Of a stretch of DNA of 64,000 bases, positions 1-64,000 are shown piece after piece; the stretch's first letter is position 1; the number at the start of each line of letters is the position of its first letter. The notes under the pieces were generated by a model that was not told where the DNA came from, did no database searches, and saw nothing but the letters and a program-made list of their open reading frames with translations. Source of the stretch: Micractinium sp. NFX-FRZ. Taxonomy: Eukaryota; Chlorophyta; Trebouxiophyceae; Chlorellales; Chlorellaceae. Location: the NCBI GenBank assembly GCA_029339195.1, contig JAPTJF010000054.1, positions 62,001 through 126,000 on the forward strand. The letters run 5' to 3'. The translations under genes and the position numbers were made by a program.

Positions 1-3000
1 CGCCAGCTCAGCGTCCATGGTGCCAGCGTAGCGCGACAGCACCGCCTCCACCGCCTCCCGCAGGGGCGTGTTGTCGGGCTCTGCCACCAGCATCTTCTCA
101 TACACTGTCAGCAGCAGGGCCTGCAGAGGGAGGGCACGGCAAAAGAGATAAGCGATGTATCCTCATGAGCACAGGACAGGCGGTCGTGCGCGGTCAGATA
201 CATCTTCATGCATCGTCAGTACTGCTGCCTGGGTGTGTACAGGGGTTGTACGCCACACATGTAACTGTGGTCTCTAGGCTGGCCGCCACAAAGCGCCCCC
301 TGCAGCAGCCGAAACTGCTTCAGCAGCGGCATCTCTGCACTTCCCCTCCCGGCTCCGTGATGATGACCACAACCTTGTTTGGACCCTTCCCCCTCCCAAC
401 ACCTTGATGCCCATGACCTTGCTTGGACCCACCTTGGTCTCCGGGCTGGCCGCCACAAAGCGCTCCTGCAGCAGCTGGAACTGCTCCATCAGCGGCACCT
501 CCCCCGCCTGCGACAGCAGCGGGCCGTACTCTCCCAGCACGTAGCCCGTGCACTTGACAAACACCTCGTAGGAGGCGCCCCGGTGCAGGGCCTCCACACA
601 CTTGCGGGCCGCGTAGGCGTGCAGCTGCGGGTTGTTGGTGACCAGCTGCACCACAGAGTGCCACAGGTCGTTGATGGCCGAGTCGCCGGCCCGCTCCATC
701 AGCGTCAGCATGCTGTCCACGTACCACTCCAGGCTGGGCAGGAAGCTGCAGGGGCGGCGGCAATGTCGGCAAAGAACTGTAAAGCACACACAAAAAGCAC
801 TGCGAGGAGGCTTGAATAATACACGCAAGGCAAGGAGAGGGGCAGTGCAGGCAGCAGCAGAGTTGCTGCTCCTGCAGAAGAGAAGCACAGGCACCAGCAC
901 TGCCGCCTCAGTAGAGAGGGACCGGCACCAGCCCTGGCCATTACAAGCAAGCAAACACAGAGGCACCCACCGCTCCGCCAGCACCGTCCGGCAAGGAAAG
1001 AAAAAAGGCGCTCACCGCTCCGCCAGCACCGCTGTCTTGAGCACCAGCTCCTCCCTCATGGAGAAGTCTGCCAGTGTGAGGTAGCTCAGCAGCTCCTCCA
1101 CAATGTCGGCGCTGTTCTGGGGGGTGCACATGATGAAGAGGAGGTCGAGCGCGCGGCGGCGGATGGACACGTCGCCGTCGCGCAGGCAGGCGATGATCGT
1201 CTTCTGGTGCCGGTTGACTGCAGGGTGGCGTGAAGGGGGGAGGTGAGCGGACAGAGACTTGGGAGCGATGTGGGATAGCTGATGGTGGCGGGATACTATG
1301 TGTGGGGACAAACAGTGCCTGCACCACCACCCACACAATTCGTGACCGCCGGCACTTTCAAACACACAAGCAGAAAGCCACCCAAACATGTCCACCACGG
1401 CGGGCACCTCCGCTAGGCGCGCCACGTTCTCCAGCGCAGGCGCCTCTGTCCCACCCCCTGAAGTGCGTCGCAGCAAATCACACTTGCACCCTCTCACCCG
1501 TGTCCACCACGGCGGGCACCTCTGCCAGGCGCGCCATGTTCTCCAGCGCCAGGTACTTCAGGTTGGGCTCCCGCACGCTCAGGAACTTGGCCAGCAGCGC
1601 CACCCCCTGGCTCATCAGCTCCGGCTGCTCCAGGGCGATGGCCACCGCCACCGCCTCAAACACAATCGCGTGCACCGCGTTGTTCTTGTTCACATTCTTC
1701 ACCGACTCGGAGCCTGCACGGTGGGGAAGGGAAGGACATGTTTCCCTTACATGCATGCCAAAGGTGAGTACACGTTCATGATCTCACACAACCTAAGAGC
1801 CGGCAGTTGGGGCGGCGGTGCAGATTGAGTCTCGGTAAGGTTGGGGCACCGTGGCAGGCACCGCTGTGCAGTGCTGTTGCATGCCTTCACTGTTGCCTGC
1901 CTTCACTGGCCTGGCCACTGCCCCAGCCTGGGTACATACCACTCACCCCCCAGGATGCGGTGGATCACGTCCACCAGCATCTTGTGCACCCCCGGCTCCT
2001 CGGGCGGCGGGAAGTACTGCAGCACGCGCAGGCACTTGACTTGCAGCCAGGGGGAGGCCAGCCCGTAGTAGGTGTAGTCCTGCGGGGTGGAGGCAAGCCG
2101 CAAAGCAAGCACTTCCTTGTCTGTCCATCTGCCGCAGAACTTGTTTCAGGCTTTGGCTGCACAGGCAAGCACTTGCTGCAATCGTCTGCCCCGCTCCCTC
2201 CCGCAGCATTGGCACATACACCCTTATCAACCGCCACACACACACACGTACCTGGCTGACGTCGCGCTGCTTCAGGCGCTCTAGCACACGCACCACGCGC
2301 GGCACGCATGCCTCGTAGCCTGCACCCAGGGGCCGGCGGGGAGGCAGCAGGCCGGTGAGGGAAGCGGTGAGCGCAGGCAAGGATGAGGAGAGGCAGCCAG
2401 GCAGGCACGTGCTGGGCCAGAAGGCTGGCAGGCGACGGCCAAGCAGTGGCCAGCTGCCACATCGCTGGTGTGCAGGCTACGCGGCCACAGACTCAAACTG
2501 CACTGAACCCCAAGCACCCCCTCCACCCTCCCCTCGCTCACCCTCGTAGCTGCGCGACACCACGCCCAGCAGCAGGGTGGTCAGCCCCAGCAGCACCCCC
2601 AAGTCCCGGTCCTCCAGCATGGTTGCCAGCTTGACGCCCCACACTTCGGGCTGCATGATCTCCGCGTCCGGGGGCGCCTTGCGGATGAGGCGCAGCAGGC
2701 ACAGCGCGGCCTTCTTGCGCACCACCGGCCGCGTGGCGCCGTTGGCAAGCACGTTCATCACGTCGGCAGTGAGCAGCTGGGAGAACTCGGAGCCGCCCAC
2801 TGCAGCAGGCGGCAGGGACATGGATCGGGGCGAGGAGGAGATGAAAGCTAGCCCAAGGTCAGCGTGTTCATCATGCCGGCAGCCAGCAGCCGGGACAGGT
2901 TTTAAGCCGCCCACGTCAGCAGAGGCCAAGCAAAGTAGAAGATAGCCAAGTGGCTCAGCAGGCCGGTTGGTGACCACAGCAGAAGGCCTGGTTCCCCTCG

Positions 3001-4384
3001 CCTCCCTGCCTCTCCCCACATACCCACACCACGCACCGTTTGCGATGAAGTCCAGCGCCAGGCACTGGAAGGCCTCGTTGCGCGAGATGAGGTCGTTGCG
3101 CACGCTGTTGATGACGAGGCGTAGGAACTCGTCCTTCTGCAGCAGGCAACGAGGCATGTTCCGATGAGTGAAGCAGGAGCCGAGGCAAATTGGGTCGTGG
3201 CACGCTGTACAAATAGTATCGATCACAAAACGCGGGGATGCGACATTCTGTATGCTGCTTGCCCGCCCGCCCGTCCCGCCAGCTGTCCTCACCTCGTTCA
3301 GGAAGACGGCGCAGGCCACGTAGCCCACCTGCTTCTCAGCATACCTGCAGAGGCGCCCAAAGGGGCGGACAGCGCACAAGGGCACGCGCAGCAGACTCTT
3401 CAGCAGGCAGCTGCCCTCAGGAAGGCAGAAGCCAACACATGCACAGTGCAGTAGCCGCTGCGCCATCCACAGTTACACACGTGCGTCCCATCCCATTTGC
3501 CCCTCCTTTCAATCCACCGCAAGCGCACCCCTTCCCCCCTCTCGCCCCCATCCCCCGCACCCCGACGCCGCAATGAGGTCGCTGGCGTTCTTCACCCCAA
3601 AGTCCACGTCATAGCCCAGCAGCCGTGTGTACAGCAGCTTCCACATGTACTTGCGCTTGTCATAGGCTGCAGGGGGCGGTGGTGGTGGCGGCGGGGCAGC
3701 AAATCGTTGATGCGGGTGCAGGCGCAGATGTGGAAGCGGGGTGGCACTGGGTTCAGTGTGCACCCTGCCAGCGCAGATCATCCAGGGAAAGCGAGCGGCG
3801 CACTCACACATGCTGCAGCCGCCAGTCAGCGTGCCCCTCCCCTCTGGGCTGGCCACCGCTGCGACCGGCACCACGCCAGCGTCCACTACAAAGACTGGCC
3901 TGACTGCTGCCTGCCTGGTAGCAGCCATCCACCCACCCGCCCGTCAACGCCCTGTCTGGCCCACGACAGAACCGCAAGGCGCCGCACGTACAACAACAGC
4001 AGCCTGCTGCCAGCACCCACCTGTCATCGCCTTGTCCGAGGTGTACTTCTTCCGGATCTTGCCCAGCTCCTTGTCCACCCGCTCCTTCTCCTGCTCCTTG
4101 GTGCTGCAGTTGCGGATGTCCTGGATGTAGGCCTGTGCCACACACACACGCGTGGGGAGAGGGCAGGCACACCACAGGTTGGCAGGCAAAACCACGGGTT
4201 GGCAGGCAGGCACGGGGGCGAGGCGGGCGGGCAGCTGCTCTTTTCTGGCTGCGGAGAGTTGCCTGTGCCACTGCAACGCTTGCTGCGCCCCCCAGCTGCG
4301 GGGCTGGAGGGGAGGGTGCAGGGGCCAGCCGTCTGTGCGCCCACCGCTCACCCGCAGGCCGCGGATGTTGGCAATTTTCGCCAT
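1..4384 (-). CDS. AP2A: AP-2 adaptor complex alpha subunit (3' end beyond window)
   Basis: Large subunit of the clathrin adaptor for endocytosis at the plasma membrane; it binds cargo and phosphoinositides. Twelve exons read right to left: 4352-4384, 4021-4132, 3561-3666, 3293-3344, 3037-3136, 2542-2799, 2252-2319, 1947-2079, 1498-1713, 1016-1217, 433-745 and 1-120 (cut by the window). Phases close and give 571 residues of the alpha-solenoid trunk. Visible family blocks are IQDIRNC at the N-terminus, LLGYDVDFG, EKQVGY, RKKAALCLLRL, DYTYYG followed by SPWLQVKCLRVLQYFPP, KNVNKNNA and SIRRRALDLL, close to plant AP-2 alpha. The hinge and ear domains must lie to the left of position 1. Introns 9, 10 and 11 hold partial copies of the preceding exon end. 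The start at 4384 is the first Met of a 33-nt exon ending in a good GT donor. Confidence 0.93.
268..340 (-). repeat. Decayed copy of AP2A exon 11 end
   Basis: Sequence around 269-335 repeats the 3' end of the exon whose edge is at 433 (from 436), about 167 bp downstream in the transcript, with scattered substitutions. The shared core includes GGCTGGCCGCCACAAAGCGC. It lies in the intron and is not needed for the protein. A shorter echo of the donor flank (CTTGTTTGGACCC against CTTGCTTGGACCC) sits between the two. Confidence 0.8.
966..994 (-). repeat. Short copy of AP2A exon 10 end
   Basis: CGCTCCGCCAGCACCG at 971 repeats the exon end at 1016, 45 bp away, and keeps an adjoining GT donor-like dinucleotide on the minus strand. 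The functional donor is the first copy in transcript order. Confidence 0.7.
1389..1440 (-). repeat. Copy of AP2A exon 9 end
   Basis: About 50 bp repeat the exon end beginning at 1498 (shared TGTCCACCACGGCGGGCACC), 112 bp further along the transcript and roughly 90 percent identical by eye. Its translation still reads LAEVPAVVD, but the functional exon is the first copy. Confidence 0.88.
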
Positions 4385-5034
4385 GGCTGCTGCAGTCGCC
4401 TTCCCCCCAGGCTTTAGATTGGACCTAGTGACGGATTATCTGCAGGAGACGGAATGCACGGTTCAGAGATGCTGCAAGAGCCCCCAAGCAGCAGCGGTGG
4501 GCAGCATGCCCGAGTCGCCACGAGCACTGCCCACGCGGCGGCGGCGCGGCGGGTGCCACACCTCCCGCCTTCCTGCCCGCGCGTGGGAGCTACGTCCCCC
4601 CACTTCCTGCTGCAGCGCGCTCGCCTGCAAGCGCTGAGCAGCGTCGGGAGCTCCCAAGGAGCTGCGCACCCAGCTGGGCGATCGCGATCACCCACCTGGC
4701 AGCGGTGGGTCCTTAAACGCTGGCAGCTCCCTAGCGCTAAGGGATCAACCGGCGAGTGCCAGGCCCGCCGCGCCCCAGCTGACGCCTTCGCTGCTTTGAC
4801 TGGCCGGACTACGGGGCGCCCTTTAGGCGTGAGTTACACCGACGATGATTCAGGCTAGTGATCGAATGCGGGGGGCAAATAGCAGTGGGGGGTGCAGGCG
4901 AGGTACAAGTACTGCCAGGCGGGTGCCGGCAGCGGGATGGCCCTTTTGAGGTTTTTTTAAGGCTCAAGGTGAACTGTTTGGTTTGTGGGGCTGCCCACCT
5001 GCCCATCTGGAAGTGGCTTTTGTTCCATTAAGGA
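4385..5034. other. Intergenic: AP2A 5' flank and 3' flank of the membrane-protein gene
   Basis: 650 bp with no supported coding exon. Both neighbours are read leftwards, so the interval should hold the AP2A promoter and the 3' untranslated region of the gene ending at 5035. A minus-strand TGTAA, the green-algal polyadenylation motif, sits at 4834-4838, about 200 nt past that stop. Confidence 0.6.
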
Positions 5035-7867
5035 TCAGGCCGGCAGGTTGCTGAGCTTCTTAGGGACGGGCCCAGTGCCGCCAGCCGCTGCGCCGGTACC
5101 CGCCTGCCAGGGCGTGGCGGAGGCGGCACCGCCAGCCTTGGCCGCGGCAGCGCGGGAGGGGGTGCCGGGGATGTGGGAGTAGAGAAGGGACTCCTGCTGG
5201 TCCGGGTCGCCAGTGCGGGAGCGGGAGCGGCGCATGACCACTGCCAGGCCCAGCGCCAAGGCGAGCAGCAGTGCAACCGACACGACGATCCCAAAGTACC
5301 TGCGGAGGCGAGGCAGGCGGCCAGGTGGGTGCGGGCGAACAAGGTGAGGGGGCACTTCAAGCAGGGATGGCTGCACAGGCAAGAGAGAACCTGAGGTACC
5401 CGGTACCGCCATCAGACATCCAGAGCACTCTACGTTCTACCCACCCGCCCGCCCACCTGGGGTCAAATGGCAGCGACTGCCCGTCAGTGCGGGGCACCGG
5501 CGTGCGTGCCCCCGCAGAGAAGGGCGCGACCAGGGCTTCAATCACGCCCGACTGCTTGCCCGGCTGGGACGTCTCGTTGGCAGGTACCACGGCGGCATGG
5601 CTGCTGCCAGCAAACACGGCAAAGACAGGGAGCGTGGGCAGCTGTGCGTCGGCGGCGGGGGCGGTGGAGGCGGGGGCAGTGGAGGGGCCGCCGACGGCGG
5701 AACCAGGGGCGGGCTGTGCGTCTGCAGAGGCACGGGTCAGGCGTGCCAGCTGGACGACATACATCTCCAGCGGGTCGTCAAACAGCCAGTCCTCAAGGGA
5801 GCCGTAATAGAAGCCTTCGACGTACTCGCTGTCACTGCACAAGAGGAAGGGAGGTGCGGTGGGGGAGGGAAGGGTTTTTTGTGTGAGGGAGGCTGGCTGG
5901 GTGAAGGCAAGGCAAGTGGGTGCTTGCGTTGGGTGCCCCCACTCGAGGGCAAGGCGTGCAAGCTGGCTGGCTGCATCCGGCGCACACAGTCACACGTGAC
6001 CAGCTCAGCACAGAGCACAAGTTACAGCACAGCACCGAGCAGCGCAGCGTGGCAGCGTGACCACAGCAGGGCGCAGCACACCTGTAGTCCTCCTCGCCGT
6101 AGCCCTCCTCGCTGTAGTCATCGTCATCATCATCCTCTGCCAGCTGGCGGGGAGCGTTGCCAGCTGGCAGGGGCGGGGTGACGCCGCCGGCCTGGCGCAG
6201 CCTGCGTCGGCGGGCGTCGGCGACGGGCTCTGATGCCTCTGCGCCGGCAGTGCTGGCAGATGCGCCGCTGGCTACGCCGTCCTCCTGGGCAGCCTGCTGC
6301 TCATCACCAGCAAGAGGCTCCTCAAAAGCCGGTTCCTCATCAGCCAGAGGCTCCTCAAAATCCTCCCAGTAGTCACCAGTGTATGCATCCACCCAGGCAG
6401 GTGCCGGGGTGGCCATGGCCAGGGCCAACTCCACCGCATCCCTCACCAGCAGAAGCATGCTGGTGAGCATGTCTGTGGCAAACGGCACCAGCCGCACCTC
6501 CTGCAGCAAGCAGGGGGCAGCGGCAGCAGGGGCGGGGAGCGCTTGTGAAGAGCGGAGCGAGCGAGAGAGGGAGCGAGTGGGCAACGGTGCCAAGTTGGTG
6601 TGCACTCTGCAGTGCTGCACATGAGCAGAGGGGCAGCAGGCAGTCAGGCAAAGGTTGAGGGCCGTGCATCATCCAGCTGAGTGCTGCTGCGGAAGGCCAG
6701 CAGGCCTCGTTGCCCCATGCCAGCCGGAGGCTGGACACCCACCCACCCACCAACAGTCCTGTCCCCTTCCCCTTTCCGCTTCCTCTGCCCTCCCCCTTCC
6801 CTCACCTCATAGACAACAAAGTCTGGGATCTCAGCAGGCACGTTGAGCCCCTCCAGCAGCAGCGGCTCGCTGCCGTCCTCCGCCGGCCACCACCATGCCT
6901 CCTCAACTTCCACCTCCGACTCTGCCTGTGCCGACGTGTCGCCTCCCTCTGGCGCTCCCTCTGGCACTACCGCGTCTGCCTGCTGCAGCCGGCGGTGGCT
7001 GTGGGTGCCGCTTCCCAGGCCAAGTGTGTCGTGAAGCTTGGAGCGCAGGGCAGAGCGTGCTGCACCCAGCTCTTGGAAGCGGGCCACCAGGCGGGCCAGC
7101 TGTTGACCGGGCTGCTCTGCCAGCCGGCGGTGAGCAGGGGCGGCGGTGCCGGTGCCAGGCGTGCTGCCCACGGCCGAGGCAAACAGGGACCCAAGGGGGC
7201 CAGAGAGCTGGCCGGCCAAGCCAGTGGCAGTGTGGAGGGCAGCCCTGCGATGGGGAGGGGTGTAGGAGAGCATGCATGGGGAGAGGAGTTGTGAGGGCAA
7301 CTGGCCAGCAAGCCCTCAAAGCATTACTTTACCATGCGGGAGCACGCAATGGTCATGGATATTGGAGCTAAGAGGCTGGCTGGGCACCTGATCTGGGCAA
7401 TGCTGGAATGGTTGCCAGCACGCAGCGCCACTTGGCGCAGGGCGGCCAGGCCTGGGTGCGGGGCGTCGGCGACGGCAGCCAGGCGCCGCCGCACGCCTGG
7501 CATGCGGTTCAGGAGAGGCTGCAGGGATGCCTCCACTGTGGGCCACAACGTGTCGTGTGCCTGCAGGAGCGTGGCATGAGTGGTGCGTGATTCTGACGTA
7601 ACTGTGTGGGCAGGGCGGCGCACAGCCAGCCACTCGCGGTGGGCTGGCGCCGAGCGGGCGCTGGCTTGCCTTGAGGAGCGCGGCGGCGGCACTGCTGCCG
7701 CCGTCCTCCGCCTGGGACATCAGAGACGCCGCATCGCGCAGGGCTGGCAGCAGGGCATTGCGGGGGCCAAAGCTGGGTACCACTGCGCGGGCCGTTCCAG
7801 CGCAAATCCCGAGGACCACCAGGGAGTAGAGCGCCAAGGCCGCAACTGCTGATCTGAGTTGGGTCAT
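5035..7867 (-). CDS. Type I single-pass membrane protein, function unknown
   Basis: Six exons (7670-7867, 7388-7560, 6806-7244, 6082-6500, 5457-5834, 5035-5299) close in phase to 623 residues. I do not recognise the family. Residues 1-28 look like a signal peptide (basic start, then a hydrophobic stretch ending in AGTARA). The large lumenal or extracellular part is rich in Ala, Glu and Asp, with a repeated EEPLA/EEPAF motif, a run of six Asp, and a block containing WVDAYTGDYWEDF. One hydrophobic helix, about residues 538-558, is followed by an RRSRSR stop-transfer signal and a tail of about 60 residues. The first intron uses a GC donor (AG, then GCAAGC); the phase agrees with it. The overall build suggests a surface or endomembrane type I protein, but no enzyme motif is visible. 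Confidence 0.72.
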
Positions 7868-8335
7868 AGCGTCAAAAACTCCACAGAGCGCGCAGGGGGG
7901 GGGCTACGGGCTTAAAAATGTGCGGGCTCTGTGCCTGCTTACCAGGGGCGGAGCGCAGCATTCGCAGCGTGGCGCCGGCGCCCACCCTTGGTATGGTGCC
8001 CGTGGCCTTGCAGGGGAGCACGCAGCCACATCAACCAGCAGCCTGCCATGATCAGCAAAGTCGGCAATAGCATTGCTTGCAACCATCACTGATACTGTGG
8101 TTCACTCTGACCCATCGCCCAAGACTGGCGTCCACATCAGCTCAGCACCTGCCAGCAGAGAACGCGTCCTCATTGGCCTCTTGCTGTGTGAGCACCCTGA
8201 CCACGCGGCCATATTAGAGGCACAATTGAGGACAGCTAGCTGCTGCTGCTGACAGTAGCGTGGTTTTGAAGACTTTCTGTTCCATGGGTGCTGACGAGAG
8301 ATTCCACATGTGGAGACAAAACACGTGTTTGTCTG
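7868..8335. other. Intergenic between membrane-protein gene and sulfotransferase gene
   Basis: 468 bp, no coding exon supported. It should contain the promoter of the leftward gene starting at 7867 and the 3' flank of the sulfotransferase gene. I see no repeat or RNA gene in it. Confidence 0.5.
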
Positions 8336-9638
8336 CTACGTCAGCGCACGGTGCATAAACAGGTTGACTGCGTGCTCGTACAGCTGCATGTCCAGCCAGC
8401 TCTCACGCGCAATGGCCTGCTTCACTTTGAGGGGGACTTCCGGGTGCGGGTTGCCGTTCACCCTGCCGCTCTGTGCCTTCTGTTCAAGCTCTGCAGACAT
8501 GCGCGCAAGTTGGCCGACGTCCCAGCCAGCTGCCGCTGCAAGCCGCACACGTGATTCCTCCATGAACTCCTGCAGACGGCAAGATGGAGGCCAGCCGGCA
8601 GGGGGGGCAGTGTGAGCGGCTCATCGCAGCGCGGCCAGTCAACTGACCTGGCACGCTGCAGCGGCAGTGCCAAATGACAGGCAGCAGCATCAGCATCGCA
8701 GGCGGCCGGCGTGCGCTGAGCGGAGGAGAGCACAGATGCTGACCAACATGTCCCAGCACATGTTGAGCTGAGCTGGCAAGCGCTCACCGACAGAGCGATG
8801 ACGCAGAAGCGCTCCAGGTTGCGCTTGGCGGCCGCCAACAGCCCGAGCCCCTCGGGCCGTGTGGCGGGCCCGCCTGGCCAGCGGCACCCGTATGCGCCGC
8901 CCAGCTGGCGCACCTGCGTTTCAGCGCTGACCTCACGCACATACCTGAGCAGGCCCGCATAGTCGCCGTCATGCGCTGGCCACCACCCACCGTCCCGCAT
9001 GTACTGCGGCTCTATGCGTAGCAGGAAGTAGTACTCGCTGATCTGGCGCTCCACGGGGTGTCGCAGCGCCACTGCTGTGAGGGTGCGGGAGAAGTCGATC
9101 CCCGCCAGCTCAAGGAAGGTGAAGTCCAGATGGTTGGAGAAGCCAGCGCAGGTTGAGGGGAACTTCTGCCTGACAGCTGCCAGCAGCTCCAGGTGGCTCG
9201 GCTCTGGGTCAGCCCACCCGGCTCGCCCCCCGCCGCACTGCAGGTACTGCCCAGGTATGTCCCTGCCAAGTATGCACCAGCGCCCGTGCCCGCCCTGGGG
9301 CAGCATTGCCTGCATGGAATCCCTCATGTATGTGCCTGCGCCAGGGTGGGGAGGGCGCATGGCCAGCGGTGGGTCATTGTGGAAGCGCATGTGCAGCCAT
9401 GCAGCAGTGGTACACGGCAGCATGCGCAGCCGCCAGCGGCGGCAGTTCATGTTTGCCTGCAGCAGGCGGCGGCAGTTTGGCTGCACACACACGCACGAGC
9501 GCCAGGCCAGGCCAGCAAGTGTGGGCTGGAATCGCATGCAGCATAGCTCTTGGGCATGCAAGGTGGCGGGGCCGCCCTATTCTTCCAACCTGCTGTCTTC
9601 GGGACGTGCAGGAATGCGATGCTGATGGTGCTCCCATT
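8336..9638 (-). CDS. HS2ST-like carbohydrate sulfotransferase (N-terminus unresolved)
   Basis: Predicted PAPS-dependent sulfotransferase of the Golgi, related to heparan sulfate 2-O-sulfotransferase. An exon at 9590-9638 encodes the 5'-phosphosulfate loop (IAFLHVPKTAG). A long exon with left edge 8788 carries a downstream HLDF segment and the 3'-phosphate loop (RHPVERQISEYYFLLR). A last exon at 8336-8569 ends in LYEHAVNLFMHRALT and a TAG stop. The order loop, HLDF, RHP-Arg, C-terminal Tyr/Glu helix matches the family. The right edge of the long exon (near 9450) and any exon upstream of 9638 carrying the start Met and a membrane anchor are not settled: the phase of the loop exon and the next open frame do not join at the obvious acceptor. 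The natural polysaccharide substrate cannot be told from sequence. Confidence 0.65.
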
Positions 9639-10695
9639 CTGTGACACAGCGGGGCACTGCCGCCGCTGCGCCACCTCTCGGCCGAGGGGAGGGAATGCGC
9701 CTGTGTGGGGATGCCAAGAGACAGCACATTGCAGGGGCAGCGCTGAATGGTTGCAACAAAAGCTTCATCAGACAGTCCCGTCAACAGGGCCGCTGCGGGG
9801 TGAGCATGCTGCTTGCAGCAGGGTGCACCTGTGCCGGTGCAGGAGCACCACCCACCACCCAGCTGTGGCGGCGAGGAGCGGCAGAGGGGCAGTTGATGAC
9901 CCGCACCCGCTGGCTCCGGTAGCAGCAGCTCTGCACAGCTATTTGGTGGCTTCAAATACTTCCATACCTGCAGGGTAAAAGCTCAGGGGCACTTCAAAAC
10001 CAGTGGCCACTTGTATTACTAGAGCCGGTCCCTGCTCCCCGCAGCGATGTGCATACCGTGTCGTTTCCAGTCATCGCCAGAAGCGTCAGGAAAAGAAACG
10101 CGGCTGTGGCCGCGGTGCCAACCGCTCTGGGCTTCCCCGCCTCCATTAATGAGAAGGTCGCTTACGCAAACTTGTGCGTTAGCACTTGTGCTAACGCAGT
10201 GCCTCTATTGTGGCCACCCCGTGACCAATTGTGCTGACGCGCCGTTTGGCCTGCCCTGCCAACTTGATTTGAAGTGGCGCCACTGCTGTCAGCGGCGGCG
10301 GCGGCGGTGACAGAGCGCAGCCCCGATGAGTGACCCTCATCTTACCATGGCAGCTGCATGGCAGCCACAATTACTGGCCTGTAGAAAGTTACAAGCCAGG
10401 AAAAGGATGCGTATACGGGACACAAGCTATTGCAAGAGTGGTACACAGAAGTGCCTGGCTGCTGGGTACAGGGGAGCTGGCAGGAACCAAGACGGAATGA
10501 AATCGCAGGTAAGAATGCGGCTCCATGTGCAGTGTACAAAGGCGTTGGTTCAGGTGTGAAGGGGGGCTTGCTATGGGCAGTGAGTGCGAGAGGCAGGCAG
10601 CCGGCGGCTGGCAAAGCATGCTAGACATGCCGCTGCCCTGCCGGCAACTGCTGCACAGCAGCAGCCTGCTGCACGCACTGCAGTTGCCACACAGC
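9639..10695. other. Intergenic or 5' region of the sulfotransferase gene
   Basis: About 1 kb without a supported exon, though the missing sulfotransferase first exon probably lies here. The interval contains a perfect inverted repeat at 10175-10198. A minus-strand TGTAA at 10389-10393 could serve the gene that ends at 10696. Confidence 0.45.
10175..10198. repeat. Perfect inverted repeat, 11-bp arms, 2-bp loop
   Basis: Arms TGCGTTAGCAC and GTGCTAACGCA flank TT. A third partial arm, ACGCA at about 10163-10168, can also pair with TGCGT at 10175-10179, so two alternative hairpins are possible. It lies upstream of the sulfotransferase coding region. It may be a transcription-factor palindrome, a cruciform or the remains of a small transposable element; nothing here decides. 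Confidence 0.75.
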
Positions 10696-12256
10696 TCAGC
10701 AGCAGCCGCTGGAGATGCCGGCATCCTTGGCGGTAGCAATGCGTGCGCCATCCCCCGGCAGCGGCTGCGCAATTGACGCCTTTGCGGGCTCTGAGAACTG
10801 GGCAGCCCGCTCCCGACGGTCGGCATCCAGCTGCTGGCGCAGCAGCTCGGTCTCAGAGGTGCCCGGCAGGCTGGCCGCGCTCTTGCTGCGCTTCACCTGC
10901 CGCTCGTTCTTCTTCCACTCCTGCTGCGCCTCCTGGATGGTGCGCACGAGCGCCATGGTGGCGCCGCCCTTGGGCAGCGTCACCACCGCCTCGCCGCCCT
11001 CCTCGCCCTCCTGCCAGCCCAGCTGCGCCAGCGCCTGCATCCCGCCCTCCGCCTCAACAATAGTGGACCGAATCTTGGCGTTGCCCTGAAGCACGGGCAG
11101 GCAGCGGGGCAGGGAAGTAAGCGTGCTGAGGGCGCGTGCGCCAGGGAGGGGGTGGCAGGGAGGGCACGTCTTTGTGCCGCCTGTGATCCACCACAGGGGG
11201 GCAGGCCCTCCTGTTGCACAGGCCTGCGCGCCGAATGTGCAATCTGTCGGTGACAGCACATGCGCACTATCCAGTATCCAGCGTCCACAACAAGCGTCCA
11301 ACAACGAACGACAAACGGGTCCCCAGCAGCCAGCTACCCACCAGCTTCAACTTGCGGTACTTCTCCTCGTTGGGCTGCACCGCAGCATTGTAGGTGATCT
11401 GTGGAAATGGTAGCGGGGAAGCAGCATGGGCGGGATGGGGAGTGAGCGTCACATGTGCGGCCTTGCAGGTGATTCAGCGGCAGGTCCATGGCGGCGGGTG
11501 CGCAGGCAGGGAGCGCAGGCAGGCGTCCACGCAGGCTAGAACGCAGGGTGGACAGAAAGCGCGGGCAAGCGCACAGGCGGGCACCAAGCAAGGCATGCGG
11601 GGACGCAAACAAGCACAGGGGTGGGCGCAAAGGCAACCAAACCAGCACAACCAGCGGACGGGCGAGCAAGGCTTCCTGCACCCACCCACCTTCTCCAGCA
11701 GCTCCAGGCACTCGATGGTCTCCACATCCAGCAGGGCAGCCTCCAGTGGGCTGCGCTTGTCCTTGATGCGTGCGGTGGTGGAGAAGTAGCCTACAGGAAG
11801 ATGAAGAAGCAGTGGAAGAGGCAGGAGGGGTCGGCCGGCGACAGTTAGGCGGGCCGGTGCAAGGGTGCTGGGCGACCTACGCTCGAGGCCCTGGCACCCT
11901 GCCGCTGGTGCACAGAGAACTCAAATCCTTGCCAAACAGAGCATGCACAGGTTATTTTAGGACTGGGTGAAGGGCACGAATGCTGCGGGGATCAGAGAAC
12001 GCAACAACGGTGCCAGTGCACAGGCGGCTGGCGAGGAGCGCCTTGCAGCTGCTGGCGCGCCGGTGCCTTCCACGCGGCTGCTGCCCCGCTCCGCCCGCGC
12101 GGCGCTGCTGCGCCCCCATAGAATGTCCAATGGCGTTGGGAGCGGCGGCGGCCTGCCAGCCTCTCCTCCACAAGTGCCCCCGCGCGCCGGGCCCTCCCCT
12201 CAAAACAGCGCCGTCCCTCTGGGCTGTCCCTCTCACCACTTACCGGCGTAACCCAT
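10696..12256 (-). CDS. PUB/PUG-domain protein (p97/CDC48 cofactor-like)
   Basis: Four exons (12244-12256, 11690-11790, 11342-11398, 10696-11085) encode 186 residues. Residues about 25-81 form a PUB (PUG) domain: LLDVETIECLELLEK, then NEEKYRKLKL, then NAKIRSTIVEAEGGMQALAQLGW. This fold binds the C-terminal tail of the AAA ATPase p97/CDC48 in PNGase and UBXN6 proteins. No UBX or transglutaminase domain follows. The rest is a basic, charged tail (EAQQEWKKNERQVKRSKSA, then a Glu/Arg helix). The first coding exon is only 13 nt, ending in a GTAAGT donor. It is likely an ER-associated degradation or CDC48 adaptor; partner binding is inferred from the domain alone. Confidence 0.82.
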
Positions 12257-13933
12257 TCTGGCTGTGAGCCGTTGGCACGAGCTGTGGTTTGCGGAGCGCC
12301 GCGTCGAAAGCTGGGGTGGGTCTGGGTGTGTTCTGAGCGGTCGCCCGAGTGAAGGAGGCCACCAAGGCGAGCACAGAGACACACACAGCCGGAGAGCGAG
12401 GCGCCAGCAGTGGCCTAGAAGCTGCCCTGCGCTGGGGTGCACAGCACGGCCCCATGCAGCCCGTGCTGCGGGTTGGTTGCCAACCACCACAAATCTGCCC
12501 TTTGTTTCCTGTGCCATGCCGTCCCAACCTTCTCTTGTGGCCACAACACACTGGATCAGGCAGCGCAGCGCCACCATCCCTCGTGCCGCCCTCCCCAAGT
12601 CCAGCGTGCCTATGTTGTGGTGGGGTGGAAACTGGGGACGGGCTTGGGTGGAGTCTTGGTTCTTTCACAGGAGAGCAAAGAGCTGCAAGGTGTGTTAGTG
12701 CATCATCAAAGTGTTGGGGTCATCGCCTGCCTAACGCAGTCAACTCTCTGTATGCAGTCAAAGGGAAATCGGGAGGAAGGGAGGAGGACGCCTAGGAGCG
12801 GGGTAACGGGACGGAGAGAGAGCGCAAGCAAGGATTGTGAGGAGCATCGAGATTCGAGGGAAACACAGCAAACGGGGCTCGGAAAACATGGCTGGGGGAC
12901 CTGGCTCAGGCAGTAAGCGCCAGGTCGACACACAGACACACAGGCAGTGTAGGGGCAAAGTAAAGTAAGGGGGGCGCGGTGCGCCGGAGGTGGCGGCACA
13001 CAGCAGCAGCGGCAGAGTGTGGCCGCTGCTGCCGCCGCCAAGCCCGGCAGCTGCGCAGTTAATGGGCAAGCAAGCGAGGAAAGGGCATGGCTCGGCAAGG
13101 CTATCAGGGTCGCGCTGCAGCGCTGGTCACAGCACAGTCGGCAGCAGCCAATGGGCGGTGGCCCGGGCGGGCACACAAGAAGAGGGCCTGCCGTGGTCCA
13201 CGGGGGCCAGCCAGCCATGGGGGTGGGGGTAGCGGAACAGAAGGCTGCTGTCTCGGCAGAAGGAAGAGAATGTCTCCTAGAAAAGTGAAGGTGGGTGCAG
13301 AAAAGTTCTTTTGTTTTGTTTTTTTTGGAACAGCTATGAAAGGTGCGCAAGGAGGGGAGGGGAGGGGAGGGCATGCACGTGTGCACTCGAAGCGGGGGAG
13401 GGTAGGGGTAGCGGCGGTGCCAAGAGCCCTGAGCGCCGCACGGCCTTGCCTTCGAGGCGCGGCTTGTCGTCGCAGCAACAGCCCAAGAGATAAATACGCT
13501 GCTGCCGTTGCTGCTGCTGCTGCTGCTGTTGTGCAAGGGGTGCTGCGCATGCCGGCCTGCCGAGGCGCTGGCAGGAGTGCCGGCATACGCAGCGCTAGGA
13601 TGGGTGCCACGCTGTGCTGCGCACGCGGGGTGTGCTAGGGAGTGGTGTGCAGCAGCAGCAGCACAAAGGGGCTGCGGCTGCTGCTGCTGCTGCTGCTTGC
13701 TGTTCTGCTGCTCCGGAAGCACGCCACAGCGGCGCAGCCAGGGTGCTGCACATGGCACTGGGAGGGCTGCAGGGTGGCTGCCCAGCCAGGACTAGAGGAC
13801 CATGCCTGGCTGCATGGGCAAAGCGCGGCCTGCTGCCTGCTGCTTTGCGCGGCATCTGGGCCGGTGCTCGGTGCGCTGCCGGCTGCGGCAGCCACGTCAC
13901 ATGCGCCAGCCTGGGACCGCGCTTACGCTGCAC
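12257..13933. other. Intergenic, low-complexity 3' flank of RRM gene
   Basis: 1.7 kb between two leftward genes. Open frames here are compositional (Gln/Ala/Cys runs) with no recognisable domain. Visible structure: CTG-type triplet runs at about 13499-13530 and 13677-13696, a G-rich tract at 13351-13371, and a T-run near 13310-13326. It probably holds the RRM gene 3' untranslated region and the PUB gene promoter. Confidence 0.55.
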
Positions 13934-16900
13934 TTAGGGCGTCATGCGCATGTGGAGCGGCAGCGGCGGGGAGTGGCGCACGTGCAGCACCTCTCCCAGC
14001 ACCTCGGTGCCGTTGAGGTTGCCCACCGCCATGCGTGCGCCTTCGGAGGAGCAGTACTTGACCATGGCCACGCGCTCGTCGGCGAGCACGCGCACAAACT
14101 CCACTGCACCAAAGGCGGGAAGAAAGGGCGGGAGGGGAGGACACACAAGGTCAGGCTGAGGACGGGGGGACGAGAGGGGTGCGCTGTGGCGGGAGGGATG
14201 CAGGGCATGGAAATGGACGGCCGCGAGAGCAGTACAGGTGGGCAGGCACGCAGGGGGCGCTAGCGAGGCAGCCGCCAACGGCAGCGGGGTCCCGCCCACT
14301 ACCACATGTTTGCATTGCAGACAGTGCATCCCTGCGCCGGTGCCTGCTGCCTTGCCAGCAGAGCATCCGTGCCACCTGTCAGCACGGCCCATCCAGCCCG
14401 TCACGCCAGCCCACCCAGCAGCCCACCTAGCGCCACGCTGGGGCCCCCTACTCCCACGCGTCTGCTGCTGCACCCACCTGGCCCGACTTGTGAAAAGACG
14501 TGGGTGAGGGCGTAGTCGGGCAGGGGGCGGGTCAGTGCAGAGTACACCACAGTTTCGTCATGCTGTCCCAGGTTGAGCGCCTTGATCGGGCTGATGCCAG
14601 GGCTGACGCCCGCAGAGCCGGCGGCTGCGGCGGCCGCCTGCTGCTGCATGGCTGCGGCGGCCTGCTGCAGGGGGCTCATGGCTGCGGAGCCGGGGCCCTG
14701 CTGCTGCTGCTGCTGCTGCTGGTGGTGGTGGTGCTGTTGCTGCAAGTGGTCGGGGGAGAGGGTGCGCCAGGAGGAGGTGGCGCCGTCGCTGAGGCTGGGG
14801 CCGGAGAGGCCGGCGCCAGAGGACACAGGGGAATGCATGTGGCCGTTCTCCTGCGGACACACACACGACAGGCACCAAAGCAGCAGGGCCAGGGTTGGCA
14901 GGCACACAGAGAAGCAAAGCAGAAAAGCCGCGACCAGGCCGGCAGGCAGTCCAGCAGGGCAGTCCAGCGAGGCAGTCAAGCCGCCCTGCCCGGCCGGCAC
15001 ACCATGCGCGGCGTCACCCGCCCTGCTTGTGACCACACCACGGCCGGCACACTTGTTTGCACACCTGGCACAACCCCCGCCCGCCCCCGCACCTGCAGGC
15101 CCATGTTTGCCAGGCTGTTCTGCACTGCTGCCAGGTCGGAGCTATCCAGCAGGCCCCCCATGCCCGGGCGCAGCGGGGAGGAGTGAGCAGAGTGGGCGGC
15201 AGCGGCGCGGCCGTCGCCGCGGGACATGGGGCTGGGTTCTCCAGACACGGTGTAGCTGCTGCTCTGCAGCATGCCCGCAGTGGACTCGCCTGCGCCACCA
15301 GACAGGGGGTGGAACAAGAGCAGCGGCAAGCAGACCGTCGGTGAGTAGCAGGCGGGCAGGCAGGGAAGGCAGGGACGGCACCAGGCACCGCAATCTCGAC
15401 CTTTCTGATCAGCCGCAAGCCTGATGCAGGGCAGGGCATCAGGGCCGGACATCACGCTCCGCTGCTGCCATCAGCAGTGCTGAAGCATTTTATCCCCCTG
15501 CCTGCCATATTCCGTGTCGCACATCACACCACGCCAGCACCACCCCACTTCTCAGCCCCTGCCTGCGCATCAGCCAGCTGCCCGCCCCGGCCCGCCAAGC
15601 CCCGCCCACCCACCCGTCATGGGCGTGTGCAGCTGCATGCTGGTGCTGCAGGTTGCCTCCTGGGGGGAGGCCATGAACGAGTGGTGGTGGTGGTGGTGGT
15701 GGTGCATGCCCGCCACCGCAGCCGCCGCGGCCGCCGCCGCCACATTCTCCTCCGCAGAGGTCGGGCCGCTGCCGCCGCTGCCGCCCGCCGACAGGTAGCC
15801 GCCGCTGTCGCTGGCGCCGCTGGGGTCCTCCCCGCCCGCCAGCATGTCGCCAGAGCTGCCGCGCCCCATGGGCCGCGCCCCCAGAGGCTCGGCAAACATG
15901 ACCTGACCAGGTGGGAAGGGACATGGGGGCAGGGGGCATTGACTACACCAGCGTGGGAGGAAAGAGGCGCTCTGCCCAGTTCAGCCTTTCCCGAACGGTC
16001 GGCCAAGATGGCCTGCCCGGGGGCAGCGACAGGAAGGGCAGCGCATGTGTACCCGGGGGCAGAGCACGCCACACGAGACAACCCAGCGTGCACTACTGCC
16101 AGCATCCGCACCGTGGCCATCGGGCCTCAAAATGCACCAACACCTCCCACCACCGACCACACCCTGCCCCTGCCACCCCTTTGCCGGCCCACCCTCCACA
16201 GCTTGCACCCCAAGCTCCTGCACCGCAGTTCACAAGCGAACCCACCTTGAGCTAGAAGCTCGTCCCTTTCGTTGCCAACCCACCACACTCCCTGCCCACA
16301 CTGCACCTCTCCGACATGCATCCTGATCCGCACTCGCACGTACACACCTTGAGCTTGTAGCCGGTGCCGGGCGGGAATTCGATGCCGTTGAGCTGCGCCT
16401 GCGCGGCACCTGCCGCCTCGGGCGCCAGGTAGCTGACGTAGCAGTACCCCTTGGACCGCCCCGTCATGCGGTCCTTCTTAAGGTCGCAGTACTCCATGCC
16501 GGGGAAGGCACGGAAGATGCGGGCCAGTGACTCATCGCCCACGCTCTGCAGACAGATCAAGGTGGATGATTGGGTGGCGGAAAGAGAAGATGAGAGAACG
16601 GTTGCAGGGCAGGGACAAGGGTGCAGACATGCGGGCCAGGGAATGAAAGACCGAGGGGCCGAGTGAAAGAGGAGTTTGAGCTTTTGTTATTTTGTGGAGG
16701 TTCTTGCGGAGAATTGTGGGGTGGTGTTCCCACGCTCTGCGAAAACAATGCTCCGCCAGTGGAAAGCAACGCGCTCATTGCTTGTGACGGGGTTTCGGTG
16801 AGCGGGAAGATGCCGTGGAGAGGGTGGGGTGGGGGGGGGGGAGGAGAGGTGAGGGGTAGCGCGGAAGGAAGCTGGCGGTACTGCTGGGGCAGCTGTCAGC

Positions 16901-17228
16901 GTGCACTAGGCACCATACATTCAAGCCGGCAGAACTGACGGTACTGGCACGTCAGCGCGTATCCCGTCAGCACCCCCCCAGAACGCTGCGGTACGCAGAC
17001 ACAGTCAGAGAACCCAGCCGAGGTACTTGTGTCAGGACAAGCGTCAAAACAAACACACGGGAACCACACACACAAAGACGTTCTTCATGGCATTTCAAGA
17101 AAACATTCCAACGGGAAAGTCTGGCATCGTCGCAGCCCTGCCAGCTATGGCTCAATTGGTTTAGACTTTGCCGTGTCTTCTTCTTCCTTTCCTTTCTTTC
17201 CTGTCCAGACCAACCCAGCTAGCCCGTT

Positions 17229-17262
<34 letters not shown>

Positions 17263-20200
17263 CACACCAATACGGCAGAGCAAACCACGGCATCCACGTG
17301 CATCCAGCTCAATTCAGCACAGCAAACCGCGGCACACAGCCACCCCACCTTGTGCACCACCACAAAGAGGCGGGTCTTGCTGAGCGCCTTGCCATGGGAG
17401 GACGCTGCTGCTGCCGCTGCTGCTGCTGCCGCTGAGGGGGTGATGGGGTTCAGCAGGCTGCCCGTGCCGCTGAGGCTGCCCATGCCGCTCATGCCGCTAA
17501 AGTTGGTCACGCCTGCACACAAACCACAGCGGACGGCTCAGCACAGCCCCCGCAGCCAAAGGCAGCAAGTGATATTGGCCACAATTCCATGCAGCAGCAG
17601 AGACCCCAGCAGCAGCGCACAGCCATGCCCAGCACCACACTGCGCCACATCTGCACCACCTGCCTCCCAACCCTGCTGCAGGCGCGCTCACCATTGCCCA
17701 GGCCGCCCAGACCAAACCCAGCCAAGTTGACTTGCGAGAGCGCTGCATGGTCGAGCGGCGGGGTGCCGCCGCCGCGCATGCCGCCCATGCCCGCTGCCGC
17801 GGCGGCTGCTGCCGCCACATTCTGTGCGCCATAGCCGCCGCCCGCATTGGCGGCCCCCACAGCGCTCTGCAGTAGCGAGTAGTCGGGGAGCCCAAGGCTG
17901 CAGGCAGGACGGCAGGTGCAGGCAGGCAAGCGGTTGAGCATGGGGAGCAGAGCAGCATGAGCAGGACTGGCATGCTCACACGTCTCCTGCCCCTCGTTCC
18001 CCCAGCCGCTGGGCAGCAACCACCATGACCACAGCTTGCCCAGCAGCGGCGCTGTCTGGAGGGCTATGTTTGGCGCCAGAATAGGGCAGCAGCATTCCCA
18101 AGCACACCCAGTCTTGGTCAATTCAAAACATCCAGCGGTCAGCGGCAGCGGCTGTGGCTGCGCACACAGGCAGCGACGCCAGGGCTGCCAGCCAGGCAGC
18201 AACCCACAGGACAAGCAGCAGGCTGGCAGGCATCAGGGCAGTATGAGCAGTCTAGCACAGCATCCAGCAGGCAAGCCGGCAGCAGTGCGCACCCCTGGTT
18301 CATCAGCCCAGGGTTAAGGGAGGATAGCAGCGAGGCGTTGGCGGCGGCGGCGGCGGCGTAGGGCGAGGGGACGCCCATGCCGGCAAGCAGCGCCTGCGGC
18401 AGCGGCGTGCGGCCGCCCAGGCCCAGAGAGTATCCGCTAGGGTCGGCCCCGCCCCGCCGTGTCTTGGGCTCAGCAAGCATGACCTTGACCTTGTAGCCAG
18501 CCACCTGCAGAGCGGGAGCCGAGGGGGAGCAGGTGAGCGCAGGCGGGTGGGTGCAGCTCAAGGCGGCACAACGGGCATGGGCGGGCTGGTGGGGGGCAGT
18601 TTGCACGGCACCCACAGCGGCAAGCAGCAGCAGCACACAGTGGGGCATCAGCAACCGCCAGTGCCAGACAGCGTCAGCACCACGCCCAAGCCAACCGCCA
18701 GTGCCCAAAGGCTTGCTAGTAAACCCTGGCGGCAGCGGCATCAGGCAGCCTGTACTGCTGCACCAAACAGCCCTGCAGATTGCCCCTGCACCCGCCATTG
18801 CTGCATTGCACCCTGCAGCTTGACTGCACAGCACAAATTGCAGGCAGCCTACTCTGCCAGCCAAACAACCCTACCCTACTGCACAGAACCCTACCCTGGC
18901 CCTCATGCCCCCTCACCGATCCCGTCTCCCCAATCGTCTCCATGGCTAGGCAGGCAGAGGAGGACTTGGAGTACTTGACAAACACAATGCCCTTGGTGGC
19001 AATCAGGTCTGTCTTGCAGTACTGCATGCCGCTGAACCGAGCCATCTCCGCCTGATAGCAGACGAGAGCAGGAGCAAGGAGAACAAAAGGGGGTGAGTCC
19101 AAGGCCGGGGCATGCGGCAGTGCAAGGTCCGAGGGCGGGCAGCGGCGAGGGTGCACAGCAGGCATTGGTACACACACACGTGCAGGGTTGGCTGGCTTGG
19201 CGGATGGCAAAGCAGCGGACAGCGTGTGCAGCAGCTGCGCACAAGTCAGCACCCAACTACCACCGCCGCTTGCAAACCTGCCACTGCGCCCTGCTGCCTG
19301 CACCCGCCTCACCTCAATGATGGACCCCTCGGCGCTCTTAGGGACCACCATGAAGAGGCGGGAGCGTGGCGGGGTGTTGTCAGGGTCAGAGGGAAGCTCT
19401 TCGTGCATGGGCCGCGGCTGCAGGGAGGTCAGCGTCCTGCGGCGGGAAGCGGGGGGCGCGGACGGCAGCACGGGCGAGGCTCAGCCCGGCAGCACGCCTT
19501 CAGAGGCGGAATACACGGCCCTGGTTTTGTGCCGCGCCGCACAATGGCGGCGGCGGCACGCCTGGGCAGCGGCGGCAGCCGCCAGCCTATCTCCGCGGCG
19601 GCTTGCGGCAAGCCGCCACAGGGATCCTGCGCACCCGGTCTGCCCTGCGGTCCCGAGCCCGTCTGCACGCCGCCACCACTCCTCACCTGGTGTGCGGCGA
19701 GTCGGCCAGCAGCACCTTGAGCCGAGGCCCCTGCCCCTCGTTCAGCGTCACCTCATGCAGGTTTTCTATCGCCAGGGCCGCCGATGACGCCCGGTCATAC
19801 TTGACGTAGGCCACGCCCCTGCGGGGGAGGGTAGGGAACGAGGGGTGGGGGGGCTATGGGTGGTGGGCTACCCGCGGAAGCCTGCATGGCCAGCCCAGGG
19901 CTCCGTGCAGCCCCAGAGCGGTTGCCCTGCAACCGGGGTGGCTGCAGGAGGTCTAGGGAGGCAACAAGGAGGCTGCGGGCAGGCCGGCAGAATGGACATG
20001 CGAGCATTGATCGCACTGCTCAGGGCGTCGGCAACCGGTGCCCAACCGGGCCTGTGGGGTGCACAGTCCCCGATGCCGCAGCGAACGGGGCGGTCGGGGC
20101 GGGCAGGAGGGCCGCAGGGCAGTCAAGCCAGGCAGCATCAGCCCTCCTCACTTCTCCCGCAGGTATTTCACGAACTGCACGGCTCCAAACTGCTCAAACA

Positions 20201-20359
20201 CGCTGCGTAGGAACTCAGCCTGCAGGCAGAGGGGCGGGGGCGCTCAGGAGGGCCGGCAGGGCTCATGCGCAGGCCACAAGCAGCGCCACTTACGCTTGTG
20301 CTGCGCCCAGCAACTACAAAGAGTCGTGAATTAGCTGGCTCGTCGATGCTGAGTGACAT
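13934..20359 (-). CDS. RBM45-like RNA-binding protein with four RRMs
   Basis: Thirteen exons (20294-20359, 20152-20219, 19687-19818, 19313-19436, 18917-19051, 18293-18504, 17692-17897, 17349-17512, 16348-16545, 15614-15902, 15093-15289, 14478-14850, 13934-14103) close to 777 residues. RRM1 starts at SRLFVVAG and has GVAYVKYD as RNP1. RRM2 starts at SRLFMVVP and has KGIVFVKYS. RRM3 starts at TRLFVVVH and has GRSKGYCYVSY. RRM4 near the C-terminus starts at ETVVYSALTRPLP. The first two RRMs and their spacing resemble animal RBM45 and its plant relatives. Linkers are low-complexity: Ala runs, a run of eight His, and a His/Gln run at 14699-14743. It is probably nuclear or granule-associated; RNA targets cannot be predicted. 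Phase agreement through all thirteen exons supports the model. Confidence 0.83.
17231..17261. repeat. CAG trinucleotide tract in RRM-gene intron
   Basis: About ten uninterrupted AGC/CAG units inside the intron between 16545 and 17349. Similar CAG/CTG tracts occur in coding exons of the same gene, where they encode Gln, Ala or His runs. Confidence 0.85.
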
Positions 20360-23036
20360 GGTGAAAGAGAGTAGCCCCAGCTCCCACAGACGGGGAGGGC
20401 GGGCAATGGGACTGAAGTAGGGGGCCTGTGGCTCCAGGGTCCCTCCTTTCCTCATGCAGGGCGCCCCCTGTTCGCTAGCGATCTCCAAATTTGCACTGCT
20501 ATATTGTGTAGAAGGGAGTAATGGAGGGTTTGAGGGGCGCGGGAGGCGGGAAGGGCGCATGGGCAGCCGTTGGTCAAGTGAGTTCTGACCGAGGGTCTGC
20601 CGCCGCCGCCGCCGCCACGCACCCCTGCCGCCGCCACTGCCCAGGCTTGCACCTGCCATCTTGTGGAGCTTGCAACAGTAACGTACTTGTACAGCTGAGA
20701 CACACATTCTCGGCGGCTGCCAGAGCCAGACAACGCTTGAACGGTGTACTGGCAAGGCGGGAAGGGCCTCGGTCCATAGCGTGGTGAGCGCGGGCGGGCG
20801 GTGACTGGCAGGGGGAGCAGCCCCAGCAAGCCCCGCACCCGCCATTCTGGACCTGGACATCGCCTCCTGTCGATCTCCTGACCACAAACAGTTCAGAGGC
20901 AGGACATGTGCCGTCAATGTGGCGTAGTGCTGGTGGCAGCGCCCTCCCGGTTCGGGCGGGCGGTGTGGCGGGCTCTGGTCACCCGCACGCCAGTCCACCG
21001 TTTGACGCCCTGATGCCGCCCGTTCATGCCTTCAACAACAGGGCATCCACACATTGTAAGAGCAGGCTGCATCTGGTCCTGCACTCACGCTGCTGACTGC
21101 CAGGCGGCGTGCAACCCACACTGCCGACTGCTTGTTGCAATTAAGCTTGAGTGCTACCATCGCTAGCAGGTGCGCTAGGGCACCTGCCCGTTCGGCCACC
21201 AGTACGGGGGAGGCGCAGGCCCTGCCGGGGGCAGCTTGCAGGTGACCTGCTGTCCCGCCATCCTGTGCACTGGGTGAGGGTCAACTGCCGCAGCAAAGGC
21301 CTGTGCACCCCTGAGCCCTGTGCAGCAGAGGGTCACTTGGTGGAAGCTACCCCTCCCCAGCTGCAGCCCCCACCCCGCCTCTGCCCTGTCCTGACCTGCG
21401 CAGGGGTGGGAACGTGATGTGGACTGGTCCAGAGCTGTGCGCAGCCCCTCTATCTTCTCTCCACGCAGCCCTTATCTGGAAGGCTGATAGCAACATTGAG
21501 GCAGGTGCAGGCACGAGGTCCGCCGGCCGGGCCCCACAGCAGGTTGGCACCCCCTTCTCAGATACCAGCAGCCATGGCGAGACAGTTGCAATGGATGGCA
21601 GCCGTGCGCTGGACGAAGGCAGCCATCGAGGTAGGGCGCCCATGAGGGGCAAGGTTACCTGCCGCGCCCCCTTTTCTGGCGGCACACGCACGCCCACCTC
21701 TGGCGGCGGTACAGGCGACAGGCTGGGGCGACGGGCGGCAGTTGGTGAACCTCAGCCGCAGTTCGTCGGACACTCTTGGTTGGCCATCGCAAGCAAACCG
21801 GGCCCCGTTTGAATGCACGCAAGTGTCCGCGGCTGTCTCCGCAGAGGCCACAAACCACCGCCACCGGCCCGGGGCGCGTGGGAGTCGCGGGGAACCTTTG
21901 TAGACATGTGTACTCGCTAATAGCTTCGAATGTGTGGGCCCAGGCACGCTGGCAGCCCAAAGTACGACGCGCGAGGGCCACCGGGGCTTCAGCCGGAGCT
22001 CGGCAGCGCGGCGAGTTACACCACAGGGTATGCTGGTCTCTCACAGGAGACAGTTAGACTAGAAAGGAGGGAAGAACGAAGGGAAGGAGCGGAAAGGAAC
22101 TGACGGACGCCCGCGAGGAACTGCCAGGGTGCCGGGGCGGCGATTCCATCTCTGCGGGCATCCTAACATGGCTTAATATACATCATTACCACGCAGGAAG
22201 GGTAATTCAGCCGGCACGGAACGGTTCGGAAGGCTCTTGCGATCCGTCAACGTGGTCGGTGCCGCCCTTTCTACTGCCGTGACGCGCGTGCTTTGCAAGA
22301 GAACTCGCTTTTGGTGAAGTATTTACGCTTCCAGTCCGAGCGATCGCCATTGAGAGAGGTTCACAATCTTGTTTCTCGACTACCCCGCTCTCTTAATGCA
22401 CCCTCTGCGGCGTCCTAAACGCAACGGCGTTGCAGCAAGCCACTATCATGCTTGTTTGCAAACCGGGCCAGTTCGGGTTCAAGTGGGAAGCTGGGATGCT
22501 GAGCTGTGTGACCAAACGTGACCTGCTGGCCTGGATTAGGCCGGTCCAGGCCGGCCGCCAGCGCGCCAACCCTTCCCGCTGCGGCGCCAAGCGCGCGTCG
22601 CCAGCGCCGCCAGCAGATTGAAACCAGCTCAAAGGTCATCAATTTCAGAGTACCTTGGAATGGTTGGTGTAAGCACTGAAATTGATGCCATAGCTGCACA
22701 CCACCTGCTTTCCCTGTGCTCATCGAGCAGTTCCATGAGAAGAACGCACGGCAACATAAGAGCCTGAGAAGAGCAGCATGCAACAATGTAGGGTGCAGGC
22801 AGAAAGAGAAGTGTACAGGCAAGGCAAGAATACAATCATTCAGGCGGGAGAAAGGGGCGGCGCCAGGCAGGCACCAGCGACGCTGGCAACAGGGCAGGCA
22901 GCGCTGGGCGGATACAAGGGTACACGGGCCAAAACGAGCAGGCCAAGCATGCACGAGGGCAGACTGACATGCGGCGGGACATCGTATGACGGCAGACCGA
23001 CATGCGGCGGGAAAAGTGCACGGCGGGGCATCAACT
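20360..23036. other. Long gap without a recognisable gene
   Basis: 2.7 kb, the largest gene-free stretch. It should contain the RRM-gene promoter on the left and the 3' flank of the RING gene on the right. The part at about 22150-22400 is visibly lower in GC than its surroundings. Open frames up to about 130 codons occur on both strands at 21.3-22.0 kb and near 22.4-22.7 kb; none shows a domain, clear splice structure or codon pattern I can defend. No tRNA-like A and B box pair was found. Confidence 0.5.
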
Positions 23037-26000
23037 TCACTCCGCCTCGCTATCCGTCTCGCTGCCCTCTGTGCTGTCTGGCCCAACGGCATGTGCGGGG
23101 TTTGGAGAGGTGCCTGGTGAGGCATGACTCGTGCGGGGGCTGCTGCCATGTGGGCTGCGGTCCGGGCCTGCGCCTGGGCATGCCTGTGCTGCTGAGGCCT
23201 GCTGCCTGGGGCTTGCAGCGCCGGCTGTTGCTGCGCCTGTGGTGAGGGTCGCCACGGGAGTGCTTGCTGCCTCCCCGCTCTCTGCTGCCTCGGCGGGTGT
23301 GATCTCTGGCTGCACCCAGGAATCGGGGACCTCGCGAGTGCTGCTGCTGCTGCCGGCGCTGCAGGGAGGGTTGAGAGACGGTGCAAGGCAAGGTCAGCTC
23401 ATCGGCGGCTCTGTCGTTCAGCAACCAGCGCCTCCACCCTGCCAACAAGGCTCGTGAGCCACCAGACAGAAGAGAACGTGCTTTAACTGCATGTAGCGTG
23501 TCTCCGCAGCTGCTCTCTCAGCCCTGCACCCAAACCCATGCCAGCAGGCTTACCTCGCAGGGAACAGCGCCTGCTGCGCCGCCCTTTGGGCCGCCTCTGT
23601 GGCTACCACCTGAGCAGGGGCGCCAGCAGCGGCGGGCAATGGAGAGCTGCTCCTGCTGCCCAGCAGCAGCGCCGAGCGCTCGCCAGCAGCGCCACCGCCA
23701 GCCTCGGCCCCCGCTGCAGCGTCTGCACGGCCGTGCCCGCCGCGCACAAAGCGGCTGCGCAGCGCGAGCCAGCCGCCGCCCAGGCGGCCCAGCAGCAGCA
23801 TGCCACGGCGCTGCCACTGCGGCGGGCCTGCTGCGCCGCCTGCCTCCAGGTCATCCCCCGGGCTACGGGGGTGCGCGTCTGCCTTGCACACCGGGCAGAT
23901 GGGGTGCCTCGTGGAAAGCCACTGGTCCACGCACTCGCTGTGGTACCTGCTCCATGGTTGAGAGTGTGTGAGAGAGGGGTCAAGTCACGTGAGCAGGGGT
24001 AGCAGGTGAGGGTGGACCATGGGACAGGGAGGGGAGAGGGTGCAGCACCTCTTGTGCTGGCGATCCGTGTGCGCAGGCGGCGACGTCGGGGCTGGGTGTA
24101 CACAAGCAGGCATGCTGGTCGCAGCACGTCAGGACGCAGCACGTCATGCAATGCCGGTTGCAGGCCAGCGTGCTCACTTCTCCCGAGCCAGCTGCCTGCA
24201 GGATTTGGGGTTTGCAGTGGTCTGCGCCATGCCTCAACTCACCGGTGTTGGCAGGGCAGAACACGGAGCTTGTCGGAGTTCTGGTAGCTCTCCAGGCAGA
24301 TGGCACAGGTGTGCCTGTTGTTGGGGCGTGGGGTGCAGGGAGGGAGAGAAAAAGGAGAGGGAAGCATGGGATTGCAGTACGCAGCAAGCGGGGCGACGCT
24401 GGGCAGGTGGTGCACCGGAATGGCCGGCCGGCGTGAGGCATGCAAAACCTGGGTGTGGTCCAGCCCCCCTTACCTGGTTCCTCCGCCTTTGCGGCCGGAG
24501 TCGCTGCCACTGTCGCTGCCCCCATCTGCAGGACCAGGGCATGCATAGCAGGTGATGGGCGGGTGACACATGGCGGCGGGGTGGGGACAGGCACGAGCGT
24601 GCACCGCAGGCCGCAGGTCAAACAAGCACAACGCATGCATGCCGGTCGGGGATATCCCCCAGAGACCCACCTGTGCGCTGCTGCACTCCCGGCGCGCCGC
24701 CGCCGCCGCCGTCGCCGCTGCTGCTGCCGCCGCCATCCATTCCCTCCCTGCTGGCCTGCGCCCCTGCCGGCTCTTCATAAACAACTATGGGCAGCTGGCG
24801 GATGCTCTCAATTGACATGCCCTGCTGCTGCAGAGGGCCGTAGCCTGCGCCGCCGCCGCCTGCAGCACAAATGTACACAAGGCGATGAGTGGAATTGGCG
24901 GGGGCCACAGCAGCGCCTGCCTGCCTCGCATGCTCTTCCAAAGCCTGACGTAAAACTCCATGCACCTTCTTCGGTCCAGCCTGTAGCAAAGCGTCAAAGC
25001 GTGCGACTGCTCCTCGCGCCCCGCCACCCGACTGCCCGCCGCCCGAACCGTAAGCACGCGCACCTGCCACGATGCGCTGGCGCCGCATCACCCACAGCGC
25101 GCCCAGCACGATGTTCACCGCCAGGAAGCCGGCACAGGCGCTCATGAGCTGCGGGCAGGCAGCAGGCACAGCAGGCAGCACGTGGTGACAACATGGGCTG
25201 TGGCAGATGCAACAGATGACAGGCAGCTGGCAGCATGTCAGCCAATTGCATGGATGGTGGTTTAGGAAGCAGGCAGGTGGCAGCAGGCAGCGGGCTGCCA
25301 AGCACCAGCTCCCTGACCCTGGATCACCATGGACAGCCAGATGGCCTCGTTGCTTGGGGTCAGCATAACAACCTGCGCATCGGGGACAGAGTTGGGTTGC
25401 AGGGCGGCGGCGCATGTCGGTTGCACACGCACCGGTGGCAGCCGTTGCCCATCCATCCTGCCAGCGCCCCAGCCGCCCATGCCTTGCAGCACTGCCTCCA
25501 GAGCCTGGCGACCGCTCATCAATCCCACAATTCCTCTCTGCCGGCAGCCCACCCACCCCCGCTTCTTCCCTGCCAGCCGCCCACCAACCCCACCACCTCC
25601 CCTGCCAGCCGCCCACCACCCTCGCTTCTTTTCTGCCAGCCGCCCACCATCCCCACCGTCCCCCCCTGCCAGCCGCCCAGATGCACCCACACCCACCGTC
25701 TTCCCCTCCTCAATCAGCCGCTTCATCATGAGGCCGCTTCGGTGGGAGACAAAGACGGCTGGGATGAAGGGGTCCGGGTGGCGGGGATCCTGCAGGAGTG
25801 GCAGGGCAGGCAGGCTAGGAGCGGTGTGGGGCAGGACGTTGTGCGACACCCTTGAGCGGCCACCCAGGGCAGGCGGGCTTGGGGCACGTGGTGCGACACA
25901 GCGGTGTGACACACAAGCGTTTAGCACAGCACTCTGGGGCCTTCGTGTGCGCCGCACTTGCATGCCCACTGTCTGTGGTGGGCAACACCCGAGCTGTGCC

Positions 26001-27418
26001 ATGCAAACACCACACTTGAGGGCACGTTATCGCTCCGGTCAGTCCAACCTGGCAGCCAGGTACTCACTCCCGACAGAAGGTCACCCCAACTACCACCTCC
26101 ACCTGCCACCGCGCCCCCCGTCCCCTACCTGCCGCCCCCCGCTGCCCCCGCCCCCGCCCCGTCGTGCCACGGTTCGCTGCCGTGGCCACCCCACATGTTC
26201 AACCCGCCACTCCAACACACATACCTTGGCCATCAGGATGAGCGGCTCCACAGCGTCGTCATAAATGATGGCGGCAATGGCGCCTGCCGCCTCCGCCTGC
26301 GCCACCTGCAGCAGGGCGGGCGCCGAAGGGAGGCGTGCGTGCCCGATCACGCAGCAGGCGCAGGCCGATTGGGCATGGCGGGGCGTGCACAGCAAGAAGC
26401 CCTGGACCCGAGCCGAGAGCCCCACATGTGCACGCACCTGCAAAAGAGAAAGCTTACAACAGGGAGGAGAGCGAGCGAGACAGGCGTGCCGAGGTCCTCC
26501 GTACCCTCTTCCTGCCCTGCCCCGCCCCTTGCTGCTCGCTGTGCTGCCTGCCCTCCCCATGCATTCAACAACCTTCACCGTTTCCTGCCCTGCACACGCC
26601 CGCGCACCTTGACATCAAATGTGCAGCCCTCAATGTTCTGCGTGCGCGCAACCAGGGCAACCCAGGGGGTCTTGGACGCGGGGGGCGGGCGGAGGGAGGA
26701 GCAGGCATCTTCGGGATTGGCCACCTGCCAGCCAGACCGGGGGTGGAGGTGGAGCGGGGCGGGCAGAGGAGTAGCGCAACCGTGGCAGACGCTCTTGCTG
26801 CACCCGAACTGTGCTTGTGATGACGATAAACCCAGGCATGGGCAGTGCATGCTTTCCAGTGCAGCAGGGCAAAGAAGGGGTTGCTCAGGCAGCAGCAGGG
26901 CAAAGAAGGGGTTGCTCAGGCAGCAGCAGGAGCGGGCTACTCTGGTGAGTGAAATAGCAATAGTGGGCACGCACCAGCAGCAGCCCCGTGAGGCCCTCCT
27001 GGGGCACGTCTGGCCCAAAGTCGGCCGGCAGCTCGGCAAAGGATACCGAAAAGTTGCCGGTCTGCAGGTTGTGGCAGGAGGGGCAGGGCAAGCACGTTGG
27101 GGCTGCTGGCGGCCAGACCGCCGCCGCCGCCGCCACGCAGCCGCGGCGGCAGCAAGCGCCGCAAAGGGGCCCTCTCAGCGCGCGCCCCCTCCACCATCCC
27201 GCCTCCTTGCGGGAGGTGTCGTCTTGGGAGGGCAGGGGGCCTCCAGGCACTCAAGGACAGGCGGAGGGGCACGGCACAAGGCGCTCGGTGGGCCTGTGCC
27301 ACGGGTGTTGAGTCCAATCACGCACCTGTAGAGCCACAGAGGCCTCTGCCGGGCAGCAGAGTCCGACAAGGCCCAGGACCAGCAGGGCGAGGCCCCACGG
27401 TCTGGGAGATGCAGCCAT
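23037..27418 (-). CDS. PA-TM-RING E3 ubiquitin ligase (RNF13/RMR-like)
   Basis: Twelve exons, 542 residues: 27326-27418, 26975-27061, 26608-26724, 26225-26305, 25697-25789, 25328-25372, 25064-25148, 24671-24859, 24474-24525, 24243-24314, 23554-23946, 23037-23358. Order of parts: signal peptide (1-26), PA domain with GCTFDVK and AGAIAAIIYDD, PAVFVSHRSG, one transmembrane helix (about 179-193, before RRQR), then a RING-H2 at 284-325. Its ligands are C284, C287, C302, H304, H307, C310, C322 and C325, with RNF13-like spacing. The family sits in the endosome/vacuole pathway with the PA domain lumenal; plant RMR members act as vacuolar sorting receptors. The donor of exon 6 is ambiguous (25328 or 25318). 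The 204-nt stretch between exons 7 and 8 is open and in frame, so it may be retained. A Ser/Ala/Pro-rich tail follows the RING. Confidence 0.87.
25539..25680. repeat. Tandem minisatellite in RING-gene intron
   Basis: Four clear copies and one weaker copy of CTGCCAGCCGCCCA with pyrimidine spacers, starting near 25570, 25602, 25633 and 25666, period about 32 bp, directly upstream of exon 6 within the intron below 25697. It resembles the polypyrimidine/branch region repeated several times. Confidence 0.8.
26863..26930. repeat. 31-bp perfect tandem duplication in intron
   Basis: Two head-to-tail copies of a 31-bp unit containing CAAAGAAGGGGTTGCTCAGG begin near 26866 and 26897, with a third partial GCAGCAGG at the end. 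The copies are identical, so the event is recent. It lies between exons 2 and 3 of the RING gene. Confidence 0.85.
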
Positions 27419-27649
27419 TTCGATTGGCTGTGTGCTGTATACATGCACCGGTCACAATGAGCAGTAATTCCGTTTCGGAGAGCTCTGCGGCTCTTGGGGT
27501 TTGTGTCTAGCTGGCAGGACACCTGGCCAGCGAAATGGGGCGGGGAGCTGTCGGCGGCTCGCTCGGGGATCACGGATCACTTCGGTTGGTCGCCGAGGAC
27601 GCTGCAGGCTGCTGCCGACAGACCGGCAGCGGCGACGCGGAGTGCCGCT
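27419..27649. promoter_or_regulatory. Shared divergent promoter, RING ligase and lipid phosphatase
   Basis: Only 231 bp separate the two start codons, so both promoters and 5' untranslated regions must fit here or overlap. No TATA box or other named element is evident. Confidence 0.6.
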
Positions 27650-30600
27650 ATGGCGCAGAACCAGGACAAGGCTTGGAGGTGGAGAGACATCGAGTGGAAG
27701 CAGCTCTGGGCGAGGTGGGCGCCGGCACACGGCCGCCATGTGCAGCTTGAGGGGCAGGGAATTGAGGAGCAGGGCTTGCCGTGTAACCCACCTGCCTAAC
27801 ACATTGTCTTAGCCTGGCAGCACTCAGAAACGGGGAGGATCCCGGGACAAGCTTGGGGCCGCAGCAAGGGGGAGGAGTGTTCCCACCACCGCCGCGGCCG
27901 CCAATGGTCCTGCCAGTTGACTGGTGCTGTGTCCCTGCACGCCCTCCTTTGCAGGCAAGACTATGCAAACTTCTGCCTCACCGCCTGCCTGATCGTGGCG
28001 GCGGCGGTTGTCAGCTTTGTCGCACACCCTCACAAGCAGCCCTACCGTGAGCGCCTGCCGCCCGAGCAGCTGCCGCTGATGATGATGCTGGCCCTCGCTA
28101 GATGTTGATATCGATGCTGGGCCGTGGCCACGCGCTCACTGCTGCACGCTCACCCGCTGTGCCGCGGCTGCCCGCCCTGCAGTGCTGTGGGATGCACGCA
28201 TCTCCATGCCCATGCACGCAGAGCTGGACGAAATACCCAGCTGGTGGGTGGGTTGGTGGGCGGGTGGGATGCATTGGGTGGGCTAGCAAGGAGCTTAATT
28301 TCGCGCAGGCGGGTGTCACGGTGGGCAGAATATGGGCCGGTGGGTGGGCTGCGTGGGCTTGGGTGGGGGTGCTCGTGGGCAGGCACGTGGGGAGCCCGCT
28401 CACGTCATAGGTGCGCAGATGCTGGCCCCGCCAGATGGCCACAACGCAACAGGTCAGCTCCAGCGTCGACTTTGCAGACGCGCCAACACGTGTGCCATTC
28501 AGCCCTTGCACCCCGATTGCTCACCGTAGCCCACCCAATACACCATCCTGCCTTGCTGTGCTGGCCCCTGCCGTACTGTCCATATTGTGTGCTTTCCCCT
28601 GCAGGGTGGCCGTGTTCACCCCGCTGATGATGCTGGCGCTGACGGTCGTCGTGGGCGAGTTTGTGACGTCCCGACGCATGCATGCCTCCTTCACCGACGC
28701 CTGGTCCACCGCCATCTACTTCTTCCTGGACGGAGTGCAGTCCTTTGTGATGGGCATCTTTCTGACCCAGGCAAGCGCAACCATGGCAGGCGCAGTACGG
28801 AGCAGCGCAGCGCAGCACAGCACGGCATGCCTGGCGGCCCGGCCTGCAGCCCGTAGTTTTGTGTCCCGCCATCCCCTTGTGACAGCCGGCCCTTGACCAA
28901 AGCCCTCGCAGCACAGCACCAGCATGCCAGGGAATACACCAACGACTCACCCCAAACGCCAGCATACCTTGACTGCCAGCGTGCACCCCGTGTGTGCTTC
29001 ACTACTGCCGTCGCAGGTGTTCAAGTACACAGTGGGCCGGCTGCGCCCCAACTTTCTGGTGCGCTGCCAGCCCGACATCCCCGCCGATACCGTCTTCTCG
29101 CTCACCAACATCACCTCGGCAGTGCAGTACAGCCAGCAGTACCCCTGCAAGGGCAGCGAGGGCGACGTGGAGGAGGGGCGCCTGGCCTTCCCCTCGGGTG
29201 CGCCGGCAGGACAGGGCGGGGCAGGGGAGTGGCTGGTTGAAAGTGGGCTTTTGCGGGTCTGCATGCCGCACCCTGCTGACCCTGCAAGGATCCTTATTCC
29301 CCCATCCGCAAGCCACAACCCCACCAAAAACCTGCGGGGGTGGTGCACACCTGCGAACATCGACTACAATCGTCAAGCCATTTTCTGTCGCCTGCGGCCC
29401 ACCTCCCCCCGCCCTCGCCATGCTGCCCCCTGTGCCATAACAAGTCCCACGGATGCCCCCCCCGCTCCTGCCAGTCATGCAGGCCAAACCTCTGCCTGCT
29501 TCAACCTGGGAGTCTACGCCTGCAGCCCACCTCCCCCCGCCCTCCCCATGCTGCCCCCTGTCCCGTAACTAGTCCCACCGCTCCCCTCCCTCCTGCCAAT
29601 CGTGCAGGCCACACCTCGGCCTGCTTCAACCTGGGAGTCTACGCCTGCGGCTACCTGCTGTGGGTGTGGCACTGGCGCCACCCCCGCCCCCGCCGCCTCT
29701 CCTTTGCCCAGGAGTTCCGAGCCGACCTGCTCAACGTGCTGGCCAAGACCTGGATGCTGGTGGGTTTACTAGTGTCAACGCGTGGTGCTGTGTGTTGTGT
29801 TGGTTGTCTGTTCGCCAGAGCTCCAGGCCAGCTTGCTCGACATGCTGACCAAGACCTGGATGTTGGTGGGTTGTACTTTCACACCATATTGAATGCTGGT
29901 GGGGCTTTCCCCTTCTGTTTTTATTGGTTGCTTTGCCGACCTGCTCAACGTGCTTGCCAAAGTCTGCATGCTGGTGCAGGATCTGTTCCGTGTGCTGTGC
30001 TTTGTTGTCTGGCTTGCTAATAGTGTCTGGCCAAGGTCTGCAGTACACCCCACGTTGGCCTCCGTGGCCTTGACAGCGCCGTGTACCGTCACCGTACTGC
30101 CACTGTACTGCCACTGCACCGCCGCCTGGCAGCGCCCTCTACCGCCGACGTACCGATGTTGTACTGTCAATATACCGCCGATGTACCCTTGCTGTGCTGC
30201 CGCTGCACCGCCGATGGATGTACTGCTGCCGTATTGCAGACTGGACAGCGCCCCGCCCCGCTGATGTACCACACCAGACAGGCAGCCTGACCCGCAGGTC
30301 CCAAGCCATCCAGCCAGCTGGCCTTTCCTGCTTGCCTGCTTGCCTGCTCACCTGCTCACCTGCATACCTGCTCTGGCCCCACCATGTGTGCTCAACCCCT
30401 CCATCTCCTGGCCTGCCTGCAGGCCATGCTCTGCTTTGCCTGGGGCGTGGGCGTCTCACGGTGAGGGGGGGCAACTCGCATGCTCTGCTTTGCCTGCCCG
30501 CCCCCACTCCTTGCCCCATCTCAACAATCTCAACGTGCATGTTTAGTCTCCGTCATGCTGCAAGCTGTTGCGGCTTCCCGCCCTATCAGCATCATCAACC

Positions 30601-31333
30601 TACCAGCACGGCTTCACCAGCCTTTTGTTCACTCTTGATCACAGCTTTGCCCGATTCTGTGTCCCCTGTTTCCAGTGTCTTTGCCATCACGAGAGAAACC
30701 ATCTCTCACTGCCGCTGCTTAATGTTTTCGTCACTTGTAAGCACAATTGTGTCCCAAATATCACTTTCTCCCTCCCCCGCAGCATCATCGACTACCAGCA
30801 CGACCCCAGCGACGTCCTGGCGGGCGCCCTGCTGGGCACCATGATCGCCCTGGTCTACCTGCTGAGGGCGATCCCGCGCTGGCGCCGAGTGCTGGCGCCC
30901 GAGCGCGAGGGCCAGGGTGAGAGGGCCAAGGTCGCTTGCTTGCTGCTTGCCTGCCCTGCCCACGTTGCTTTCCCGCCCTGTGCTTTGGTAGCAGCTCAGC
31001 GCGAGGGGTGAAGGCCAGGGGTGCCTGCCTGCATGCCTGCCCGTCGTGCTGACCATGCGGAGTCCACCCTGGCGCCGCGTGGCTCTCATGGACAGGATGG
31101 CAGGCGGCTTCGACCCTGCCCATGCAGCTGGTGCGGGGCAAGGCGTGCAGGTGTGACAGTGGCGTTGCCTAATTTCCTGTGTGTGTGTGTATGTGCCGCG
31201 TGCAGTTCCCCCTGGGCAGTTCAGCTCTGGAGACATCGAGGTCCCAATCATGACCAGCAACAATGGCGGGGCGGGCACTTCTTCCATGAAGCAGCGCGTG
31301 GAAGTGAGCCGGGCTGGGGGGGAGCTGGTCTGA
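27650..31333 (+). CDS. LPP: Lipid phosphate phosphatase (PAP2 family)
   Basis: Integral membrane enzyme that dephosphorylates phosphatidic acid and related lipid phosphates. Nine exons: 27650-27714, 27955-28046, 28222-28243, 28605-28770, 29017-29197, 29608-29759, 30423-30460, 30783-30916 and 31206-31333, giving 325 residues. All three PAP2 motifs are intact: K118 to R125-P126 (KYTVGRLRP), P174-S175-G176-H177, and S238-R239 with H245 and D249 (SRx5Hx3D). Several hydrophobic helices surround them, starting with CLIVAAAVVSFVA. The intron after 28770 begins with GC (CAG then GCAAGC). Introns around exons 6, 7 and 8 contain partial copies of those exons. It is followed on the same strand by the diacylglycerol kinase, which acts in the reverse direction. 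Confidence 0.92.
29399..29525 (+). repeat. Upstream copy of LPP exon 6 start with its intron tail
   Basis: About 125 bp, including the intron tail and the exon start at 29483-29525, repeat the functional copy at 29526-29650 (exon start 29608). Exonic identity is near 95 percent by eye; the AG acceptor and the CTGCTTCAACCTGGGAGTCT core are kept. No GT donor follows at the matching place. Confidence 0.92.
29818..29990 (+). repeat. Two downstream copies of LPP exon 6 end
   Basis: Copies near 29830-29872 and 29938-29985 repeat the exon end at 29717-29759 (GACCTGCTCAACGTGCTGGC). The first has several substitutions and keeps GGTGGG after it; the second keeps CTGCTCAACGTGCT and ends before GGATCTG. 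The functional donor is the first of the three. Confidence 0.85.
30075..30265 (+). repeat. Degenerate GTAC-rich minisatellite in LPP intron
   Basis: Short imperfect units built on ACCGCCGATGTACC and TGTACTGCC recur about ten times. It is followed at 30325-30372 by a CCTGCTTG/CCTGCTCA run. Both lie between LPP exons 6 and 7. Confidence 0.6.
30479..30500 (+). repeat. Copy of part of LPP exon 7
   Basis: CATGCTCTGCTTTGCCTG repeats the 38-nt exon at 30423-30460, about 54 bp downstream, inside the next intron. Confidence 0.75.
30587..30625 (+). repeat. Upstream copy of LPP exon 8 start
   Basis: CAGCATCATCAACCTACCAG followed by CACG repeats the acceptor and exon start at 30780-30805 with a small indel. 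It lies upstream of the functional exon, as expected for a copy of an exon start. Confidence 0.75.
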
Positions 31334-31856
31334 TGTCACCCCGGCAGCGTGTCGAGCGCGCAGCCAAAATTGTGTGTGGCGACTCGGACCAGCTGATGCA
31401 GCTGTCATGCGCAACACCTGGCTGGCCTGTAGCCGAGCGCGCCCCACCTTTGTGTTCCACCAAACCCAACACGACCACCGGCACCCCAACCCGCTACACA
31501 TCCGTCCTTTTTGCTCGCTTCTGCTCATCCATCGACTCGCAATGGTTTGCCACCTCTCTGTCTGTTGTGCTCAGTTCTGCTCATCCATCGACTTGCAACC
31601 GTTCACGCTTTCTCCAGAGAGAGATACTGCACAGCCTGGGAGCCGCTCAACAGGCCGTAGCAAGCCGGGGGCAGGAGGCGCCGCAGGAGGTGGCCGCCAT
31701 GTCAGCCTCTTGTGTTCCTGCATGCTTCAAGGCGGAATGTTGCGATCCCGATCACAGTGCGCCTACGAACTAAGGTCCTGCTCAAAGCTTAGCGGCAACA
31801 GCAGCGCATCTGGGAGGCAGATCGTTCAACGCGAAGAGGAGGGCGCACTTAAAGTC
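31334..31856. other. Intergenic between LPP and DGK
   Basis: 523 bp between two rightward genes. It contains a direct repeat of about 43 bp (31507-31550 and 31564-31606, sharing TTCTGCTCATCCATCGACT). Otherwise no feature. It should hold the LPP 3' end and the DGK promoter. Confidence 0.55.
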
Positions 31857-34800
31857 ATGGATCAGGAGACGGAGGTGGAGCTGCAGGTGCGCAGCATCGC
31901 CCGGGGGGTGGCCGAGGCGACGGCGGTCACGGGCAGTGCCGCCGCCGGTGCGCCGCCCGCTGCCACACGATTCCGCCGTCAGCGTGGCACCAGCACTGGC
32001 TGCTTGGCTCATCACCTGCGCTACAAAACACTGTCCTGCAGCCTGCGCAGGATGTGGCACAGCCGCCCGCAGGCAGCGGCACCCACGCGCCCGCCAACGG
32101 CGGCGTGGGCGCCGCGGCGGCAGCCGGCGGCGGCGGCGCTGCCCAGCCGGCCCCAGCAGGCAAGCTGGCGGTAGCACCCACCACCAACCACAGGGAGGCG
32201 CCTGGTGAGGTGATGCTGACCAGCACGGATGAAAAGTATTTGGAGTACCGGCAGATGACGGACATGAGGGAGCCCTACAGGTGAGGGCCCGGCACCCCTC
32301 CCGGAGATTGAAGTGGCGGGTGCAACCCAACTGTTGCCGACAGCCTGCCGCTGCCCAGCGCTGGGGCAGCTGCAGGCTTCTGGCCGTGGGGAAGCGGACG
32401 CGCTCAGACGGCGGGATGTCGGGACGGTATCTTTTCTTGGGTGTGTGAGGAGCGAATAGGCAGGCTGGACAGAGGCTGCCCAGGTGCTGGGCAGCGGCTG
32501 TCGGCAAGCGCGCTGCAGGAACGCATGCGTAGCGGCAGCCACAAGTGGGTGGGTGTCCATGGAAAGCAGGTGGCCGGTACGAGGGGCAAGCTGGCTGCTG
32601 GCTCTGCATCCTGCCCCTGCCCAGGGCCGTCACACAAGCATCGTGCCTCTCTTACTCCCTCCCCCTCCCCCTTCTCCGCACTGCCCCAGGATCCCGGCCG
32701 AGTTCCTCGTGGGTTCCAAAAAGTTCATTGGGCCGGGCGTTGCGGACACACCTTTGATTGTTTTTATCAACGCCAAAAGTGGCGGCCGCGTGGGGCCCCG
32801 CCTGCTGACTGTGCTGTTCAGGAGCCTGGGGCAGGCGCAAGTGGTGAGTGGAGGGGGCAGGCAGGCGGTTGGCTGCCCTGGGGGCGGGGCCTGACGGCAG
32901 CAGAGAGCACAGGATTGTCTGCTGCCCGCCCGCTCTGTCTCATGCCTGCCTCGCTGTTGGCTACCTTGGTGTGCTGTTCGTTGCCAATGCCTGCCCTGCC
33001 TGCCCCCGTCCCCGCCCCTGCAGTTTGACCTGGCAGAGTCGCGCCCCGCCCCCGTGCTGCGCACGATTTGGGACAACCTGGCGGCAGCGGAGGCGCGGGG
33101 GGACAAGCTGGCGGGGCACATCCGCAGGTGGGGCGCTGTGTTGGCAGGGACAGCGTGCCTCGCTCCCTGCAGCTACCAGGGCTGCTCTAAATCATGTGCC
33201 TCGCTCCCGGCACCTCCGTATGCGCCGTGTCTCCCGCGCCGACTTGCTTCCCTGCCGGCCTAACCCCCCCGTGTGTTGCTGCCGTCACCTGTTGTTGTCA
33301 CCAATTTGGATGCCACCCCCACCACCCCCTCCGCCTGCCACCCCTCCCACTCTGGTTGCAGGAACCTGCGCATTCTGGCGGCGGGCGGCGACGGCACGGT
33401 CACCTGGATACTGAAATCCATTCTGGATCTGCAGCTGGACCCGCCGCCCGCTGTGGCCATCATGCCGCTGGGCACAGGCAACGACCTGAGCCTGAGCTTT
33501 GGGTGGGGCAACGCCTTCCTGGACCGGTGGATCACGGCTCCGCAGGTGGGCGGGGCAGGGTGGGGGAGCAAGGCAGTGGGGAGGGACGCCATATCGAAAC
33601 GGCGCAGTTTTGAGGTTGGGTGCAGGGGGCAGGCTGGGAAGTGCGCTGCATGTGGCACCCGCCTCCCGCTGTGGCAATTATGCATCTGGGCACAGCATCT
33701 TGTTGTGTTGCCGCTTTTGCAGCTGTGCGATACGCTCAAGCGGTTTGCGGTCGCCCAGCGCTACGTGCTGGCCATAGCCCTCAATGCCTCTTTCTTCCCT
33801 CTTGCGTGCTGCTGCTGCCGTGCAGCTGTGCAAACTCCCTCCAGCGGTTGGTGACGCGACCCTGTGCCACCTGCAGTGCTGGCCATAGCCCTCAATGCCT
33901 CTTTCTTCTCTCTTGCGTACTGCTGCTGCCATGCAGCTGTACAACACGCTCAAGCGGTTTGCCGACGCCTCGCTGCGCCACCTGGACTGCTGGAACGTCT
34001 CCGTCACCGCACCCGACCCCTCCTTCTTCACCGAACTGCCCTACGCCCTGCAGTTTGCCCCCGATAAGGTACGGTCGTTTAAGAAGTGCATTAAAACAGA
34101 CCTCTTGTTCCACGGAGGTGCTCTGCGCCGTGCAGTTTGTCCCTGATGAGACAAGTTGTTGTAGGTGGTTGAGCTCACAAATTGCTGGCAACAATCACTC
34201 GGAGATGAAGCACTCGTAGTGCGACCATCCGATGCTGTGCTGGCTTGTACTTTGCTCATCTTTGCATTCCCCCTCCCTCTCTGCCCGTACTCCACACCGC
34301 CCCGGCCTGCCTGCACACCCAGCCCCTCCTTTGTCACAGCAGCGCACCGACTCCTCCGACTGTTTTGAAGCCGGTGTGTAGGGCCAAGCGTTCCTTATCC
34401 CACCTCCGCCCATCGTCCCTCCTCACTCTCCTCATCTCCTCCCTCCCATGCAGCTCAACAAAGCCGGTGTCATGCTATGAGAACCACATCAGCGCGGGGC
34501 CCAGCTCTCCTTGCCCACCCCCACCTCGCCTCACCTCATCTCACCCAACAGCCTGCCAGCACACTGACGTGCCTCCAAACCATACAACTCCTCCTGCACC
34601 GGTGCCCCGCCTCCCCATGCAGCCCAACGAGGCCACCGGCATGTTTTGGAACTATTTTAGCGTGGGGCTGGATGCGGAAGCCGCCTACGGCTTCCACACG
34701 CTGAGGGAGGCCCACTCCTGGGCAGCTTCCACGCGGCTGGCCAACCAGGCATGGTACTCCTGGTACTCCTGCACCAGCGGCTGGTTCTGCGGAGCGCAGG

Positions 34801-36774
34801 TGGGTGGTACCGCAGGGGGTGTACCGCTGCTGCCCTGGTGCTCTCGGCCCTCCACCACGCTTTTTCTCCGCCTGCCTGCCTGCCTGCCTGCCTGCCTGCT
34901 GCAGCCCCTGAAGTTTGGTGCAGCAGCACCTTACCGCTCCCCAGGAAGACTGCCCTCCCTCCGGCCATGTCACGCAACCACACCCCCCCCTGCCCTGCAG
35001 CCGCTGGGCAACAAGATGCGGCTGCGTGTGAAGGATGAGGAGGGCGGGGAGTGGCGGGAGGTGGCGGTGCCGCGCAGCGTGCGGGCGCTGGTGCTGCTCA
35101 ACATACAGGTGGGCTTAATGCGAGTTTGCATTTGCAATGTGCTGCTCAACATCTTTTTCTGTTGCATGCGTGTGCATGTGTGTTTGTGTGAGCTCTGTGT
35201 GTGTTTGCAAGTCTCAACATTCAGGTGGTGCTTGTGCGTGTGTCGAATGTGCGGGGCAGGCACGGGCAGGTCGAGTGAGGTGGAGGTGGAGGGGCAGAGG
35301 CAGGGCAGGGGCAGAGCGAGTAAGGTGAGAGGGCAGAGGGCAGGGAAGGCGGATGTGAAGGGGCAGGGACACGCCCGCCTTTTGGCCTCAACTGCTGCTG
35401 GCCAGAGCGGCACCCTGTGTTGCTGCGAAGCACACGGCACGCAACCCCGCATACCCCCTCCCCCCCATCCCCCTCCCCAAAACCCGGCACCCTCCGCGCC
35501 CTCGCTGTGACCCTGTGCGGCAGAGCTATGCGGGGTTGGCGTGAAAAATGGTGGGCCAGAATGCCAGTACCTTTCCCTCTTTCTGCTCCCGGTGCTCGCT
35601 CCCTCCTGCCTCAACCCCACTGCACCTCTGCCTCCCCTGCAGAGCTACGGCGGCGGGCGGGACATTGTGGGCCTGGACGACAGCACGCTGCTGAAGGGGC
35701 AGGAGTTCAAGCGGGAGCCCATCTTTGATGACGGACTCATTGAGGTGAGGCTGCCTACGTTTACAACGCTGGGGTGCACTGGGTGGGGTTCGGGCTGGTA
35801 CACTGCTGCAACCACGCCACTGCAGTCCCCTCCCAACCCGTACCACCATCCCTGCGCACCCCCTTCTCTTCAGGTGGTGGGCTTTGGGTCGGGCTGGCAC
35901 GCCGCCATGACCATGGCCCAAGTGAGCAGCAAGGTGCACGCGGTGCGGCTGGCGCAGTGCCGAGAGGTCGAGCTGGAGCTGCAGGCGCGGGGCAAGGTGG
36001 GTGGGTGGCTGCCGGGGGTGGGAGGTAGAGGGTGCGAGGCAGAGGGGGGGGGGCTGCCAAAGGGTGCGCGCTATGGGGTGTACGCCTGCCAGGGGAATTT
36101 GTGCCCAGGGGTGGGGAGCTGGCAGGGGCCAAGGATTCCGGGAGGTCGAGCTGGAGCTGCAGGCGCGGGGCAAGGTGGGTGGGTGGGTGCCACGGGGTGG
36201 TGGCTGCCCTCCCTGGCCGCCCTGCCCTGCGGATCATTTGCAGGGGCACACACCCATGCAGATTCAGCCCTGCCAGCTCACTCTGCCCCACGGATCTGCA
36301 GTTGTGTCCAGTCCTGGACCCAAAACCTTGGTCTGCCTGTTCAATCCCCACCAACCTGCCTTGCAGGTCAAGGATGATGTGGGGTACACTCACATGCAGG
36401 TGGATGGAGAGCCCTGGCGGCAGCCCATACCCGTTGCGCCCGATACGCTGCGCTCCCGCCGCCCCACCGGTCTTGTCGAAGGCGGCGCTGCCGCGGCTGG
36501 CGGCGCGGCAGCAGCTGACGGCACGCAGCAGGGGCAGCAGGCGCAGCAGCAGCAGCGGGAGGAGCTGGAGCGGCGGGAGGCGGCGTCCAAGGTTGTGGTG
36601 CGGGTAACCTATGCGGGGCAGTCCAGCATGCTGTTCAACGAGGCAGACCCTCAGGGCATCCGGCGGGTGCGCAACCTTGCCGCCCGGGGAGCGGCTAAGA
36701 GCCAGGCGGTGGCCTCAGAAATGAGCACGCTGTGCTCGCTGCGCCTGCCAACAGAGCTGGCGGCGGGGCCCTAG
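31857..36774 (+). CDS. DGK: Diacylglycerol kinase without C1 domains
   Basis: Phosphorylates diacylglycerol to phosphatidic acid at membranes. Eleven exons (31857-31886, 32051-32280, 32690-32843, 33024-33127, 33362-33545, 33937-34068, 34623-34799, 35001-35108, 35643-35744, 35874-35996, 36367-36774) close to 583 residues. The catalytic domain begins with [13 protein letters not shown] and has the nucleotide loop AGGDGT (180-185) and PLGTGND (208-214). The accessory domain has [18 protein letters not shown]. The N-terminal 100 residues are Ala/Gly-rich without Cys-rich C1 domains, as in the short plant DGK classes. A Gln/Ala-rich insert lies near residue 490. At least six introns carry copies of the adjacent exon edge. 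Tandem with LPP upstream and convergent with the SEC23-family gene downstream. Confidence 0.95.
33652..33694 (+). repeat. Copy of DGK exon 5 internal segment
   Basis: The segment around CCGCTGTGGCAATTATGC and CTGGGCACAGC repeats exon sequence at about 33446-33480, which encodes [11 protein letters not shown]. It lies downstream in the following intron and is diverged in the middle. Confidence 0.7.
33723..33936 (+). repeat. Two upstream copies of DGK exon 6 start
   Basis: Copies begin at 33723 and 33825; the functional exon begins at 33937 (periods 102 and 112). Each has an AG acceptor followed by CTGTGC or CTGTAC and a version of CTCAAGCGGTTTGC. The intron tails (GCTGGCCATAGCCCTCAATG and the following pyrimidines) are nearly identical before the second and third copies. 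Confidence 0.9.
34121..34151 (+). repeat. Copy of DGK exon 6 end
   Basis: CTCTGCGCCGTGCAGTTTGT followed by CCCTGATGAG repeats the exon end at 34042-34068 (CCTGCAGTTTGCCCCCGATA). The functional donor is the first copy. Confidence 0.75.
36137..36187 (+). repeat. Near-identical copy of DGK exon 10 end and donor
   Basis: The last 33 nt of the exon and the first intron bases are repeated 178 bp downstream (GAGGTCGAGCTGGAGCTGCA, then GGCGCGGGGCAAG and GTGGGTGG). It is the best-preserved donor-type copy in the window. A frame-keeping alternative donor is therefore possible here. Confidence 0.92.
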
Positions 36775-37231
36775 CTGTACCGTCGAGTCTGTCGGCGGCA
36801 CTCAGCGGTACCAGCTGATCAGTGGTGCCCAGCCGCTGCAGCGTGTGCCGAGACTGGCCTGAGTCAGGTCTCTGTTGCCCCCAACATGCCAACTCATACT
36901 TGATTACTGCCCGACTTGGTCCAATGTTGTTGTTCACCGACTGACCCAAGCCATAACTCACGACTCAAGCGAGATACTGCTGCATTGATGCCCCGCCTGA
37001 TCCGATGTGTGTTTGTTCATCGACAGACCCCTTACATAACTCAAGAACTGCTCGACATTCTACCCCGTCCGGTGCCGCTGTTCATCAACACACCCTGTGT
37101 GCAACCATCTGTCGCGGGCACCGGTGCAACTTCACACAGCAAGCCTCCTGGGGCAGAGGCAGGACAACAGGGGGCACAGGCAGTGGGGACAGCAAGCTTG
37201 GGCGCAGTGCAATCGGCCCATAATTCGATCA
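36775..37231. other. Convergent 3' interval, DGK and SEC23-family gene, with tandem repeat
   Basis: 457 bp between two converging stop codons. Positions 36902-37095 hold a diverged tandem repeat of about 75-82 bp in roughly two and a half copies (GTTCACCGACTGACCC and GTTCATCGACAGACCC mark equivalent places). A minus-strand TGTAA at 37032-37036 may end the SEC23-family transcript. Confidence 0.65.
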
Positions 37232-39484
37232 TCATGCAAGCAGGCGCTGGGCCTCCGCGTTCACCGAGTCTAGGAAAGAAACGAAGGTGGGCCACTCCAG
37301 CGGCTCCTGCTGCTGCGCCTGCTGTGCCTGCTGCGCCGCCTCCTCATCCTCCCCCTCGCTGCTGCTGCTGCGGCTGTCGCCGGCTTGAAACTCGGCCTCA
37401 GCCTCGGCTGCTGTGGAGGGGTCTTCTATCAGCCAATCTGCAAACGCCTCTGTGCCCTCCCCGCCCTCTCTCAAGAGGAGCAGGTCGGGGGTGCACCGCC
37501 GGGCGGCACGCATGCCCGCCAACGTGCGGCGCAGCAGGCTGGCCGCGGGCGGCGGGAAGTGCACTGCCCCCCGCCCATCCATGTAGAACACGATGATTTC
37601 GGAGTATGCATCCAGCACCCAGATGGGCTGCTGGCTCACCGCCAGCGCCGCCGCTGACAGCGAGTGCTGCAGCACCGCCACCTGATCTGGGCTGGCCCAA
37701 CTGCTGAGCTGCGGGCACACCGCCACCGCCAGCTCATCGGGCGGCAGCGCGCGCAGCAGGGAGCGCAGCGCGGCGGCGGCGTCGGGGTGCCGCCACGCCG
37801 CGGGCTGCGCCAGGGGGCCGGCAGCGCCGGCGGCTGCCACCGCTCCTGGCGGTTGGAGCAGGGGGCCGTAGAGCAGGGAGAAGAGGACGTGCGGCAGGTG
37901 GTGGAGGGACTGCAGCTCTGAGAGCGAGGCGTCCACCTGGCGCGCCGCCTGCAGTGGCAGGGGGAAGGGGGACAGGGGGCAGGACGGGGTCCGCTTGTGA
38001 AGCAGGTACGGGCGGGGGGTGAAGACGTTTACAATGCATGTGGGCAGTGGCTGTGCACTACATGGCCCCAGCGCTGAGACAGGGAGCACCCACAGCACGC
38101 AGGCCAGGGGTGCCAGTGCCCCCTGGGGCTGCTGCCCTTCCCCAGCGTCCCCACCGGCAATGCGCCACCACACCCCCGCCTGCCCGCCCACCCGCCCGCC
38201 CACCTGGCCCTTGCCGCCGCCGCCGCCGCACTGCTCTGCTGCTGCCGCCGTGATGAGTGCCAGCCAGTCAAACAGCATCTGCCGTGCCTCCCGCACTCCC
38301 TGCTCTGCCGCTGTGGCCAGCGACTTATGCACTACCAGGCAGGCAATGGCCTCGCAGTCGCAGCTTCCAAACAGCTCCGCCGCTGAGCTGGCGACCGGGA
38401 GCGCTGAAGTGATGATACGCATCCGCCGCTGCAGCACAAACCTGCAAGTGGGATGGCGGATGGTGGGGCCGGGGAGGGGAATTCAGAAGAGCCGGGATTA
38501 GCACGCAGCCGTGTGCAGAGGAAGGCGAGTAGCGGCCAAATCAATGACGCGTGCAGCAGGCACGCTTGTTTGCCCACCCGGACGGCAGTTGATGCACACC
38601 CTGCACTGGACTCCCGCCCTATACCAGCCCCATGCCCCAGCCCGCCCACCTGCTGCCGTCACTGCCGCCGCTGTCGGGCGCTGCGGACACGGGCAGCAGC
38701 ACGCTGAATTGCAGCACCAGCTGTACCGCGGGGGCAGTGCAGGCCAGGCGCTGCGTGCTGCGGTCGAGGTCAAAGGCAAAGGCGTCGTCTGAGGCGCAGC
38801 CCACCAGCCGGAACAGATCTGGGTGCTCCCTGCAGCATGGAAAGCAGCACAGCAGGGGCAGCATGCCAGGCTGTCAGTAATGACAGAGGGCGGATGCCGC
38901 ACTCTCCCATTGCCCTGGCACGCCCTGACACTGCGCTGCCCGCATGGTACCAAGACCTGGGTGTCACTCTTAACATTTAATGGCAACGGCGACCCCAGCT
39001 GTGCACCCTGCAGTAGCTAATACCACCAGGCACTTGCCTGTCCGGCATTCAGCACCCTGGCATTGGCCTGTCTGCCACCCTTCCCCCCGGCACTTTCCTG
39101 TCTGCCACCAGCCGGCCGTGTGCCCCGCGCAGCTCGAGCTCGGGGGAGCAGCGCAGGCGCAGCAGGCAGGCCAGCGCGCGCGGCTGCGTCACGAGCTTGT
39201 ACACGTCCTGCAGCACAGCAAGGCACAGCGTGGCACAGCACAGCATGGCACAGCACGTGAATTGTGAGGCAGGAATTGTGAGGCAGGCGGCGGAAATATG
39301 AGGTGCGCAGAAAGGGGCGCCGTGGCTGTGGCTGGCTCGAGACCAGGTTAGGGCGGCTCCCAACATGCTTCATCCTTCCCGCATGCACCATCGTGCTACA
39401 GCCCTCCAGGCCGCCAAGGCGGGTAGAATGGAAGAAGCAGCAGCAGTAGGAGCGGCAGCAGCGGCGGCAGCAGCAGCTGAAGCA

Positions 39485-39517
<33 letters not shown>

Positions 39518-42500
39518 GCAGCAGCAACAAAGAAAGCAGCTGAAGCGGCAGCAGCAACAGAGACAGCAGCTGAAGCAGCAGCAGGAGCAACAGCGGCAGC
39601 AGCAACAGAGACAGCAGCTGAAGCAGCAGCAGGAGCAACAGCAGCAGCAGCAACAGAGACAGGAGCTGAAGCAGCAGCAGGAGCAACAGCAGCAGCAGCA
39701 ACAGAGACAGGAGCCAAGCCAGCAGCAGGAGCAGCAGCAGGAGCAGGAGCAGCAGCGCCCTGCCGCACCTGCGTCATGGGTGCCGCCTCCAGGGAGCGGT
39801 ACAGCAGCACGCTGCCCCCGCTGGTGCTGGCGAGAGGCTCTATGAAGTCCAGGCCTGCAGCATGGTACAAAGGTGCATGGTTGCAGGGAGCGGACCCATG
39901 GAAGGGCAAGGAGGTGCATGTGGAGGTGCATGTGGAGGTGCATGTGGAGGTGCATGAAAGGGCAAGGAGGTGCGTGGAGAACAGAGAAGCGGGGCGGGCG
40001 CCGTCAGCCAGGCATGCATGCGGCCAAGGCGTGCGCTGCCTGCGGCCTGCATGCCTCTGCCAGCTGGCCTCACTTCCTGGCCTGAACACCTCCCCGTGCA
40101 ATTCTGTGCATGGGTGAAGCCCCAGCGCAGCCTGCCCGCCCTGCTACCCCACTGCTTGCCAACCCCACTCCCGGCCCTGGCCCCTCGCCAGCGCACCCAT
40201 CCACTGGGGGCAGGCAGCAAACACGTCAACGGTGACTCCCAGCGCCGCAGCTGCTGAGCCCGCCTCTGCATAAAAGTCGCGTGCCGCCAGGTTCACTTCC
40301 AGCCGCTCTGCTGAGATGCCAGGTGGCGCAGCGTGGGACAGGTCGCCCGCGGCGGCCAGCGCGGCTGCTGCTGCTGCGTCTGCTGTGCTGCGCTGGACGG
40401 TGGTCGTGCGTGCGACGGCGTCGCTCCAAGCCGACAGCTCTGGGTACTGCGCAGGTGGAAAGCAGGGTGAGGCGCCAGTGGTGTGCAAGTGTTGGTAGTG
40501 TTGGGTGGCCATTGCACACGTTAATGGGTGTCTGCTGGCATGCAGGGCTTTATGACGGGCCTGGCCCAGCACACGGCAGCAAGGCTGTGCAGGTGGCGCA
40601 GACGGGCACGTGCTGAGCGTGGCGGGGTGCACCGTCTTGTGGCAGCGCCCCAGGCAGCGGTAGCGGGCTTGGGATGCTGCTTGGCCCTCGCACAAAACAC
40701 GGTTAGCTGTGCACTTGCACACACACCTGAGGGTCAAGGACGAGCGTGGCCAGCTCCCGCGCCGCCTGCTCCGCCGCTTGCTGCTGCGCCTGCTGGGCCG
40801 CCGCCACGTCGGCGGGCGAGGGGCGCCGCGCCACCACCGCCCCCGCGCCGCAGTTGGGCGGTCCCGCCAGGAAGAGCAGCAGGCGCATGCCGGGGAAGCC
40901 GTGCGCAGCAGGCAGGCCGCCGTTGTAGTCCCCCGACTGCTCGCTCTCACCAGAGGGCTGCCGCTGCAAGCCCTCAGCCGCCGCCGCCGGCGCGCCGACA
41001 GCCAGCCAGCGCAGCACAGCGCGCAGCGTGTCACCCAGCGCTCGCTCCTGCCCGCCTCCGACCTGCGGCTCCGGCTCCAGCTTCTCCACAGATTCCAGGA
41101 TGGCTTCCTTGCAGCTTCCCACTGACGCCAGCATGCCCCCCAGTGGCGCCGCCTCTTGGAGAGACACCTGCGCTGCCTCGGCTCCTGCCAGCGGTATGTG
41201 CACCACGCCGTCGCCATTGCCGCCCGCCCGGTGCAGGCTGATCTGCGCAGCATGGCAGGGTGGGGGAGGAGAAGGGGCAGGGGAGGCTGGGGGGGTGAGT
41301 ATGTGTGGTGGCATGCACAGCAAGCAATTTCCTGGTGCAGCCTGGTACAGCCTGGCTTGCACGGCATGGCAGGGTGGGGAGCGGGAAGAGAAACTGCGCA
41401 CAGATGAAGCAGCAAGCTGAGGTGCGAGCAGAGGAGGCGGCAGCCCTGTCTGGATGTTGGATGTTGGGCGGTTGGGCGCCGCTGGCCGCACAACACACAA
41501 GCAGTGACCGCCCCAGCCACCCTCTCTGGCTCACACAGCTGGCAGGCCACCCACCACAAAACAGCGCCCCCTCCCCCTTTCCCCCTGCGCATTCCAGCCC
41601 CATCCCCGCCTCGCCTGGGAGCCAAAGCTGACGAGGCCGAAGCGCGCGGCAGGCGGCAGCGCCTCCACCGCCGCCGCCAGCGCGCTCTTCACAAGCTCCA
41701 GCCCCTCCTCGCTGCAGCACACCACAAACAATGTGAATTAACAATGGGCCCTGGGCGGTACAGGGACAGGGGCGGTGGTGCCACCAATCCGCCACGGCCG
41801 TGCCTGCGCAGCTCAGTCACATCTTTCCAATAAGTTCAAGGATTAGGTCCGAAAAACGCAACCCGCCCTTTACCTGCAGGACAGATCCACGAGTGCCAGC
41901 ACAGCAGGCTGCGCCTCCAGGGCCAGCACCTCCTCAACCCCCTCATCCGGGTCGGCAGCCACGAGCGGGCAGAGGACGTCGACCGACTGCCCGCCCAGCT
42001 CGGGCAGCGCGGCACGGCGCTCAGCAGCGGCGCCATAGTACCTGCGGTGGGGGACGGCGCCAATAGGCCAGCAAGAGGTGGGGCGAGGTGGAAGAATGTG
42101 GGGCACGCATCGCCAGGTTGTGGGCCGGCCACGAGCAAGCCGGCCAGACAGTTGGCCTCCCAACGAGACCTGGCCTAGCTGCCCGGCACAGGCCGCCTGC
42201 CTCGGACACTCACCGCCTCAGGCTGGTGGCAGTTGAGAAGTCGTTGGCGCAGCCGCACAGGCTGCAGCCCCAACCGTGGGCATCCACGTCACACAGGGCG
42301 TTGATGTAGGCGTGGCAGCGGGCGCAGCGGGCGAGGTCGGCGGCCCAGCAGGCGGGCGGCGCGGGAGGCTCGGCCTCGGGCTGCGCCAGCGGTTGCACCA
42401 CCAGCCCCAGCGGAAGCCCGCATGCGTCTTGAAGATCCACTGCAACAGACAGGCAGCTTGTTAAAAGGGGATACAACGAACGGAAACAGCTGGGTGACAG

Positions 42501-42712
42501 TGCGAGTCCACAGGCAGCAGGCACTTTGGCGGCCAGCGGGCGGTGGCGGCAGCAACCCCCTGCCCGCTGTGCGCGGCGCCCGTTGTGCGCACGCACGCAG
42601 AAACCCCATTCTGTACCGCTGCCCCGATAAGGGTATCGGCCCCGCATCGCGCGCCGAGCGACAACTGCTCACCCGTCGCCGGGCAGGCCGCTGTAAAGTT
42701 GATCAGCGTCAT
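37232..42712 (-). CDS. SEC23-family COPII coat protein (diverged)
   Basis: Eleven exons (42673-42712, 42214-42439, 41874-42041, 41615-41711, 40727-41242, 40197-40446, 39769-39854, 39109-39207, 38650-38825, 38204-38441, 37232-37948) give about 870 residues. The zinc finger is C52, C55, C72, C75 (CARC then CSLC, with WGCSLCGCANDF). The trunk follows (VLALVDLS, FGLVSFGSQ, MRLLLFLAGPPNCGAG), then a helical domain and a gelsolin-like end (PIWVLDAYSEIIVFYMDGRG). The family activates the SAR1 GTPase and builds the inner COPII coat at ER exit. It is shorter in conserved blocks than canonical SEC23 and resembles the diverged SEC23-like proteins of plants. Exon 4 ends at a GC donor. The exon 8/9 join is uncertain (acceptor placed at 38826). 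The intron after 39769 carries a 48-bp satellite. Confidence 0.86.
39430..39760. repeat. 48-bp satellite plus CAG-rich tract in intron
   Basis: Four head-to-tail units of 48 bp start near 39555, 39603, 39651 and 39699 at CAACAGAGAC, inside a longer AGCAGC-rich tract. On the plus strand the unit is a multiple of three and gives an Ala/Glu/Thr repeat with period 16, so a long open frame appears by chance. It lies in a SEC23-family intron. Confidence 0.88.
39910..39955. repeat. 12-bp tandem repeat
   Basis: Four copies of GAGGTGCATGTG within the intron right of 39854. Confidence 0.85.
41334..41385 (-). repeat. Upstream copy of SEC23-family exon 5 start
   Basis: The block ending GGCATGGCAGGGTGGGGAG repeats the acceptor region and exon start at 41230-41268. 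On the minus strand both read an acceptor followed by a CTGCAC-containing start, and the copy lies upstream of the functional exon. Confidence 0.7.
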
Positions 42713-43074
42713 GTTTCAGGCGCACCACACATGGGACTCAGCGATCAGCACTGCGCAGGGCCGCAAGGCGCGCTGCAGAGGCCAGCAGCGCCTGGCCCCT
42801 TTCCACCCTCGTCGCCGCCGATACAAATGCCTGCCACACGGTACCAACAGGTCAATTCAGCCACTGTTTCAATGCCGACCGTAGACCTGGAAACATCACC
42901 AGAAGCAGAACAATGCTTCAAACTGCGAGGCCTCGGCAGTGGCCAGGCTGCACCCATTGCCTTGAACCCCAACGCCCTTCCTTGCCGGCACGAGGACGGC
43001 GGTGTCTCGAGCTGCCCATGCCTCTGCATTGAACAGCAGCACTTCTTACACACTCGGATTCCCCCAGAGCACAC
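42713..43074. other. Intergenic between SEC23-family gene and RibF gene
   Basis: 362 bp, no exon seen. A minus-strand TGTAA lies at 43046-43050, 25 nt past the RibF stop, and would give a very short 3' untranslated region. The rest should be the SEC23-family promoter. Confidence 0.55.
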
Positions 43075-44645
43075 TCAGAGGAAGTCGAGGGCTAAATGCT
43101 GCGCCCCCGGGGGCAGCTGCGACAGCAGGTCGCCGCAGCCATGCAGAGTGAGCCCCGCTCCGTCCACCCCCAACTGCGCCTGCCGTGCCGGCAGCAGCTG
43201 CTCACAGGTGTGAGCACCCACCACCGCTGCTTGCACCTGGTAACGCCCCGGGCCGGGCGGCTGGTTGAAGAGTGCGGCCGCAGGCAGGCGCAGTGCTGAG
43301 CCGTCGGGCAGTGCTGACGTGGCGGCGTCTGCCAGGCTGGCAACCAGGCGGTATGGCCGCCCCAGGCATTCCGCCGCATCCCGCATGTCCCCGCTTGCCA
43401 GCGCATGCCGCACCCGGCTGGAGGACACCGCAGCATGCGCCGCCTCCCGCTCGGCGGCCCGCTGCTGCTGCTGCTCTTGTGACAGCTGCGGCGCTCCGCT
43501 GGCTGGCCGCTGCTGCTGCTGCTGCTGCCGCTGCTGCTGCTCGGCTGCTGCCGATGCGACTGCTGCTGCCGCTGCCGCTGCCGCACCGGGGCCTGTCTGC
43601 TGGGAACCGACCAAGTCGAGCACCTGCACCCGCATGCCGTGCTGCGGCCCCAGCTGCTGCAGCAGCTCTGCGGTGCCGGCTGCCCGGTACCCAAACCGGT
43701 AATTGCTGCCCACCACCACCCCTGCCGCATGCAGCTCTGCTGCTAGGAGTTCCACAAATGCCTCGGGGCTCATCGTCCGCACCTGCATGGAGTGGTATGG
43801 GCATTGCATGAAGTTGTTGTTGATGCGTGTGCCAGCAGGCTGATGCAGTCGCTGTCAAAGGGGCACATCAGCGGCGTGCATGGCAGGCAGGCGCATCGAC
43901 AGTGCACTGGCCCCTGGCGATCTGCAGATCGCGCATGTGCCATCCCCGAAGGCGGCAAAGCAGCGGCGGCGCGCGCATTGCAGCCTCACCCTGCAACAGG
44001 CCCCCAAACCCATGCCTTGTCTCACCTCTGCAAAAGGGATGGCGCACTCCTGCGGCTGCCGCCCATCACACTCCTCCGCCCAGCTGGCCAGCACACGCCG
44101 GCGGTCGCAGGCAGCCACCAGCGGCAGGCGCGCCGGCCAGCCGAGCACTTCCGCCATGCCTGAGAAAGAGAGCATCCAAGGAGTGCCTCCCAAGGCTGCT
44201 GCTGCTGCCGCCAGGGCGCAGTGACCTCGATGCAGGGCATCAAACTTGCCGAGGGCGACGATGGGCGGCAAGTGCGGCTGCTGCGGGGCTGGCGCTGCAG
44301 CCGTGTCTGGTGCAGAGCCTGCCTGTGCGCTGCCGGTCAGCGGGCGGCACCAGGGCTGCTTTTCACGGGTTGTGTCTGCACACAGGACGTGAACAGGACT
44401 TCAGACGACAGTGACAAGCAAAAGGGTCAATCAGCCTTGCTGCTGCCACTGGCCGCCGCTCCACTATGGCCGCCGCCAACCCACCGATCCGCACTTTGCT
44501 CACCAGGCGGCGCTGGTTGCATTGAGCTGCTGCAGCTGGGCACATGAGCGGGCCGGGACTTGCGCCTGCTCTGCTGGTGCGCGGGGGGCACTGCCTGCAC
44601 TCGTTCGAGAGCTCTCGTCGGCTGCCACATCCGCAGAGCTCGCAT
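43075..44645 (-). CDS. RIBF: FAD synthetase, RibF type, organelle-targeted
   Basis: Adenylates FMN to FAD with ATP; the plant counterparts are plastid proteins without the riboflavin kinase half. Three exons (44504-44645, 44026-44375, 43075-43782) give 399 residues. The nucleotidyltransferase motif is G90 to H99 ([10 protein letters not shown]). Further conserved blocks are [35 protein letters not shown] and [13 protein letters not shown] followed by LGRPY. Residues 1-80 are Arg/Ser/Ala/Pro-rich with few acids and look like a transit peptide. A long Gln/Ala insert separates YRFG from the SSSRVR loop. The start was chosen because only this frame joins phase-correctly across the first intron. 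Confidence 0.94.
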
Positions 44646-45010
44646 AGGTGGCTCGGGCGATCTTCAGCGTGCGGGTGCCAGCAATCGACAAATTGCGGCA
44701 CACACGCGAGGGGCTGAGCAGCGGAGGAGGGGCTTGGCAGCTCGAGAAGTGCTCGTCCTGGGCGATGGGCGAGGGACGTTTGGGCCAGGATCGGACAGGG
44801 TACAATGCAGGGGATTGCGAGCAACATAGCGCATTGCGCACTGGCGGGCCTTCAGCCAGCCACACGGCTGGCGGCAGCGGGTCGCAGCGGCCATCTCTGC
44901 TGCCGGCACCACCTTCCTTGCTCACCGTCAATGCTGCAGCAGTGGCTAATCATCAGGCAGCATGCCTTGAGCAACATTACAACATTACAGAACATGGATT
45001 GCAAGCCAGT
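44646..45010. other. Intergenic between RibF and HEATR6-like gene
   Basis: 365 bp. Two minus-strand TGTAA motifs, at 44977-44981 and 44985-44989, lie 20-35 nt beyond the HEATR6-like stop. The remainder should be the RibF promoter. Confidence 0.6.
44977..44989 (-). terminator. Double UGUAA polyadenylation signal
   Basis: Two TGTAA motifs 8 bp apart on the transcript strand just past the stop at 45011. UGUAA is the known green-algal polyadenylation signal. The position is consistent with a short 3' untranslated region. Confidence 0.55.
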
Positions 45011-48000
45011 TCAGTGCAGCAACGCCAAGCCTGCTGCCGCCGCCGATGCCAGCGCCGCCGTCGACTGGGAGAGGTTGAGCAGCTGCTGGCCAGCTTCGTG
45101 GCCGCGTGCTGAGCCTGCTGCGCCCTGCCCGCTCGCACCCAGCTCCGGATCAAGAGACAGGTCGGGCAGCAGGAGCTCCAGCTGAGCTTGCTGCACCAGC
45201 TGCTGCAGCTGTGCCAGGCTTCTGCTCTGTGCGCGTCCTCGCAGCGAGGCTGCCTCGTCAGCCGCTGCTGCCGCTGCCGCAGGCAGCAGGGACAGCAGGT
45301 GCAGCACAGCTGCCACCAGGGCGGCCTCCAGCTGGGCCTTTGACCCTAGGTCTGCAGGCTCGCCCCGCTGCTGCTGCTGACCTGGCGCCAGCGCCGCTGA
45401 GCCTGCGGGTGGGGCTGCGACTTCAAAGCCGGAAGCCTTGCCTGCAGGTAGGAGGGATGCAAATAACCACGATGAGAACAGGCAGGGGCCGCAACCTAAG
45501 CGCAAGCTTTGGCGTGTGCACAGCACATGCATCGGAAAAGGCCAGCGAAGGCTGCTGGACCATGCAGCACCCCGTGCCAACGCGCACCATGCAGCGAACG
45601 GAAAGTGTTTGCTCGTCGCAATACGACATCCAGCATCCGCCATTGAACTCACCATCAAATAGCACCCCTGCCACGTCATCCAACAGCTGCACCAGGCTGG
45701 CAGGTGGCAGCACCCCGCCAGGTGGCAGGCCGCTGGCTGGCAGCGCCCAGCGGCGGCCCAGGCAGCGCAGCGCAGCGGCCGCCAGCGCACGGCTCCGGAA
45801 GTTGGGGCAGCCCCGGAGGAGGGCCAGCAGCTGCTGGAGCAAGGGGGACCAGTAGGGCTGTGCCTTGGGCGGCGGGCAGGCCAGCAGCTGACCGGCCGCC
45901 TCGCACGCTGCCCACTGCACCCGTGCGCTGCCGGCGGACAGGCACCGCTGCACCGCGTCGGCTGCTGCTGCCAGCAGCCCGTGCTGCTCATCGGCGGCCG
46001 CCAGCTGATGCTCTGCTGGAAGTGCGGCTTGCAGGGCAAACAGGCTGCCAATGGCCTGCAAGCCGCTTGGCCGTAGCTTGTCACTGTCCCCTGCTGCCGC
46101 CACAGCAAGCCGCAGACAAGCGGGCAGCGCAGCCGCGCCAGCCGCCAGTGCTGGTAGCACGGCTGCGGACTGATTCAAGCCGCTGCCGCCGCTGCTGCTG
46201 CTGCTGCTGCCAGCACTCACCGCCGCTGCCGCTGCCGCGTCTGCTGCCTGGCTGAGCATGTGGCAAAAGCCGGCCAGGGAGGCGGCAGCAGGGATGCGCA
46301 CCGCCAGCACGGAGTCCATGCAGCCGGCAGAGAGGGCAGCCAGGGCCTGCACTGGGCCTGCAGCACAGCAGGTTGACAAACCGGGCATCAGTCACAAGGG
46401 AGACATTTGAGTCAAACAGAAATGCGCAAGTTGGGGCCACATTTCAGCCAAGCACCGAGGGTCAGCAGCACATGCTGCAGCTGTGCGAATGAGAAGTGTT
46501 GGGAGGGCAGGTTCAGGTGCCACTCACCGTCAGGCACAGCACAGAGGGCCGGGGCACATGCCAAGGCTCCCACTGCCTTGAGGGCTGCCGCCCGCACGGG
46601 CGACGCCTCGTCCGCCGCAGCCGAGGCACAGCACCAGCCCAGCAGCTGCTGCTGCAGCCGGGGCGGCAGCGCAGCATCGGCAGCGGGCGAGAGGGCAGCG
46701 ATGACGGCCTGAGCCGCGGCACGCAGCAGCGGGCTGCTGTGGCGCACAGCTGGGGCAAGCACTTGGTCGGAGAGCTGCTGCCACTGGCCGGCAGCCGCCT
46801 GCGCTGCTGTGCCAGCAGCGGCACCAGCTGCCGGTGCGACAGATGCAGCACCGTGAGAAGCGGCAGGTTGCTCATCAGCCCCGTCGGCCCCTGGCTGCTG
46901 CCCGTCTGCCTGCAGGTAGTCCCCAGGCAGGCGCACGCTCTGCTGGGCCACCTTCTCGGGCAGCGTGCCATCTGCCGCGCCTGCAGGCAAGGGGGGAACA
47001 AAGAGGCTGGGGGGCTGGGGGTCTCAACCGAAATAGTGGACTGCTCGCCCTGACCTTGAGCGACTCTTGTGCAGTCTGTCCTGCCCTCTCTCTCAGGGCA
47101 ACGCCAAGAAAGCAGGCGGCAACAACTGACGCTGCTACAAGTTACCCTGCCATAACTTATGCTGTACTGCTTTGCTTCTGCACCCACCTTGCGTGGATCT
47201 GGGGGACTGGGGGACCACCTGGCCCGGAAGCGCCGCCCCGGCTCGGCCCAGCGCCAGCAGCCGCTCCCAGCAGCCCTCCAGCAGTGCAGCGTGCTGCTGC
47301 GCCACCCCACGCAGCGCCATGACGGCTTCCAGCTGCAGCGCTGGATGCTGGCAGGCCGCGTAGGCAAACAGCAGCTGCAGCAGCTGCTGGTGTCGCCCCT
47401 CGACGCCACCGCCAGGTGGCGCCACCGCAGGGCTGCCAGGTGGCGACAGCAGCTGCTGCGCAAGCGCTGCCGCTGCCGCCTTGCTGCTGAAGGCCGCTGC
47501 CAGGCAGGCGAGGCAGGCAGATGCCACGGGGAGCTGCTCTGTTGACAAGCCGCCGACACCGCCAGGCGGCGTGGCCCGCGCCAGGCAGCCTTGCAGCGCC
47601 GCCACGCACATCGGCAGCAGCTGCGGCGGCAGGCGGTGGTACGGCGCGCCCAGCAGCAGCGTGCCCAGCGCGCGCATCGCTGAGGCAAGGACCAAGGGGT
47701 CGTGCTCATGCTGTATGCTGTGCAGCAGCGCACGGTGAAGGGCCACCAGCATTTGGCCCAGGCTGGCAGACAGGGTGATGAAGCCCCTGCAGGGAACGGG
47801 AATGGGGATGGAGCGGTACACGCAGCAGCCAGGCGCATGTTGGCAAAGATGGCGGGTGCGGGGACGCCGGGAGGGCACGAACTTTCAAGCGCACCTTGAC
47901 CAGTTCAGGCTTGGATGCCCCAGAGAACATCAGCCAAGCACGGAAGCACCCCCTAGGCAGGCGAACTGCGTCGGCAAGCAACTCTGAGCCAGCAGCAGCA

Positions 48001-50064
48001 CATGCCGGGCTCACGGCCAGGGGGCCTGGCAGAGCGTGCCCAGCACGCACGACGTGCCTGACAGGCTGGCGGTCCATGTCGCGCGCTTCGGCCACCGCCA
48101 GGTATGCCCGCTGTGCCGGCCCCTCTAGCAGTGTCGTAATGGTGGCCGCCGCCGCATGCCGCACCCGCATCTGAGGGTCGTGCAGCAGCAGGTGCGCCAC
48201 AGAAGTGGAGCCGGTGGCGGTGGGGCCCCACCCGCCACGCCGGTTGAACACCTGCAAGGCAACGGCAGCGGCAGGAGGGGCAGGCTGGGGTGGGTGGTGT
48301 GGCAGGACATCAAGAATGCCAGGCATGCCAGGCCAAGCACTAGCTGCTGAGCACGCTGCGCTGTGCAGAGGTCACCACGGGGCAAGCAGCACCGAGAATG
48401 GGACATGCGACAGCCCTGCAGACGTGCATTGCGTGCTTTGTGGCCTCTGCGCCCGGTCACCCACCGCATCAGACATGGGCAGCAGCGCTGTCCAGCTACC
48501 GTGCAGGCTCTTTGCGTCCGCTTTGGCCAACAGCTGCAGGCAGGCGAGCGCCCCGGAGCGCACGCGACCCGCATGGTGCCGCTCGCTGCCCCCGCCGCCG
48601 CCCACACCCTCTGCATCGCTGCTCTCGCTGTCTGAAGACTCCAGCGGCGGGTGGCAGCGAGCTGCGCCAGTGTCGCTGCTGCTGCGGGCACGGCCGTGTG
48701 CAGCCGCCCCGCCACTGGCGGAGGCAGGCTCTTCCTGCATGCTGCTGCGGGCGTGGGGAGGGCGGTACTTGCCAGGAGAGGCAGCCACACCACCCGGCAG
48801 CGCCCCCCGGCTTGGCGAGCCTGCCACCGGCCCGCCTGGTGGTGCTGCTGGTGCGGTAGCAGCGGCCGGTGGGGGAGCCACTGCGCTGCTGCTGCTGCTG
48901 CTGCTGCGGTTGGGCGTGCTGCTGCCGCTGCCGCCGCCGCCAGCGCCGCGCTGCTGCCCGCCGTAGCTGAACAGGCGCTGCAGCGCTGGTGCCAGGCCGG
49001 CCGCTGCGAGGCCGTGGTCTTTCTTGGCCTGCTGGGGGGCACAGCATGGGATGCACTTGTCATTGGCAAGTCATTTGGTCAAAGCAAATGTGTGTGAAGC
49101 TCAGGCATGTGGCATGCACGCCAGGCATGAGGAGGAGCAGGTGCCACACAACGTGCTGCAACATGTGAGGAAGCAGGAACACAGGTGGGAGGTGCCCATG
49201 CTGCGCCTCACATAGCGGCAGAGCGTCCTACAAGCTATGCCCAACACTGAGAGTTGCATAACTGCGGATACCTGCTACTCACCTCTGCCAGCAGCACTTG
49301 CAGGGCCTTGAGGAGCTTGCACAGCAGGCGGGTCGTAGAGGGCGCCTCTGGCGGTGCCCCGCCACCGCCGCCGCCGCACGCTCCGACCACTTGCTGCTCC
49401 AGTGCTGCCGCCACTGCCGCAACAGCAGCCGCCAGCTCAGCCTTGAGGGCCTGGGGGTACCATTGAGGCAGCTGGACGAGCAGCTCCATGCAGCAGCAGG
49501 TCAGCTCGGCGGCTGCGATGCTGAGCGGCTGACGCTGCGGCGCCCGGCAGAGGCGGCACAGCAGCTGCAGCATCTGCCGGCTGGCTGCCGGCTGCAGCTT
49601 CACCCTCCTTGCACTGATGAGTGCGAGGAGCAGGTTTGCTGCCTCTGATTGCAGCGGTATCGCAGCAAGCACAGGGTCACTATCGCTGCCAGCGCCGCCG
49701 GCGCCGCCGCCGCTGCCCACTGCCAGCCACGCACTGCCCAGCGTCACCAGTTGTGCAGCAGCATCTGGCGACAGCGAGGCAGGAAGTGACCTGACTAGGG
49801 CGCGGCACAGTGCCAGCTGCTGGTCCAACGGAGGCTGCCTGCAGGGTCGGGGAGGCACACAAGGGGACAGTGGCGTTGGGCGGAGGTGGCGGGTGGGCGG
49901 GCGGCGGCAGCACTGCAACCGCAGGAGCGGCAGCTCGTCCAGGCATTCAGTGCCCGCGCTCACCTCCCGTTCTGCAGCTCCTTGGCCTGCGCCAGGCTCT
50001 CCGAGAAGCTGGGGCGGCCTTCTCCCGACAGGGAAAGCGCCGCAAGGCGTTGCGGCAGCCCCAT
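45011..50064 (-). CDS. HEATR6: HEATR6-like HEAT-repeat protein
   Basis: Helical-repeat scaffold of about 1200 residues; biochemical role unknown. Exons: 49964-50064, 49283-49838, 48465-49028, about 48058-48251, 47188-47786, 46528-46980, 45653-46357 and 45011-45441. It begins with alanine/leucine HEAT-type helices. After a Ser/Gly-rich linker comes VRHAAAATITTLLEG, then GFITLSASLGQMLVALHRAL with APYHRLPPQL, which is the order of blocks in HEATR6 (DUF4042) proteins. The right-hand helices continue to [11 protein letters not shown] and a TGA stop. The donor of exon 4 is unsure: phase requires a GC donor near 48058 (GTCAG then GCACG), while a GT donor nearby would break the frame. The Ser/Asp/Glu-rich stretch in exon 3 (SSDSESSDAEG) looks like a phosphorylated linker. 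Confidence 0.82.
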
Positions 50065-50376
50065 GGTAAATCTGTGTCGATGCACAGGCTATGCCAGAGA
50101 TCGAGGGGCTGCTCAGATGAAGCTGGGGCACTGCCCACAGGTGATGTGATCGTCGCCTTGAGGCGACGGTTCGCCTGCTGACGTTGTGGCGCTGCAAATA
50201 CTGTTAAACGAGTAATGACGTCGACAGCCAACGGGAACAGAAGAGAAGGCGGGCAGAACAGGAGATGAGCTGGCGCCGCCACGTGCCAATGCTACAGCTA
50301 CAAGAGAACAGAGAACAGTGGAAGAGGTACTTGGCTACAGCTACTTGGATAGCCACTCAACACGGGGTCGCTGGAC
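50065..50376. other. Intergenic between HEATR6-like gene and WEE1
   Basis: 312 bp, with no exon or repeat seen; it should contain the HEATR6-like promoter and the WEE1 3' end. Confidence 0.5.
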
Positions 50377-53300
50377 TCAGCACGCCCTCGACCGCTGCAG
50401 CACCAGGCCACCAAACTGCTTGCTGCTGCGGGTGTCGGCCGCCATTGCCGTGCCTCCCTCCAGGGAGGTCGCTGCGCTCTGTGTGGAGGCCGTGCTCAGC
50501 TGGTGTGCCAGCTGGCGCTGCCCGCCGCTGTGGCCGCCAGGCGAGCCCGCCCGCTTGGCCAGCAGGGTGGACTGCAGCACCTTTTCAGCGCTGGGCCGGT
50601 CCTCTGGCTTGGGCGACATGAGCGCCCTGCGGGAAGAGCAAGGCGCAATCAGTGAGCGGGAGGTGAGCGAGCGCGCAGGCGGGAAAATACCAATAAGTTG
50701 CTGCAGGTGGGACGGGGAAGCAGCATGCAAACTTCAGGCATGCACAGCCATCCACAGCATGATCTGCATGCATGCCCGCCTGCAACCGTGAGATTTGCCC
50801 TGCTCAGCCCCTGGCCTGCCAGCAGCCAGGCCCGCCCAGCCCGGCACCTGCGCCCACAGCACGCCTCACTTGATCATGGCGGCAAAGCGCTGTGTGCAGG
50901 TGGGCAGCATGGGCAGCCTGCCTGCGCGCAGCTCCTGGTAGTGCGGCCCCCCCGAGGGCAGCTCGCTGCGCGTAGCCAGCTCCAGCAGCGAGGCCCCCAG
51001 GGAGAACATGTCGGCCTTGTGCAGCTGGCGCAGGTCGCCGTTGAGCACCTCCAGGGGCAGGTAGCTGTCGGGGGGAGAGGGGGGGGGCGGGACAGGGTGG
51101 CAGGGGCCGCTGTGTCAGACAGCAGCGTATTGTGACACATAACCCAAGTGGGATGCACGCAGGGGTAAAAGCAGGGACGACAGCGGCGTCGTCGAACTTG
51201 TTGTTGCCGCCGGTGCAGCGCGCCTGGGGGATGTGGACAAGCCAACAGCTGTGCAGCGTGTTCATGCATGCAGGTGTGCAAGGGCGTGCGGTGCTGCCAA
51301 CCACGCAACACAAAGCTGCCCGCTCAGCAGCAGCCACCATTGCACCACTGCCCACCCACCGGCAGTCTCCCTCGTCAAAGGCTGCGGGCGTCTTGAGGTC
51401 CAGCCGCGTGGCCTGCCCAAAGTCCCCCAGCTTGTACCGCACCGCGGGGCAGGCTGTACTGCCTGCCGCCCCCGCCTCCTCCTCTGCAACGTCCTGCAGG
51501 TAGATGTTGTCTGGCTTGACGTCCAGATGGGCCACCCCGTGCCGGTGCAGGTGCGCCAGCGCCGATGCCATCTGCATGCACCAGGTGGTGCAGTGTTTGG
51601 AAGTTCAGACGGGATGGGTGGGGTGAGAGGGAGGGCAGGAGGCGTGCAAGAGGGGTGCAGCGCCGGTGCAAGCACCAACTGCGGCCACAGGGGTGCGCTG
51701 GCACGGCATCAAGCTTGCTTCTGCACCCTGCATGCCGAGCCACCCTGCCTACTGTTTTAGTTGCCCAGCCACCTGCCAGTCGTCCCCCTCCCCTCTCAAC
51801 CCCTCCCCAGCCCACCTGCCGCAGCACGTCCAGCAGGTCCGCCTCCCTCAGCTGCTCCCCCAGCGACGAGTGTATGGCCAGGTTGACGTCGCACTTCTCC
51901 AGCTGCAGGTACAGGTGCTCTCCCTCGTCCGACTGCAGCTCAGTCCAGCACCCAAAGTACTGCACCACGTTGGGGTGCGGCGGCAGGTGCGCCAGCACCT
52001 GGACCTCCTGCAACAGCAGCAGGCAAAACGGGCAGGGGAGACGGACTGGTTTTCATATTTGAAACAGGGGGGGGAGTAGAGCAGAGGCAGGACCATTGGG
52101 CTTGGGGCGGAAGACGCAAGGGCAACGACAGGACCGCCGTTCTGAACCACCCGGCCTTCCCTCGGTATTGCACCTGCACCATCCCTTTGCCTGCCTGGTG
52201 CCTACCTCTCTGCCCGTTACGCGGTTGTCAAGCAACCCACCCCAGTGTTTCTGCCCCCTCAGCCACCAGCCACCACACCTGGATGAACTGCGCAAACGCT
52301 GGGCAGTCGGGGCTGGCCTCCCGCTGGCTGCGCTTCACCGCGTACTCCCGCCCGTCCAGGCGGTGCCGCACGCGGAACACCTTGCTGAAGTTGCCCGACC
52401 CCAGCAGCCCCACCTCCTTGAAGTCCTGCCTGCAGGGTGCCACGAACAATCGCAAATGAGGGAGCTGCGGCACGCAAGCAAGCGGGGTAGGCATGAGCTG
52501 CAAGGGGGTTGCGGTGAGGGACAAGAAGGAGCAACGCACATTGGCCAACACTGGGTCCTTCTGACGGTCTAAACACTGCATGCTGGTTCAGCATCAGTTA
52601 CACATGCTACCTGTCTTTCATTATGTGCCTTTTTGCCCCCCCCGCTCGTCGCACCCCACCCCTGCCCATTGGTACCTGCCCTGCCACCCCTCAGTGCCGC
52701 ACCTGTATCGCGACAGCACATGCTGCTGTGGCCGGGGTGCCTTCCAGGCCGCATAATCCTCCTCGCTCTCCTCTTCTGCAAAAATGCTGCGGTAGCAGGG
52801 CGGCGACTGCAAGCGCACCAGCGGCCGGCGCCCGTCTGCGCCGTAGCCGCCGCTGCCGCGGCCAGAGGGCCCCGCAAACCCGCCGCGTGGCTCCGTCAGC
52901 AGGGCAGCCTCCTCCATGCCGACATCTGCGCCACGAAGGCAGAGAGGGCATGCAGTGAGCTATAAGTGTGGAGGCAGCAGCTGCAAGCCAGACCTGGAGT
53001 GAGGCCTGCAGGGCGTCCAACCGCATGCTTGAAGCAGTGTGCAAGGCCACACCCACCACAAGAACCTACCAGCTGCAGGCCGGCCATCCCCTGCCACTCT
53101 CACCACCCGAGCATTGGCCAGGGCAGGGCCCTTTGCCACGCACCTGCTCCACCCTGGCGCGGCCGCTTGACGCGGTTGGGTGACAGGCGTGCAGGCGAGC
53201 GCTTGGCATCCTTTGGGTCGTAGTCCATTCCAAACTGGTCAACAGGGGTGATAAAGTCTTGAGTGCCCAGAAAGTCTTGCTGTGAGAGCGAGGGAATTTC

Positions 53301-53537
53301 CAGCGGCGGCAGCGCCCCGCCACCCCCGCCGCCGCTGCTGCTGGGTGCTGACGCCGGCGGCAGCGGTAGCTGCGCACTTGCCACTGGCGGGCCCGCCTCG
53401 CTGAACAGCGGCACCGGCGGCTTGTCCTGTGTGGGCGGCCCGCACGTCGACTGGCTGCTCAGGCTCATGTTTTTGAGCGTCTGCCCCAGCTGCGCACTGG
53501 GCGTCGGCTGCGACGCCTGCGAGAAGGACAGCTTCAT
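50377..53537 (-). CDS. WEE1: WEE1-type cyclin-dependent kinase inhibitory kinase
   Basis: Nuclear kinase that phosphorylates the inhibitory Tyr of CDK1-type kinases to delay mitosis. Seven exons (53144-53537, 52703-52925, 52279-52429, 51816-52007, 51360-51571, 50870-51064, 50377-50626) close to 538 residues. Kinase domain: glycine loop GSGNFSKVF (216-224), VAIK-type Lys K238, catalytic loop HLDVKPDN (335-342), DFG at 370-372, and the WEE1 signature EGDCRYLPLEVL. QLEKCDVNL matches plant WEE1. The N-terminal 200 residues are Ser/Pro-rich with RLSPNRVKRPR, probably regulatory. The Met at 53537 is the first in the open exon; an upstream exon is not excluded. It shares its 5' flank with MCM2 on the other strand. 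Confidence 0.93.
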
Positions 53538-54030
53538 CCTGCTGCAGCTGTGTTGCTGCTGCTGAGCTGCAGCGGGCACGGGACGTTAATAGGGCAATGA
53601 GAGAGTGCGTATCGCAGTGAAACAGGTGCACGTGGTGGACAGGCGGCGCCAGCCAGCTGCGGCAGGTGGCGGCGGCGGCACAACGCCAAGGCGGCAGGAG
53701 CCTGCAGCCACCTGCGCCACGGGCGCACGTCATCTTTGGGCTCACCGGCACGTTCCGCGCCAAGGGAAGGCCAGGGCGGGGGCCCAGCGCCCGACTGGCG
53801 AGAGCTGCGAGCGTATTTCAACCGCAGGGCCAGCTGAGGCTGAGGCAACAGGCGCAGAGCTTTAGGATCGCCTGGAAGAAATCGATAAACCGCAAACAGT
53901 TGGCTAATTGTAAACGTGAACCGCGGACAGCCGGCTTCGTGCTGTGCTGGGCTGCTGGCTTGGCCTGCTGCGCCCCTCCTTCAATCGCTGCGGCCCAATT
54001 GCTGCCTGCATACGCGCCCTGGGCCGCCGC
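53538..54030. promoter_or_regulatory. Divergent promoter between WEE1 and MCM2
   Basis: 493 bp between the two start codons, containing both 5' flanks. GCGCCAAG at 53757-53764 is one base from the E2F site TTTGGCGC read on the minus strand, and ACGTCA occurs at about 53727. Both are weak single sites, but E2F control would fit two S/G2-phase genes. Confidence 0.5.
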
Positions 54031-57000
54031 ATGAGATTTGTTGCCGCCATGGTGAGACTGTGCAGCCTGGGAAGCGATCATCAATTTGAACCCGAGCGGA
54101 TTGCCCGGCGGTCGCCCTGCAGCCTTCTGAGCGTGCCCGATCGCCACTGCAGGATCCCCACGAGAATGAGGCCAGGAGCGATGTTGAGGACGAGGTGGAG
54201 GAGCCCAGCCGCCTCGAGGGCTCGGATGCTGAGGGGGAGGACCTGCTGGACAACATGGAGGCGTGCGTGGGTTGCGGGAGGTGCAGGGGGCTGCTCAGCG
54301 CCGCGGGCAGAGCGCTGCAGCCTGGGCAAGAGCAGAAGAGTGGCGGGCCGCCCGCCGCTGCCGTCTGGCCTGGCGAGAAGGCGTACCCACGCCTCCTCCG
54401 CCACATCGACATGCTTGCGGCTTGGCACCGGACTGCGCCAGTTTCCCACTCATGACCAGAATAGGAGCGGCCGCAGAATCAGCGTTGCAGAGTTGACACA
54501 GCTGGCGTCCCCACCACGGCACCAGGCCAATGCGCCGCGTGCGCTTCACACCCGTGCTCCGCGCCCCCCTCCCTCTGCCTCCATCGCCTCCCTGCAGGGA
54601 CTACCGCCCCATGGAGCACCTGGATCGCTACGAAGGTGACGGCATTGATGACGGATACGTTGAGGACATCACCGAGGAGGAGCGCTTTGCTGCCAGGCTG
54701 GCGGCGGAGCGCGAGCTGGCGGAGCGGGACGTGGTGGAGGGGCGCGTGACGGGGCGCCGCCGCGGGCTGCCCGCCGCACTGGAGGGTGCGTGCCAAGTGG
54801 AGGGGCCCGGGCCGGGGGTCACCATAGCAGGCAGCAGGGCGGGAAGGCACTGCTGCTTCATGGGGAGCCGAGAAGGCGAGGGGGCTGCTGCCTTGCATGT
54901 GCTGGCAGTTGTGCTTGCTCCACGCCTCTCTGCAGGCGCAGCGCACACAGCCTTGCTCCTGGTTCCCATATCCTACTTCTTACCTAGTCGTCTATTCCTT
55001 TCTTCTCCTGCTGCAGAGGAGCTGGACGAGGATGAGCGGCGGCCTCGCCGGCGGCGGCGGCTGGAGGATGCGCAGGCGGGGATGGATGACGAGGACCTGG
55101 TGGGTGGGGGGCAGGGGTGCAGCACAAGAGGAGAGGGCTGCATCTTGTGGGAAGCACAAGCACACATGTGGTCAGGGAGGGCCGGGCTACTGGATTGGAA
55201 GCAGGGGGGCCATCTGGCAGGTGTGGGAGTGAGGAGGGTGGGGTGGCATGGCAAGGAAGTTCCTCGCTCACAGGGTCACCGCCCGCCCCCGGCTCCACCC
55301 CACTGCTGGTTGAGGAGGAAGGCAACCCGGGCGAGGGCCGCCCCCCGACACTAGCACGGACATTCACTGTTGTTCAAAACACTGAACTGTGCAGGGTGAG
55401 GTGGAGATTGATCTGGAGGAGGCACGCGGCCCCATCCGGGAGTGGATTGCGCAGGAGCCGGTGCGGCGCGAGGTCAAGCGCCGCTTCGCCAAGCTGCTGC
55501 GTGGGTTCACCGACGAGAACGGGGATGCGGTGTACCGCCAGCGCGTGCGCGACATGGTCCGCAGTGAGTGGGCTAAAAGAGGGGTTGTCTGGAGCGTGTG
55601 TGTGGGTATTGTGACGAGAGAAGGAGAAAGGGAGCGGGCTGGGAGGGGGATGCTGTGTGGAGCTTGGATGACTCGCTGCTGGTCTCACTGCTGCTCCCCA
55701 TGTTGCCAACATTCTTTCCCTTGCCCCACGCCTCCCTTTCGTGCACTCAAACTCTGACACTGCAGCCAGCAGCGCCACGCTGGAGGTCAGCCACCCGGGC
55801 ATTGCCAAACACCATGCCCGCTTCCTCTTCCTCTCCTTTCCCTTACATCTCCCTTTCGTGCCCCCCACACTTCTGGCAACCCTCTGCAGCCAACAGCGCC
55901 GCGCTTGAAGTCAACCACCCGGACATTGCCAACACCATGCCCTGTTGTCTCCCCTTCCTTCCCTTCCCTCACATCTCCCTTCTCCCCTTTGGTACCATGT
56001 GCAGCCAACAGCGCCACCCTGGAGGTCAACCACCCGGGCATTGCCAACACGATGCCCACTTGTTCCCCCTTCCGTCCCTTCCCTCACATCTCCCTTCTCC
56101 CCTCCACCATGTGCAGCCAACAGCGCCACCCTGGAGGTCAACTACCTCGACATTGCCAACACCATGCCCGTTTGGTTGCCCTTTTACCTTCCTTTGCATC
56201 ATCCTCCACCATGTGCAGCCAACAGCGCCACGCTCGAGGTCAACTACCTGGACATTGCCAACACCATGCCGGTGGTGGCCATCTGGCTGGCAGACCACCC
56301 ACGTGAGATGCTGCCCATCCTGGGGGAGACCGCCAAGTGAGTGCCAGCGGTGTGAGCAGTGAGGTGGCGGGGATGGAAGGGTAGCTGGGCTGGCCCTGCG
56401 CAGCGGGCTGATGCTGCCCATCCCTGGGGGAGAGCGCCAAGTGAGTGCTCAAACACTGAGCGGCGTGGGTACTCAACTGTGGTACTACTGGACGGTGCAG
56501 CTGACCGGTGTGGCGGGGCTGAGGGGCAGCTGGGCTGGTCTTGAGCAGTGGCTGATGCTGCCCATCCTGGGGGGCCGGTGGACCCGAGGGGCCCAGGGGG
56601 TGAAGTGTGGGCATTGGCATGGTGCCGAGTGCAATAGCTTACCAATTGTGTGTCAATTCACAACAAGCAAGAGGATGAGCAAGAGTAGCGAGCTGGCGGT
56701 GGAAGGGGATAAGAATGCATCTCGTTGAAATTGCAGCACCAACAACACATAGTGACCACCTCCTCTGAATCTCTTGTGCTGCCGCAGGGAGGTGGGGCTG
56801 GAGGAGTTTGGCAATATAGGCAGACAATGTAGACAGCACCACTGGATACTGACCTTTTGGCCATGCCTGTGTTGCTGCCTGCAGGGAGGTGGCCCTGGAG
56901 GAGTTTGAGGACTTCAGCAACGTGCAGGACAGCGTGTTTGTGCGCATCGCAAACATCCCGCTCCAGGAGTCCATCCGCGACCTGCGGTGAGGCGATGCCG

Positions 57001-60000
57001 CCGCCTGCTGCGGCTGCTGGGTGGCTATGCTGGGCTGGAGCTGCGGCTGCGGCTGCTGCTGCTGCTGCTGCTGCTGGAGCTGCTGCTGCTGCTGCTGCTG
57101 CTGCTGGAGCTGGAGCTGGGCGGCTGTGCTGGGCTGGGCTGGGCCGAGCCAAATGTTTTATGCTGAGATGCGCTGTGTGTCCTCTCTGGGTTGTGCTGCG
57201 CTGCGTCGTGCTGGGCGCAGTGTACACGGTGCGCCCACCGTGCTGCCCTCCACGTCCCACCCCAACCTGCTTCAATGCAAACACTTCCGCAATCAACCCC
57301 ACTCTGCGTCGCCACCTCCCTCTGCCGCACACCTTGCCTAAACACATTTGGCTCCTTTCCTCTGAAAACCATCACCCCTCATGCAGCCACCCTTCCACCT
57401 GCACCAGCTGGTGCACGTGGGCGGCCCGGTGACCCGCCGACGCCCACCCCACCCCACCACTTTCAAACCCAGACTCACCACCCCATCCCACCCCTCATGC
57501 TGCAGCCACTTCCACCTGAACCAGCTGGTGCGCGTGGACGGCGTGGTGACCCGCCGCACGGGCGTCTACCCCCAGCTGCAGCGCACCTTTTACGACTGCC
57601 TCAAGTGCGCGGCGGTGCTGGGCCCCTACTTCCAGACGGGGGACAAGGAGATCAAGCTGGGCTCCTGCCCCTCCTGCGAGTCCAAGGGGCCCTTCTCGGT
57701 GGGTGGGCGGCCCTGAGGGGGCGGGCGGGCGGGCATGGGGGAGTGGGCCCAAAGTGGCGTGTGGGGCCAGGAGGAAGGGGGCAGATGGCCCTTCCAAGCG
57801 GAGGACTGCCTGCTCTCTAGAGTCACTCTTTGGCCTGCTGCTCCCCCACTGTTGCATTCCCCTCTCCTCCCTGAACGTGAAGCAGACAGCAACCGCTTCA
57901 AACTCGCGCGCCCACGTTGTTGCTGTCTCTTGCTTGACTGTGGCCAAATAATGTGTTGGCGATTGCGCAGGTGGACATGAGGCACGCGGTGCACCGCACC
58001 TACAGTGTGCTTGGTTCATTTTGGTTGGTTCCTTGCATTGACCCACACATGCAGGTGAACGTGAAGGAGACGGTGTACCGCACCCTATCGTCACGTTGGC
58101 TCATGTCTATATCTTTCTTGTACTTGACCACACGTGCAGGTGAACGTGAAGGAGACGGTGTACCGCAACTACCAGAAGATCACGCTGCAGGAGAGCCCCG
58201 GGTCGGTGCCCGCCGGCCGCCTGCCTCGCTCCAAGGAGGTCATCCTGCTGCACGACCTGGTCGACTATGTGCGCCCCGGCGAGGAGATCATCGTTACCGG
58301 TGAGCTTTGTCTGTCGGGGCGTTTGAGCAGTGTGGTAACCGTTGATTGAGTGTCCTGCTGCACGACCTGGTCGGCTATGTGCGGAGGAGATCATCGGTCA
58401 CCGGTGAGCTGCGCCGAGGAGTGCTTGGGGATGTTTCGTAGAAAGGGAAGGGGTGGGCTGTGTGAAGGTGCGTTTAGTGATTACATTTAGAGCACTGGGT
58501 AAGCACTGGTCTGGCGTGGTGCCACTTGGTCCCCGCCACCTGACCCGTCCTGTGCTGCCCCCGCCCTGGGGCCCCCTTGTGCAGGCATCTACCAGCACAG
58601 CTTTGAGGCCGGCCTGAACGCGCGCCACGGCTTCCCCGTCTACTCGGTCAACATCGAGGCCAACCACGTGCAGGTCAGATGTCGTGCTTAGATGTAGGCA
58701 GAGCGGAGGGGTTGTGCCAGTGTGGGTGTGTGGGGGCAGTGGGCTCGCCAAGAAGGAGGGGGGGAGACAGGGCTGTGCACTGTGGTTAAAAGAAGCAAGG
58801 GCTGCTTGTTTACTGAGTCAACAGCGAGGCCGACTTCGTGCAGGTGAGTGAATCGAAGCAGCAGGGGTGAAGGGGCAGTGAGTGGTCTGTGGGTTGGGAG
58901 GAGGGGGCCGTTCAGGCAAACCAAGTGCGCATGCAGCGGGGGTTGTACGTGCGTCTGTCTGGGCAGGGTGTGCACTCAGCACCCCCCTCACGTGCCCAAA
59001 CCGCTGCCTGCCTCCCCCTCCTTTGCTGCCCCGCAGAAGAAGGGCGACCAATACTCTGCTGCCCGCTTGACGGATGACGACAAGGCGGAGATCCGGGCGC
59101 TGGGCCGCGACCCACGCATCGGTAGGCAGACCGCACCGCTCTTCTTTGCAGCTCTTTCATGCGGCCCCCTGCGCTGCCACCTGTCATGCCGCCTGTTGTG
59201 TGCTGCCTCTGGCCTTGGAAAGGCGGAGATCCGGGCACTGCGCCGCGAGCACGCAGCGGTGTGGCACATTTGCTTGATCGTGCCCAGCCCTGCTCCGCCA
59301 TCTGCTCCGGATGTTGCGTTCTGATCTGATCTGCCTGCTCTGCCGTTCTTTGCTACAACGACCCGCCTCACTGCCCGCACCCCAACCCCGCACACCTCAT
59401 CTTCGTTCTGCCCCTCCTCTCCCCAATCTCAAGTCACCAACATGCGAGCGCACCGATTGCTCCACTGCCCCCTCATCTCGCTGACGCAAACGCACCCCTT
59501 CCTCTGCCCCTCCCACCCCATGCTGCTGTACTGCTCTGCAGGCGAGCGCATCGTCAAGTCCATTGCCCCCTCCATCTACGGCCACCAGAACATCAAGATG
59601 GGCATCGCTCTGGCCATGTTTGGGGGGCAGGAGAAGCACCCCTCGGCCACCCACCGCCTGCGTGGAGACATCAACATGCTGCTGCTGGGCGACCCCGGTA
59701 CCGCCAAGTCGCAGGTGAGCATGAGCAAAGGGCACATTTCCCAGGCATCAAACTGAGTAGGCCCACGACCGGGGCGAGGGTCGATGAGTGGGTGGCGGTG
59801 ATGGAAGGTGGCGTCAGCATGCTGCTGCTGGGTGACAAAGCATGCCTCACCACACCTGCCAAGCCCCCACTTCTTTCCTTGCTTGCTTGCACTTCCTTGC
59901 ACATATGTGACAAGTTGGCTCAATGCGCATCCGGCAAACTCCTACAACTCAAACCCTTTCAAATTTCTCTCCTATTCTTGCTCCGCAGTTCCTCAAATAC

Positions 60001-63000
60001 ATTGAGAAGGTGGCCCACCGCGCGGTGTACGCCACCTGGCAAGGGCGCCTTTTGCACAACTGCTGACCCGCACTCCCTCTCTCCCGTGTGCTTCCTGTGC
60101 CCCTCCACCAATGCAGTTCCTCAAGTACATCGAGAAGGTGGCCCACCGTGCGGTCTACACCACCGGCAAGGGCGCGTCTGCCGTGGGCCTGACGGCGGCG
60201 GTGCACAAGGACGCAATCACGGGGGAGTGGACGCTGGAGGGAGGCGCGCTGGTGCTGGCTGACCGGGTGGGTGCCTGTGGGACAGGGCTGACGCAGCTGC
60301 GCCAGCTGCCTGCCAATGGTGGTGGGTGGTGTATCATTCTGCCGGGGAGTGGATGCTGGAAGGAGGCGCGCTGGTGATGGCAGACCGGGTGGGTGCCTGC
60401 GGGGTTGTGGCAGCTTACTCGCTGGCTGGCTGGGTGGATGGGCAAGCTTGGGGGGATGAGGCCAGGCGCTGAGACAGGCGCTTGCATGGTTGGGTTGTGT
60501 CAGACCCCCAAGCCGCCGCCGCCGCTGGCCACCCGCCATACTGCCCTCGGCTGTTCCAGCCGCCATGTGCGCTGCATCGTGACCGGCCTGTGCTGTGCCT
60601 CAACTACGTCTCAACTGCGCTCCCTTCCTGCCCCCTCACCCCACTTTGCCTTGCAGGGCGTGTGCCTGATTGACGAGTTTGACAAGATGAACGACCAGGA
60701 CCGAGTGTCCATCCACGAGGTGGGTGGGTGGCTCACATTAGGGTGGATAGAGTCGACTTCTTGGGCAGGTGATGCACATGTTGTTCGCTGCTGTTGGCTC
60801 ACATGGCAAGCAGGCCAGTACGGCGGTGTGTCCTTACAGGATGCAGGTTAGATTTAAATGGATTGAGTCGACTTTTTGGGCAGGTGGTGCACATGTTGTT
60901 TGCTGCTTTTGGCTCACATGGCAAGCGGGCCACGTCGGCGTTGTGTCCATACACGGGGCGGGTGGGGAGGTGCCCCCGGACTGCGTGCTCAGGGGCAGAG
61001 GCCACAGCAGCAATCAATCCCCATCTCCAGGACGTGCCCCTCTTGCTTCCTTTCAATGTGTACCATGATGGTGTCTCTCTGGTGCAGGCCATGGAGCAGC
61101 AGTCCATCTCCATCTCCAAGGCGGGCATCGTGACGTCGCTGCAGGCGCGCTGCTCAGTCATCGCGGCCGCCAACCCCATTGGCGGGCGCTACGACTCCTC
61201 CAAGACCTTCTCGGAGAACGTGGAGCTGACCGACCCCATCCTGTCGCGGTGAGGAAGGGTGGGGGGGGTGAAGGGTGTTTAGCCTGCAAGGTGGTGCAAT
61301 GGGTGGGGCGATCCAGTGGCTTGAACAGACTTGCAATGCCGTTTGTTTGTTCTTTGCAGTTTCGACGTGCTGTGCGTGATCAAGGACACGGTTGACCCGG
61401 TGAACGACGAGAAGCTGGCCGAGTTTGTGGTGGGCAGCCACGCGCGCAGCCACCCGGAGGACGTGGCGGCGGCGCACGCGGCGGAGGCGGAGGGCGGCGC
61501 AGAGTGAGTTGACAACTGCCCTCCCTGATGCTGCTTGCATGCATGCTGCTGCGGCCACCCTGCCGGCATGCCTGCTGCACTAGGCCCGTGCGGCTGTGCT
61601 GCATGCGCCTGCTGTTGCACACTCTGCAAGCACAGCCGAGGGCACACCCCACCTAGCCCTTAGTTCCTGCCCTCCCACCTGCCCGCCCTCTCCCCCCGAC
61701 TTGCAGGGCCGGCAGCAGCGGCAACGCGGGCAGTTTCGACATGCTGAGCCAGCAGATGCTCTGCTCATCAAAACACCCAGCTCACAATCTTGCCCACCAC
61801 CCCCCTCCTTCCGACCCCCGTATTGTGCAGGGCCGGCAGCAGCGACAAGGCGGGCGACCCCGAGATGCTCAGCCAGCAGATGCTGCGCAAGTACATCACT
61901 TATGCCAAGCAGACCTGCCGGCCCAAGCTGCAGGCGGCGGACTACGACAAGGTGGCGCAGGTGAGCGCCATGCCACGTCAGCAGTCACATGATGCCACGT
62001 CAGCGCCGGGGGCGCCCTTGTCTGCACGTGTGTCAGCGTGCAGGCTAAAGGCTGTGGCAGGGTGGCGCCGGTGGACTGTTTTGTCACGCCAGCATGCCAT
62101 GTCGGCATGCCCACCCCTGCGAACCGCGTGCATGGCGGCTGTCCCGCCCACCACCAACCAAGTCACAGCAACCAGCGAGCAACCCCAATCCACCCCACTG
62201 ACCCACCCACCTTTGCGTCCCACCTTTTCCTCGCCCCCCACCCCTCTTCCCCCCCGCCTGCAGGTGTATGCAGAGCTGCGCCGCGAGAGCAGCGTGACCC
62301 ACGGCATGCCCATTGCTGTGCGCCACCTGGAGTCGATGATCCGCATGAGCGAGGCGCGGGCGGCCATGCACCTGCGCGAGTACGTCAGCGACGACGACAT
62401 TGACTGCGCCATCAGGTGGGTAGCAGTAGTGACCATGGCTCTGGAGTACTTGCATGATAAGTATTGGCGTCCTTTTGGCTCGTTTCTCAGGCGGCCACGG
62501 ACCATGCATGTTTGACAAGGTGGCGCGATCAGGTGTGCAGTGATCACGGGGGATTCTCGGGGAGTGCCCGCAGGAAAAATGCTGTGTGCCGTGCGGCCAC
62601 ACCACACACTCTACCTCCACGCCAGCAGCAGCTGCTCCCGCCCAAAACCCAACACCTTGTGCTCACCCCCTCCCCCGCCCCGCAGGATCATGCTGGAGAG
62701 CTTTGTGGCCACCCAGAAGCTGAGCGTGCAGAAGGCGCTGCGCAAGAAGTTCCGGCGCTACCTGTCGGCCAAGGCCGACTTCAACGGCCTGGTGAGCCTG
62801 GTTGGGGGGTCTGTTAAGGAGGGATTTGTGTTATTGTAGGTGTTAGGTGCCCTGGCGGACGGGTGAGCCAGCTTAGTGCGCACTGATCATGTAACAGGAG
62901 AGTGCTGTTGTTGGTGGGAGGGAGGCAGGTGGCAGGAGCCGCCGCGGCAGACTTCAAGGGGCTTCAACAAGCTGCACTGTTGGGAGCTCCCTCTCCCAGG

Positions 63001-63631
63001 GGAGCCTTCATGGGATACGCCCGCTCGTCACCCTCCCAACTATGCCCCTTCCCCACTCCGCTGCAGGTGCTGCTGAAGCTGGGAGATTGCCTGCTGGTCC
63101 TCACCTGCCGCTGTCTCCACTTGCGTTCTTTCCTCCCACCCACTCATCCCCCTCCCCAACTGTACCCCTTCCTCGTATCCTCCATTGCAGGTGCTGCTGA
63201 AGCTGCAGGAGTGCCTGCGGGACGCGCGGCGGGTGGAGTCCATCACGGGCCAGGTGGAGGACCGGGACAACTACGCCGTGCCCGTGCGGTGAGTGGCTGG
63301 GAGCACAGCGCAGCACAGCATGCACAGCGTGCACAGCACGAGGCAGCGGAGCGTAGCAGGGCGCGCGTAGCAGGCTGCACAGCAGCGCAGGGTAGTGAAA
63401 CTAGCAATACACACTGTGCTGCTCCCGACCTGCGGCTGCTCATTGGCTGCTCACCTCCCCGGCTTCCTCCCGTCACGCGCCCTTCCCTTTACGATGTGCA
63501 GGCAGCTGGAGGAGCGGTGCCGTGACATGGACATTTACGACCTCAAGCCCTTCTTTGAGAGCAAGACGTTCCAGGAGGCAGGCTTCCGGCTGGGCGAGGG
63601 CGCGCAGCAGGTGCTGCTGGCACGCGCGTGA
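54031..63631 (+). CDS. MCM2: MCM2 subunit of the replicative helicase
   Basis: Subunit of the MCM2-7 helicase that is loaded at origins and unwinds DNA. Twenty-one exons, 874 residues: 54031-54051, 54153-54262, 54598-54785, 55017-55099, 55395-55563, 56219-56336, 56885-56986, 57506-57698, 58140-58299, 58585-58673, 59037-59121, 59542-59714, 60117-60266, 60657-60719, 61088-61248, 61360-61503, 61831-61960, 62264-62415, 62686-62791, 63191-63288, 63502-63631. The acidic N-terminus carries [18 protein letters not shown]. The zinc finger is C295, C298, C318, C321. Walker A is GDPGTAKSQ (489-497), Walker B LIDEFD (551-556), and the arginine finger SRFD (621-624). [13 protein letters not shown] and [10 protein letters not shown] identify MCM2 rather than another paralogue. 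The start at 54031 or the in-frame Met at 54049 (better context) are both possible. Most introns carry partial exon copies. Confidence 0.97.
55766..56218 (+). repeat. Four tandem pre-copies of MCM2 exon 6 start
   Basis: Copies start at 55766, 55890, 56005 and 56117; the functional exon starts at 56219 (periods 124, 115, 112, 102). Each has a pyrimidine stretch, a TGCAG acceptor and about 54 nt of exon start (CCAACAGCGCCACCCTGGAG onward to CATGCC). Copies nearer the real exon are more alike: the fourth keeps CAACTACCTCGACATTGCC. None is followed by a GT donor at the exon-like edge, so they act at most as decoy acceptors. Confidence 0.96.
56409..56580 (+). repeat. Two post-copies of MCM2 exon 6 end
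   Basis: GATGCTGCCCATCCCTGGGG (56409 onward) and GATGCTGCCCATCCTGGGGG (56552 onward) repeat the exon end at 56308-56336. The first also keeps CGCCAAGTGAGTG, that is, the donor itself. This intron therefore contains a duplicated, intact-looking 5' splice site. Confidence 0.92.
56788..56820 (+). repeat. Pre-copy of MCM2 exon 7 start
   Basis: GCAG then GGAGGTGGGGCTGGAGGAGT repeats the functional start at 56885 (GGAGGTGGCCCTGGAGGAGT), 97 bp upstream. Confidence 0.9.
57045..57118. repeat. CTG/GGAGCTG tract in MCM2 intron
   Basis: Runs of eight or so CTG units separated by GGAGCTG blocks, directly behind exon 7. It is the longest CTG tract in the window. Confidence 0.88.
57387..57447 (+). repeat. 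Pre-copy of MCM2 exon 8 start
   Basis: About 60 nt repeat the start of the exon at 57506 (CACCAGCTGGTGCACGTGG against AACCAGCTGGTGCGCGTGG), with the acceptor and CCGGTGACCCGCCG. Period 119. Confidence 0.92.
57971..58083 (+). repeat. Two pre-copies of MCM2 exon 9 start
   Basis: Copies at 57971 (GTGGACATGAGGCACGCGGT) and 58055 (GTGAACGTGAAGGAGACGGT) precede the functional exon at 58140; periods 84 and 85. The second copy matches the real exon for 28 nt without a mismatch by eye, the first is decayed. Confidence 0.93.
58352..58408 (+). repeat. Post-copy of MCM2 exon 9 end and donor
   Basis: TCCTGCTGCACGACCTGGTC and then GCGGAGGAGATCATCGGTCA, CCGGTGAGCTG repeat the exon end at 58243-58305 with a small deletion, 110 bp downstream. 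Confidence 0.92.
58811..58850 (+). repeat. Post-copy of MCM2 exon 10 end
   Basis: TACTGAGTCAACAGCGAGGC then CGACTTCGTGCAGGTGAG repeats the exon end at 58641-58677, with an in-frame TGA created by substitution. Confidence 0.9.
59219..59262 (+). repeat. Post-copy of MCM2 exon 11 end
   Basis: AAGGCGGAGATCCGGGCACT then GCGCCGCGAGCACGCA repeats the exon at 59082-59118, 138 bp downstream. Confidence 0.88.
59811..59841 (+). repeat. Post-copy of MCM2 Walker A region
   Basis: GTCAGCATGCTGCTGCTGGG then TGACAAAGC repeats exon 12 at about 59669-59697, just before the Walker A codons. Confidence 0.75.
59989..60052 (+). repeat. Pre-copy of MCM2 exon 13 start
   Basis: About 60 nt from TTCCTCAAATACATTGAGAA to GGCAAGGGCGCC repeat the functional start at 60117, mostly third-position differences, 128 bp upstream, with the acceptor retained. 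One inserted base pair shifts the frame near TGGCAAG. Confidence 0.94.
60342..60399 (+). repeat. Post-copy of MCM2 exon 13 end and donor
   Basis: GGGGAGTGGATGCTGGAAGG then AGGCGCGCTGGTGATGGCAG and ACCGGGTGGGTGCCTG repeat the exon end and donor at 60222-60277. It remains open and could serve as an alternative donor. Confidence 0.94.
60735..60970 (+). repeat. Tandem intron unit with post-copies of MCM2 exon 14 end
   Basis: A unit of about 118 bp is repeated (GTCGACTTCTTGGGCAGGTG near 60752 and GTCGACTTTTTGGGCAGGTG near 60868). Each unit ends in a version of the exon end and donor: GTGTCCTTACAGGATGCAGG near 60829 and GTGTCCATACACGGGGCGGG near 60943, against GTGTCCATCCACGAGGTGGG at 60705. Confidence 0.9.
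61707..61762 (+). repeat. Pre-copy of MCM2 exon 17 start
   Basis: GGCCGGCAGCAGCGGCAACG onward to AGCCAGCAGATGCTC repeats the functional start at 61831, 124 bp upstream. It is open in frame, but no GT donor follows. Confidence 0.93.
63067..63097 (+). repeat. Pre-copy of MCM2 exon 20 start
   Basis: GTGCTGCTGAAGCTGGGAGA then TTGCCTGC repeats the functional start at 63191 (GTGCTGCTGAAGCTGCAGGA), 124 bp upstream. Confidence 0.88.
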
Positions 63632-64000
63632 TGAGCTGGCAGGCAGCACGCCAGCTGGCGGCGGCAGCTCTCGGGTTGCCACCTGGCCAATCTGCGTGCG
63701 ACTTGCGATACGGTGGCCGGCGGCCAGGGGGGGGCCAGGCCCGCAGGGCTTGCAAAAGGCTGGGCCAGAGGTGGCTGCAACACGCCACGCTGCCCCGCCT
63801 TCTTTTCTGCTGCTGCTAGCTGCCAGAACTTGGCGCCAAAATACTTCCCTGACTTTGCACCAACCACCACCACCACAGACAGCCTATCCCCGACATCCCC
63901 TGCTTCTTTCTATTTGCTGCTACAAATTGTGTTACGTTGCGCGCTGAGATGCGCCGCCCCTTTGACGGTTGGGGAAGGCGGCCACGCCACTTGCCCGGCC
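63632..64000. other. 3' flank of MCM2
   Basis: 369 bp after the stop. No clear TGTAA on the plus strand and no further exon seen before the window ends. Confidence 0.5.

Follow-up and report, generated by a model that had tools for sequence, protein, structure and literature searches.

The DNA analysed here (the window) is a stretch of 64,000 nt from Micractinium sp. NFX-FRZ (GCA_029339195.1, contig JAPTJF010000054.1, positions 62,001-126,000, forward strand). It contains the genes of AP2A, LPP (in which a PAP2 domain was detected), DGK, a SEC23/SEC24-family member (37232..42712, minus strand) and MCM2, and introns of four of these five carry partial copies of adjacent exon edges (Table 1). 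With 200 kb from two other contigs, the window forms a main sample of 264 kb. Exon models of AP2A, DGK and MCM2 are homology-guided, and those of the remaining genes come from a self-trained HMM and are unverified. The HMM mistook several copies in MCM2 and LPP for exons and called seven extra exon segments in MCM2; such false exons show that exon-edge copies mislead gene finders.

Exon edges were aligned with their flanking introns (best Smith-Waterman match per edge, score at least 30; counts are sums over three gene groups), and in a second test the two halves of each exon were kept apart. Reverse-complemented and unrelated introns served as controls at the same cut-off. We call silent side the comparison of an exon start with the upstream intron or of an exon end with the downstream one. 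Not counted were edges of less than 20 nt, exons of zero length, the first DGK exon, the part of the LPP-side gene past 31800 and, outside the window, genes with a single exon.

A preliminary description had counted about 35 copies in five genes and had called the pattern window-wide. On the silent side, at a score of at least 28, we list 31 in the window (MCM2 19, DGK 5, AP2A 4, LPP-side gene 3), plus two more LPP exon-end copies that are absent from this list because the HMM called part of the first one exon. One DGK copy is only 14 nt long, and two of the LPP-side matches are doubtful (one lies beside a 38-nt HMM exon, one scores 29). Four genes thus carry copies; since none at this score occurs in the SEC23/SEC24-family gene or in g1, g2, g3, g6 and g7, the pattern is not window-wide.

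Table 1. Exon-edge copies and related features in the window, with Smith-Waterman scores and offsets (bp)
Feature	Position	Strand	Details
Copy, end of AP2A exon 433-745	268..326	-	score 75, offset 166
Short copy, end of AP2A exon 1016-1217	971..986	-	score 32, offset 45
Copy, end of AP2A exon 1498-1713	1389..1437	-	score 83, offset 112, 94%
Copy near start of AP2A exon 2542-2799	2866..2895	-	score 35, offset 113
Full tandem duplication across acceptor of LPP exon 29608-29759	29389..29651	+	125-128-bp units; direct repeat CGCCTGCGGC at junction
Two copies, end of LPP exon 29608-29759	29818..29976	+	29818-29877 and 29935-29976
Far copy, start of DGK exon 33937-34068	33723..33755	+	score 41, offset 214
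Full tandem duplication across acceptor of DGK exon 33937-34068	33765..33993	+	111-bp units; near copy 33826-33882; TGCTGG repeated at junction
Copy, end of DGK exon 33937-34068	34099..34150	+	score 36
Copy, end of DGK exon 35874-35996	36138..36200	+	score 69, offset 178, 94%; identical GTGGGTG donor
MCM2 gene, richest in copies	54049..63631	+	19 matches ≥28; 14 edge matches ≥30 over 20 introns; spliced alignment to P0001 (Micractinium tetrahymenae, 90% identical)
MCM2 array of ~115-bp units	55714-56273	+	matches own locus only
Copy 4 (farthest), start of MCM2 exon 56219-56336	55766..55818	+	score 68, offset 453
Copy 3, same exon start	55890..55941	+	score 79
Copy 2, same exon start	56005..56056	+	score 74
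Copy 1, same exon start	56117..56171	+	score 90; intact TGCAG acceptor
Copy, end of MCM2 exon 56219-56336	56410..56440	+	score 49, offset 103; identical GTGAGTGC donor
Second copy, same exon end	56554..56573	+	score 40, offset 247
Copy, start of MCM2 exon 56885-56986	56788..56810	+	score 36
Copy, start of MCM2 exon 57506-57698	57392..57439	+	score 71, offset 117
Two copies, start of MCM2 exon 58140-58299	57967..58082	+	~84-bp spacing; nearer (58055) is an AG/GT site, zero-length exon there in spliced alignment
Copy, end of MCM2 exon 58140-58299	58353..58403	+	score 66, offset 110; identical GTGAGCT donor
Copy, end of MCM2 exon 58585-58673	58808..58843	+	score 37, offset 170
Copy, end of MCM2 exon 59037-59121	59220..59258	+	score 52, offset 138
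Copy near end of MCM2 exon 59542-59714	59814..59836	+	score 36, offset 143
Copy, start of MCM2 exon 60117-60266 (FLKYIEK)	59985..60048	+	score 87, offset 128; partly called exon by HMM
Copy, end of MCM2 exon 60117-60266	60344..60403	+	score 70, offset 122; identical GTGGGTG donor; matches only itself in genome
Intron-internal tandem duplication in MCM2	60744..60953	+	115-bp unit, 88% identical
Copy, start of MCM2 exon 61088-61248	61006..61037	+	score 34
Copy, start of MCM2 exon 61831-61960	61707..61760	+	score 63, offset 124; silent acceptor 10.3 vs functional 7.3
Copy, start of MCM2 exon 63191-63288	63067..63097	+	score 37, offset 124; silent acceptor 11.3 vs functional 9.3

Direction, spacing and local origin of the copies

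We found that exon-edge copies are real, directional, well above chance and also present beyond the window. With exon halves kept apart, 58 of 918 tests in the 264 kb matched on the silent side and 1 of 840 on the other (by edge, 30/464 and 28/454 against 0/420 and 1/420; Fisher P = 6e-16), and unrelated introns gave 1.0 match in all. The excess and the direction proposed in the preliminary description are thus both present. With only the best match of each edge counted, 31/486 tests of exon starts against the upstream intron and 29/484 of exon ends against the downstream intron were positive, while the opposite comparisons gave 3/442 (exon starts, downstream) and 4/442 (exon ends, upstream). 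The statement that copies lie always on one side is therefore nearly right, with 60 canonical matches and seven exceptions. In 13 further loci outside the HMM training set, a non-random choice in that six were taken as MCM genes, the silent side gave 17/143 and the other side 0/122; 15 of these 17 matches come from the six MCM loci and the other two from L031.

An artefact of chance similarity, low complexity or ab initio gene models is a negligible prospect, even if the HMM took several copies for exons and its models, used for all genes but AP2A, DGK and MCM2, are unverified. Reverse-complemented introns gave 4 matches in all and unrelated ones 2.2, compared with 67, and these controls reject chance similarity; moreover, the signal is strongest among the homology-guided genes and recurs outside the training set.

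The copies are direct and closely spaced. Local repeat clusters number 67 direct and 1 inverted, with a median offset of 110 bp, which supports the earlier proposal of local, tandem-type duplication; in the further loci the matches were 39 direct (a few counted twice in overlapping loci) and 0 inverted. Polymerase theta templated insertion gives both direct and inverted local copies, and its inverted copies are nearly missing here. Silent-side offsets have a median of 112.5 bp (10-90 percentiles 84-166), so the preferred spacing, first put at 80-130 bp, is real. Homology extends exactly up to the border in 34 of the 60 matches and crosses from the exon over the border into the intron in 46, and three tandem duplications span a border at full length (29389-29651, 33765-33993 and 55714-56273), with pre-existing intron in their units. 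Minisatellites are arrays of tandem units, and some borders resemble them in bearing arrays of 3-5 units, as in MCM2; unlike minisatellites, most borders carry just one degenerate copy, fixed to the exon edge, with one unit functionally constrained.

The polarity is largely geometric: one tandem duplication across a border leaves a partial exon copy on the intron side only. As this is the only geometry possible for a partial copy (the unit being intron tail plus exon head, or exon tail plus intron head), polarity argues for tandem duplication rather than selection. The copies do sit on the splicing-silent side, as had been proposed, but their silence rests on other facts.

Two copy-bearing queries, the MCM2 array and the copy at 60344-60403, each matched only their own locus in the 66 Mb genome (the search skipped very common words). 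A transposon-like introner family with target-site duplications would account for direct repeats flanking part of an intron. It is very improbable, and we rejected it, given the own-locus matches of the two loci queried and repeat blocks of about 20-60 nt, which far exceed the target-site duplications of 3-9 bp given in PMC9860276. The same paper describes introners as expanding intron content, chiefly in lineages that evolve fast, green algae among them. Intron content would grow here as well; unlike introners, which are dispersed similar introns, the copies of this alga are local and come from the adjacent exon.

Splice sites within the copies

The silence of the duplicated sites is indicated by the absence of whole-exon copies (0 of 60, with 9.0 expected under uniform placement), by the scarcity of exon-internal duplications, by offsets without an excess of multiples of three (13/56) and by the disruptive effect that use of the sites would have. 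The splice dinucleotide is kept at exactly the homologous position in 44 of the 60 copies (AG 25/31, GT 19/29), and use of the kept site would be disruptive in 37 of these 44 (stop codon 24, frameshift 13). A looser test, which accepts the strongest site up to 6 nt away from the copied border and thereby favours high scores, gave 52/56 kept sites, 46 disruptive and 19 at least as strong as the functional site. Silent sites are weaker on average (mean log-odds 4.87 vs 6.64, p = 0.011; intronic background -3.85/-2.07), and 21 of the 44 equal or exceed the functional site in score. In spliced alignments to P0001, P0121 and P0241 the exon border falls at the site next to the exon body, and copy-free models aligned to proteins of relatives had 0 inserted codons in MCM2, 3 in AP2A and 26, of untraced origin, in DGK.

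A functional role, whether as decoy or recursive (AG/GT) splice sites or as regulated alternative exons under selection, would agree with the retention of AG and GT, with kept silent sites far above the intronic background, with zero-length exons that the MCM2-P0001 alignment places at copied sites 58055, 58844 and 63067, and with the correlation between copy rate and GC3. Nevertheless, we regard it as improbable: the dinucleotides are retained about as often as expected from the per-base identity near the border (about 0.84 squared), and the silent copies of the MCM2 array are 0.85-0.90 identical to one another in their exon parts. Alternative exons were rejected because use of the sites mostly breaks the frame and mismatches hardly avoid codon positions 1 and 2 (0.105/0.093/0.141 by position, unlike coding constraint). 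When MCM2 was aligned to C. vulgaris P0003, the alignment treated 19 nt at copy 61707 and 6 nt at 58055 as exon, both in stretches of poor conservation, and in 3 of the 60 canonical matches the copied border lies at or inside the preceding HMM exon, which reflects either HMM error or a retained copy. Judged from the sequence, the site joined to the exon body would be the one used, as by exon definition, under which the site yielding the shorter, original exon is preferred; this fits protein-coding continuity, and the copies would be neutral.

Proposed duplication mechanism and fate of the copies

The best explanation, and in our opinion a fairly probable one, is that short tandem duplications span exon-intron borders, the duplicate splice site goes unused and the copy decays inside the intron. 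Duplications mostly of 80-130 bp would arise in this Chlorellaceae genome, probably where strands slip or are mis-ligated between short direct repeats that lie about 110 bp from each other (ABA to ABABA). A border-spanning unit would take in the splice site together with about 20-60 nt of exon edge and, as a rule, at least 45 nt of intron, and its duplication would create two near-identical splice sites about 110 bp apart. If the spliceosome stays with the site attached to the exon body, as exon definition would have it, the mRNA would be unchanged and the extra unit would become intron; whole-exon or exon-internal units would change the mRNA, so that selection would remove them. The intron-derived part would decay on both sides, and the exon-derived part would be recognisable for longer because its reference exon is held fixed by selection.

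At the junctions, overlaps of 7-12 nt occur in 4 of 7 two-unit alignments (P for the single cases 0.0008, 0.023, 0.0012 and 0.16), a weak test since the cases were picked for overlapping alignments. The most similar duplication found, L036 2188-2346 (97.6%), has an exact 9-nt repeat.

The copies had been described as decaying intermediates, which is only half right: many copies have an exon part that is 88-100% identical next to an unrecognisable intron part. Of 20 copies whose exon part is at least 88% identical, 14 have an intron flank no more similar than background, and intron-part homology reaches p<0.05 in only 17 of 53 testable copies (matches with an offset below 60 or no exon part were dropped, leaving 56, 53 and 56 of 60 for the flank-identity, intron-part and offset analyses). 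This exceeds what simple duplication with neutral, twofold decay predicts. Paralogues of window gene g1 are 68-84% identical, and their comparison gave no dating of copies.

A possible explanation may be that 20-60 nt of exon edge and its splice site behave as one separate block, copied or kept similar through templated insertion (template switching) or gene conversion from exon onto copy, the spacer being therefore unrelated; tandem duplication may start the process, with copying by blocks then prevailing. In this sense, besides the 14 well-preserved blocks, homology stops within 25 nt of the border in 10 of the 11 best-preserved cases listed (3 of the 11 with some intron similarity at p<0.05), an exon end in L044 is followed at 127 and 227 bp by two copies with GTGAGT intact and spacers that look different, and the near copy of DGK is a reverse mosaic, 0.93 identical to the functional unit in its intron part and 0.75 in its exon part, as from conversion or chimeric exchange. 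We consider this rather unlikely, given the three full-length border-spanning duplications, the border reached exactly in 34/60 matches, as a border-spanning unit predicts, and the single inverted cluster among 68, where templated insertion should also yield inverted copies.

Border-spanning duplication has relatives among known systems. In the classic model, as outlined in PMC3443670, tandem duplication of an AGGT-containing exonic segment creates a new intron. Likewise, in potato RdRp one duplication crosses an intron-exon boundary, carrying branch site, polypyrimidine tract, 3' splice site and exon start, and a new intron arose in the duplicated region (PMC4974935). All three turn exon sequence into intron sequence; unlike the classic model, the unit in the alga spans an existing border, lengthens an existing intron and apparently leaves the mRNA unchanged, and unlike potato RdRp, with its new intron, the alga has dozens of silent copies per 264 kb.

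Direct-repeat-mediated ABA to ABABA insertions of the rad27/FEN1 type have a unique part of 1-91 bp and repeats of 1-21 bp, or 5-108 bp with 3-12 bp repeats as also cited there (PMC5677150). The alga would be similar, its units measuring 75-138 bp and its candidate junction repeats about 5-10 nt. That signature is known from a yeast mutant, whereas the pattern here would be that of a wild-type genome with somewhat longer units. Insertions of this type go with lost or weakened FEN1 flap processing; in the alga, matches to the XPG_I family (XPG/FEN1-type) lie on four contigs. CST/Pol alpha-primase fill-in at induced break ends in mammalian cells also makes small tandem duplications, which share with ours being direct, local and tens of bp long; in that system, duplications made by polymerase theta show junction microhomology more often than CST-dependent ones (PMC8355091).

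Possible intron growth and its meaning

Copy-bearing introns (58 of 509) are longer than the others (median 376.5 vs 235 nt; 268 nt after removing the duplicated length), which agrees with the earlier suggestion that introns grow by absorbing exon edges, though longer introns also offer more room. The copy rate is uneven between genes (p = 0.0003), rises with GC3 (Spearman 0.58, 47 genes) and declines as exons get longer (-0.33), none of which is predicted by neutral slippage alone. Duplication clusters confined to introns number 11, with 57 expected under uniform placement and with differing detection thresholds. The intron part of the unit is shorter than 45 nt in 7 of 59 cases, with 23.4 expected; acceptor signals could explain this scarcity, donor signals do not.

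About one intron in nine carries a readable copy of a neighbouring exon edge, and naive scaling from the 264 kb gives about 14,500 such introns genome-wide. Our searches of the open-licence literature turned up no description of exon-edge copies as a systematic feature of algal introns, which is no proof of absence. We tentatively propose, as less than an even chance, that duplication across borders continually drives the growth of introns in this lineage, with many duplicate sites of nearly full strength ignored by exon definition and with exon blocks kept alike by conversion while intron flanks turn over. If so, the genome would be a natural saturation experiment, both on the spliceosome's choice between two nearly identical sites that lie about 110 bp from each other and on border duplications as possible seeds of recursive splice sites or new introns.

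Harmless lengthening of introns is usually inferred by comparing distant genomes. Here, what appear to be the intermediates occur within a single genome, and the exon is a fixed reference by which they can be oriented and measured. Their paired sites amount to dozens of in vivo competitions of near-identical splice sites and bear on exon versus intron definition in algae. As far as sequence comparison can tell, introns may grow by taking in copied exon ends, with the protein unaltered and the duplicate splice sites unused.

Gene models and sample

The genome holding the window (contig C54, positions 62001-126000) comprises 66.07 Mb in 838 contigs, and the window has a GC content of 65%. Gene structures were predicted with a splice-aware HMM trained on the window plus 100 kb from each of two other contigs; this 264-kb sample represents 0.4% of the genome, and about 60 kb of further loci were added to it. 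At convergence the HMM gave 519 introns and 51 genes, with a median of 242 nt for introns and 106 nt for exons, and a splice consensus of (C/A)AG|GTGAG for donors and TGCAG|G for acceptors. For AP2A, DGK and MCM2, spliced alignments to the proteins of relatives were used in place of the HMM models, and the remaining models are ab initio. These replacements were made because the HMM called seven segments in MCM2 as extra exons, several of which appear to be insertions relative to solved MCM2 sequences. The window MCM2 (edited query) shares 90% identity with Micractinium tetrahymenae and 80% with Chlorella vulgaris, which suggests a green alga of the Chlorellaceae close to Micractinium. We also observed that LPP (PAP2) and DGK, which lie head to tail on the same strand (window 27650-36774), were joined by the HMM and may form one gene or two.

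Direction of the exon-edge copies

Local repeats in the 264 kb were mostly direct (121 hits vs 8 inverted), and so were repeat clusters at offsets of 40-400 with at least 40 bits (67 vs 1), whose median offset was 110 (quartiles 90 and 128). When the first or last 60 nt of each exon were compared with the flanking introns (score of at least 30), exon starts matched upstream 31 times and downstream 3 times, while exon ends matched downstream 29 times and upstream 4 times; reverse-complemented introns gave 4 matches in total and unrelated introns 2.2. With exon halves made non-overlapping, we found 58/918 matches on the silent side (starts upstream, ends downstream) and 1/840 on the opposite one, the unrelated-intron control being 1.0. 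When the opportunities available at these offsets are taken into account, with overlapping halves, the per-chance rates were 0.070 and 0.066 on the silent side vs 0.014 and 0.019 on the opposite side. Thirteen further loci (merged, outside the sample and the HMM training, one elsewhere on contig C1) gave 9/73 and 8/70 on the silent side and 0/61 and 0/61 on the opposite side, in a non-random set where six loci are other MCM loci holding 15 of the 17 hits. The preliminary description attributed copies to five genes, and these were recovered in AP2A, LPP, DGK and MCM2, but none was found in the SEC23/SEC24-family gene. Seven edges of the sample bear at least two copies (non-overlapping halves). 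The MCM2 and DGK arrays are listed below, together with other repeats encountered.

Tandem arrays and other repeats in the window and in loci (L) of other contigs (C)
Feature	Position	Description
MCM2 array	window 55714-56273	four copies plus functional unit; units of ~115 bp at start of exon 56219-56336
DGK mosaic	window 33765-33993	full tandem duplication, 111-bp units, across acceptor of exon 33937-34068
CAG-rich tandem array	window 39431-39757	48-bp unit x 6.6, in SEC23/SEC24-family gene region
Coding minisatellite	L006, C1:145686-146140	96- and 187-bp offsets; extends into next intron
Repeated coding stretch	L018:4129-4241 (C2:164129-164241)	~100 bp in predicted coding exon; >50 genome matches, often tandem within locus
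Shared segment	L018:4661-4754	94 bp identical to C12:13843-13936
Shared segment	L018:7505-7590	86 bp, 99% identity to end of C742

A unit spanning an acceptor would consist of an intron tail and an exon head. After its tandem duplication the exon body would keep the downstream head, and the spare head would therefore necessarily lie upstream of the acceptor; units spanning a donor would give the mirror arrangement. Since polarity is thus geometrically forced at both borders, it argues for tandem duplication, not for selection. It is the missing duplication classes, rather than polarity, that carry the information. If the observed units fell uniformly across the gene models, every 56 border hits should be accompanied by 9.0 copies of a whole exon and 25 duplications internal to an exon. 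Among the 60 exon-edge hits there was no whole-exon copy, and three of the local repeat clusters were mainly exon-exon (C1 45686, C1 69302 and window 29712, the last counted here because the HMM called the copy an exon). At odds with this picture, intron-only clusters numbered 11 vs 57 expected, at differing thresholds, and two of the 11 also contain an exon-edge copy.

Intron flanks and the origin of the duplications

Several features of the copies sit poorly with simple duplication. The copied exon part has a median length of 39 nt, and copied intron parts below 45 nt are rarer than expected (7/59 vs 23.4). Of the 20 copies whose exon part shows 88% identity or more, 14 have an intron flank no more similar than background; overall, intron-part homology was found in 17/53 copies, sometimes slightly shifted. 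When the silent units of the MCM2 array are compared with one another, identity is 0.62-0.87 for full-length intron parts and 0.85-0.90 for exon parts, so intron-type sequence decays faster there, largely via indels, but hardly enough. In the DGK mosaic the relation is reversed (intron part 0.93, exon part 0.75). Conversion or exchange between units would account for decayed flanks and reversed mosaic alike; we consider block-wise copying or conversion of exon-edge blocks rather unlikely.

Regarding tandem duplication itself, the most similar case seen (97.6% identity) consists of intron-internal 75-bp units in locus L036, with an exact 9-nt repeat at the junction. In the sample, 4/7 two-unit alignments overlap by 7-12 nt, with single-case P values of 0.0008, 0.023, 0.0012 and 0.16, a weak test as the cases were picked for overlapping. 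These junction repeats resemble the ABA to ABABA insertions known from yeast lacking Rad27/FEN1 (PMC5677150). XPG/FEN1-type matches are present in the genome, and hence no loss of FEN1 is claimed. Break-end fill-in (PMC8355091) is another possible source of the duplications.

Probable silence of the copied sites, and intron length

The splice dinucleotide is retained at the exactly homologous position in 44/60 copies (25 acceptors, 19 donors). This is about the expectation from sequence identity near the border, so the copied sites are being neither removed nor preferentially preserved. Their use would be predicted to be disruptive in 37 of the 44 (24 stops, 13 frameshifts), and 13/56 offsets are divisible by three. 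Retained silent sites are weaker than functional ones (mean score 4.87 vs 6.64, p 0.011), the intronic background being -3.85 and -2.07; even so, 21/44 equal or exceed their functional counterpart in strength. We infer that splice-site choice is here made across the exon. An earlier survey gives Chlamydomonas reinhardtii a cassette-exon fraction of 22%, a value more like that of multicellular plants than that of other unicellular organisms (PMC2397502). Recursive splicing would be another route to silence: the MCM2 spliced alignment placed three copied sites (58055, 58844 and 63067) as zero-length AG|GT exons, which makes them candidate recursive-splice points. Counter to silence, the Chlorella vulgaris MCM2 alignment used as exon 19 nt at the copy at 61707 and 6 nt at 58055.

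At least one copy was found in 58/509 introns. The carrier rate varies among genes (p 0.0003), being positively related to GC3 (rho 0.58, 47 genes) and negatively to mean exon length (rho -0.33). This pattern may stem from expression, from exons that evolve more slowly or from more accurate gene models. Carriers have a median length of 376.5 nt vs 235 nt for the other introns (p 1e-13), and of 268 nt once the duplicated length is subtracted. Longer introns have more room for copies, so the difference is not proof of intron growth, but it is consistent with it.
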